A stretch of DNA of 33,943 bases from an uncultured Bacilli bacterium (GTDB lineage Bacteria; Bacillota_I; Bacilli_A; RF39; UBA660). How positions within the stretch are numbered: position 1 is the stretch's first letter; the number at the start of each line of letters is the position of its first letter. Below, one piece after another: positions 1 to 33,943 of the stretch. The stretch covers positions 1 through 33,943 of the forward strand of contig CALVSP010000008.1 of NCBI GenBank assembly GCA_944359065.1, read 5' to 3'. A model generated the notes under the pieces. That model searched no databases and was not told the DNA's origin. It was given only the letters and a program-made list of their open reading frames with translations. The position numbers and the translations under genes are program-made.

Positions 1-2
1 TA

Positions 3-356
3 ATAAATTCATTTGTATTTACAATATGTGCTACCACAATTGCATTATTTATTGGTAATATAGTTTCAAATAAAAATGCAATAAGTGGAATAGTTAATGT
101 AATAGCTCTTGGATCAAGTTTCTTATGTGGAGCATTTGTTCCAATGGAATGGCTACCAGAAGGAGTTATAAAAATTGCTCATATTTTACCATCATATTAT
201 TATATAAGTAATAATGAAATTTTAAAAACATTAGAAATTATTAATTTTAATACTATAAAACCAATATTATTAAATGTTATAATTATTTTATCTTTTTCTA
301 TTATATTTATTATTTTGACTAATATAGTATCAAAAAGAAAACAAAAAATAGGTTAA
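3..356 (+). CDS. ABC-2 type transporter permease, C-terminal part (5' end outside the window)
   Basis: The frame is open from the window edge, so this is the last 117 residues of a longer membrane protein. It shows a hydrophobic stretch, then a segment with P-M-E-W-L-P and a later I-L-P-S-Y-Y-Y, then a final hydrophobic helix of about 22 residues before a basic tail (KRKQK). This layout is that of the end of ABC-2 permeases, which move drugs, lipids or polysaccharides across the membrane with a separate ATPase. The ATPase gene would be expected upstream. The next gene, an alpha/beta hydrolase, follows after 29 nt and may be co-transcribed. The substrate cannot be told from this fragment. Confidence 0.7.
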   Translation: MNSFVFTICATTIALFIGNIVSNKNAISGIVNVIALGSSFLCGAFVPMEWLPEGVIKIAHILPSYYYISNNEILKTLEIINFNTIKPILLNVIIILSFSIIFIILTNIVSKRKQKIG

Positions 357-385
357 TAATAGAAATATGAAAGAGAGTGGTAGAT

Positions 386-1138
386 ATGAAAATATTAGAA
401 TATGGTGATCCTAAAAATAAAAAAATTATTTTAATTCACGGTTTCCAATGCCCATATCAAATTTGGAATGATTATATCGAATATTATAAAACAAATTATT
501 TTGTAATTGTTCCAATTCTTGCAGGTCATAATGTAAATGATAAAGAAGATTTTATATCTTTTGATACATGTGCTAAAGAGTTTGAAGAATATTATCTTAA
601 AAGATTTGGTAATAAAGTTTTTGCTGTTTATGGTATGAGTATGGGAGGGATTTTAGCAAGCTACATTTGGAAGAATAAAAATATAGAAATTGAAAAATTA
701 ATATTAGAAAGTTCTCCTCTCTTATCTTGGAATAAATTTATGATAAGATATTTTACAAATTGGTATTTAGGTATTACACATAAAGTACAAAATAGAGATG
801 AAAAAACTATTAATCAAGCAGTTGGTACTATTATTAGTAAGGATAAATTAAATATATTTTTAGAACTATGTGATTATCTATCAGATGAAACAATAATCAA
901 TTGTGTTAAGGAAGTTGGTAGGTTTAATTTACCAAAGGATATTGATATACCTGATACAGAAATTTATTATTTTTATGGTAGTAAAATAAATGAAATTTTA
1001 TTTAGAAAAGTAGCAAGATATTTGGAAAAAAATTATAATGCAACGACTATTTGTTTGAAAGGAAAAGGCCATTGCGAAGATGCAATAATTAATTCTAAAG
1101 AACATATTAAAACATTAAATAAAGTACTAAAAAAATAA
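386..1138 (+). CDS. Alpha/beta hydrolase
   Basis: This 250-residue protein has the alpha/beta hydrolase layout. HGF near residue 17 is the likely oxyanion-hole segment, G-M-S-M-G-G puts the nucleophile at Ser85 (GxSxG), and G-K-G-H-C near the C-terminus gives a candidate His229. An acid residue is not obvious. There is no signal peptide, so it is probably cytosolic. The ATG at 386 is preferred over an in-frame GTG nine bases upstream because the purine-rich GAAAGAGAG lies at a better distance from it. It follows the ABC permease closely, so the two may act together, for example in drug handling, but the substrate is unknown. Confidence 0.7.
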   Translation: MKILEYGDPKNKKIILIHGFQCPYQIWNDYIEYYKTNYFVIVPILAGHNVNDKEDFISFDTCAKEFEEYYLKRFGNKVFAVYGMSMGGILASYIWKNKNIEIEKLILESSPLLSWNKFMIRYFTNWYLGITHKVQNRDEKTINQAVGTIISKDKLNIFLELCDYLSDETIINCVKEVGRFNLPKDIDIPDTEIYYFYGSKINEILFRKVARYLEKNYNATTICLKGKGHCEDAIINSKEHIKTLNKVLKK

Positions 1139-1152
1139 ATTAAGTTACCTAA

Positions 1153-1494
1153 ATGTCAATCGTTTATAATAACTATCATTTAAAAGATAAGAAGTTATCT
1201 TTAAAAGCTAAAGATTTATTTTCTATTATTTTAAGTTTGCCTGATAATTGGCAATTTAGTAATGAAGGATTATGTTCATTATGTAAAGAAGGTAAAATGG
1301 CGGTAGATACTGCTATTAAAGAATTAAAAGATAATGGGTATTTAAAACTTGTTAGAAAACAAAATTCATTAGGTAAATTTTATTATGATTATGAGGTTTA
1401 TGAAAATCCACATACCCAGTTAGGTCATATAGATTTACCATTTACATTTTCTTATATTTGTTTAGTATATATTGGAAAATATGGTATAATTTAG
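1153..1494 (+). pseudogene. HTH (replication-initiator/DnaD-N-like) protein, probably truncated
   Basis: The first ~85 residues (LSLKAKDLFSIILSLPDNW, then VDTAIKELKDNGYL) match the winged-helix domain found in many plasmid and integrative-element proteins related to replication initiators. In such proteins the wing is usually followed by a long linker of repeated ENPQ/ENPH-like units and a second domain. Here the chain reaches Y-E-N-P-H-T-Q and then changes to 23 unrelated hydrophobic residues before stopping at 113. That suggests loss of the C-terminal part by deletion or frameshift. The ribosome binding site is poor. A short functional DNA-binding protein remains possible. Confidence 0.5.
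1480..1490 (+). promoter_or_regulatory. Extended -10 promoter (TATGGTATAAT)
   Basis: TATAAT at 1485-1490 is preceded by TG with one base between. The same layout stands before most genes in the window. It lies inside the end of the truncated HTH frame and points toward the AbiE pair, about 265 nt downstream. No good -35 hexamer is visible. Confidence 0.45.
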
Positions 1495-1759
1495 ATGTTA
1501 TTTTATATTGAAAATAGTAATATAAAAAACTATCAAATTTATATAGTAATTAATGTTATAAAAAATAAAAGGTGTAAATATTTATGGATGATGCATTATT
1601 TTAAAATAGGTATATGTTTGACTTAAAAACCGCTAAGACAATTTCTTTTATTCAATGTTGTAAAAAAACGCAAAAAAATAAAAAAATAAGTAAAAAAGCA
1701 ACAATAAATATTTACTTAATAGTCAATAAATGATAAAATTGAAATGAGGAAGTGATAAT
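1495..1759 (+). other. 265-nt gene-free stretch before the AbiE pair
   Basis: No open frame with a ribosome binding site is seen. A weak all-AT hairpin is present at 1501-1527 (TTTTATATT, nine-base loop, AATATAAAA). If the promoter at 1480 is used, this stretch would be a long 5' leader of the toxin-antitoxin transcript. It may equally be debris from the truncated HTH gene. Confidence 0.4.
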
Positions 1760-2353
1760 ATGACAAATGCCGAAAAAATCATAAAAATTGCAAACGAAAA
1801 TAATGGATATGTTACAACAAAACAAGTTAAAGAAGCAAAAATTAATACTATTGAATTGACAAGATTAGTTGAACAAGGCAAGTTAGACCGAATCGCTAGA
1901 GGTTATTATGCAATTAATAATTCTTTTTGTGATGATTATTTTAAATATCAATTAAAATCTAAAAAATGTGTTTTTTCCCATTCAACAGCTCTTTATTTTT
2001 ACGATTTATCAGATAGAACACCACTTTATTTTGATATGACTGTACCAGTTGGATATAATGGTAGCTTAAGTAAAAATAAAAATGTTGTGTTACACTATGT
2101 TAAAAAAGAATTTTTAGAATTAGGGCTAACTACAATTGAATCACCATTTGGAATGAAACTAAGAGTTTATGATAAAGAAAGGACAATTTGTGACATAGTT
2201 AAATATAGAAATCATATGGATAAAGAAATTTTAACAAAAGCATTAAAAAGGTATGCAGAAAGGAAAGACAAAGATTTACTTAAGTTGATGAAATATGCAA
2301 AAAAGTTAAATATTGATAAAAAAGTACTTGAATATATGGAGGTATTATTATAA
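1760..2353 (+). CDS. abiEi: AbiEi family antitoxin (type IV toxin-antitoxin system)
   Basis: This 197-residue protein has an N-terminal winged helix (about residues 1-50: GYVTTKQVKEAKI, then L-D-R-I-A-R-G-Y-Y) and a C-terminal domain with FSHSTALYFYDLSDRTP, as in AbiEi antitoxins. In studied systems AbiEi represses the operon by binding inverted repeats and counters the AbiEii nucleotidyltransferase without binding it. The start is supported by GAGGAAGTGAT upstream. Its stop overlaps the AbiEii start (TAATG), so the two are translationally coupled. As cargo of an integrative element the pair may stabilise the element or give abortive phage resistance; which one cannot be read from sequence. 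Confidence 0.9.
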   Translation: MTNAEKIIKIANENNGYVTTKQVKEAKINTIELTRLVEQGKLDRIARGYYAINNSFCDDYFKYQLKSKKCVFSHSTALYFYDLSDRTPLYFDMTVPVGYNGSLSKNKNVVLHYVKKEFLELGLTTIESPFGMKLRVYDKERTICDIVKYRNHMDKEILTKALKRYAERKDKDLLKLMKYAKKLNIDKKVLEYMEVLL

Positions 2354-3204
2354 TGAATTCTGATAAATTAAAAAGTATTATATCTAAAAAGGCACATGGC
2401 AATAGTGATATATCTCAAAAATTTTATCAATTATTTTACTTTGAAAGAATATTAGAAAGAATATCGAAAAGTAGTTATAGGGGTAAAATAATTTTAAAAG
2501 GAGGATTATTATTAACTTCTATTATTGGTGATGATGAACGAACTACTAAAGATATGGATGCTACTTTAAAAGGTATACCGCTAACCAAAAATGAAGTAGA
2601 AAAAGTGTTTAATGAAATACTTAATATGGATATTGATGATGAAGTGTTATTTAAAATTATATCAATTAAAGATATTAGATTAGAAGATGAATATGGCGGT
2701 TTTAGGTTAAATATTTTATCTAAATTAGATAATAATAAAACTTATATCACAGTCGAATTAACAACAGGTGATGTTATTACTCCAAGAGAAATTAAATACA
2801 ATTATAATTCGATTTTTGAAGATAAAAAAATACCTATAATGTCATATACTCTAGAAACAATATTAGCTGAGAAATTTCAAACTGTTGTTAATAGAGGATT
2901 ATTAAATACTAGGTTAAAAGATTTTTATGATATCTATATACTAGTAAATACAAAAATGAGTGAATTAAGTAAAGAAAATTTAATTAATGCGATAAAAAAT
3001 ACATTTAAAAGAAGAAAAACATTACTTGATATTGAACAAATTAACGAGATAATTAATGATTTAATTAGTGATAATAATATGAATAGTTTATGGGAAAACG
3101 CAGTTAGTAAAAATTCATATGCAAAAAATATAAGATTTGAAGATACTATTGATGCAATAAAAAAAATAGCCGAAATATTAGAATCAGAATTAGTTGAAGT
3201 ATAA
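2353..3204 (+). CDS. abiEii: AbiEii family toxin (nucleotidyltransferase)
   Basis: This 283-residue protein has the AbiEii/DNA polymerase beta-like nucleotidyltransferase signature: I-L-K-G-G-L-L-L at about residue 48, then T-T-K-D-M-D, where the acidic DxD residues bind metal. A downstream L-A-E-K-F-Q...R...K-D-F-Y-D-I-Y segment is typical of the family. AbiEii toxins use NTPs (GTP in the founding case) to modify a cellular target, and related MenT toxins act on tRNA. It overlaps the antitoxin gene by one base. Length is near the usual ~300 residues and key residues look intact, so the toxin is probably active. Confidence 0.9.
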   Translation: MNSDKLKSIISKKAHGNSDISQKFYQLFYFERILERISKSSYRGKIILKGGLLLTSIIGDDERTTKDMDATLKGIPLTKNEVEKVFNEILNMDIDDEVLFKIISIKDIRLEDEYGGFRLNILSKLDNNKTYITVELTTGDVITPREIKYNYNSIFEDKKIPIMSYTLETILAEKFQTVVNRGLLNTRLKDFYDIYILVNTKMSELSKENLINAIKNTFKRRKTLLDIEQINEIINDLISDNNMNSLWENAVSKNSYAKNIRFEDTIDAIKKIAEILESELVEV

Positions 3205-3312
3205 TAAAAAATTAGTACCATTATAGAAATACTTTTCAATTTTTATTTAATATATTGTTCATATTTTGGGTTTCGCATTTTACTTTCTTTGATTATTATA
3301 ATATTATTTGAA

Positions 3313-3339
3313 AACTTAAGGGCTTAAGTTCTTTTTTTT
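3313..3339 (+). terminator. Rho-independent terminator after the AbiE pair
   Basis: AACTTAA and TTAAGTT flank GGGC, and a run of eight T follows. It separates the AbiE pair from the small gene and recombinase downstream. Confidence 0.75.
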
Positions 3340-3374
3340 ATTTTATTAAATAAAATGAAGAAGGAGGGTTTATT

Positions 3375-3503
3375 TTGGAAAATATAATTAATAAATCTAT
3401 TGAAATAGAAATTAAAATAAAATTAATAGAGTATTTGAAACGAAATAAATTTATAAATGATGAAATGTACTCTTTTGTTATGAATAAGTTAATTAAAGTT
3501 TAA
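3375..3503 (+). CDS. Small SHOCT-like protein preceding recombinase 1
   Basis: This 42-residue frame starts with TTG behind a very strong AAGGAGGG (3361-3368). The core I-E-Y-L-K-R-N-K-F-I-N-D-E-M-Y...MNKLI follows the pattern of SHOCT-like short domains (helix, short turn, acidic residue, helix). It ends 17 nt before the recombinase start, so the two are surely co-transcribed. Small proteins in this place could be recombination directionality factors, but that is inference from position only. The second element has a comparably placed but dissimilar 38-residue frame. Confidence 0.6.
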   Translation: MENIINKSIEIEIKIKLIEYLKRNKFINDEMYSFVMNKLIKV

Positions 3504-3520
3504 GTAGGGAGGGAAGATAT

Positions 3521-5188
3521 ATGGATCTATATACAGTTAGGAATAATATAATGAAAGGAATACCACTTCAAGAATTAAATTTAAGAGTTTGTTTTTATGC
3601 TCGTGTATCTACTGAAAAAGATGAACAAATAAATTCTTTAAAAAATCAAATAACTTTCTTTAATGATTATATAAATAAGATTCCTAAATGGGAATTTGCA
3701 GGTTCATATATCGATGAAGGTATTAGTGGGACTAGAGTTTTTAAACGAGAAGAATTCTTAAAAATGATTAATGATGCTAAAAATGGTAAATTTGATCTAA
3801 TTTTAACCAAAGAAATATCAAGGTTTTCAAGAAGTACCTTAGATAGTATTAAATTTACCCAAGAATTACTTGCTAGTGGAGTTGGAGTATATTTTTTAAA
3901 TGATAATATTAATACTATATTGCCAGATTCAGAGTTAAGACTTACTATTATGGCAAGTGTTGCCCAAGACGAGGTGCGAAAATTATCAGAAAGAGTATCA
4001 TTTGGAATGAAAAGAAGTATTGATAATGGTAATGTTTTAGGATGCTCTAATATTTATGGTTATGAAAAAGATAATGGGAAATTAGTTATTAATGAAAAAG
4101 AAGCGGAAATGATTAAAATAATTTTTGATAGATATGCGAATACGAATGATGGTTTATCTAAAATATCTAAATATTTATATGAATTAAATTATAAAACCAA
4201 AACTGGTAAAAGATTAGATACAACGATAATTACTAGAATAATTGAAAATCCTAAATACAAAGGATATTATTGTGGTAATAAAACAAAAGTATTAGATTAT
4301 AGAACTAAAAAGAAAAAGAAATTAGATAAAGATAATTGGATTATCTATAAAGATTATGATAAAGTGCCTCCAATTGTATCAGAAGAATTATGGGAAAGAG
4401 CCAATATCAAATTAAGAAAAAGACAAAAAAGTTATTTAAATAAAATAGAAGATAAAACAATATTTCATAATCGTTATACTTATTCAGGAAAAATATATTG
4501 TGGTGTTCATAATGTTACTTATCACAGGAATAGTGCTGGTAAAAGAAAAAATAATCCTGTATGGGAATGTCAGGTTTATCGAAAAGAAAGCTTAAAAGGG
4601 TGTACTAATAATAGAGTATTTGAATATGAGTTAGATGAGTTATTCAAAAGTATTATATCGAAACTTTATCTTGATAAAAAAATAATCTTTGATAGCCTCA
4701 TTAAAGAATGCAAGAGTTATTTATTATCTAAAAATAGTGATAATGAAATAAAAGTTTTAGAATCTAAATGTGAAGTTATAAAAAATAAAAAAGACAAATT
4801 ATTAGAACTTGTAATGGATGGATACTTAGAAAATATTGAATACAAAAAACAAATAGATAATTTAAATTTAGATTTAAATGAATATTTAGATAAAATAGAC
4901 AATCTAAAAAATAATAAGTTAGATGAATACTTAATCGAAAAAGAAATAAATAGTATAAGAGAAAACTTAGAACATTCTATAGAAGATAATTTGTGCTTAA
5001 GTGATATATTTAATTCTTTAGTAGAAAAAATAATTGTTAATAAAGATGAAAATAATCCTAAAAAAATAAAATTAGATATTATTTTTAAAACTGGAACAAC
5101 ATTAAAAGCATCCAGTAATAATTTAGGAAAAAAGTATCATTTAGAGGAGTACCTCACAACAAATAACAGCTGTTTCAGCCGCAATTAA
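3521..5188 (+). CDS. Large serine recombinase (integrase of element 1)
   Basis: This 555-residue protein has an N-terminal resolvase catalytic domain (CFYARVST, nucleophile Ser30; E-I-S-R-F-S-R), a recombinase domain from about residue 170, a zinc-ribbon-like segment (YCGVHN...ECQVY...GCTNN, about 325-370) and a coiled coil near 400-480. Such enzymes cut attP and attB with a 2-base stagger and join them; reversal needs a directionality factor. The start has GGGAGGGAAG upstream. Unusually, the last ~12 codons lie beyond the inferred attR junction and are read from the interrupted PBP gene in another frame, so the C-terminus (…TTNNSCFSRN) would change when the element excises. Confidence 0.92.
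   Translation: MDLYTVRNNIMKGIPLQELNLRVCFYARVSTEKDEQINSLKNQITFFNDYINKIPKWEFAGSYIDEGISGTRVFKREEFLKMINDAKNGKFDLILTKEISRFSRSTLDSIKFTQELLASGVGVYFLNDNINTILPDSELRLTIMASVAQDEVRKLSERVSFGMKRSIDNGNVLGCSNIYGYEKDNGKLVINEKEAEMIKIIFDRYANTNDGLSKISKYLYELNYKTKTGKRLDTTIITRIIENPKYKGYYCGNKTKVLDYRTKKKKKLDKDNWIIYKDYDKVPPIVSEELWERANIKLRKRQKSYLNKIEDKTIFHNRYTYSGKIYCGVHNVTYHRNSAGKRKNNPVWECQVYRKESLKGCTNNRVFEYELDELFKSIISKLYLDKKIIFDSLIKECKSYLLSKNSDNEIKVLESKCEVIKNKKDKLLELVMDGYLENIEYKKQIDNLNLDLNEYLDKIDNLKNNKLDEYLIEKEINSIRENLEHSIEDNLCLSDIFNSLVEKIIVNKDENNPKKIKLDIIFKTGTTLKASSNNLGKKYHLEEYLTTNNSCFSRN
5136..5165 (+). other. Inferred attR of element 1
   Basis: PBP-like coding sequence begins at about 5151, in the frame that reads T-S-Q-Q-I-T-A-V. 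An imperfect palindrome, GAGG-AGTA-CCTC (5144-5155), sits on the boundary and may be the crossover centre. The exact core cannot be fixed because the left junction is outside the window. Confidence 0.5.
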
Positions 5189-5825
5189 TGGTGGTAATTT
5201 ATATACTCCTTATATCGTTAAAAATTTAAATGAACCAGAAACTAATTCAGTAGTAGTTGAAAATAAACCTAGTGTAACAAGAAAAGTAATAACTGAAAAT
5301 ACTAGTGCACAAGTAAGATATGCTTTAGAAAGTGTTGTTGCTAATGGAACTGGTAGAAATGCTTATATATCTAATTATCGAGTTGGTGGTAAAACAGGAA
5401 CTGCCCAAAAAGTAGAAGATGGTAAGTATTTGGTAGGTAATTACATAACATCTTTTATGGGATTTTTACCAGCGGATGATCCTGAAGTAGTTGTATATAT
5501 TGCTATCGATAATGCTAAAGGAGTAACACAATATGGTGGTACAATTGCAGCACCAATAGCTAAAAATGTTTTAAATGCCGCAATTTCTGCTTTAAATATC
5601 GAGCCAAGATATGATGGTATGACTAAAGAATATAATTATGGTGATAAAAGATATTATACAGTTCCAAATGTAACAGGAATGGAAACTAAAGAAGCAGTAT
5701 CTAATTTAAAAGAATTTAAAGTTGAATTTAGTGGTAGTGGTAGTAAAATAATTCATCAATCACCAAGTGAAGGAAGTTATTTAGCAGAAGGTGAAGTAAT
5801 AAGATTAATGTTAGGAGATGAATAA
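5151..5825 (+). pseudogene. Class B penicillin-binding protein (SpoVD/FtsI type), 3' fragment cut off by element 1
   Basis: The frame ending at 5825 is open from the junction and encodes about 224 residues: TSQQITAVSAAINGG (a conserved transpeptidase segment), then GGKTGTAQKV, the KTG active-site motif, and a C-terminal PASTA domain (YYTVPNVTGM…EGSYLAEGEVIRLML). The SxxK and SxN parts of the active site must lie beyond the left end of element 1. SpoVD and its relatives cross-link peptidoglycan made by a SEDS partner. The stop overlaps the mraY start (TAATG), as expected for an intact operon. No start codon with a ribosome binding site is seen for the fragment. Precise excision should restore the gene. 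Confidence 0.88.
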
Positions 5826-6811
5826 TGTTAACAAAAGTTGCTTTTGTAGTAATGTTAAGTTTTATTTTATCAATTGTCTTAGGTTTTTTAATCATTCCAT
5901 TTTTAAAAAAGAAAAAATTAGATCAAATATTAAATAGATATTTAGAAGAGACTCATAAGAAAAAAAGTGGGACACCGACTATGGGAGGAATAATTTTTAT
6001 AATTTCTACTATAGCAATTATAGTATTGTTATTAATATTAAATATAATAGAGTTAAATTATAGTTTAATAATAGTGTTATTTACATTTTTAAGTTATAGT
6101 TTAATTGGATTTATTGATGATTATTTAATAATAATTAAAAATAACAATAATGGTTTAAGTGAAAGTGCGAAATTCGTAATGCAGTTATTTGTTGCCGTTA
6201 TATTTTTCTATTTATTTATGAAGGCGGGTAATGAACCATTACTTTGGATTCATACTATTAATTTAAGACTAGATATTGGTTGGTTATATGGTTTGTTTAT
6301 ATTATTTGTTTTAGTAGCATCTAGCAATGCTGTTAACTTAACCGATGGATTAGATGGCTTAGCAGGCGGTCTATCAATAATTGCTTTTTTAACTTTTGGT
6401 ATTATTGCTTATGATACTGGCTGGTTAGAAGGATATGAAAGTGTTGCTTTATTTTGTTTTGCTTTAGTCGGTAGTATTTTAGGATTTTTAGTATTTAATA
6501 GTAATCCAGCTAAAATATTTATGGGTGATACTGGTTCTTTAGCATTAGGTGCAACATTAGGAAGTATTGCCATTATTACAAGACACGAATTATTGTTAGT
6601 TTTAATTGGTATTGTTTTCGTTATTGAAACATTAAGTTGTATAATTCAACGAACATATTATAAATTTACTAAAAAAAGATTATTTTTAATGACACCAATT
6701 CATCATTCATTTGAAAAAAAAGGTTGGGATGAACACGATATCGTAAAACTATTTTGGATAGTAGGGTTAATTGCTTCACTACTTGCTTTAACCTTTGGTG
6801 TTATAATTTAG
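5825..6811 (+). CDS. mraY: Phospho-N-acetylmuramoyl-pentapeptide-transferase
   Basis: MraY transfers phospho-MurNAc-pentapeptide from UDP to undecaprenyl phosphate, making lipid I at the membrane. The 328-residue protein is close to the family length and has about ten hydrophobic segments. Signature parts are present: T-P-T-M-G-G near 50, F-I-D-D-Y with Asp98/Asp99, N-L-T-D-G-L-D-G-L-A-G-G near 172, F-M-G-D-T-G-S, and the T-P-I-H-H-S-F-E-K-K-G loop near 283. The ATG overlaps the PBP stop by one base. In the usual spoVD-murE-mraY-murD-spoVE order murE and murD would flank it; here neither is next to it. With element 1 integrated it loses the normal upstream operon promoter, so its transcription may depend on the element. 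Confidence 0.97.
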   Translation: MLTKVAFVVMLSFILSIVLGFLIIPFLKKKKLDQILNRYLEETHKKKSGTPTMGGIIFIISTIAIIVLLLILNIIELNYSLIIVLFTFLSYSLIGFIDDYLIIIKNNNNGLSESAKFVMQLFVAVIFFYLFMKAGNEPLLWIHTINLRLDIGWLYGLFILFVLVASSNAVNLTDGLDGLAGGLSIIAFLTFGIIAYDTGWLEGYESVALFCFALVGSILGFLVFNSNPAKIFMGDTGSLALGATLGSIAIITRHELLLVLIGIVFVIETLSCIIQRTYYKFTKKRLFLMTPIHHSFEKKGWDEHDIVKLFWIVGLIASLLALTFGVII

Positions 6812-6856
6812 TTGAATAATTATTTAAAATATTATAAAATAATAATAGGTGAGAAA

Positions 6857-7717
6857 ATGATTGAAAAATATATACCTATTATTAATGAAATTGGTTTAAA
6901 ATATAATTATCCTGATAATATCAAACACTTATTGTATGTAATATTACCTGCTTTTATTATCAAATATAAAAAAGAACAATTTATTATCGATTGTTTAAAT
7001 AATATTCCAATTGTTATAACTGGTAAGGAAGATCCTAAAATACAAGCATTATATGTAAGTTATCCTTATTTAGATATTACTATTAAAACAAAAAAGGCGA
7101 TATATTTAAATAGATATAATAATATTCCCTTTTTACAATTATTAGATAATTTAATTCACGAACTAAACCACGCAATAAATTCTTATAAAAATGAAATCAT
7201 TATCGATAAAGATTATTTTTATTTAAGAACAGGTTTAACTAAAACTAAATATAGTTTAAAAGAAAAAGACATCGTTGCTAAAAATAAAAGTTATATTTTA
7301 GAAGAAATTATTAATTCTAAACAAACAGAAAATATAATAAATATAATTGCTAATATGGAAAGTGATAATGAAACAATAAAGAATACTATTTATGCTGTAA
7401 AAAATAGTATCAGAGATAATTATATATCGCCTGCTTATTTTAGTTTAAAATACTATTGTCAAAAATTATTAGATAATAAAACATTTTTATTAACTTTAGA
7501 GAATTTAAGAATCGATGGTAATATAGATGATATTGAAAAGTGGTTTAATGATATTTATGGTGATAATGGTTATCAAGAATTAATTGATACTTTATATGAA
7601 TTAAAAGAATTACAAACTAAAAAAGGAATATTTGTTAAAAATAAAATAAATAAATTATCTATTAAATTAATTAAAATAAGTGATAGATTTAATAAAAATT
7701 GTAATTTAAAAGAATGA
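6857..7717 (+). CDS. Putative HExxH metallopeptidase-like protein, unrecognised family
   Basis: This 286-residue protein is rich in Ile, Asn and Lys. It carries LLDNLIHELNHAINSY at about residues 95-110, giving HELNH (101-105), the zinc-binding HExxH motif. A possible third ligand lies in YILEEIINS (Glu149/150), about 45 residues later. There is no clear signal peptide or membrane helix, so it is probably cytosolic or peripheral. The ATG at 6857 is preferred over the TTG at 6812 because AGGTGAG stands just before it. It sits where murD is often found, between mraY and the SEDS gene, but shows no Mur-ligase motif. A role in wall or septum maturation is only suggested by position. Confidence 0.6.
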   Translation: MIEKYIPIINEIGLKYNYPDNIKHLLYVILPAFIIKYKKEQFIIDCLNNIPIVITGKEDPKIQALYVSYPYLDITIKTKKAIYLNRYNNIPFLQLLDNLIHELNHAINSYKNEIIIDKDYFYLRTGLTKTKYSLKEKDIVAKNKSYILEEIINSKQTENIINIIANMESDNETIKNTIYAVKNSIRDNYISPAYFSLKYYCQKLLDNKTFLLTLENLRIDGNIDDIEKWFNDIYGDNGYQELIDTLYELKELQTKKGIFVKNKINKLSIKLIKISDRFNKNCNLKE

Positions 7718-7760
7718 ATTATACTTTTTTGTTTTTCATAAAATTAATAGAGGGATAATT

Positions 7761-8777
7761 ATGAAAAAATGTAATTTAACTTTATTAATAAGTGTAATAA
7801 TAATAAGTATTTTTGGTGTTTTGATGATTTATTCAGCATCTTACATTTGGGCAGAATATAAATATGGTGATGCTTTAAAATATGTTAAAAATCAAGGACT
7901 ATTCTTAATAGTTGGTATTATATTAATGATGATAATAAGTAAAATAGATTATAAAATATATTTAAAAAAATCTAATTTAATTTTAATTAGTTGTCTAATT
8001 TTATTAATATTAGTTTTAATACCAGGTATTGGTACCGTTCGAAATGGAAGTCGAAGTTGGTTTGGGATAGGTTCATTCGGTATTCAACCTAGTGAATTTA
8101 CCAAGTTAGGACTAATGATATTTGTATCTAAGTATTTATCATATAATGAAAAAGCAACAAAATCTTTTAAAGGTATTTTACCTATTTTAGGGTTACTTTT
8201 ATTAATATTTGGACTTATTATGTTACAACCTGATTTTGGAACAGGTACTATTATTGTAATGTCTATAATTGGTTTGTTATTTGTAGGTGGAGTTGACTTT
8301 AAATATTTTATTAGATTAGGTATTGTAGGAGTAATAGGTGTAGTAGGTTTAATTTTAGCCGCTCCTTACAGACTTAGTCGAATATTATCATTTCTAAATC
8401 CGTGGAGTGATCCTTTAGGTAGTGGGTTTCAAATTATTCAAAGTTTGTATGCCATAGGTCCAGGGGGATTATTTGGTTTTGGTATAGGTAATTCAAGACA
8501 AAAGCACTTCTTTTTACCGGAACCTCAAACAGATTTTATATTTTCTATAATAAGTGAAGAACTAGGATTTTTAGGATGTTTAATAATTATAACTTTATTT
8601 GTTATTATTTGTTATAATGGATTTAAATCATCGCGTAATTGTAATGATTTATTTGGTAAATATTTATCGTTTGGTATTATATTTCAAATTGCTTTCCAAG
8701 CTTGTTTAAATTTGATGGTCGTAGTAGGATTAATACCAGTAACGGGGTATGCAAGAAAATGGGAGAAAATAGTATAA
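7761..8777 (+). pseudogene. ftsW: SEDS peptidoglycan glycosyltransferase (FtsW/SpoVE), 5' part interrupted by element 2
   Basis: The first 328 residues are a SEDS protein: early TM helix with L-M-I-Y-S-A-S, the segment R-S-W-F-G-I-G-S-F-G-I-Q-P-S-E-F-T-K, LQPDFGTG, and F-F-L-P-E-P-Q-T-D-F-I-F-S-I-I-S-E-E-L-G-F. The chain reaches V-G-L-I-P-V-T-G, where FtsW/SpoVE should continue with (V/I)xLPFxSYGG. Instead ten foreign residues and a stop follow. The missing end is at 19825-19916; joined, the protein is 358 residues, the usual size. SEDS proteins polymerise lipid II as partners of class B PBPs. The truncated form lacks the last helix and conserved motif and is probably inactive. ftsW versus spoVE cannot be decided from sequence alone. 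Confidence 0.93.
8736..8756 (+). other. attL of element 2
   Basis: SEDS codons end at CCAGTAACG and element sequence GGTATGCAAG follows, with GGGG at 8744-8747 shared with the right junction (19822-19825). The restored attB is GTAAC-GGGT-GTTAC, a perfect 5-base inverted repeat about a GG centre, which suits a serine integrase site with a 2-base GG crossover. Confidence 0.85.
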
Positions 8778-9153
8778 ATCGTAGAAATCCTTATAAATAA
8801 AGGGAAAACGAGATTTTACTTAATTGAAAAAGCACTTAAAAATGTCAAAATTAGAGAAAATCATTATTTTATGTTTTTTTTTACAAAAATATAACAACGA
8901 TACATTGTTGGTAAACACAAGAAAATTTATAACAGCTAATATTTTTAAAATAAAAATTTATGATACATTAAGAATAATAAGTAAAAAAATAACAATAAAC
9001 TATTTTTTTATTTTAATATATATAAGTTGACATTTAGTTAATCGTATGATACCATAGACAACAATTAAATTAGTTGAATAGATTCTGCAATAAAATTTGA
9101 TAAATTTAATTAAGTAAAAATAGTTATTCGTTTGTTTTTTATCAGGGGGAAAA
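8778..9153 (+). other. Gene-poor left arm of element 2 (376 nt)
   Basis: This stretch holds one open frame of 68 codons (8824-9030) that begins with TTG, has no ribosome binding site and resembles nothing; I do not call it a gene. A good promoter lies at 9027-9055. The rest is very AT-rich, with no clear repeat or hairpin. Confidence 0.5.
9027..9055 (+). promoter_or_regulatory. Promoter of the glycosyltransferase/radical SAM operon
   Basis: TTGACA (9027-9032) and TACCAT (9050-9055) are 17 bases apart, with TG one base before the -10 hexamer. The start codon of the first cargo gene is about 100 nt downstream. Confidence 0.6.
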
Positions 9154-10014
9154 ATGAAAAATTTTAGTATTATTGTTCCATCTCATAATGGTCAAAAATA
9201 TATTTCTAGATGTTTAAATTCAATTATGCAACAAACATATTCAAATTATGAAGTTATATTTATAAATGATAGTAGCACAGACTATACTTCAGATATTATT
9301 CGTTCTAACTTTAATTTTCCAAATATAAAATATTATGAAGTTTCATTTGAAGATATAAGTAAGGTGAGAAATTATGGGTTATCAAAAGTTAATGGCGATG
9401 CAATAATTTTTGTCGATGTTGATGATTGGATTGAAAAAAGTTTACTTGAGAAATTATCTATAGTTGACAACGAAAATGATATAATTCGATATCAAGGTAT
9501 TATGGTTGATAATGACAATAATATTTATGAAGAATATATTACAGATGAATTTTATAATTTTAATGGAATAGAAGTATTAAATAAGTTTGCAAGAGGGTTT
9601 GAAATATATAGCCCATCTTGGTTATATGCTTATGACTTCAGATTTTGGGAAAAAAATAATTTTAAGTTTCCAGTTGGAATGTTACAAGAAGATTTTGCAC
9701 TTACATCTTTAATTTTAAGTAAAGCAAAATGTGTTTCTAGTATTCCTTATATTGGATATTATTATTATAAAAGTCAAAACAGTATTATGAGAAATAATAA
9801 CTATGATAATCAAATAAAAAAAGCATATGATGTTTTGGTACACTGTGATAAATTTTATGAAAATATAATTTTAGGTGTACAAGATGAAACTATAAAAAAT
9901 AATTTAATTAAATATTATTTAACAGTAATTAGACATAAGTTAAATGTACTAAATAGTCCCGAAAAAGAATCTTATGAAAAACAATTAATATTAAGAGAAG
10001 AAAGGTGGAAGTAA
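9154..10014 (+). CDS. Glycosyltransferase family 2 protein
   Basis: This 286-residue protein has a GT-A fold signature: F-S-I-I-V-P-S-H-N-G at the N-terminus, F-I-N-D-S-S-T-D near residue 38, and I-F-V-D-V-D-D-W near 90, where DxD binds the metal and sugar nucleotide. Later FPVGMLQEDFAL (the E-D is typical of the acceptor/base region) and a C-terminal helical part follow. There is no membrane segment, so it acts in the cytosol or at the membrane face. AGGGGGA precedes the ATG. The radical SAM gene starts one base after its stop, so the pair is tightly coupled. Such enzymes normally build glycans or glycosylate small molecules; the acceptor here is unknown. Confidence 0.88.
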   Translation: MKNFSIIVPSHNGQKYISRCLNSIMQQTYSNYEVIFINDSSTDYTSDIIRSNFNFPNIKYYEVSFEDISKVRNYGLSKVNGDAIIFVDVDDWIEKSLLEKLSIVDNENDIIRYQGIMVDNDNNIYEEYITDEFYNFNGIEVLNKFARGFEIYSPSWLYAYDFRFWEKNNFKFPVGMLQEDFALTSLILSKAKCVSSIPYIGYYYYKSQNSIMRNNNYDNQIKKAYDVLVHCDKFYENIILGVQDETIKNNLIKYYLTVIRHKLNVLNSPEKESYEKQLILREERWK

Positions 10015-10015
10015 A

Positions 10016-11695
10016 ATGGAAAATATTAAGGCCTTTTTAAAAGAAAATTATGATGAAGCTATTAAACTAAAAGAAAGGTTTAAGATAACCGAAAATAAGG
10101 AATGGGATGCTATTACTATTTTGGCAGAACTTAATGTTCAATTAGGACATTTTAGTTATTTAATTTCAAAGCAAAAAAATTATGGTGAAAATGGTAGAAA
10201 TATTAATGACTTGGGTGACGAATTATCTGATGTAATTTTACAATTAATTAGCTTATGTTGGAAGTTAGATTTGGATTTTAAAAATTATGATTATAATTAC
10301 AAATACATAAGATTTGAAAATGTGGCAGAAGCAATATTAAGTTTTAATACGATTTATGGACAAATATCAGAAAAAGTTTTAGAAATTAAAAATTATAGAC
10401 ATTATAAAATAAGATATGGGTATGCAAAGGAAGAATATTTTTTATATTTTAATATAGCTAGATTATTTGAAATTATTTTTTCTGTTGCTTGTGATTTAGA
10501 TTTAAAAATGTTTAATGAATTTAAAAAAATGATTTTAGATGCATCAAAGTTTTTGGATAATTACGAGAAAAAAAAGACACCAAAATTTTATCCAGTTGTA
10601 GATGTTCATGCTACTTGGCTAGTATTAAATCCGATTCAAGGATGCCCAAAACAATGCAAATATTGTTTTTTAAAGGAAAGAGGATTGAATAAAATTCAAC
10701 CTATTATGTTAGTAAGCCCTGAAAAAGCAGTTGATTTATTGTTATCGAGTAAATTTTATATTAAAGATATGCCTTTATGCTTATTTTCGCAAACTGATGC
10801 ATTTTCTACATCTGATAATATAGAATATTTAAAACAGTTGATAGAAATATTAATGGAAAGAAAAATAAAAAATCCTATAGTTTTTATAACAAAGTGTAAA
10901 ATTCCGGAAGAATTTATAGATTTTATTGATAACTATGAGAAACAGGGACATAATTTTTTGTTTTTTTTAAGTTATTCAGGGTTAGATAAAAATATCGAAT
11001 TGGGAGTAAATAAAGAGATAATTGAAAATAATTTTATCAAATTATCAGAAAGGGGAAAGAAGATAATTCATTATTGGAGACCTTTTATTCCACAAAATTC
11101 CAAAAATGAAGAAGTAAAAAAAATATATGATTTTGTAAAAAAATATTGTATTGCTTCTGTTGCAATAGGTTTAAAGACTACAAATGATATTATAGATAAT
11201 ATAGAATGGGATGATTTAAAGAATAACCATAAAGAAGCATTGCAATCTGATAATGTATGGAATAAGGAAGCATATGATTATCTATGGAATAATTTAGCAA
11301 AAAATAAAGATTATCCTATTTTTCAAACTACAAGCTGTGCATTAGGATATGCATTAGGACAGGCTGATAGAAAATTTTTCTATAATACTGATATATGTAT
11401 TAATTGTAATAATTGTCCATTAGTTCAACGAAATCGTTGTAAAGAAAAATTTGAGCATTTTAAGTTTCCAGATAAAAAGTATATTAAATATTTAATAGAA
11501 AAACTTGACAAAAATATAGATATAGATAAAATTGATTTTATAGATAGAACAGTAGTTATTAAGGATTTGCAATTAAATTTTAATGAAATTTCATTTTTAA
11601 CTGAAAAACTAGGTGTTAAAATTGTGGTTGTAAAGAAAGAAAATGATTATTATTGGAATACATCTATAAATAATGCAACAATTTTAAAAATTTAG
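10016..11695 (+). CDS. MazG-like domain fused to a radical SAM domain
   Basis: In this 559-residue protein, residues ~1-90 look MazG-like, all helical, with G-D-E-L-S-D-V-I-L-Q-L (Glu69xxAsp72) matching half of the metal-binding pattern; the first EExxE half is degenerate. Residues ~100-185 are a second helical unit that may be a diverged repeat. From ~195 a radical SAM domain follows: N-P-I-Q-G-C-P-K-Q-C-K-Y-C-F with the CxxxCxxC cluster (Cys210, 214, 217). Cys461, 464, 467 and 475 near the C-terminus (CINCNNCPLVQRNRC) could bind a second cluster. The radical SAM part is loosely reminiscent of spore photoproduct lyase-like proteins. MazG domains hydrolyse (d)NTPs, so a nucleotide-linked radical reaction is plausible but unproven. 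Confidence 0.75.
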   Translation: MENIKAFLKENYDEAIKLKERFKITENKEWDAITILAELNVQLGHFSYLISKQKNYGENGRNINDLGDELSDVILQLISLCWKLDLDFKNYDYNYKYIRFENVAEAILSFNTIYGQISEKVLEIKNYRHYKIRYGYAKEEYFLYFNIARLFEIIFSVACDLDLKMFNEFKKMILDASKFLDNYEKKKTPKFYPVVDVHATWLVLNPIQGCPKQCKYCFLKERGLNKIQPIMLVSPEKAVDLLLSSKFYIKDMPLCLFSQTDAFSTSDNIEYLKQLIEILMERKIKNPIVFITKCKIPEEFIDFIDNYEKQGHNFLFFLSYSGLDKNIELGVNKEIIENNFIKLSERGKKIIHYWRPFIPQNSKNEEVKKIYDFVKKYCIASVAIGLKTTNDIIDNIEWDDLKNNHKEALQSDNVWNKEAYDYLWNNLAKNKDYPIFQTTSCALGYALGQADRKFFYNTDICINCNNCPLVQRNRCKEKFEHFKFPDKKYIKYLIEKLDKNIDIDKIDFIDRTVVIKDLQLNFNEISFLTEKLGVKIVVVKKENDYYWNTSINNATILKI

Positions 11696-11864
11696 TTAAT
11701 AAAGTATATAAAATGGCTTATTTTTCTGTAGAAAGTATTTTGAAAAAACAAAAAATATTTTTGGCTGATGATGAAATTTCATTTTTTCTCATTTATATTT
11801 TATGAAAGAGAATATTTGAATTAATTAAAGCTGATAAATCATAGTAAAATTTGTGGGAGGAATA

Positions 11865-12308
11865 ATGAAAAAATTACAAATAGGGATTAATGATAAAAAT
11901 TTAAAATATGATTTCCGTGAAATGTGTTTTGGAATTTATGTTAAAGATAAAAAAATATATTTAACTCAAAAAAAAGGAGAAATTTCATTAATAGGTGGCG
12001 GTAAAGAAATTGGTGAAACATTTCAAGAATGTTTATATAGAGAATTTTTAGAAGAAAGTGGTTGTAAGTTAAAAAAAATTAAACATTTTTGCTCAATAGA
12101 CTGTTTTTGGATTACTAGAAATAAAAAGTATATGGAATCACTAGCACATATTTTTTTAGTAGATATAGAAGATAATATAAATAAACCATTAGAAAAAGAA
12201 TCAGAATTAGTTATAATAGATATACATAATGCTTTAGACTATTTAGAATTACCTTATCAAAGAAAAGCATTGGAATTATATCTTGCTAAGTATGGAAATT
12301 TGCTATGA
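11865..12308 (+). CDS. NUDIX hydrolase
   Basis: This 147-residue protein has a complete NUDIX box, GGKEIGETFQECLYREFLEE followed by SG (Gx5Ex7RExxEExG), at about residues 45-67. The family cleaves nucleoside diphosphates linked to another group, such as ADP-ribose, sugar nucleotides or damaged dNTPs, using Mg2+ held by the REUxEE glutamates. The ATG at 11865 is chosen over the GTG at 11853 because GGGAGG (11855-11860) is then correctly spaced. Its last four bases (ATGA) are also the start of the next gene, so the two proteins are made together. That neighbour has ADP-ribosyltransferase-like motifs, which would fit an ADP-ribose-type substrate. Confidence 0.9.
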   Translation: MKKLQIGINDKNLKYDFREMCFGIYVKDKKIYLTQKKGEISLIGGGKEIGETFQECLYREFLEESGCKLKKIKHFCSIDCFWITRNKKYMESLAHIFLVDIEDNINKPLEKESELVIIDIHNALDYLELPYQRKALELYLAKYGNLL

Positions 12309-13567
12309 ATTTATATGATTTAATTTCTAAAATGATTACAGATGAATATAATGTTAGATTATCTCAAAAAGAATTTGATGTTATATGTCATCAATATCAA
12401 ATAAGTGCTAGTGAGTTGAAAAAATATGTTAGTATGATTAGTAAACATAAATATTTGAAAAAATTAGATATACAAGATGATATAAAAAGATATCATAGTT
12501 GTCGAGAAAATGATATGGCTTTTGTTTTTCAATTTGAAAAAATTTTAAATAATGAGAAAATTCAAGAAATTTTGCAATTGATTCAAAATAGAAATTTTAG
12601 CTTTGATTTAAGAAAAATAGGTATTAATGCCATTACTTGGGCAGACACACAATTATTTTTACAATCTTTACTTTTACAAAAAATGTATTGTTTTTTGATA
12701 ATGAATCAAAATGAAATTTACGATTATGAGTTTGTAGAAAACTATTTGGATAAAATTATAACCAACTGTAAAGTATCGGTAAATTTTGAAGATTTATTAT
12801 ATAGGTGCGATGATATTTTATTGAAAAATATAGTTTCAAAAGCAAATTTTAAAAAAGATGAATTTTTAACAATGATAAAGCAGAATTTTATAGATAAAGG
12901 ATATTGTTTTCATGGATTTAATAGTCAATTTGAAAGTCAAATTCTGAAATATGGACTTTCTGGTTCTTTAAATTGTTGTGATACATATGAAATGTTAAAA
13001 ATAGATAATATTTTTAGAAATTATAATATGAATGGTGTTTTTCAACAAAATTGGAGTTATCAACAAAATCCTAATTTTTTTACTACTGATAATTTTGGCG
13101 CTGCCTATTATTATTCTGTATTATCACCTGTTTTTATGTCAAGACTTGTTAGCAATGGAAATTATATGTCTAATGAAATTTTATTTGATAGAACAGCTTT
13201 TATTCAAAGAGATTTGAATGCTTGTATCAATAATATAAATGCATTGCTAATACAATATAATGTGCTACAAAATGATAGTGATTATATCAAGAAATACCTA
13301 AAGAATTATTTAGAATTTCTATTTAAAGATAAAGATAATTTAAAAATTGCTTTTTTTCCTCGCCATGATATAAATAGAGATTTTTCTGATAATTATGATA
13401 AGGCAACAATGATGCAAGGTGAATTATCAGTTGAAGAATTATTAAAAATTGCTTTAAAACCTTCATTTGAAATTGATAGACATCAAAATACAACATATGA
13501 TTCCAGTATTATAAGTTCAATTACTATTCCAAATTATGCAAAAAGTTTAATTAAAAAAAGAAATTAA
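12305..13567 (+). CDS. Unrecognised protein with ADP-ribosyltransferase-like motifs
   Basis: I do not recognise this 420-residue protein as a named family. Residues 1-195 are mainly helical. From ~198 the order K-G-Y-C-F-H-G-F (His203), L-K-Y-G-L, then P-N-F-F-T-T-D-N-F-G-A-A-Y-Y-Y (Tyr268-270) and Q-G-E-L-S-V-E-E-L-L (Gln371, Glu373) recalls the H–Y–[Q]xE layout of the ADP-ribosyltransferase fold (PARP, Tpt1/KptA and DarT relatives), including the 'HG…I…GL' and 'fTt…A..Y' spacing. There is no membrane segment. It overlaps the NUDIX stop by 4 bases, and its 3' end overlaps that of the convergent kinase gene by 4 bases. A toxin or effector using NAD is one reading; a non-enzymatic role cannot be excluded. 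Confidence 0.45.
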   Translation: MNLYDLISKMITDEYNVRLSQKEFDVICHQYQISASELKKYVSMISKHKYLKKLDIQDDIKRYHSCRENDMAFVFQFEKILNNEKIQEILQLIQNRNFSFDLRKIGINAITWADTQLFLQSLLLQKMYCFLIMNQNEIYDYEFVENYLDKIITNCKVSVNFEDLLYRCDDILLKNIVSKANFKKDEFLTMIKQNFIDKGYCFHGFNSQFESQILKYGLSGSLNCCDTYEMLKIDNIFRNYNMNGVFQQNWSYQQNPNFFTTDNFGAAYYYSVLSPVFMSRLVSNGNYMSNEILFDRTAFIQRDLNACINNINALLIQYNVLQNDSDYIKKYLKNYLEFLFKDKDNLKIAFFPRHDINRDFSDNYDKATMMQGELSVEELLKIALKPSFEIDRHQNTTYDSSIISSITIPNYAKSLIKKRN

Positions 13568-14055
13568 TATTTAATTAATTTCTTAACTTTTTCCAATGTT
13601 TGTTGTTCATTGTAATTGGCTGTATTAATTTTGTAAACTGGCATAAAATTACTTGCTTGCTCTAGTCTATAATCAAATTCTTCTAATAATGATTTATATA
13701 AATGTAACAATACTACTCTATCATTTAAATCATCCTTCCGTCTTTCCAATAGTAATTCTTGTGGTGCATATAAATATATAATACTAGAATTATTTCTAGT
13801 ATACAATTTAAGTAATTTTAAATAATTTTGTTCAGAAATTTTTGTTTTATTACTTAATATTTTTCCATAAACCATTACACTTATAAAAGAACGATCCATT
13901 ACTGAATTAATTGATGATTTATCAAAAGTGTCTACATATTTATAATAAAAATTTTTAAAATCATTGTTTGGAATTACTAATTGTTTTCCTTGTTTAGTCA
14001 AATTAGTTATTAAAGTTGTTTTTCCACAACCATCTAAACCTTCAACAATAATCAT
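13564..14055 (-). CDS. dTMP kinase-like/deoxynucleoside kinase-like P-loop protein
   Basis: This 163-residue protein begins M-I-I-V-E-G-L-D-G-C-G-K-T-T (Walker A, residues 5-13), like thymidylate kinases. M-D-R-S-F near residue 55 matches the DR(Y/S) motif of dTMP and deoxynucleoside kinases, and L-L-E-R-R-K-D-D-L-N-D-R is a plausible LID. It is shorter than bacterial Tmk (~205), so the substrate may differ. The ATG at 14055 is chosen because GGAAGCG lies just before it; an upstream in-frame ATG at 14088 lacks a site. It is the only minus-strand cargo gene, convergent with the ART-like gene and divergent from the phosphoesterase gene, with about 70 nt for both promoters. Confidence 0.75.
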   Translation of the reverse strand: MIIVEGLDGCGKTTLITNLTKQGKQLVIPNNDFKNFYYKYVDTFDKSSINSVMDRSFISVMVYGKILSNKTKISEQNYLKLLKLYTRNNSSIIYLYAPQELLLERRKDDLNDRVVLLHLYKSLLEEFDYRLEQASNFMPVYKINTANYNEQQTLEKVKKLIKY

Positions 14056-14126
14056 ATATATCGCTTCCTTGATGATATATATTAACATAATTTAAATAAA
14101 ATATCAACGTAAAAGAGGTGTATGTT

Positions 14127-14930
14127 ATGCAAGAAAAAATAGCATTGATATCAGATGTTCATGCTAATTTAGAAGCTTTAAAAGCAGTTCTTATGGATAT
14201 AAAGAAACATAATATAAAAATAATTTATTCTTTAGGTGATATTATCGGACTTGGTAATCGTCCTAGTGAATGTTTAAAGTTAATTATAGAAAATAATATT
14301 ATAAATATTCTAGGAAATGCTGAAGAATATGTAATATTTGGTGCTGATAGTTTTGATTATTTAAAAAAATATAATATTGCACGTTATTATAATGCTATAT
14401 GGACAAAAGAAAAATTAACAAGTGATCAAATTTGTGCGTTACAGAGAATGCCGCATTCAATAGATATTGAAATTGAAAATCAAAAGATTGCGTTGTGCCA
14501 TTTTCCTATTGATGTACGATATGATTATTCTGGTGTATGGAAATATAATGGTGAAGATGTTAGTTCTTTTTTTGAAACCAACACTCAAAAAGATATGAGG
14601 TTTTCTAATTATCAAATACCGCTTTTAATATCATCAAAGAATGATCCATTATTTGGTGGAAAAAGAATAGATGAATATAATTGTATAATTTATGGACATT
14701 ATCATTTTTTTAGAAAACATATAAAAAATAATATAATTTTTTATTCACTCAATGGAACTGGTGTAGCAATTGATAAACAAGCAATATATTATGTTTTAGA
14801 AAATGTTAATAATAGAATTATTCTTACAGAAAACAAAGTTGATTATGACTATAAAAAATTGCATTATGAATTAAATAATACTGATTATCCTAATAAAGAA
14901 ACATTTGAAAAATATATTAAAAAATTATGA
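14127..14930 (+). CDS. Metallophosphoesterase (ApaH/YfcE-like)
   Basis: This 267-residue protein has the calcineurin-like metal-binding motifs in order: I-S-D-V-H (DxH), L-G-D-I-I-G (GDxxG), L-G-N-A-E-E (in place of GNHD/E), L-C-H-F-P and I-Y-G-H-Y-H (GHxH). The Ala where the family usually has His is seen in some subfamilies. Members cleave phosphomonoesters, phosphodiesters or dinucleoside polyphosphates. The ATG at 14127 lies 8 nt after GAGG; an in-frame GTG at 14118 overlaps that site and is less likely. Its TGA stop is also the TG of an extended -10 promoter for the next gene. Confidence 0.85.
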   Translation: MQEKIALISDVHANLEALKAVLMDIKKHNIKIIYSLGDIIGLGNRPSECLKLIIENNIINILGNAEEYVIFGADSFDYLKKYNIARYYNAIWTKEKLTSDQICALQRMPHSIDIEIENQKIALCHFPIDVRYDYSGVWKYNGEDVSSFFETNTQKDMRFSNYQIPLLISSKNDPLFGGKRIDEYNCIIYGHYHFFRKHIKNNIIFYSLNGTGVAIDKQAIYYVLENVNNRIILTENKVDYDYKKLHYELNNTDYPNKETFEKYIKKL

Positions 14931-14936
14931 TATAAT
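14926..14936 (+). promoter_or_regulatory. Extended -10 promoter (TTATGATATAAT type)
   Basis: TATAAT at 14931-14936 is preceded by TGA, which is also the stop codon of the phosphoesterase gene. It would serve the hydrolase and the large gene after it. Confidence 0.5.
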
Positions 14937-14960
14937 TAATTATAGAAAAGAGGAGTAATT

Positions 14961-15713
14961 ATGGATGAAAAAGATATTGAAAAAGCAAAAAACGATTTAA
15001 GAGTAAAATTTAATTATTTAATCAACAATAAAATTAATACTTTTTCTGCTATACCTGAAGATAATATGAGTAAAATAATAATTTATTGTCATGGGTTAGG
15101 TAGTAACAAAACGTGGGCAACTAGATTTTATGATAATTTATTAAAAAATAAAATTGGTATTATTTCTTTTGATTTTCCTGGTCATGGAGAAGATAAAACA
15201 GATTTTTCACTTTTTACTTTGAATTTATGTATAAAATACCTGGAAGAAATGATTACATATGTAAAAACAAAGTATGATGTACCTATATATTTGTTTGGAT
15301 GTAGTTTTGGTGGTTTTGTAATTTTAAATAAATTAATAAAGAATAGTGAAAATATAGAAAAAACAATGTTAATGTGCCCAGCTATTAATTTTTGTGAGAT
15401 TATGGAAAATAAATCGGGAATATCAATTGATTATTTTAATACTAATGAATTTATGCCTTTGTATAATAATATTAAAATATATAAAGATGCTTATCTTCAG
15501 TTTAAAAATGGCGATAATGTTGTTAAAAATTATGATTTTCAAAATATTTCAATAATTCATGGGACATCTGATAAAACTGTTCTTTATAAAGATATTAGTG
15601 ATTTTTGTAAGAAGAATAATTTGAAATTAACAACTATTGAAGATGGAAAACATGAACTATATAATTATGATAATGAAATTGTTAATTTTTTATTGAAAGA
15701 TATTAATGAATAA
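14961..15713 (+). CDS. Alpha/beta hydrolase
   Basis: This 250-residue protein shows I-I-Y-C-H-G-L-G-S near residue 40 (oxyanion-hole segment), S-F-D-F-P-G-H-G-E-D, the nucleophile elbow G-C-S-F-G-G with Ser115, G-T-S-D-K-T with a candidate Asp near 203, and D-G-K-H-E-L with His231. The triad is therefore complete, as in thioesterase/esterase-like members. There is no signal peptide. AGAGGAG precedes the ATG. It is followed after 27 nt by the large CitC-like gene, so the two are probably one transcript. The substrate is unknown; it is not closely similar to the element 1 hydrolase. Confidence 0.8.
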   Translation: MDEKDIEKAKNDLRVKFNYLINNKINTFSAIPEDNMSKIIIYCHGLGSNKTWATRFYDNLLKNKIGIISFDFPGHGEDKTDFSLFTLNLCIKYLEEMITYVKTKYDVPIYLFGCSFGGFVILNKLIKNSENIEKTMLMCPAINFCEIMENKSGISIDYFNTNEFMPLYNNIKIYKDAYLQFKNGDNVVKNYDFQNISIIHGTSDKTVLYKDISDFCKKNNLKLTTIEDGKHELYNYDNEIVNFLLKDINE

Positions 15714-15740
15714 TATTTAAAATTGAGGGGGGAAATGTTA

Positions 15741-17807
15741 ATGAGTAAAGTAATTCATATAAGTGAATCTGATGTTAATTTAAAACATAAATTAATTAAT
15801 ATATTTTTACAAAATCAAGAATCAATTGTAGCTTTAGATAATGAGCAATTCATAACTTACGATTCTTTTTTAAATAATATTCGTAATGGCAGTGATTTAA
15901 AAATTACATTTGATGAATTGACTATATATACAAAAGAAAAAAATGATAAAGATAATAGTGATTGGAAGAATACATCAATTGATTTAACTAGGTGGAAATG
16001 TTTATATGCTAATAATGATAAAATTATTAATTATTTAAGAAGCAGAAAACCGAAAAAAGTTTTTGTTAGGGGTGGATTATCACAAGAATTATTTAATTAC
16101 ATAAATGTTTATGGTAATGAATTCTCTACTTCTATTATTCCTATTGATTATGATAATTATTTAAGTTCTCTTTTAGAAGAAAATTCATTATTAATAGATA
16201 CAGATTTATTTTCAATGGATTTAAAACAAGAGATAAATAGACATTGTAGACTTGATAAAGAATTATCTTCTAGTATATTAAATATAAATGAATTATGTAA
16301 TGAATCAGAAATATATTATTTTGTTAATAGTTTTTTAAAAGATAAATCTTTTGAAACTTATGTGTTTGAATTTCCAGATAATGACCAGTTCACAGAATTG
16401 ACATTCACAGAACAGTTGAGAATGAAAGCCAAAGTTAATTATATATATTACCTTAGTAATTGTATGAATGATCCTGAAATAAGAAATTTAGTAGAAATAG
16501 TTATGGGTGATTTATTTACTGAAGATTATATAGACAAGAAGAATTTATCTCCCGGAACTATATTAAAAAATGGTATTTGTAGATTGGCAGATTCTAATAA
16601 TGATTTTTGTAAAAGTATTAATGGAATTAGATATACTACAGATAAAATTTATGATTATGCATTTGATATTAATATATTTGGTCCTTGTATGGTATATGGT
16701 GCTTTAGTAGATGATAAACATACTATAGCAAGTTATTTACAGAGAAAAGTTAATATTGATAATATGGATTATTCAGTTAATAATTACGGCTTAAGAGCCA
16801 TGGAATTACCTGAACAAATAAGGATTGCTGACAATGTAAATATAAAAAATGGTGATAAAATGATTTTTATTATTTCAACAGAAGAAAAACAAAAACTTGC
16901 TAAATTAGGTTTTACTGATGTAGAAACTTTATTGCCTATTTTTAATAATAGTACTTTACACAATTATTTTTTTGATAAACCAGCGCATTGTAATCATGTT
17001 GCAAATGGATATATTGCTGATTATATATATGATAAGATTAAAAAGAACTTATTAGCGATTAATCCTCAAAATAAAGAAAGTGCAATCCTTATAAAAAGAA
17101 ATCAAAAAAGAAATGTATTTTCAAATAATAAATTTATTGATGAATATTTGTCTATGTTAAAAAGCTTAGATATACCAGATGGTCCAAATGGTGCAATATT
17201 AATGAATTGTAATCCATTTACTTATGGACATTATAATTTAATAAAATATGCTTCTGAACAAGTAGAAAAATTATTTGTTATAGTAGTTCAAGATGATAAA
17301 TCTGTATTTAAGTTTAATGATAGATTTAAAATGGTACAGAATGGTTGCAAAGATTTTTCTAATGTTATAGTTATTCCAAGTGGAAAAATATTTGGTTCAT
17401 CAATGATTTTTCCAGAGTACTTTAATAGAGAAGAAAAAACTGATGTTACTATAGATGTATCACTAGATAGAGAAATATTTACTGATTATATAGCCCCTAT
17501 ATTAAATGTTAAAAAGAGATTTATTGGAGAAGAAAAAAATGATATTATTACTGCATCATATAATAGAGAATTAAAAAAAAATTTACCTTTATATGGTATT
17601 GAAGTTATTGAGATACCTAGATTTACTGATCAAAATGGTCAAGCCATTAGTGCAAAAGTTGTAAGAAATGCTCTAGAAAATAATGATTGGGATACAATTT
17701 ATCAATTAGTTCCACCAACTACAATAAATGTGTTACAAAATTATAGTAATGATATCAGAGAAGGTAAAGTTAAAGAAAAAAAACTTCAAAAAAATATTTT
17801 TGATTAA
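15741..17807 (+). CDS. Large protein with C-terminal citrate-lyase-ligase-like nucleotidyltransferase domain
   Basis: In this 688-residue protein, residues ~480-680 resemble the C-terminal domain of [citrate lyase] ligase CitC: A-I-L-M-N-C-N-P-F-T-Y-G-H-Y-N-L-I carries the (H/T)xGH nucleotide-binding motif, followed by V-V-Q-D-D and R-F-K-M-V. CitC transfers acetyl to the lyase cofactor through acetyl-AMP. Residues ~280-390 (F-G-P-C-M-V-Y-G…V-N-N-Y-G-L-R) recall SGNH-like folds, with low certainty. The N-terminal 250 residues are unrecognised. No citrate lyase genes are nearby, so another acyl or nucleotidyl acceptor is likely. The ATG at 15741 is 9 nt after AGGGGGG; the ATG at 15735 is too close to it. 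Confidence 0.65.
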   Translation: MSKVIHISESDVNLKHKLINIFLQNQESIVALDNEQFITYDSFLNNIRNGSDLKITFDELTIYTKEKNDKDNSDWKNTSIDLTRWKCLYANNDKIINYLRSRKPKKVFVRGGLSQELFNYINVYGNEFSTSIIPIDYDNYLSSLLEENSLLIDTDLFSMDLKQEINRHCRLDKELSSSILNINELCNESEIYYFVNSFLKDKSFETYVFEFPDNDQFTELTFTEQLRMKAKVNYIYYLSNCMNDPEIRNLVEIVMGDLFTEDYIDKKNLSPGTILKNGICRLADSNNDFCKSINGIRYTTDKIYDYAFDINIFGPCMVYGALVDDKHTIASYLQRKVNIDNMDYSVNNYGLRAMELPEQIRIADNVNIKNGDKMIFIISTEEKQKLAKLGFTDVETLLPIFNNSTLHNYFFDKPAHCNHVANGYIADYIYDKIKKNLLAINPQNKESAILIKRNQKRNVFSNNKFIDEYLSMLKSLDIPDGPNGAILMNCNPFTYGHYNLIKYASEQVEKLFVIVVQDDKSVFKFNDRFKMVQNGCKDFSNVIVIPSGKIFGSSMIFPEYFNREEKTDVTIDVSLDREIFTDYIAPILNVKKRFIGEEKNDIITASYNRELKKNLPLYGIEVIEIPRFTDQNGQAISAKVVRNALENNDWDTIYQLVPPTTINVLQNYSNDIREGKVKEKKLQKNIFD

Positions 17808-17820
17808 ACTATAAATAGTA

Positions 17821-17849
17821 TACCAAAAGAATATTGAACTAATTTGGTA
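17821..17849. repeat. Inverted repeat TACCAAA/TTTGGTA after the large cargo gene
   Basis: The seven-base arms at 17821-17827 and 17843-17849 are exact complements with a 15-base loop. The same TACCAAA string recurs in the direct repeats at the right end of the element (19774-19780 and 19805-19811), so it may be a binding site rather than a terminator. Confidence 0.45.
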
Positions 17850-17860
17850 AGTTAGAATAA

Positions 17861-17889
17861 AAAGAGTCTAAATTTTTAGATTCTTTTTT
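17861..17889 (+). terminator. Rho-independent terminator of the cargo operon
   Basis: AAAGAGTCTAAA pairs with TTTAGATTCTTT (one G·U pair) across a two-base gap, and a T run follows. It isolates the cargo from the recombinase unit. Confidence 0.75.
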
Positions 17890-17937
17890 TGCATATTTTT
17901 TTTATTATAAAATAAGTTTTATCGAGGGGAAAATAAT

Positions 17938-18054
17938 ATGGTAAACAAACTTAAAGATGATTTGCATTTTAATATTGAATATAATTTTAATGAAGAAGGT
18001 AAAAATTTAATTGAAATAATTGAAGAATTATTTTTATTAAATATAAAAAATTGA
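17938..18054 (+). CDS. Small acidic protein upstream of recombinase 2
   Basis: A 38-residue frame with a good GAGGGG site ahead of ATG. The sequence is acidic in the second half (N-E-E-G-K-N-L-I-E-I-I-E-E-L-F) and looks like one amphipathic helix. It ends about 60 nt before the promoter and repeats that precede recombinase 2, and it follows the cargo terminator directly. Position suggests a role in integrase control or excision, but no family is recognised. It may also be non-functional. Confidence 0.5.
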   Translation: MVNKLKDDLHFNIEYNFNEEGKNLIEIIEELFLLNIKN

Positions 18055-18075
18055 AATTTATAAAATAAGCTAGAA

Positions 18076-18175
18076 AGTTATGAGATTTTGGCAAAAGAAA
18101 TATTAAAAGGATGGTATAATTTATATAGCACAGAACTCTCATAACTAAACGAAGGAGGATAGAAGAGTTATGAGA
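18076..18175. repeat. Three copies of a 10-base element around the recombinase 2 promoter and start codon
   Basis: AGTTATGAGA stands at 18076-18085 and again at 18166-18175, where it contains the ATG start codon (18170-18172). Its exact reverse complement TCTCATAACT is at 18137-18146. The second and third copies can pair in the mRNA as a 10-bp stem, with GAAGGAGG in the 19-nt loop and the start codon in the stem. The first and second copies flank the promoter, as paired operators would. Confidence 0.75.
18112..18120 (+). promoter_or_regulatory. Extended -10 promoter of recombinase 2 (TGGTATAAT)
   Basis: TATAAT at 18115-18120 with TG one base before. TTGGCA at 18088-18093 is a possible -35, but the 21-base spacing is too long, so the promoter probably relies on its TG. 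It lies between the first two copies of the 10-base repeat. Confidence 0.6.
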
Positions 18176-19753
18176 AAATATAAGTGTGGAAGATATTTAA
18201 GATTATCAAAAGAAGATGAATTAAAAAAAGATGAAAGTTCATCAATTGCTAGTCAAAGAATGATTATAGAATCTTTTGCTAAATTTCAAGGTTTGGAAGT
18301 TATAAAAGAATATATCGATGATGGTTTTTCAGGAGGAAACTTTGATAGACCTGGATTTAAAGAAATGATAAAAGACATAGAAGATGGTGTCATAAATTGT
18401 GTAATAACAAAAGATTTATCTCGTTTAGGTCGTGAACTATATCAAACAGGTAGATATATAGAAGAATATTTTATTGATAACAATATTAGGTATATTGCAA
18501 TTAATGATGGGTATGATTCTCTAGAGGGAGATAATATGTTGTCTATGCGTTTAACATTTAATGATTTTACATTAAGAGATGTATCAAAAAAGGTTAAATC
18601 TTCTCTTACTGCAAAACAAAAAAATGGAGAGTATATAGGAACTTATCCTAAATATGGATATTTAAAAGATCCTGTTGACCATCATAAATTAATAATTGAT
18701 CCTGTTGCATCACTTGTGGTTAAAAGAATGTTTGAAATGGCATCTCAAGGAAATAGCTGTTATAAAATAGCATCAGTACTAACTGAAGAAAAAATACCAA
18801 TTCCAATAGTCTATAAGAAAGAATCTAGAGGAGCTTTAATTACGGATAATGATGGATTTGGAATATGGCGTCCGCAAACAGTTAGAGATATATTAACAAG
18901 TGAAATGTATATAGGAAATATGGTACAAAATACTTATAATAAGGTAAGATATAATTCAAAAAGAATAAGGGCTACAAAAAAAGAAGAATATATAATTGTA
19001 GAAGGAACGCATGAACCCATTATTGATAAGGAAACATTTGAACTTGTTGGTAAATTAATTTCTTCAAAAAGTTTGCGAAAGCAAAGAGAACAAAAAGAAA
19101 AATATTTGTTTACGGGTTTATTAAAATGTAAAGAATGTGGTCATAATATAAGTATTTTGAAGAAAAAATGTAAAAAAAGTAATTCACATTATACTCAATG
19201 TAATGAGTATAGTAAAAAAGGAAAATATGGTGTTTGTAAAATCCATCGTGTAAATTATAATTTATTAGAGGAAGATTTAATTAAAATAATTAATGAAATA
19301 TGTGATTCTTATTTGAAAGAATATAATAATAAAAAACTTACTTATGATGCTAATAAATTATTAGAATCAGAGATAACAAAAATTCAAAAACAAATTGATA
19401 TTTTAACTAAAGAAATAAGTAAATATGATACTTTGATCGAGCAAATTTATATTGATAAAGTAGGTAATAAAATACCAGAAAAAACTTTTGATAGTTTGTT
19501 AAATAATTATAATGAAAAATTAGAAATATCTTCTGCCAAGAAAAAAGAGTTGTTAGAACAAAAAGAAAAAGTTGAGTCAACAATTAAGAGATTTGATTTT
19601 GAAAGTTGTAAAACTGCAGTAAGATCATTTCTTAAAACTAAAAAACCAAGTAGAGAATTGATAGTTAATTTAGTAGAAAAAGTAGAAATTGATAATGATA
19701 ATAATATTAAATTGTACTTTAAGTTTCCAGAATTAACATCATATTTAAGGTGA
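18170..19753 (+). CDS. Large serine recombinase, TndX-type (integrase of element 2)
   Basis: This 527-residue protein opens with the TndX-like Y-L-R-L-S-K-E-D (nucleophile Ser13), then S-S-S-I-A-S-Q-R, D-D-G-F-S-G, and V-I-T-K-D-L-S-R-L-G-R-E. A recombinase domain spans about 150-270. A zinc ribbon (K-C-K-E-C-G-H…C-N-E-Y…C-K-I-H, about 320-365) and a coiled coil (about 390-470) follow. It belongs to a different branch from the element 1 enzyme, so the two insertions are independent. It stops 70 nt before the right junction, so its C-terminus is element-encoded. GAAGGAGG precedes the ATG, which lies within a 10-base repeat that can form a hairpin. Confidence 0.93.
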   Translation: MRKYKCGRYLRLSKEDELKKDESSSIASQRMIIESFAKFQGLEVIKEYIDDGFSGGNFDRPGFKEMIKDIEDGVINCVITKDLSRLGRELYQTGRYIEEYFIDNNIRYIAINDGYDSLEGDNMLSMRLTFNDFTLRDVSKKVKSSLTAKQKNGEYIGTYPKYGYLKDPVDHHKLIIDPVASLVVKRMFEMASQGNSCYKIASVLTEEKIPIPIVYKKESRGALITDNDGFGIWRPQTVRDILTSEMYIGNMVQNTYNKVRYNSKRIRATKKEEYIIVEGTHEPIIDKETFELVGKLISSKSLRKQREQKEKYLFTGLLKCKECGHNISILKKKCKKSNSHYTQCNEYSKKGKYGVCKIHRVNYNLLEEDLIKIINEICDSYLKEYNNKKLTYDANKLLESEITKIQKQIDILTKEISKYDTLIEQIYIDKVGNKIPEKTFDSLLNNYNEKLEISSAKKKELLEQKEKVESTIKRFDFESCKTAVRSFLKTKKPSRELIVNLVEKVEIDNDNNIKLYFKFPELTSYLR

Positions 19754-19770
19754 TTTTTTTTAAAACTTTT

Positions 19771-19821
19771 GTTTACCAAAAAACTTGCAACCATCTTTTT
19801 AGTTTACCAAAAAACTTGTAA
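19771..19821 (+). repeat. Two 20-base direct repeats in the right arm of element 2
   Basis: GTTTACCAAAAAACTTGCAA (19771-19790) and a second copy differing by one base (TTGTAA at its end; 19802-19821) lie 31 bases apart. The second copy runs straight into the attR core. Roughly three helical turns of spacing suits binding of one protein on one face of the DNA, such as recombinase accessory sites. Confidence 0.8.
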
Positions 19822-19834
19822 GGGGTGTTACACT
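19814..19834 (+). other. attR of element 2
   Basis: Element sequence CTTGTAAGG meets SEDS sequence GGTGTTACACTACC; GGGG at 19822-19825 matches the left junction. The rebuilt attP has arms CTTGTAAG and GGTATGCAAG around GG, sharing CTTG(T/C)A as an imperfect inverted repeat. Confidence 0.85.
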
Positions 19835-19916
19835 ACCTTTTTTATCTTATGGTGGATCTAGTTTATTAATAACTTTGTGTAGTATTGGTATTGTATTAAA
19901 TATTAGTAGAAAATAA
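19825..19916 (+). pseudogene. ftsW: SEDS (ftsW/spoVE) 3' fragment
   Basis: It encodes the last 29 residues of the SEDS protein beginning [12 protein letters not shown], the most conserved motif of FtsW/RodA/SpoVE, then the last helix and S-R-K. There is no start codon. It continues codon 329 of the 5' part (7761-8745) exactly in frame. Its stop region is duplicated in tandem (19902-19935). Confidence 0.95.
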
Positions 19917-19935
19917 CTATTAGTAGAAAATAACT
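19902..19935 (+). repeat. 17-base tandem duplication over the SEDS stop codon
   Basis: ATTAGTAGAAAATAACT occurs twice in a row (19902-19918 and 19919-19935). The first copy encodes the last SEDS residues and stop; the second is non-coding. It looks like a recent slippage event. Confidence 0.85.
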
Positions 19936-19940
19936 GATTA

Positions 19941-19951
19941 TGTGTTATAAT
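19941..19951 (+). promoter_or_regulatory. Extended -10 promoter before the inositol-phosphatase-family gene
   Basis: TGTGTTATAAT with TATAAT at 19946-19951, 20 nt before the start codon and AGGAGAT site. Confidence 0.55.
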
Positions 19952-19970
19952 TAAATTAGGAGATAGATTT

Positions 19971-20753
19971 ATGAAAGAGTATTTAGATTTTGCTAAGAAT
20001 ATCGCATTATATGCAGGTGAGGTAATGAAACATTACTATAATAATTTTACAATTTCTTATAAAGAAGATAAAACGGTTGTTACTATCGTTGATAAAAAAA
20101 TCAATAGTTATTTAATTGAACAGGTAAAACAAAAATATAAAAATCATTCTGTAAATGGGGAAGAAGAAAGTTATAATAATAATAGTGAGTATGTATGGGT
20201 TTGTGATCCATTAGATGGAACGGGAATGTATGTTGATCATATACCAGTGTTTGTTTTTTCTTTAGCTTTAGTGCATAATGGTAATCCTATTGTTGGTGTT
20301 ATTTATGATGTTACCGAAGATAAAATGTATTATGCAATAAAAGGACATGGTGCTTATTGTAATGATATTAAAATAAGTGTTAATGATAAAAAATTGGGTG
20401 AGTTAGGTTATAGAACGAATATAGAAATATTTGAAAATAACATTATCGATGAAGTAGCATTAATAAATGAATTAAAAAAATATTCAAAAATTTCGTCGAT
20501 TGGAAGTGTTGCTAGAAGTAGTATGGCAATAGCAAGTGGATATTTTTCTTGTGACATATTTCCTGGAACAAATCACGGAAATTGTGATATTGCAGCATCC
20601 TATCTTATCGTTACTGAAGCTGGTGGTAAAGTAACAGATTTATATGGTAATGAACAAAGATATGATTCGGATATTAATGGTGCTATTATAACAAATGGTA
20701 TATCTTATGAGGATATATTTAAAATAATAAAAAAATACACAATTAAACAGTAA
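19971..20753 (+). CDS. Inositol monophosphatase family protein
   Basis: This 260-residue protein has the Li+-sensitive Mg2+-phosphatase motifs: V-N-G-E-E-E near 61-66 (metal-binding Glu), C-D-P-L-D-G-T at 78-84, and N-C-D-I-A-A-S-Y-L-I-V-T-E-A-G-G near 203-218, where the Asp and the GG segment complete the site. The spacing D-P-L-D-G-T-G-M-Y differs from the usual D-P-(I/L)-D-G-T-x-N-(F/Y). Family members hydrolyse inositol-1-phosphate, PAP/3'-phosphoadenosine compounds (CysQ) or fructose-1,6-bisphosphate; the substrate here is undetermined. Cytosolic. AGGAGAT precedes ATG. Confidence 0.88.
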   Translation: MKEYLDFAKNIALYAGEVMKHYYNNFTISYKEDKTVVTIVDKKINSYLIEQVKQKYKNHSVNGEEESYNNNSEYVWVCDPLDGTGMYVDHIPVFVFSLALVHNGNPIVGVIYDVTEDKMYYAIKGHGAYCNDIKISVNDKKLGELGYRTNIEIFENNIIDEVALINELKKYSKISSIGSVARSSMAIASGYFSCDIFPGTNHGNCDIAASYLIVTEAGGKVTDLYGNEQRYDSDINGAIITNGISYEDIFKIIKKYTIKQ

Positions 20754-20769
20754 ATTATTTTTTAATAAT

Positions 20770-20778
20770 TGTTATAAT
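20770..20778 (+). promoter_or_regulatory. Extended -10 promoter before the GH13 gene
   Basis: TGTTATAAT, with TATAAT at 20773-20778, 20 nt upstream of the GH13 start. Confidence 0.5.
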
Positions 20779-20798
20779 ATAGTAAAGAGGTATGTTGT

Positions 20799-21710
20799 AT
20801 GAGAATTTTACATTGTTACAATTGGAAATTAAATGATATAATTCCTATTTTAGAAAAAGTAAAAGAACAGGGATTTGATGCAATTCAAATAAACCCTATT
20901 CAACCTTTAAAAGAAGATGGATTGAAAGAATGGTGGATGTCGTATCAACCCATAGGTTTTAGTATTGGTAATTATTTTGGGACAAAAGAGGATTTGGTAA
21001 AATTATGTGCTGAAGCTTCAAAATATGATATAAAAATATTTGCTGATGTTGTTATAAATCATATGGGAGCAGCAATCGATGATAATTTTAAACCTCATCC
21101 TAAGGTTGATCCTAGATTACAAAAGAAAGAATATTGGAAAAACAAAGTAAAAGTTAAGGATTGGAAAAATAGGCAAGATGTTATTCATAATTGTATTGAT
21201 TTGCCTGGATTAAATGTATATCATAAAGATGTTGAAGATATGATAGTAGTTTTTTTAAATGAATTAGTAGATTGTGGGATAATGGGATTTAGATTTGATG
21301 CTGCAAAATCAATTGGATTACCAAGTGAAGGATATCGCTTTTGGCCAAATATAATTTATCGTTTAAAAAAATATGGATTATTTTTATATGGTGAAGTTAT
21401 ATTTGAAGAAGATATAAAAATTCGTGATGAATATTCTATGTACATGCATTTATTAGGTAACTATGATTGTACTAATAAAAACCAAATGGTTAAATATATT
21501 GAAAACCATGATACTTTTTTAAGTGATGACAAATTAGGATATAGTAAAAATTGGCCTAGTAAATTAATAGTTGATGAATATTGTAATTTAATAAAATATT
21601 ATGAAAATACATTATTTTATGTAAGACCGTTTGACGACTCATGGCAAAGTGAAAAAATAAAGAAATCTCAAATTAAAGAAAAAAGTAAAATTATGTCATT
21701 AAAAAAATAA
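20799..21710 (+). CDS. Alpha-amylase family (GH13) protein, short form
   Basis: The four conserved GH13 regions are present: D-V-V-I-N-H (83-88), G-F-R-F-D-A-A-K-S (163-171, nucleophile Asp167), Y-G-E-V (acid Glu199) and E-N-H-D (235-238). The catalytic triad is therefore complete. At 303 residues it is shorter than ordinary alpha-amylases (about 450 or more): it starts directly at the first barrel strand, with no signal peptide, and seems to lack the C-terminal beta-sandwich domain. It is thus intracellular and may act on internal glycogen or maltodextrin. AAAGAGG precedes the ATG. It has its own promoter. Confidence 0.85.
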   Translation: MRILHCYNWKLNDIIPILEKVKEQGFDAIQINPIQPLKEDGLKEWWMSYQPIGFSIGNYFGTKEDLVKLCAEASKYDIKIFADVVINHMGAAIDDNFKPHPKVDPRLQKKEYWKNKVKVKDWKNRQDVIHNCIDLPGLNVYHKDVEDMIVVFLNELVDCGIMGFRFDAAKSIGLPSEGYRFWPNIIYRLKKYGLFLYGEVIFEEDIKIRDEYSMYMHLLGNYDCTNKNQMVKYIENHDTFLSDDKLGYSKNWPSKLIVDEYCNLIKYYENTLFYVRPFDDSWQSEKIKKSQIKEKSKIMSLKK

Positions 21711-21728
21711 TCTATTTTTCTTTTTTTA

Positions 21729-21737
21729 TGTTAAAAT
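21729..21737 (+). promoter_or_regulatory. Extended -10 promoter before gmk
   Basis: TGTTAAAAT with the -10 hexamer at 21732-21737, just after the GH13 gene. Confidence 0.45.
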
Positions 21738-21759
21738 ATTAATAAAAAGAGGAGATATT

Positions 21760-22434
21760 ATGATAAAAACAAAAAAACAAGGTTTATTAATTGTTATTTC
21801 TGCTCCATCAGGTGCTGGTAAAGGAACAATTATTAATGAGTTATTAGGTAAAGATAATAATTTATGGTTATCCATTTCAGCTACAAGTCGTCCTAAACGA
21901 ACTAATGATATTGAAGGTGTAACTTATTATTTTTATGATAAAGAAGAATTTGAAAATAAAATTAAAGAAAACTATTTTTTAGAATATGCATCATATGCCG
22001 GTAATTATTATGGAACTCCTAAAAAATATATTCAAGAACATTTAGATAATGGACAAGATGTAATATTAGAAATCGAAATACAAGGGGCAATGCAAGTAAA
22101 AAAATTAATTCCAGAGGCTTTGTTTATTTTTATAATGCCGCCTTCTTTAAAAGAACTTAAAAAAAGATTAATTGGAAGAGGAACAGATACTAAAGAAACA
22201 ATACTAGAACGCTTTAAAATAGCTTATCAAGAAATGAATGAAGTAACAAAGTATAATTATGTTGTGATAAACGATGATATTTTAGAAGCTACAGATAAAA
22301 TTTTAGCTATTATTAAATCTGAAAAATGTCGTGTTGATAGAATTGAAGAAGTATTTTTAAATAATGAAGAAGAATATATGCATGAAATGCTAGTTGATAA
22401 AGATTTTGATAATTCTCCTTTAGAAATAGAATAA
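21760..22434 (+). CDS. gmk: Guanylate kinase
   Basis: Guanylate kinase phosphorylates GMP to GDP with ATP. The 224-residue protein has Walker A A-P-S-G-A-G-K-G-T (15-23), S-A-T-S-R-P-K-R and G-V-T-Y-Y-F in the GMP-binding part, and I-L-E-I-E-I-Q-G-A-M-Q-V, R-L-I-G-R-G-T-D in the LID. The C-terminus is about 20 residues longer than in E. coli Gmk. AGAGGAG precedes the ATG. In many Bacillota gmk is followed by rpoZ; here a terminator and a convergent collagen-like gene follow instead. Confidence 0.96.
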   Translation: MIKTKKQGLLIVISAPSGAGKGTIINELLGKDNNLWLSISATSRPKRTNDIEGVTYYFYDKEEFENKIKENYFLEYASYAGNYYGTPKKYIQEHLDNGQDVILEIEIQGAMQVKKLIPEALFIFIMPPSLKELKKRLIGRGTDTKETILERFKIAYQEMNEVTKYNYVVINDDILEATDKILAIIKSEKCRVDRIEEVFLNNEEEYMHEMLVDKDFDNSPLEIE

Positions 22435-22462
22435 AAAAATATGGGAAACCATATTTTTTTTT
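22434..22462. terminator. Bidirectional terminator between gmk and the collagen-like gene
   Basis: AAAAAATATGG and CCATATTTTTT flank a GAAA tetraloop, with T runs in both directions. It serves both convergent genes and overlaps the collagen gene stop. Confidence 0.85.
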
Positions 22463-23258
22463 AATTTATTCTTGTAATTGAAACACATCCTGAATATAAA
22501 TCATTTGGTACTAATTCAAAGTCAACTTGTGAAGCATTTACAAATCTATAACTTCCACCTGCTGTTGCTTCAAAAATGGCATTACCATTGATTGTACCAG
22601 TTTGACAGCATGAAACTTTGTTATGAGTCGAAGAATGTGCTATTAATTCAACATTCGGCCAAAATTTTCTAAATTCAATGCTCAAAGCTTTATCTTCACA
22701 ATTTTTTCCTTTATTTCTAACATTTACCCACCAATGAATTATATATATTCCTTTTTCAGGAATAGAAAAATCACCAGTTATAGGACTATAAGAAATTTTG
22801 CTTGCTAAATTAGTATTTTGGAATAATATTGGATTTTGTACGGGTACAGTAGAATTGGATAAATCGTGTACCATAGCATAACTTTGAAATGATGATCCGG
22901 TAGGCCCTGTTGGTCCAGTTGCTCCTTTTGGTCCGGTAGGCCCTGTTGGTCCAGTTGCTCCTTTTGGTCCGGTAGGCCCTGTTGGTCCAATATCGCCCTT
23001 TGGTCCGGTAGATCCAGTTGCTCCTTTTGGCCCAGTAGGTCCAGTTGGACCTTGAATTCCAGTAGCGCCAGTATCACCAGTTCTTCCTTGAGGCCCAGTT
23101 GCTCCTTGAGGCCCAGTACATCCTGTACAACCGCATGGTCCAGTAGGTCCGGTAGGACCAGTAGGCCCTGTTTCACAAATATCAATTAAACATTTTATTA
23201 CTTGGCAAAGACAATCATTATTACACTCAATATTATTTTCAACAAAATTATTATCCAC
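22461..23258 (-). CDS. Collagen-like (G-X-T) surface protein with BclA-type C-terminal domain
   Basis: The protein has 265 residues. Residues ~1-29 are Cys-rich ([18 protein letters not shown]). About 30 G-X-Y triplets, mostly GPT, GPK and GAT, fill ~31-121, including an unusual [11 protein letters not shown] 140-residue C-terminal domain follows with a TNF-like pattern ([22 protein letters not shown]), as in BclA exosporium glycoproteins and related surface filaments. There is no signal peptide or LPXTG. The GTG start is chosen because AAGGAG lies 7 nt before it; upstream codons lack a site. Thr residues in such repeats are often glycosylated. BclA homologs are spore-surface proteins in several Bacillota, but the family also occurs in non-spore settings. 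Confidence 0.85.
22897..22989 (-). repeat. 36-base tandem repeat in the collagen-like gene
   Basis: A 36-base unit encoding [12 protein letters not shown] begins at 22897, 22933 and 22969 (the third is partial) and appears identical at DNA level. Such perfect repeats change number by slippage and would alter the length of the collagen stalk. Confidence 0.85.
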
Positions 23259-23397
23259 ATTGATTCTCCTTTCATCATTATTATATGTAAACCAATAAAT
23301 TATGAATAAGCGAAAAACTATCAAAAAATAGCGAAAATTTATTCGTATTTATTTACATTATAATTAATAAATGTTAAACTTTTAATAAGGTGGTTTT
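23259..23397. promoter_or_regulatory. Divergent promoter region between the collagen-like and polymerase genes
   Basis: On the minus strand ACATATAATA lies just before the AAGGAG site; it holds both TATAAT and the CATAnnnTA form of SigK-like -10 boxes. AGCGAAAA occurs twice about 23 nt apart (near 23306 and 23329), flanked by GAATAA/TTATTC arms. These could be operator sites for either gene. Confidence 0.4.
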
Positions 23398-24600
23398 ATG
23401 GAAAAAATTATATTTCATATTGATGTAAATAATGCTTTTTTATCTTGGACGGCAATAGAATTATTAAACAATGGGTATAATTATGATATTAGAAATTCAT
23501 ATGCAGTCATTGGTGGTGATCCAAAAGCAAGGAGAGGGATTGTTTTAGCTAAATCAACTCCTTGTAAAAAATTAGGAATTTATACTTCAATGAATTTATA
23601 TGAAGCAAAGAAAAAATGTAATATATTAAAAGTTTTCCCCCCTAATTATAAATTTTATAGTGAAATGAGTAATAAATTATTTGAATTACTAAATCAATAT
23701 ACACCAGATATAGAAATTGCTAGTATTGATGAATGTTATTTAGATTATGGAAAAGTAAAAAATATGTATGGAGACGAATACATATTTGCTAAGAATTTGC
23801 AAAAAGAAATATATGAAACATTAGGGTTTACAGTAAATATTGGAATCGCTAATAATAAATTATGCGCTAAAATGGCTAGTGATTTTAGTAAGCCTAATAA
23901 AATACATACTTTATACGATTATGAAATAAGAGATAAAATGTATCCATTACCAATTAATGATTTATTTATGATAGGAAAAAAAACAAGTGAAAAATTGATT
24001 AATTTAGGTATTAAAACAATCGGTGATTTAGCTAATTATCCTTATGAAAAATTATATATTTATTTTAAAAATCAAGCTAATTTTTTAATTAATCAAGCAA
24101 AAGGAATAGATAATAGCGTTGTTGATAGTGAAACATATATACCTAAAGGAATTAGTAATGAAATTACATTAGGTAAAGATATTATAAAAAAAGAAGAACT
24201 TTATCCTTATTTATTAAATTTATGCGAATCAGTTAGTATAAGGTTAAGAAAACAAAATAAATATGCAACTGTTATATGTGTTATATTAAAAGACAATTAT
24301 TTTAAAAGAAAATCTCATCAAAGAAAATTGAATAATTCTACTAATATTACTAGTGAAATATATAAATTTGCTAAAGAAATATTAGATGAAATGTGGAATG
24401 AAGATAGGATTAGATTAATAGGTGTTAGGTTAGATAAATTAGTTGATAATGTTAATTACCAAGCATCTTTATTTGAAGAAGAAAATATAGTTGATTCTAA
24501 GGTTGATAGTGTTATTGATAATTTGAAAGAAAAATATGGAAACAAAATAATAACTAAAGCAAGTATGAAAAATGTCAAAAAAAATTTAAAAAATTTGTAA
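23398..24600 (+). CDS. dinB: Y-family DNA polymerase (DinB/UmuC-like)
   Basis: This 400-residue protein starts H-I-D-V-N-N-A-F-L-S-W (metal Asp9) and has I-A-S-I-D-E-C-Y-L-D-Y near 103-113, the paired acidic residues of the palm. N-I-G-I-A-N-N-K-L-C-A-K-M-A-S-D-F-S-K-P is the family signature near 145-165. Helix-hairpin-helix (M-I-G-K-K-T-S-E-K-L-I-N-L-G-I) and little-finger parts follow. Such polymerases copy past DNA damage with low fidelity. The final residues lack an evident beta-clamp QLxLF box, though Q-A-S-L-F near 359 (NYQASLFEEE) is a good match to one. AAGGTGG precedes the ATG. Pol IV versus the UvrX/YqcH type cannot be told. Confidence 0.9.
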   Translation: MEKIIFHIDVNNAFLSWTAIELLNNGYNYDIRNSYAVIGGDPKARRGIVLAKSTPCKKLGIYTSMNLYEAKKKCNILKVFPPNYKFYSEMSNKLFELLNQYTPDIEIASIDECYLDYGKVKNMYGDEYIFAKNLQKEIYETLGFTVNIGIANNKLCAKMASDFSKPNKIHTLYDYEIRDKMYPLPINDLFMIGKKTSEKLINLGIKTIGDLANYPYEKLYIYFKNQANFLINQAKGIDNSVVDSETYIPKGISNEITLGKDIIKKEELYPYLLNLCESVSIRLRKQNKYATVICVILKDNYFKRKSHQRKLNNSTNITSEIYKFAKEILDEMWNEDRIRLIGVRLDKLVDNVNYQASLFEEENIVDSKVDSVIDNLKEKYGNKIITKASMKNVKKNLKNL

Positions 24601-24605
24601 AATTA

Positions 24606-24614
24606 TGGTATTAT
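24606..24614 (+). promoter_or_regulatory. Extended -10 promoter (TGGTATTAT)
   Basis: TATTAT at 24609-24614 with TG one base before, 25 nt upstream of the next start codon. Confidence 0.4.
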
Positions 24615-24639
24615 ATTTAATCACAAAGGAAGCGATATT

Positions 24640-25578
24640 ATGAAATATGCTAATTTAAGTAAAGATGAATATGAATTAGTTAATGAATTATTAAATATAA
24701 CGATAAAAATTAAAAATTCATATGATAATTTATATCAATTAGAAATAAAGAAACAACAGCAAAGTAAAGAATATGATGAAGTTGTTTTAAAGTTAAAAAA
24801 GTATTGTAAAAGAGAAGATGAACTTTATTCAACTTTAAAACGAAATTTTAGTAAAATTTCTAATATTTTAAATTTTTTTAAAGAAAATTATGAAGATAAA
24901 TTAGAAAATTCAAATTTTTTCAAACAAATACTTGAATTTGATGATTCTTTTGTTGTAATAAGAATAATAACGAAATTATCGAAAAATTATATTGATGGTT
25001 TTGGTAAAAGAATTAGAACAGAAGATTTAGAAATTTTTAAATCTATTAATAATAGTTTTGAAATGAAAAAATTTATACTTTTAGATATACTTCGTTGTTT
25101 TTTAAGTATCGCTACTAATATAAATATTGATAAAATAAAATATTCTTTAGGCTATATATATAGTGAAATAGAAGAAGAGATGATTAAAAATAAATTTGAT
25201 GTTGCAAAAAATCCTTATATTAGTTTTAAAGTGTTTGGTCAAATAAATAAATTGCCAATGGAAATTATAAATGAAATTTCAAAAATATATTGTTTGGGGT
25301 TTTATAATTTTATTATTAATGAAATGTTAAAGTATGATGATGAAGCTCTAGAAAATGAAAAAATAAAAGAAGAATTAGTATTAAAACAAATTTTTTTAAG
25401 AGCAATATTTATTTTACTTGATGATGAAACAATTATGGAATTAAATAGTATATTTCATGATAGAGTAGATGAAAATAATTTTGAAAATAAGGATAAAATA
25501 ATTGAAATGGTTATTAATTCTTATCGTAAAGTAAAAAGAGATAGATCTATTCCAAAAATAATTTCATTAAAATTGTAA
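24640..25578 (+). CDS. Unrecognised helical protein
   Basis: I do not recognise this 312-residue protein. It is rich in Lys, Glu, Ile and Asn, and predicted helical throughout by eye. A likely coiled coil lies in residues 1-75 (K-K-Q-Q-Q-S-K-E-Y-D-E-V-V-L-K-L-K-K). There is no signal peptide, membrane helix or metal motif. The most conserved-looking parts are F-D-D-S-F-V-V-I-R-I-I-T-K-L and K-F-I-L-L-D-I-L-R-C-F-L-S-I-A. AAGGAAG precedes the ATG. It has its own promoter and lies upstream of two other unknown genes and pheST. Confidence 0.7.
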   Translation: MKYANLSKDEYELVNELLNITIKIKNSYDNLYQLEIKKQQQSKEYDEVVLKLKKYCKREDELYSTLKRNFSKISNILNFFKENYEDKLENSNFFKQILEFDDSFVVIRIITKLSKNYIDGFGKRIRTEDLEIFKSINNSFEMKKFILLDILRCFLSIATNINIDKIKYSLGYIYSEIEEEMIKNKFDVAKNPYISFKVFGQINKLPMEIINEISKIYCLGFYNFIINEMLKYDDEALENEKIKEELVLKQIFLRAIFILLDDETIMELNSIFHDRVDENNFENKDKIIEMVINSYRKVKRDRSIPKIISLKL

Positions 25579-25585
25579 AAAAAAA

Positions 25586-25614
25586 TTGTAATTATGTGAA
25601 ATTTGTGTTAAAAT
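25586..25614 (+). promoter_or_regulatory. Promoter TTGTAA-N17-TAAAAT with extended -10
   Basis: TTGTAA (25586-25591) and TAAAAT (25609-25614) are 17 bases apart, with TG one base before the -10. The next start codon is 20 nt downstream. Confidence 0.6.
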
Positions 25615-25634
25615 AACAAATAGGTGATTTAAAG

Positions 25635-26147
25635 ATGGACTTAAATGAAATTAAAAATTCATTAAATTCCAATCCTAATTTAACTATAGACATCAAAGAC
25701 TGTTTAATGGAATTGACATATTTATTTAATAGTAAATTTCCTAATGTAAAGTTAGAAAATTTAAATGAAAGATTAAAAACTTTGAATATAATTAGAGGTA
25801 GCAAGTTTTTAATAAAAAAATCTTCTTATTATAATCCGGTTACTAATGAACTATTAGTTAATGTGGTAAAAATTGAAAATAATGATTGTAAGCATATCTT
25901 AATGCGCGAATTATTAAATATTATTACTGCTAAAGATAATTATACTGGTTTTAATAAGGATAATGCTTATGAAGCATTAAATATCGGATATACTGAAAGA
26001 TTAGCTAACTTCCTAGTAGGAAACGATACCGAATCAGAGTATGAAGATGAAATTGTGGCAAGCAATTTATTAGAAAAGATAATTGGCGAAGACAAAATGT
26101 TTAATGCATATTTTACTAATGATGCTAGTTTAATATTTGGAAATTAA
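25635..26147 (+). CDS. Unrecognised protein resembling a degenerate metallopeptidase
   Basis: In this 170-residue protein the segment C-K-H-I-L-M-R-E-L-L-N-I-I-T (about 89-102), followed by E-A-L-N-I-G-Y-T-E-R-L-A-N-F-L and then E-Y-E-D-E-I-V-A-S-N-L-L-E-K-I-I-G, has the order of small HExxH peptidases of the 'HEL.H … lnEG.te.l … Y..E…a..ii' kind. However the HExxH is replaced by MRELLN and the second site is N-I-G, so zinc binding is unlikely. It may be a pseudoenzyme or the likeness may be chance. AGGTGAT stands near the start. The next gene follows after 11 nt. Confidence 0.6.
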   Translation: MDLNEIKNSLNSNPNLTIDIKDCLMELTYLFNSKFPNVKLENLNERLKTLNIIRGSKFLIKKSSYYNPVTNELLVNVVKIENNDCKHILMRELLNIITAKDNYTGFNKDNAYEALNIGYTERLANFLVGNDTESEYEDEIVASNLLEKIIGEDKMFNAYFTNDASLIFGN

Positions 26148-26158
26148 AGGAGTCTATT

Positions 26159-26404
26159 ATGCAAGAATTTAATAATGCCGCTAATTATAATTTAGGTCGC
26201 GGTGGAATGTTAACTGATGTATGTGCTAAAGCAATTTCTTTAGCGCAACAATATGGTAAATTAGAAGAAGTAACTAGTTACATTAAGGATTTACCTCCAG
26301 CATCATCTTTTAATAATCCAAGTCCTGGTTTAGATGAATTGATTGCTGGTTTAAAATATTTAGAGATGACACAAGGATTTAGTGCCGAAACAAGAACAAG
26401 ATAA
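26159..26404 (+). CDS. Small unrecognised protein
   Basis: This 81-residue protein sits behind a strong AAAGGAG site, 11 nt after the preceding gene, so it is probably co-transcribed. Its composition is more balanced than the neighbours (G-R-G-G-M-L, L-P-P-A-S-S-F-N-N-P-S-P-G). It has one helix (C-A-K-A-I-S-L-A-Q-Q-Y-G-K-L-E-E-V) and no membrane segment. No family recognised. The T-box leader of pheS begins immediately after its stop. Confidence 0.6.
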   Translation: MQEFNNAANYNLGRGGMLTDVCAKAISLAQQYGKLEEVTSYIKDLPPASSFNNPSPGLDELIAGLKYLEMTQGFSAETRTR

Positions 26405-26411
26405 ACAATGA

Positions 26412-26586
26412 AAAAGAAGTAGTATTAAAAGTAATTATTAATAGAGAAAATGTGGTTGGTGGAAACATTTGATAATCTTTTAAGAATTCACCTTTGGAGT
26501 TTATTTGGTGACGCGTTATAGTCTAATGAGTATAAATTAAGGTGGTACCACGAGCAATTCGTCCTTTGGGATGAATTGTTTTTTAA
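26412..26586 (+). promoter_or_regulatory. T-box leader (tRNA-Phe) of pheST
   Basis: The conserved T-box AAGGTGGTACCACG lies at 26539-26552; its UGGU (26543-26546) pairs with the uncharged tRNA acceptor end. A terminator follows (CAATTCGTCC, TTTG, GGATGAATTG, T run; 26555-26586). The likely specifier codon is TTC (Phe) at 26487-26489 within TAAGAATTCACC. Uncharged tRNA-Phe would favour the antiterminator and allow pheST transcription. Confidence 0.93.
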
Positions 26587-26603
26587 TTGAAAGGATGATT
26601 AAA

Positions 26604-27638
26604 ATGGAAAATATAAAAGATGATATTTTAGAAATAATAAAGGATGTAAATGATACTAAAGAATTATACGATATAAGGGTAAAATATTTAGGTAAAAAAG
26701 GGGTTATTAGTGAATTATTAGCTGATTTAGGTAAAATGTCTATCGAAGAAAAGAAAGTAAAAGGGCCTATTATTAATAGTTTAAAACAAGAGGTAACTAA
26801 AATATTTGATGATAAAAATAGAGAAATAGAATTAAAAATATTAAATGATAAATTAAAAAATGAGAAAATCGATATTAGTTTACCAAGTACTAAAGTAATA
26901 AGTGGTGCTCCTAATATATTAGAAAAATTAATTGAAGAAGTAGAAGAAATACTTATGTCAATGGGATACGATGTAGTAGATGGGCCGGAAGTAGAAGAGG
27001 ATAAATTTAATTTTGAAATGTTAAATATTCCTAAAGGACATCCGGCAAGAGATGCTCAAGATACATTTTATATTGAAGGTGAAGAGATTTTACTTCGAAG
27101 CCAAACTTCGCCTGTGCAAGTAAGAACTATGTTAGCAAATAAAGGAGAAAAACCAATTAGAATGATTTGCCCTGGTAAAACATACAGAAGAGATGATGAT
27201 GATGCAACTCACTCCCATCAATTTATGCAAATAGAAGGTTTATTAGTTGATAAAGATATTAGTTTATCTGATTTAAAAGGAACTGTTGATGTTATAGTCA
27301 AAAAATTGTTTGGTCAAGATATAGTTACAAGATTTAGACCAAGTTATTATCAGTTTACAGAACCTTCAGTAGAAGTTGATATTAGTTGCTTTAATTGTAA
27401 AGGTAAAGGTTGCAATATATGTAAAAATACTGGTTGGATAACAGTAGCAGGTGCTGGTATAGTCCATCCTAATGTTTTAAAAATGGGCGGATATAATCCT
27501 AAAATTTGGTCTGGCTTTGCTTTCGGTTTTGGAGCTGAAAGATTAGCAATGTTAAAATATGGAATCAACGATTTAAGAGTATTTTATAATACCGATTTAA
27601 GAGAATTAAATAATTTTGATAGAAAGGATGCTGAGTAA
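26604..27638 (+). CDS. pheS: Phenylalanine-tRNA ligase alpha subunit
   Basis: The catalytic subunit of the alpha2beta2 PheRS, 344 residues. The N-terminal coiled coil (~1-85) binds tRNA; motif 2 is seen in K-T-Y-R-R-D-D-D-D-A-T-H-S-H-Q-F, and motif 3 in G-F-A-F-G-F-G-A-E-R-L-A-M-L near the C-terminus. A Cys cluster, C-F-N-C-K-G-K-G-C-N-I-C, precedes N-T-G-W-I. The ATG at 26604 is chosen because GAAAGGATG precedes it; an earlier in-frame codon (26571) lies in the T-box terminator. pheT follows directly. Confidence 0.97.
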   Translation: MENIKDDILEIIKDVNDTKELYDIRVKYLGKKGVISELLADLGKMSIEEKKVKGPIINSLKQEVTKIFDDKNREIELKILNDKLKNEKIDISLPSTKVISGAPNILEKLIEEVEEILMSMGYDVVDGPEVEEDKFNFEMLNIPKGHPARDAQDTFYIEGEEILLRSQTSPVQVRTMLANKGEKPIRMICPGKTYRRDDDDATHSHQFMQIEGLLVDKDISLSDLKGTVDVIVKKLFGQDIVTRFRPSYYQFTEPSVEVDISCFNCKGKGCNICKNTGWITVAGAGIVHPNVLKMGGYNPKIWSGFAFGFGAERLAMLKYGINDLRVFYNTDLRELNNFDRKDAE

Positions 27639-29999
27639 ATGATAAGCTTAGAATGGGTTAAAGATTATATCGATATATCTGATCAAGATTTAAAAGAATT
27701 AGCCGTTAAAATAACAAAAGCTGGTATCAATGTTGAAAAAGTTATTACTAATCATATCAATAATTTAGTAATTGGCGAAGTAGTTGATTGTATCGATCAT
27801 CCTGATAGCGATCATTTACACGTTTGTCAAGTTGATATAGGAGTAAAAACTACACAAATAGTATGTGGTGCATTGAATGTAAGAAAAGGTATAAAAGTAA
27901 TCGTTGCTTTACCAGGAGCAATTTTACCAGGAGATTTTGTTATTAAAGCAAGTAAAATTAGAAATCAAGAATCAAATGGGATGATTTGTGCTTTATTTGA
28001 ACTAGGATTAGAAGAAAAAAATGAAGAAAATTATAACAAAGGAATTTATGAATTAGATAGTGATGCTAAAGTAGGCGATGATCCTATTAAATATTTAGGT
28101 CTAGATGATACTTTATACGAATTAGATATTCATAAACATAGAAATAATGATTGTTATTATCATATTGGTTTTGCTTATGAAATTGCTGCTATTTTAAATA
28201 GAAAAGTAACACTTCCAGATGATTCATTTAAAGAAATAAAAGATTCTATAAAAGATAAATTCACTTTAAAAGTTGCAACTAGTAAATGTCCTTATTATTT
28301 AGCTAAAATGGTTACTAATATTAAAATAAAAGAATCACCAGAATTTATTAAAAAAAGATTACTAGCTGCTGGCATGCGTCCAATTAATAATGTGGTCGAT
28401 ATTTCTAATTATGTTATGCTAGAATATGGCCAACCAATGCATTTCTTTGATAAAGATAAGTTAGGTAATAATATTTTAGTAAGAGAAGCTAATAATGAAA
28501 AAATAATTACTTTAGATGGTAAAGAAAGAGAATTAACTAATGATATCGTTATTACCGATGGCGTTAAACCAGTTGGAATTGCTGGTGTTATGGGTGGCGA
28601 AAATACTGAAGTAGATGAAAATACAAAAACTATTTTAATTGAATCAGCTATATTTGATGCAGTAAGTATTAGAAATACTGCAAGTAGATTAAATTTAAAA
28701 AGTGAAGCATCAATTAGATATGGCAAAGGTTTAAGTTATGAATATACTAAAAAAGCCTTATTAAGAGCGTGTCATTTATTAGAAAAATATGCTGATGCGG
28801 AAGTTTTAAGTGATATAGTTATTCACGATGAAGTCGATAAAACTAAAAAAATAGTTACATTTAAACCTTGTGAAGTCGATAAAATGTTAGGTATTACAAT
28901 AAGTGAAGAAGATATGAAAAAAGAACTAGAAAGACTAGATTTTGAATATAAATTAGATAATGGTAAATTTATTGTAACGATACCTAATAGAAGATTAGAT
29001 ATCGATCCTAATGTTAACGATATCGCTGAAGAAATAGGAAGATTGTATGGCTATCATAATTTAGTATCTACTTTACCTAAAGTAGAAATTAAAAAAGGTG
29101 AATATGTTGGTAATGTTAAATATCGTAAGTTAATTTCTAAAAGATTAAGATCATTAGGATTAAATGAGGTAAAAACTTATACTTTAGTTTCTAAAGATAT
29201 GTTAAAATTTAATTATGAAAATAAAGAGAATATTATTTTACCTAATCCTTTGAGTAATGATAAAGAAGTTATAAGAACTACTTTAATACCATCATTATTA
29301 AATGTCTATAATTATAATAAAACAAGAAAAGTAAACGATGTTTTAATTTATGAAATAGCTAAAACATATGATTTAAATTATAATGAAGATAGTAAAATAT
29401 GTATTTTAATGAAAGGTAATTATATAAGTAATAATTGGAATAATAATAAAATAAAAGTTGATTTCTATTTAATTAAAGGAATATTAGAAAATTTATTAAA
29501 TTATTTAGGACTTAAAAATAGATATACTTTTAAAGTTGATGATATACCTAATATGCATCCTGGTATGTCTGCTAGAATTTTATTAGATAGAAAAGAAATA
29601 GGGATAATTGGAAGAATTCATCCTAATGATGTTAAAGATGAAATTTATATTTGCGAATTAAGTATGGATAGTTTAATTACTAATATTAAACCAATTAAAT
29701 ATAAAGAAGTATCAAAATATCCAAGTATTATTAAAGATATGGCCTTTATTATGCCTAAAGATACTGAAGCAATCGAAGTTTTAAATTTAATTAAAAAATC
29801 TGGTGGTAGATTATTAACTAATATCGATATTTTTGATGTTTATCAAGGAGAACATATTAAAGAAGATGAAAAATCAATTGCTTATACTTTAGAATTTAGT
29901 GATAGTACTAAAACATTAACCGATGATGAAGTAACTGTTTTATTTGAAAAAATTATTAAAGATGTTGAAAATAAAGGATATAAATTGCGAAATATGTAA
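27639..29999 (+). CDS. pheT: Phenylalanine-tRNA ligase beta subunit
   Basis: The 786-residue non-catalytic subunit. An EMAP-type tRNA-binding domain lies near 40-150 (D-H-P-D-S-D-H-L-H-V-C-Q-V-D), then the B3/B4 editing domain (~210-385; N-V-V-D-I-S-N-Y-V-M-L-E-Y-G-Q-P-M-H), a B5 domain (~400-475), and the C-terminal anticodon-binding FDX-ACB domain (Y-P-S-I-I-K-D-M-A-F). The editing domain hydrolyses Tyr-tRNA-Phe. It begins on the base after the pheS stop, with GAAAGGATG upstream, and ends at a terminator. Confidence 0.97.
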   Translation: MISLEWVKDYIDISDQDLKELAVKITKAGINVEKVITNHINNLVIGEVVDCIDHPDSDHLHVCQVDIGVKTTQIVCGALNVRKGIKVIVALPGAILPGDFVIKASKIRNQESNGMICALFELGLEEKNEENYNKGIYELDSDAKVGDDPIKYLGLDDTLYELDIHKHRNNDCYYHIGFAYEIAAILNRKVTLPDDSFKEIKDSIKDKFTLKVATSKCPYYLAKMVTNIKIKESPEFIKKRLLAAGMRPINNVVDISNYVMLEYGQPMHFFDKDKLGNNILVREANNEKIITLDGKERELTNDIVITDGVKPVGIAGVMGGENTEVDENTKTILIESAIFDAVSIRNTASRLNLKSEASIRYGKGLSYEYTKKALLRACHLLEKYADAEVLSDIVIHDEVDKTKKIVTFKPCEVDKMLGITISEEDMKKELERLDFEYKLDNGKFIVTIPNRRLDIDPNVNDIAEEIGRLYGYHNLVSTLPKVEIKKGEYVGNVKYRKLISKRLRSLGLNEVKTYTLVSKDMLKFNYENKENIILPNPLSNDKEVIRTTLIPSLLNVYNYNKTRKVNDVLIYEIAKTYDLNYNEDSKICILMKGNYISNNWNNNKIKVDFYLIKGILENLLNYLGLKNRYTFKVDDIPNMHPGMSARILLDRKEIGIIGRIHPNDVKDEIYICELSMDSLITNIKPIKYKEVSKYPSIIKDMAFIMPKDTEAIEVLNLIKKSGGRLLTNIDIFDVYQGEHIKEDEKSIAYTLEFSDSTKTLTDDEVTVLFEKIIKDVENKGYKLRNM

Positions 30000-30024
30000 A
30001 AAAGTAAGAAAACTTACTTTTTTT
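29998..30024 (+). terminator. Terminator after pheT
   Basis: AAAAAAGTAAG pairs with CTTACTTTTTT around an AAAA loop; the T run runs straight into the next promoter. Confidence 0.85.
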
Positions 30025-30025
30025 A

Positions 30026-30034
30026 TGGTATAAT
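30026..30034 (+). promoter_or_regulatory. Extended -10 promoter of the Fic operon (TGGTATAAT)
   Basis: TATAAT at 30029-30034 with TG one base before, two bases after the pheT terminator T run. The start codon is 17 nt downstream, so the leader is very short. Confidence 0.6.
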
Positions 30035-30051
30035 TTAAGTAGGTGATAGTT

Positions 30052-30264
30052 GTGCAAGAAAAAGAATTAGGTAAAGAGTTAGATAAGGCTATAGGAAATG
30101 TTGAAATAGAAGGACATAGTATTCCTAAACATGAAAAGGATATTGTTTCTAGAGTTTATCAAAAATATAAAGATAGAATTGGTACTGATGCCGTAGATTC
30201 TCTATTATATAATCTAGTGGAAGAAACAAAAAAAATGGAGCAAGAAAATGGCCGAAGCAAGTAG
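30052..30264 (+). CDS. VbhA-like Fic antitoxin
   Basis: This 70-residue protein precedes a Fic gene and overlaps it by 17 bases. L-D-K-A-I-G-N-V-E-I-E-G (10-21), then a helix pair ending in D-A-V-D-S-L-L-Y-N-L-V-E-E, follows the VbhA-family layout. In class I Fic systems a (S/T)xxxE(G/N) motif on the antitoxin helix places a Glu against the Fic arginine and blocks ATP. Here Glu20-Gly21 are kept but the S/T position is Asn16. The GTG at 30052 is chosen because AGGTGA is 5 nt before it; a GTG at 30043 would lie inside that site. Confidence 0.75.
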   Translation: MQEKELGKELDKAIGNVEIEGHSIPKHEKDIVSRVYQKYKDRIGTDAVDSLLYNLVEETKKMEQENGRSK

Positions 30265-30919
30265 AATAAAAGAAGCATTAAGTTATCAATCAAAATATTG
30301 TTATAATGATAGTGATGTATTGATTAATAAATATGATGTTCAAGATCAACAAACGTTAGATAAAATAGAAAGAAATATTACTGCTTTGATGTTAGTTAAT
30401 TTGCAAACCAAACCATTACCGAGTCCTAATGTTTTATTTAGTGTCGAATATTTTTTAATTTTACATAAACAGGTTTTCGAACATATATATCCTTTTGCTG
30501 GGAAGATAAGAAGTGAAAATATGACAAAGGGAAATACGCCTTTTTGTCGACCAGAATATATTTATAGATATTTAAGTATGTTATTTGAAAAAATATTCGA
30601 TGATGTAAAAAAAATTAAAACAAAAGAAGATTTAATAACATTTTTATCGTATTATTATTCTGAATTAAACGTAGTTCATCCATTTAGAGAAGGAAATGGT
30701 AGAATTATGCGTGAATATTTAAGACAAGTTGTTTTATTCATAAATAAATATTTAAATTTTGATTATGAACTAGATTTTTCTAGTGTAACTGAAGAAGATA
30801 AAGATAATTTGATGAATGGTTCAATCATGAGTGCAATGAATGGTGATTTAGAATTATTAAATAAATTTTTTAATAATATGTTAAAAGAAAAAGAAGTTAT
30901 AAAAGGACATCAAAAATAA
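30248..30919 (+). CDS. Fic domain protein (AMP transferase)
   Basis: This 223-residue protein has the full Fic motif H-P-F-R-E-G-N-G-R-I-M-R (His144 to Arg155; HxFx(D/E)GNGRxxR). A target-docking flap (M-T-K-G-N-T-P-F-C-R-P) lies near 92-101. Fic enzymes transfer AMP from ATP to a hydroxyl of a target protein, using this His as base; several act as toxins on topoisomerases. The catalytic residues are intact, so activity is expected unless the small upstream antitoxin blocks it. GGAG precedes the ATG, which lies within the antitoxin gene. A terminator covers its stop codon. Confidence 0.93.
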   Translation: MAEASRIKEALSYQSKYCYNDSDVLINKYDVQDQQTLDKIERNITALMLVNLQTKPLPSPNVLFSVEYFLILHKQVFEHIYPFAGKIRSENMTKGNTPFCRPEYIYRYLSMLFEKIFDDVKKIKTKEDLITFLSYYYSELNVVHPFREGNGRIMREYLRQVVLFINKYLNFDYELDFSSVTEEDKDNLMNGSIMSAMNGDLELLNKFFNNMLKEKEVIKGHQK

Positions 30920-30940
30920 ATGTTAATTCATTTATTTTTT
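30913..30940 (+). terminator. Terminator after the Fic gene
   Basis: AAAATAAATG and CATTTATTTT flank TTAATT, with a T run; the stem includes the Fic stop codon. Confidence 0.75.
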
Positions 30941-30949
30941 TGATATAAT
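30941..30949 (+). promoter_or_regulatory. Extended -10 promoter of mutL (TGATATAAT)
   Basis: TATAAT at 30944-30949 with TG one base before, immediately after the Fic terminator T run; same terminator/promoter abutment as after pheT. Confidence 0.6.
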
Positions 30950-30966
30950 TATATAGGTGAAGTTGT

Positions 30967-32736
30967 ATGAGCAAAATAAAAATAATGGATGAGATTTTAG
31001 CAAATAAAATTGCTGCTGGTGAAGTTGTCGAAAGATGTGCTTCAGTTGTAAAGGAATTAGTAGAAAATAGTATCGACGCTAAAAGTAGTGAAATAAAAAT
31101 AGAATTAAAAGAAGCAGGAACTAGTTTAATTAAGGTAACTGATAATGGAATAGGTATGGATAAAGAGGATGCTATTTTATCATTTAATAGACACGCGACA
31201 AGTAAAATAAAAGATGAATCCGATTTATATAACATCAATACACTAGGTTTTAGAGGTGAGGCTTTAGCCAGTATTGCTTCTGTTAGTAATGTAATACTTA
31301 AGACTAGTCAAGGTGATGTAGGCACTTTAGTTAATATTAAAGGTGGTAAAATAGTTAAAGTAGAAAATACCGAAGCAAGAAAAGGTACGATATTTGAAGT
31401 AACCGAACTATTTTACAATACACCTGCTAGATTAAAACACTTAAAAAGTTTATATACCGAATTATCTAGCATTACTGATTATGTTAATAAAATAGCCTTA
31501 TCCCATCCAGAAATTAGATTTACTCTAATTAATAATGGTAATACCATTTTAAAAACTGATGGTACTAATAATTTACTTAAAACGATAAGTAGTATATATG
31601 GTATGGATGTTGCTCGTAAAATGTTAGAAATAAATAATGAAGATAACGATTATATTATAAATGGATATATAAGTCTTCCAGAAGTAAATAGAGCAGGAAG
31701 AAACCATATTATTACTTTAGTAAATGGTCGTGTAGTTAGAAATCAAGAATTAAATAAAACAATTAATGATAGTTATCATTCTTATAAACCAGATAATAGA
31801 TATCCAATCGTTGTTATCAATATCGAATTAGATCCTAGTTTAGTCGACGTTAATATTCATCCAACTAAAATGGATATTAAATTTAGTAAATTAGAGGAAT
31901 TATTAGATTTAGTTAAAAAGACAATTATTAATAAATTAAATAAACAAACATTAATTCCCGTAATAGAACAACCTATTAATGATTTTGATGAACCAGTGGT
32001 TTTAGAAAAAACTATAGAAACTAAAATAGAATTAATAGATTCAAACGAAGTCTTACCTAAAACTGAAAAACCAAAATATGAAGAAATAACTTTAAAATTT
32101 GATGAAATAAAAGAGGAAGAAGCTAAGTATGAAGAAAGATTACCACTACTATATCCTGTTGGTTTAGTTCACGGAACATATATTGTATGTCAAAATGAAG
32201 TAGGAATGTATTTAATCGATCAACACGCTGCTAAAGAAAGAATAAATTATGAATTATTTTTAGATAGATTATCTAATCCTACTAAAGATAAAATACCACT
32301 TTTATTACCTCTTACAATAGAATTATCAAATAATGAATATATTATTTTAAAAGAAAACTTTGATTTTTTAAATAGTATGGGATTTGATATTGAAGAATTT
32401 GGAATTAATTCAGTTATAATTAAATCACATCCAATTTGGTTAACTAAAGGTTTTGAGGATTTACAGATAAAAAAAATAATTGAAGCAGTTATCAATAAAG
32501 AAAAGAATTTTGATTTATCCAAATTTAATGATCATTTATCAGCAACTTTGGCTTGCAAAGCAAGTATTAAAGCAAATACAAATTTAAGCATTAATGAAAT
32601 GGAAGAATTAATTAATGATTTAAGAAAATGTCACAATCCATTTAATTGCCCTCACGGTAGACCAACAGTTATAACATTTACTAAATATGAATTAGAGAAA
32701 ATGTTTAAAAGAAGTGGATTTGAAAGTTTAAAATAA
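30967..32736 (+). CDS. mutL: DNA mismatch repair protein MutL (endonuclease type)
   Basis: This 589-residue protein has N-terminal GHKL ATPase motifs: E-L-V-E-N-S-I-D-A, D-N-G-I-G-M, L-G-F-R-G-E-A-L-A-S-I, and a transducer domain with V-D-V-N-I-H-P-T-K. The C-terminal dimerisation domain holds D-Q-H-A-A-K-E-R-I-N-Y-E (DQHAx2Ex4E), A-C-K-A-S and C-P-H-G-R-P, the metal site of the nicking endonuclease found in MutL of bacteria without MutH. It therefore nicks the new strand after MutS recognises a mismatch. mutS, usually beside it, is not in the window. AGGTGAAG precedes the ATG. Confidence 0.97.
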   Translation: MSKIKIMDEILANKIAAGEVVERCASVVKELVENSIDAKSSEIKIELKEAGTSLIKVTDNGIGMDKEDAILSFNRHATSKIKDESDLYNINTLGFRGEALASIASVSNVILKTSQGDVGTLVNIKGGKIVKVENTEARKGTIFEVTELFYNTPARLKHLKSLYTELSSITDYVNKIALSHPEIRFTLINNGNTILKTDGTNNLLKTISSIYGMDVARKMLEINNEDNDYIINGYISLPEVNRAGRNHIITLVNGRVVRNQELNKTINDSYHSYKPDNRYPIVVINIELDPSLVDVNIHPTKMDIKFSKLEELLDLVKKTIINKLNKQTLIPVIEQPINDFDEPVVLEKTIETKIELIDSNEVLPKTEKPKYEEITLKFDEIKEEEAKYEERLPLLYPVGLVHGTYIVCQNEVGMYLIDQHAAKERINYELFLDRLSNPTKDKIPLLLPLTIELSNNEYIILKENFDFLNSMGFDIEEFGINSVIIKSHPIWLTKGFEDLQIKKIIEAVINKEKNFDLSKFNDHLSATLACKASIKANTNLSINEMEELINDLRKCHNPFNCPHGRPTVITFTKYELEKMFKRSGFESLK

Positions 32737-32748
32737 AGGAGAAATATT

Positions 32749-33333
32749 ATGAATTTAATAGGAACAAAACAATTAGAAACAGAAAGATTAGTATTAAAAA
32801 TACCAACTATGGAAGAACAAAAAATATTATGGGAAATATTAATGATCCCTGAAGTTAATAGATATTATCTTGATATAAATAAAAAATTTAAAGATAAAAT
32901 ATTAAATTGGGATACTCAAAAAAATTTTTACGAAGAAAAAATTAAACATTCAAAAGATAATGATAAATTTGAATGGAGTATATTTTTAAAAAACAATAAT
33001 GAATGTATAGGTCAAATAAATTCCCATTTTTCTTCTAAAGAATGTGATGAAGAAAATGTAATGTCATTAGGTTGGTATATTAATCCAAAATACCAAAAAC
33101 AAGGATATGCAACTGAAGCTGCTTTAGCAATGATAGATTATATGTTTAATGAAGTTAATTTAGAAAAATATAAAACAAGTGCTGCAATTCCCAATATTGC
33201 TTCTTGGAAATTAATGGAAAAATTAGGTTTTACTCGTGATAAAAACAAAACAATTTATAATGAATATACTTTTATTGATGAACCAGTTGAATCTTATGTT
33301 TATGAATTAAATAAAGAAAAATATTCAAAATGA
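32749..33333 (+). CDS. GNAT acetyltransferase (RimJ/RimL type)
   Basis: This 194-residue protein begins T-E-R-L-V-L-K-I-P, as in RimJ/RimL-like GNAT enzymes. G-W-Y-I-N-P-K-Y-Q-K-Q-G-Y-A-T-E-A-A holds the acetyl-CoA pyrophosphate loop (Q/RxxGxG/A form), and N-I-A-S-W-K-L-M-E-K-L-G-F is the usual late motif. It transfers acetyl from acetyl-CoA to an amine, a protein N-terminus or an antibiotic; the acceptor is unknown. It starts 12 nt after mutL behind AAAGGAG and is probably in the same transcript. Confidence 0.9.
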   Translation: MNLIGTKQLETERLVLKIPTMEEQKILWEILMIPEVNRYYLDINKKFKDKILNWDTQKNFYEEKIKHSKDNDKFEWSIFLKNNNECIGQINSHFSSKECDEENVMSLGWYINPKYQKQGYATEAALAMIDYMFNEVNLEKYKTSAAIPNIASWKLMEKLGFTRDKNKTIYNEYTFIDEPVESYVYELNKEKYSK

Positions 33334-33343
33334 AGGTGGAAAA

Positions 33344-33781
33344 ATGGATATTGATTTTAAAGAAAATGATTATAGATTTTTAGTTAGATGTTCGGCTCTT
33401 ATTATTAATTCAAAAAATGAGATATTATTATTTAAATATAAAAATTCTGATTATTATTTATTGCCAGGTGGAAGAGTAAATAAATTAGAAGATAGTAAAA
33501 CTGCTATAATTAGAGAAATAAAAGAAGAATTAGGAATAGAATTAAATTTTAATTTATTATATATATTTGAAAATATCTTAAAAAATGAAAAAATACAAAA
33601 TATTGATTTTTGTTATTATGCTAAATATGATGGTACAATAATTTCAAAAGAAGATAAAAATCAAATGTTTCAATTTGTTGATATAAAAAAAATAGAAGAT
33701 TATAATTTAAAACCTACTATTTTGAAAGAGGTTATTAAAAATATTGATGTTAATGTAAAACATTTTATAAATTATGAGTAA
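33344..33781 (+). CDS. NUDIX hydrolase
   Basis: This 145-residue protein has a complete NUDIX box: G-G-R-V-N-K-L-E-D-S-K-T-A-I-I-R-E, then I-K-E-E-L-G (Gx5Ex7RExxEExG) at about residues 44-66. It starts 10 nt after the acetyltransferase gene and probably shares its transcript. It may be a house-cleaning nucleotide hydrolase of the MutT kind, which would suit the mutL context, but the family is broad. It is not closely similar to the NUDIX protein of element 2. Confidence 0.9.
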   Translation: MDIDFKENDYRFLVRCSALIINSKNEILLFKYKNSDYYLLPGGRVNKLEDSKTAIIREIKEELGIELNFNLLYIFENILKNEKIQNIDFCYYAKYDGTIISKEDKNQMFQFVDIKKIEDYNLKPTILKEVIKNIDVNVKHFINYE

Positions 33782-33878
33782 AATATTGAGTTATAAGTTA
33801 ATTTATAGTATACTTATTATTAGGAATATTTAGTTGTTGAGTGTCTGCCGAATCTTCTAAGAGAGGAGGCTTGATAAA

Positions 33879-33943
33879 ATGTCCAAAAGACTTTATGTAA
33901 TAAAAGTTTTAAAACACATTATTATCATTTTATCACTTCTTAT
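33879..33943 (+). CDS. Start of a small hydrophobic protein (runs off the window)
   Basis: ATG behind an exceptionally strong GAGAGGAGG. The 21 visible residues are a basic start (M-S-K-R-L-Y-V-I-K-V-L-K-H) followed by I-I-I-I-L-S-L-L, the beginning of a membrane helix or signal peptide. A leader with possible pairing around the site precedes it. It could be a small membrane peptide, a signal peptide of an exported protein, or a type I toxin; too little is visible. Confidence 0.4.
   Translation, partial: MSKRLYVIKVLKHIIIILSLL

Follow-up and report, generated by a model that had tools for sequence, protein, structure and literature searches.

The skin element in sigK of Bacillus subtilis and Clostridioides difficile is a serine-recombinase element that lies in a sporulation gene and is bounded by precise att junctions. 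In Anabaena, several DNA elements (such as the fdxN element, XisF) are removed in a terminal cell type, the heterocyst. Other intervening elements have been described in spore formers. The accessible text on gin, an element in gerE of Bacillus cereus, gives it non-phage-like cargo, three serine recombinases and an extra small factor, GirX, on 28.6 kb in a single gene (PMC5595907). SPbeta in spsM, vfbin in spoVFB and yin in yabG each split a sporulation gene that is then restored by excision (see also PMC4191935); together with those in sigK and gerE, they are the elements named in the accessible part of PMC10747680, which mentions none in spoVD, spoVE, spoIVA or dacB.

The window, by which we mean the whole stretch of 33,943 nucleotides that we analysed, carries a PBP gene cut by one element and a SEDS gene cut by another. 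This had been proposed in a first-pass annotation, and coordinates, Pfam matches and recurring junctions all agree with it. The host genus is Candidatus Faecisoma, uncultured gut Bacilli that we presume to belong to order RF39. The features of the locus are:

1-5158, plus strand: right part of element 1, at site B of spoVD; the window begins inside the element, whose left end and attL are on contig C1; cargo of ABC permease, alpha/beta hydrolase, and AbiEi-like antitoxin with partner (1760-3204, AbiEi_4 match)
3361-3502, plus strand: region of a small ORF of about 42 aa with a TTG start, immediately before the recombinase gene of element 1, candidate directionality factor
3521-5188, plus strand: element 1 large serine recombinase, clade I (Resolvase, Recombinase, Zn_ribbon_recom)
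5156-5160, plus strand: attR core of element 1, ACAAC, the same as in attL on C1 (compared with intact spoVD of genome G017)
5157-5825, plus strand: spoVD C-terminal piece (codons 5157-5822, then stop), residues 415-636 of 636
5825-6811, plus strand: mraY, between spoVD and spoVE, named by reading the sequence
6812-7717, plus strand: conserved gene, no Pfam match
7761-8747, plus strand: N-terminal piece of spoVE (codons 1-329), whose frame continues into element 2 to 8777
8748-19826, plus strand: element 2 inside spoVE, 11.1 kb, with its att core GG(G) within the glycine codon of PVTG; carries glycosyltransferase, radical SAM, NUDIX, metallophosphatase, hydrolase and citrate-lyase-ligase-like protein
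18170-19753, plus strand: element 2 large serine recombinase, clade II (Resolvase, Recombinase domains)
19827-19916, plus strand: spoVE C-terminal piece, 29 codons ending SRK (19827-19913) and stop (19914-19916)
22461-23324, minus strand: BclA-like gene with collagen repeats, close to spoVE and unbroken in this genome; G005 has a related gene that is split
Contig C1, 21163-22020: spoVD piece 1, residues 1-294 (tblastn)
Contig C1, 740-1114: spoVD piece 2, residues 292-415

spoVD is thus in three pieces in this genome (G000), broken at the STFK codons and again at TPIQ|Q. Its N-terminal side, also interrupted, lies outside the window, on contig C1. The C-terminal piece has neither a start codon nor a promoter of its own, and its start overlaps the recombinase gene of element 1 at that gene's 3' end. 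At site B, attL and attR share the core, and joining them there restores the reading frame of the orthologues. The two spoVE pieces match positions 4-324 and 322-353 of the 356 in the Pfam model FTSW_RODA_SPOVE; joined at site C, they give the frame of the orthologues in intact genomes. The integrases had been assigned to different branches, and indeed the recombinases of elements 1 and 2 share 20% identity and fall in separate clades. Resolvase and Recombinase domains score over the cut-off in three elements of this genome and five of the family, and the XisF model also picks up both recombinases of the window, at scores well under its cut-off. Seven clade-I recombinases are preceded by a small ORF, with weak mutual similarity.

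Compared with skin, the targets differ, and in Faecisoma one genome, and even one gene, can carry several elements, whose excision we infer. Element 2, with one recombinase on 11.1 kb, resembles gin in its serine recombinase and non-phage-like cargo. The likeness to SPbeta, vfbin and yin is the split gene; according to the accessible part of PMC10747680 those three are prophage-like and single, unlike the stacked Faecisoma elements. The Anabaena elements differ in development, phylum and genes.

Judging from model scores and gene order, the split pair is the sporulation wall synthase SpoVD/SpoVE, as first suggested. For the class B PBP cut here, spoVD, the intact G017 protein reaches 736.5 bits against the SpoVD equivalog model TIGR02214 (cut-off 688 bits), below which the gene of the present genome, in pieces, stays. 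The intact G017 SEDS protein scores 445.9 bits against TIGR02615 (SpoVE), about 3 bits short of the cut-off of 448.8, and 399.9 bits against the ftsW model, over the cut-off of 337.5. SpoVE is the best-scoring of all models, and with the place beside spoVD-mraY a SpoVE-like function fits best. We also looked for a second intact set of the ftsW/ftsI type. Uninterrupted FtsW-like and RodA-like SEDS genes, separate from spoVE, are present in the genome, as are two more class B PBPs, also uninterrupted; these PBPs, PBP2X-like and PBP2B-like, are each unbroken in 18/18 genus genomes. Sporulation genes are present in the genus as well (spo0A, sigK, sigG, spoIVA), with SpoIVA in 17/18 genus genomes and a SigK model match over the cut-off. 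An apparent split of spo0A in G000 was dropped, since its pieces overlap at two contig ends and mark an assembly break. A short sigma-factor frame is not a gene of its own but a broken extra copy of sigK, in addition to a whole sigK; the broken copy in the genus ends at what we take to be the skin site.

The pair had been suggested to be doubly locked. Both partners are split, but the term understates the case: spoVD has two elements here, there is a sign of a third, and more sporulation genes in the genus are split. The sign of the third, which would be present in part of the population, is found at spoVD site D, where contig C65 stops whereas C1 runs through uninterrupted. Nor are the insertions confined to rare isolates. 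spoVE is split in 9/15 callable genus genomes and spoVD in 13/18 (G002, with spoVD breaks at contig ends, was left out of the split count), and the breaks fall at identical sites in every split genus genome. In the family, the same three spoVD sites are broken in at least 18 of 88 genomes, and spoVD is split in at least 17 genera. Chance does not account for the junctions, since they reappear in further species of the genus and also beyond it, in other genera of its family. The landing codons are conserved (STFK, SCN and TPIQ of SpoVD, PVTG|VTLPF of SpoVE). In favour of excision, identical junction codons are hit by unrelated recombinases in many species and genera, and four further sporulation or likely sporulation genes are also split. 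The difference between C65 and C1 at site D counts in its favour as well.

Our preferred explanation, with a probability of about 0.72, is that these are gene-intervening elements of the skin/SPbeta/gin kind, excised during sporulation and stacked on cortex genes. How well the pieces are preserved suggests that the elements are lost from the DNA as a spore is formed. We infer excision, its timing, its cell type and its directionality factor along the following lines. Each large serine recombinase would have inserted its element into conserved codons of a gene that only sporulation requires. During growth, a whole SpoVD/SpoVE pair could not be made, and its loss would cost little because that work is done by the FtsW-like and RodA-like SEDS proteins and the other PBPs. 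When the cell sporulates, attL and attR would be recombined, probably in the mother cell, by the recombinase together with a directionality factor (the upstream small ORF is a candidate). The element would be removed as a circle and the gene rejoined, so that the cortex synthase can be made. Since the mother cell dies, the element would persist in the spore chromosome.

It is conceivable, though unlikely, that we see ordinary mobile elements that land in many genes at conserved motifs and are found where a gene is dispensable for growth, in carriers that do not sporulate, with turnover keeping the genes fresh-looking. Large serine recombinases elsewhere in the genus interrupt spoIVA and dacB-like, dacF-like, cotJC-like and BclA-like genes. 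Non-sporulation genes are hit too, in line with this alternative: an ABC ATPase, a Ca-type ATPase and a DUF5655 gene. In our survey of recombinase targets, 97/102 rows had flanks, and 58 of these 97 had no target from the reference list; as that list was built from fragments picked by eye, the survey is no unbiased measure of enrichment. One locus set was examined at 63/80 loci. Non-sporulating carriers are hard to reconcile with a Spo0A_C domain kept in 18/18 genus genomes, most of which have spoVD split. Selection on the pieces points the same way. The spoVD C-terminal pieces are under purifying selection (omega 0.02-0.17), and the aligned spoVD pieces of 12 split genomes lacking a full copy contain no stop. 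Between G008 and G009, both split at site B, dS is 0.20 for the recombinase and 0.30 for the piece, with a piece dN of 0.006; the orphan pieces were selected across this separation if the insertion predates it. G017 provides a natural control: beside its full spoVD, a redundant split copy has decayed, carrying a stop as well as two substitutions at positions that do not vary elsewhere, although omega of its N segment (0.07-0.08) lies inside the range of other genomes. In G010, on the other hand, a full spoVD is missing and what is left of the N part has decayed and contains a stop, as expected of mere mobile elements. Element 2 has also moved between species recently (recombinase dS 0.09-0.13), so the intact frames at spoVE may merely be young. 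Substitution counts of the spoVE C-terminal piece were not used: the piece is too short, and averaging over paths overstates nonsynonymous changes.

Excised junctions of element 2 were not found in the assemblies, which again favours ordinary mobile elements. The restored spoVE junction, proposed as a place to start, was not found in the genome's own assembly with up to one mismatch allowed, and the assemblies contained no circular junction of the spoVE element. The exact attP of element 2 is absent from 18 genus genomes and from viral contigs, and the latter also lack an attP of the element 1 type. For other elements, attP-type junctions occur on G008:C20 and G004:C1, which tandem copies could also give; G008:C20 was rejected as a circle for want of terminal overlap. 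Along with the two states that G000 shows at site D, these junctions would suit random excision, rare but not tied to any stage, as in phase variation or bet hedging, in which few cells could sporulate and there is no developmental timing. For the yin element of C. botulinum, the accessible account describes excision at all times in a fraction of the cells (PMC10747680). Inspection by eye recognised no sporulation promoter upstream of the recombinases. Nevertheless, we give random excision little chance, since two or three independent events in one cell would be rare.

Plain decay into pseudogenes would agree with the G010 remnant and with whole spoVE and spoVD not being found in most genus genomes, but open frames, low omega and precise att junctions make it barely credible. 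An assembly or binning artefact has next to no chance: the genomes are metagenome bins of 68-94% completeness with several junctions at contig ends, yet both spoVE halves and the element share one contig in G000, G009, G014 and G015, as do both spoVD halves in G036 and G052 (other genera of the family), and independent assemblies show the same junction.

Literature searches, with most subscription papers outside their scope, returned no paper on split spoVD, spoVE, spoIVA or dacB. ICEBs1 integrates at secondary sites including spoVD in laboratory B. subtilis with no excision there, a different matter as far as the accessible text goes (PMC3715440). In one survey, by its accessible part, order RF39 came out with few or no spoVD and spmB genes (PMC10868615). 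Gene splitting of the present kind may account for this shortage, because annotation misses split genes.

Whether the family as a whole practises stacked DNA elimination in the mother cell we regard as an even bet. Unrelated elements would have spread over sporulation genes and landed at conserved-motif codons (SxxK and SxN of penicillin-binding enzymes, PVTG of SEDS), and the cortex would need several precise excisions in one doomed cell, much like a bacterial germ line and soma. Beyond the named cases, the genes for both members of an enzyme pair are broken here, one of them at up to three points, and so are several sporulation genes in the genus. Many serine recombinases with mapped att sites are gained, and developmental genome editing in uncultured bacteria becomes directly testable.

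The interrupted class B PBP and SEDS genes are best read as spoVD and spoVE, as the first-pass annotation had tentatively proposed. The intact PBP of G017, a genome of the same genus (Candidatus Faecisoma), scores 736.5 against the spoVD equivalog (cut-off 688). For the intact SEDS protein of G017 spoVE is the best model, at 445.9 only 3 bits under the cut-off of 448.8; the protein also passes the ftsW cut-off. The gene order spoVD-mraY-spoVE matches that of Bacillus. The annotation had suggested looking for a second ftsW/ftsI pair. In the source genome (G000) the two other SEDS genes have ftsW and rodA as best models, and two further class B PBPs have PBP2X and PBP2B, all under cut-off.

Genes of spore formers were found as well. 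Spo0A_C occurs in all 18 genus genomes and in one of 14 control genomes, namely B. subtilis; the Spo0A protein of G000 is truncated by a contig end and lies 0.1 bit under cut-off. The SigK model is matched over cut-off, and SigG is the best model for another sigma factor, 4.5 bits under cut-off. NCBI taxonomy places the genus in Mycoplasmatota incertae sedis. In two genomes, at about 1.8 kb from the whole sigK, there is a broken N-terminal copy (a 115-aa frame ending FSYKKGTR|YVAK), with two zinc-ribbon genes between (L126, 9566-12443 of G000:C10; L129, 6655-9533 of G008:C3). This doubled layout resembles a skin insertion mended by a second copy.

The window holds three pieces of the split pair:

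from 5157 (residue 415): C-terminal part of spoVD, beginning where the recombinase of element 1 ends
7761-8747: N-terminal part of spoVE, cut after codon 329
19827-19913: last 29 codons of spoVE, separated from the N-terminal part by 11.1 kb of element 2

The rest of spoVD lies on contig C1 of G000 as two pieces (residues 1-294 and 292-415), about 20 kb apart with a third recombinase within. With spoVD in three pieces and spoVE in two, two elements thus sit in the former gene and one in the latter.

Across the genus spoVD is full length in four genomes, split in 13 and broken by contig ends in G002. By profile position the splits fall near 295 (site A), 348 (D) and 413 (B). Against the intact reference the junctions lie at K294 of STFK (A), in the SCN motif at 348-350 (D) and at TPIQ|Q, 415 (B); STFK and SCN are the two catalytic motifs, SxxK and SxN, of class B PBPs. 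In 11 split genomes the spoVD piece continues into different sequence at one or more junctions; in the other two, G005 and G010, it reaches the contig end at site B, 10 and 0 bases further. G015 has all three junctions, spread on three contigs.

For spoVE, an orthologue of at least 72% identity is present in 16 of the 18 genomes. The same codon is interrupted in nine of them: seven have a first attL type (G000, G004, G009, G010, G014, G015, G016) and two a second (G001, G011), which in G001 comes with a recombinase sharing 50% identity with the element 2 enzyme. The gene is intact in six (G002, G003, G007, G008, G013, G017) and runs to a contig end in G006. Both halves and the element share a single contig in G000, G009, G014 and G015. 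Carriers of element 2 are alike in attL and recombinase and variable in cargo.

Splitting of spoVD extends over the family. The full gene is found in 48 of 88 family genomes (46 over cut-off, two slightly under), and pieces bounded at A, D or B, part of them at contig ends, in at least 18 genomes of 17 genera (at least 17 genomes plus G000). At sequence level, each of the 12 loci fetched breaks at one of these sites; they come from 11 genomes, G057, G062, G066, G097 and G038 not among them. One contig carries both halves in G036 and in G052, and all five junctions inspected (G036, G052, G061, G064, G067) are directly adjoined by a recombinase that has both Resolvase and Recombinase domains. 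Among 63 of 80 loci examined, the genus's own included, the spoVE site is split beyond the genus at L198, L201 and, less surely, L212, and spoVD site B at L199.

Other genes are targeted too. We scanned the 97 of 102 Pfam Recombinase rows of the genus with fetched flanks. For 32 of them, a piece of one of the listed target genes starts no more than about 90 bases from the stop codon of the recombinase: spoVD (8), spoVE (6), spoIVA (4), amidase/LysM (4), dacB-like (3), dacF-like (2), and one each of BclA-like, cotJC-like, Ca-type ATPase, DUF5655 and ABC ATPase. Another 58 have none of the listed targets at the flank, five meet a contig end and two are without an open frame; three more target fragments lie at greater distance from a recombinase (G000:C33, G005:C66, G000:C1). 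SpoIVA was confirmed by models; a family search found it in 17 of the 18 genomes, whole in 11 and in pieces in six. By domain search the dacB-like and dacF-like pieces belong to Peptidase_S11; naming them so, and naming the adjoining genes spmA and spmB, is our own reading. The presumed spmA matches the Gate domain, and neither the domain search nor a further one gave a match for the presumed spmB. The name cotJC-like follows from a Mn_catalase match. Recombinases also adjoin BclA-like collagen-repeat genes in G005 (L270, L275), and a clade-II recombinase splits a PMCA-type Ca P-type ATPase in G013 (L167, C12).

The PBP2X-like and PBP2B-like genes are each whole in all 18 genomes. Judged with a 329-residue query, the FtsW-like gene is whole in 16 (truncated by a contig end in one more, not found in another) and the RodA-like gene in 17 (not found in one). 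Insertions in essential genes could not survive, so these whole genes show tolerance, not target choice. G010 has an additional 185-aa SEDS frame, assigned to neither group.

The annotation had placed the two integrases in different branches, and they do fall into separate clades. Clade I, with 36-52% identity, holds the recombinases of spoVD sites A, B (element 1) and D, dacB-like, dacF-like (SxN), spoIVA site 2 and DUF5655. Clade II holds those of spoVE (both, including element 2), spoIVA site 1, LysM, Ca-type ATPase, BclA-like and amidase; three of its members are 19-25% identical to clade I. A third clade comprises those of cotJC-like, dacF-like (KTG side), ABC and two ICE-like elements. 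A small ORF (36-80 aa, weakly similar from case to case) precedes seven clade-I recombinases and is a candidate directionality factor.

The spoVD pieces are conserved. Omega is 0.02-0.17 for C pieces (all pairs, 12 genomes, split and unsplit), 0.02-0.12 for N pieces against nearest neighbours and 0 to 0.27 for the short middle segments. No stop interrupts the aligned pieces of 12 split genomes; in the thirteenth, G010 (L321, C112), the N remnant has decayed: it has lost an internal stretch and contains a stop. A natural control comes from G017, which has a full spoVD and also a split one, whose N piece contains a stop and whose D-B piece shows NPWFV and ESATT; omega of this N segment is 0.07-0.08, within the range of the other genomes. 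On G017:C4 (L046, 6913-15229; also L303) the full gene adjoins what is left of a spoVD broken at D and B. Between them lies cargo of element 1 but no recombinase, a layout as for sigK.

For G008 and G009, both split at site B, recombinase dS is 0.20, piece dS 0.30 and dN 0.006, values as expected if the insertion predated their separation. Element 2 recombinases differ by dS 0.09-0.13 among G000, G009, G014 and G015, well under host spoVE dS in five of six pairs (0.36-0.70; 0.12 for G009-G015), so element 2 moves between species and has done so recently. Element 1 moves between species too, since recombinase dS for G000-G013 is 0.24 against host dS of 0.79-0.89.

The simplest reading is that the elements would be excised during development. 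Such excision is described for the gene-splitting elements skin, SPbeta, vfbin, gin and yin in PMC5595907 and PMC10747680; see also PMC5025042 and PMC4191935. A further site-D-type recombinase lies on contig C65 of G000, whose end coincides exactly with the site-D junction, and C1 is uninterrupted there. The sample may have mixed cells with and without the element; a mixture of strains is equally possible. No restored spoVE site, allowing up to 1 mismatch, was found in the G000 assembly, no exact element 2 attP in the 18 genomes or viral contigs, and no element 1-type attP in viral contigs. The attP-type junction of another site-B element does occur in G008, and that of the cotJC element in G004. 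G004:C1 (L268, L269) carries the same recombinase twice, at a distance of 36 kb; one copy abuts the cotJC-like fragment and the other a palindromic attP-like sequence, so tandem copies or circles explain its junction equally well. At L174 (G008:C20) the ends of a second site-B-type element are joined; its cargo, by our reading sugar and glycosyltransferase genes, perhaps serves spore-surface glycans.

Our literature searches turned up no account of a split spoVD, spoVE, spoIVA or dacB. Elements of this kind are already known; new are the target genes, the stacking of elements within a single gene and within one enzyme pair, the landing sites at catalytic-motif codons and the spread across a family.

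Follow-up and report, generated by a model that had tools for sequence, protein, structure and literature searches.

What does a protein do in which a domain resembling MazG-type NTP pyrophosphohydrolases and a radical SAM enzyme share one open reading frame? The question is raised by an ORF of an uncultured, gut-type Bacilli bacterium, located in a stretch of 33,943 nucleotides (contig CALVSP010000008.1, hereafter the window) at positions 10016–11695 of the forward strand. The ORF begins with ATG and codes for 559 amino acids, made up of an all-alpha N-terminal domain, which we call Mz, and a radical SAM part (rSAM). The same fused ORF was found in several separate metagenome-assembled genomes at 76–99% identity, within the same genus (G001, 99%; G013, 90%) as well as in the Bacilli loci L018–L021 and L061, where L061 and the G001 contig are probably one record and not two independent copies. 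Since the fused ORF recurs in separate assemblies and again, with 557 residues, in Clostridiales UBA3678 (L024), an assembly join or a chance arrangement can be excluded. A structural model of the whole protein had a pLDDT of 91.9.

Searched alone against Pfam, NCBIfam, PADLOC and the PDB, the window protein gave a sub-threshold Radical_SAM match and weak matches to radical SAM families only; PADLOC yielded no match to the fusion itself, nor did a phage collection and a first viral scan. The initial annotation knew of no standard enzyme with this domain order, and we likewise found no curated family with the architecture. No curated family or paper describing the rSAM–Mz gene set was found either, and a literature search conducted largely outside subscription journals gave no paper joining radical SAM, MazG, NUDIX and glycosyltransferase. 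The fusion is not a unique protein: it is the joined form of a widespread two-gene operon pair.

The two parts of the fused protein

Mz comprises residues 1–188 (10016–10579, forward strand) and was recognized from Pfam matches of its homologues, profile alignment, an AlphaFold2 model and PDB fold matches. The window copy had no Pfam match, falling short of the PF03819 (MazG) gathering score and giving no PF03819 match even at E ≤ 1; at E ≤ 0.001, neither PF03819 nor PF08761 (dUTPase_2) matched anything in the window's genome. Among 39 Mz homologues, 18 matched PF03819 (E below 1, best 7.8e-4) and 16 matched MazG-like PF12643 (E below 1, best 6.2e-5). With hhalign, the Mz profile aligned to a MazG alignment at a probability of 92% (residues 27–92) and to PF08761 at 64%, and its weak PDB matches were all MazG or DCTPP1 proteins. 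When 395 genomes of the class were searched, the profile weakly recovered ORFs of ∼100 amino acids, one of which, in G094, is the ORF found by PF03819 itself. The homologue matches and the profile alignment support the initial annotation in relating this part to the MazG superfamily with its ExxD motif kept.

At full length, the closest fold is that of the dimeric dUTPases and not that of MazG. The Mz model (pLDDT 95.9) superposed on whole dimeric dUTPases (6h4b, Z 13.1; 5myd, 12.8; 5mil, 12.6; the C. jejuni enzyme, 10.4), the first three over 133–151 residues, whereas true MazG structures align chiefly with the first half of Mz, at Z ≤ 7. For a helical bundle, a Z of ∼13 is weak by itself, and the dUTPase-fold assignment is credible through the profile evidence. 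A tandem MazG repeat had been considered and was dropped after the fold search for a single dUTPase-like domain. The likeness to the dimeric all-alpha dUTPases of staphylococcal phage, Campylobacter and trypanosomes runs over residues 1–188 (Z 10–13, rmsd 2.9–4.5) and includes a common ExxD motif, but identity is 7–15%, Mz has QxxH for ExxE and PF08761 is blind to it. MazG, DCTPP1 and PF12643 resemble Mz in profile over residues 27–92, ExxD included; MazG-like proteins, however, are of ∼100 amino acids, compared with ∼185 amino acids and six helices in Mz, in which two metal ligands are changed.

In both profile alignments, Q42 and H45 fall on the two glutamates of the metal-binding ExxE motif, and E69 and D72 on ExxD. 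Across the whole Mz family ExxE is replaced by QxxH and ExxD is invariant, leaving the superfamily metal motif partly in place; the invariant residues are L18, F22, W30, E38, Q42, R61, D68, E69, D72, G115, E119 and R128. The first half had initially been described as degenerate, which is correct as to the loss of ExxE, but since all of the family shares this replacement, Mz is probably a distinct, functional variant and not a decayed copy. Because two of the four superfamily metal ligands are replaced, it is possible that Mz hydrolyses nothing. Judged from profiles and model, Mz is a remote relative of the MazG superfamily with a predicted dimeric-dUTPase-like fold and a QxxH...ExxD variant of the motif.

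The radical SAM part (residues 192–559; 10589–11692, forward strand) was recognized from PF04055, the CxxxCxxC motif and the model. The window copy scores 28.5 bits against PF04055 over residues 205–307 (gathering score, 29.5 bits) and 46 of 52 relatives match this family, while the motif cysteines C210, C214 and C217 are invariant in all 52, bearing out the radical SAM core reported initially. Its top fold matches are radical SAM enzymes, and it belongs to the radical SAM superfamily. PFL-activase, SPL, SkfB, RlmN, viperin and NifB were tied at Z 13–15; assigning a function from this search was dropped because the tied folds do not discriminate. The best sequence matches to the core are the SplB-like families PA0069 (NF033668) and Rv2578c (NF038135), with an E-value of 3e-9 for the Streptomyces copy at L011 and 0.006 for the window copy. 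Against NF033668, the window copy reached 15.6 bits and the best relative 36.3, the cut-off being 360; the matches fall well short of the cut-offs of both families. PA0069 and Rv2578c differ in their partner genes, whereas a C-terminal Cys4 site and an Mz partner are found on the rSAM side. By sequence comparison, rSAM is thus an undescribed subfamily that appears nearest to PA0069/Rv2578c. Viperin has the same core fold (Z 13, a score shared by many other enzymes), and distant rSAM relatives lie near nucleotide kinases; unlike viperin, the rSAM family has the C-terminal Cys4 site, and NCBIfam and PADLOC gave no viperin match for the window copy. SPASM (Pfam, E ≤ 0.01) matched none of the 52 members.

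The alignment of 52 relatives revealed a second conserved cysteine set, C441-x19-C461-x5-C467-x7-C475 (11336–11440, forward strand), as a putative auxiliary Fe-S site. C441, C467 and C475 are invariant in the 52 relatives and C461 in all close ones; a distant actinomycete and viral branch has a compact C-x2-C-P-x2-Q-x3-C form instead, and every inspected row carried either the four cysteines or this CxxCPxxQxxxC variant. The Cys4 set that had been noticed near residue 465 is therefore real, but C464 does not belong to it, being an extra of the window copy (cysteine in 12 of 51 rows). Nor is the set peculiar to the fusion protein, as had been supposed; the entire rSAM family has it. From this conservation, a second cluster held at C441/C461/C467/C475 is probable.

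Pairing, fusions and gene neighbourhood

Scanning 84,980 species genomes gave 80 loci, and a second viral scan, using the alignment, added one close and seven distant loci on viral contigs. A joint alignment of the fusion with the separate Mz and rSAM genes misaligned the Mz rows, and the alignments A3 and A4 took its place. Mz abuts or is fused to rSAM in 43 of 49 close-family loci, a few of which are near-identical pairs; where the genes abut, they mostly lie within 84 bp of each other (258 bp in one case). Adjacent separate genes occur in Bacilli, Clostridia and Actinobacteria. Of the 43 loci with Mz, 36 have a NUDIX gene no more than ∼3.4 kb away. The Mz–rSAM fusion appears in two separate places of the rSAM tree, and in a Clostridium sister locus (L022) the two genes overlap in the same order as in the fusion. 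The Mz and rSAM distance matrices are correlated (r = 0.92, a value reached in none of 2000 permutations; 0.77 and 0.88 within phyla), indicating that Mz and rSAM evolve as a unit. Strong matches in the 395 genomes of the class numbered three for rSAM and four for Mz, with three genomes shared, and the system is accessory in the class. One locus (L007, genome G053) has Mz but no rSAM; there, Mz lies in divergent orientation to a NUDIX gene and a P-loop kinase gene.

As annotated initially, the fused ORF starts one base after a glycosyltransferase gene. This GT2 gene (9154–10014, forward strand; PF00535, 3.4e-26) occupies the same place in L018–L021 and L061, the five Bacilli loci in which it abuts the fusion, and is missing in most relatives. 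Mz is otherwise fused to GT2 (L025/L026) or to NUDIX (e.g. L045 and L053). L025, from a different Bacilli lineage, contains three GT2 genes, a polysaccharide pyruvyltransferase-like gene and a deacetylase-like gene; the GT2 half of its GT2–Mz fusion, which lies beside the rSAM gene, is 39% identical to the window GT2 and the closest of the three, the others being at 27–28%. It had been suggested that the glycosyltransferase and the fusion modify one substrate. Support for a link between GT2 and the fusion is confined to the window's clade, and a shared substrate is not a general property because most relatives lack GT2 and the constant partner is NUDIX.

Downstream of the fusion, the window encodes a NUDIX protein whose Nudix box is complete (11853–12308, forward strand; PF00293, 1.2e-9). 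In L018, L019 and L021, an RfbF/GalU-type nucleotidyltransferase gene stands between fusion and NUDIX, whereas the window, L020 and L061 are without it. The next gene (12305–13567, forward strand), restricted to the window's clade (L018–L021 and L061), codes for a 420-amino-acid protein of no known family that had no Pfam match at E ≤ 0.01; by eye, a stretch around 'CFHGFN...ILKYGLSG' resembles an ADP-ribosyltransferase-type core. A deoxynucleoside-kinase/dTMP-kinase-like P-loop protein follows on the reverse strand (13564–14088; PF01712, 5.3e-7; also in L019–L021 and L061), with weak PADLOC matches to the models PDC-M51B and VakA. The cassette continues on the forward strand with a calcineurin-like phosphoesterase (14118–14930; PF12850, 3.8e-10; L019, L021 and L061), an alpha/beta hydrolase (14961–15713; PF12146, 4.5e-14; L019, L020 and L061) and a 694-amino-acid protein with a C-terminal citrate-lyase-ligase-type nucleotidyltransferase domain (15723–17807; PF08218, 1.9e-54; L019, L020 and L061).

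Other lineages show orders of their own. The arrangement rSAM–Mz–DUF6206-like, in which the third gene is kinase-like, occurs in 13 actinobacterial loci, 12 of which continue with HPrK-like, nucleotidyltransferase and NUDIX genes, followed in seven by UDP-GlcNAc 2-epimerase (WecB). In ∼17 Bacilli loci the order is LysR–rSAM–Mz, mostly with NUDIX next and often fused to Mz. In the rSAM tree, close relatives that lack Mz group together in a single clade, made up of Streptomyces/Nonomuraea proteins; related plasmid copies without Mz adjoin dCTP deaminases, a cytidine deaminase, UTP-glucose-1-phosphate uridylyltransferase and GT4, and other such copies adjoin MurA and a class II aldolase. In the distant branch (∼25% identity), neighbouring genes code for HD proteins, for P-loop kinases of a NadR-like or dTMP-kinase-like type and for an RNase-T-like exonuclease. 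These loci lie on actinomycete chromosomes, in plasmid regions rich in defence systems (Shedu, ABC-three-component) and on viral contigs, there beside thymidylate synthase; on the viral contigs, names such as NadR-like and thymidylate synthase were read from the sequence by eye. Given these neighbours of the Mz-less and distant relatives, nucleotide enzymes are the neighbours that stay constant throughout the rSAM family. Four viral or prophage loci from IMG/VR (L101–L104) carry a row of thymidylate-synthase-like, distant rSAM, RNase-T-like exonuclease, NadR-like kinase and aldo/keto-reductase-like genes, a candidate nucleotide-modification cassette.

A proposed pathway and its alternatives

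We propose, giving it about an even chance, that the fusion, which joins the two members of a conserved rSAM–Mz unit, serves a short pathway whose substrate is a nucleotide or a nucleotide-activated compound. The nucleotide is suggested by the neighbouring genes and by the Mz fold; within the close family, the resemblance of the Mz profile and modelled fold to nucleotide pyrophosphohydrolases is consistent with it. A nucleotide or NDP-sugar-like compound would be handled by rSAM and Mz in one pathway, in which Mz, with ExxE/ExxD rebuilt to QxxH/ExxD, might bind the phosphorylated substrate beside the radical site and present it or, alternatively, cleave it with altered metal use. The rSAM site would cleave SAM and perform a radical rearrangement or oxidation, the C441/C461/C467/C475 site would hold a second [4Fe-4S] cluster, and the NUDIX partner could remove or trim a diphosphate. 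At some loci, the nucleotidyltransferase and glycosyltransferase might then activate or transfer the product. A bolder version, to which we lean somewhat less than evenly, is that of a new nucleotide(-sugar) pathway of Firmicutes and Actinobacteria, where a dUTPase-fold QxxH/ExxD domain would hand its phosphorylated substrate to a two-cluster radical SAM enzyme within one polypeptide, giving a novel product.

House cleaning is the role usually given to all-alpha NTP pyrophosphohydrolases. In the present family, a variant form of such an enzyme is the constant rSAM partner, fused to rSAM twice and also to a glycosyltransferase and to NUDIX. The fusions and the syntenic actinobacterial operons narrow the search for new radical chemistry on a nucleotide-like compound to a small testable set, rSAM, Mz and NUDIX, and the natural fused construct lets substrate handover to the radical site be studied. 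A radical SAM enzyme combined with a phosphate-removing enzyme is known from nucleoside antibiotics: PolH with the phosphatase PolJ in the polyoxin pathway and TubB with the NUDIX protein TubG, which tailors nucleotides, in the tubercidin pathway, as described in the available parts of PMC5365060 and PMC6112128, where no Mz is named for either cluster. The likeness, to which the Streptomyces rSAM relatives beside MurA may be added, is an analogy, and no membership is claimed. Membership in PolH/NikJ, to which the MurA neighbours had pointed, was dropped on a comparison by description: PMC5365060 places the CxxxCxxC motif of PolH at 225–232 and gives it one [4Fe-4S] cluster.

The Mz fold and the NUDIX partner would also suit a viperin-like enzyme making a chain-terminating or damaging nucleotide against phages or competitors, with Mz and NUDIX limiting self-damage. 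Distant relatives in defence-rich regions (Shedu, ABC-three-component) and on contigs of viruses or prophages that also encode thymidylate synthase and kinases, the weak PADLOC matches of the cassette kinase and the presence of viperin among the tied folds point the same way. In the close family, however, the syntenic genes are those for sugar nucleotides and epimerases and not those for defence, Mz lacks two metal ligands and seems ill-suited to be a house-cleaning hydrolase, and the fusion has no PADLOC match of its own, so that we consider a toxic nucleotide unlikely. Some copies lie near genes for GT2, polysaccharide pyruvyltransferase and deacetylase, which could instead indicate a glycan. 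In that case rSAM would epimerize, oxidize or dehydrate a carrier-bound sugar for transfer by GT2, and Mz would be a regulatory nucleotide sensor, a pseudoenzyme. Surface-glycan modification of this kind is consistent with a GT2 gene that precedes the fusion in five Bacilli loci and is joined to Mz in L025, with the RfbF/GalU-type gene beside the fusion in three loci, with the remaining glycan-type genes of L025 and with WecB in seven actinobacterial loci; it does not account for the ∼17 Bacilli loci that consist of LysR–rSAM–Mz–NUDIX only, with no sugar gene, and we regard it as similarly improbable.

Two further explanations carry far less weight. Maturation of a small peptide of the RiPP type, modified by an auxiliary-cluster radical SAM enzyme and glycosylated by GT2, would agree with SuiB, SkfB and anSME among the fold matches and with HPrK-like kinases, which occur in some lasso-peptide clusters; we hold it very unlikely, as the alignment members have no SPASM Pfam match, no conserved small ORF was seen beside the rSAM–Mz pair and the constant partners are nucleotide enzymes. 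Handling of DNA or RNA lesions in the manner of spore photoproduct lyase is the most improbable reading. The nearest sequences are SplB-like (PA0069, 3e-9 for the Streptomyces copy), SPL is among the top tied folds and an RNase-T-like exonuclease adjoins the distant branch, but a repair enzyme would hardly be as unevenly distributed as this accessory system, which gave strong matches in 3 of the 395 genomes searched in the class, and the sugar-nucleotide neighbours fit such an enzyme poorly.

Recombinases and other genes of the window

In the window, the cassette is flanked by serine recombinases, and another such gene occurs near L022; transport of the cassette by such recombinases was considered and dropped, since none was present within the examined flanks of L019 and L020. 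An AbiEi/AbiEii type IV toxin-antitoxin pair (1760–3204) adjoins a serine recombinase. Directly upstream of the cassette and travelling with it is an FtsW/SpoVE-like gene (7761–8777 in the window; 7165–8229 in L061); in L061 this gene and the cassette stand behind exopolysaccharide-like genes, and in the window mraY is upstream. Further downstream, on the reverse strand (22461–23324), lies a gene whose product has collagen-like triple-helix repeats and a C1q-like end and is of a kind found on spore surfaces.

Within positions 3521–5825, a SpoVD/FtsI-type penicillin-binding-protein (PBP) gene upstream of mraY is cut by a large serine recombinase. What remains of it are the last 226 codons (5145–5825), and the recombinase stop codon lies inside this remnant. 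In a comparison covering loci L152–L165, an orthologous recombinase overlaps the same remnant in five other species of the genus (L154–L158), two further PBP genes, both close to the end of a contig, are interrupted at that same codon, and the gene is intact, with 640–645 codons, in four species (L161–L164). The window's genome has the same PBP gene cut a second time, on contig C1, with another serine recombinase nearby (L152). The PBP gene appears to be a recurrent integration site, reminiscent of skin-type elements.
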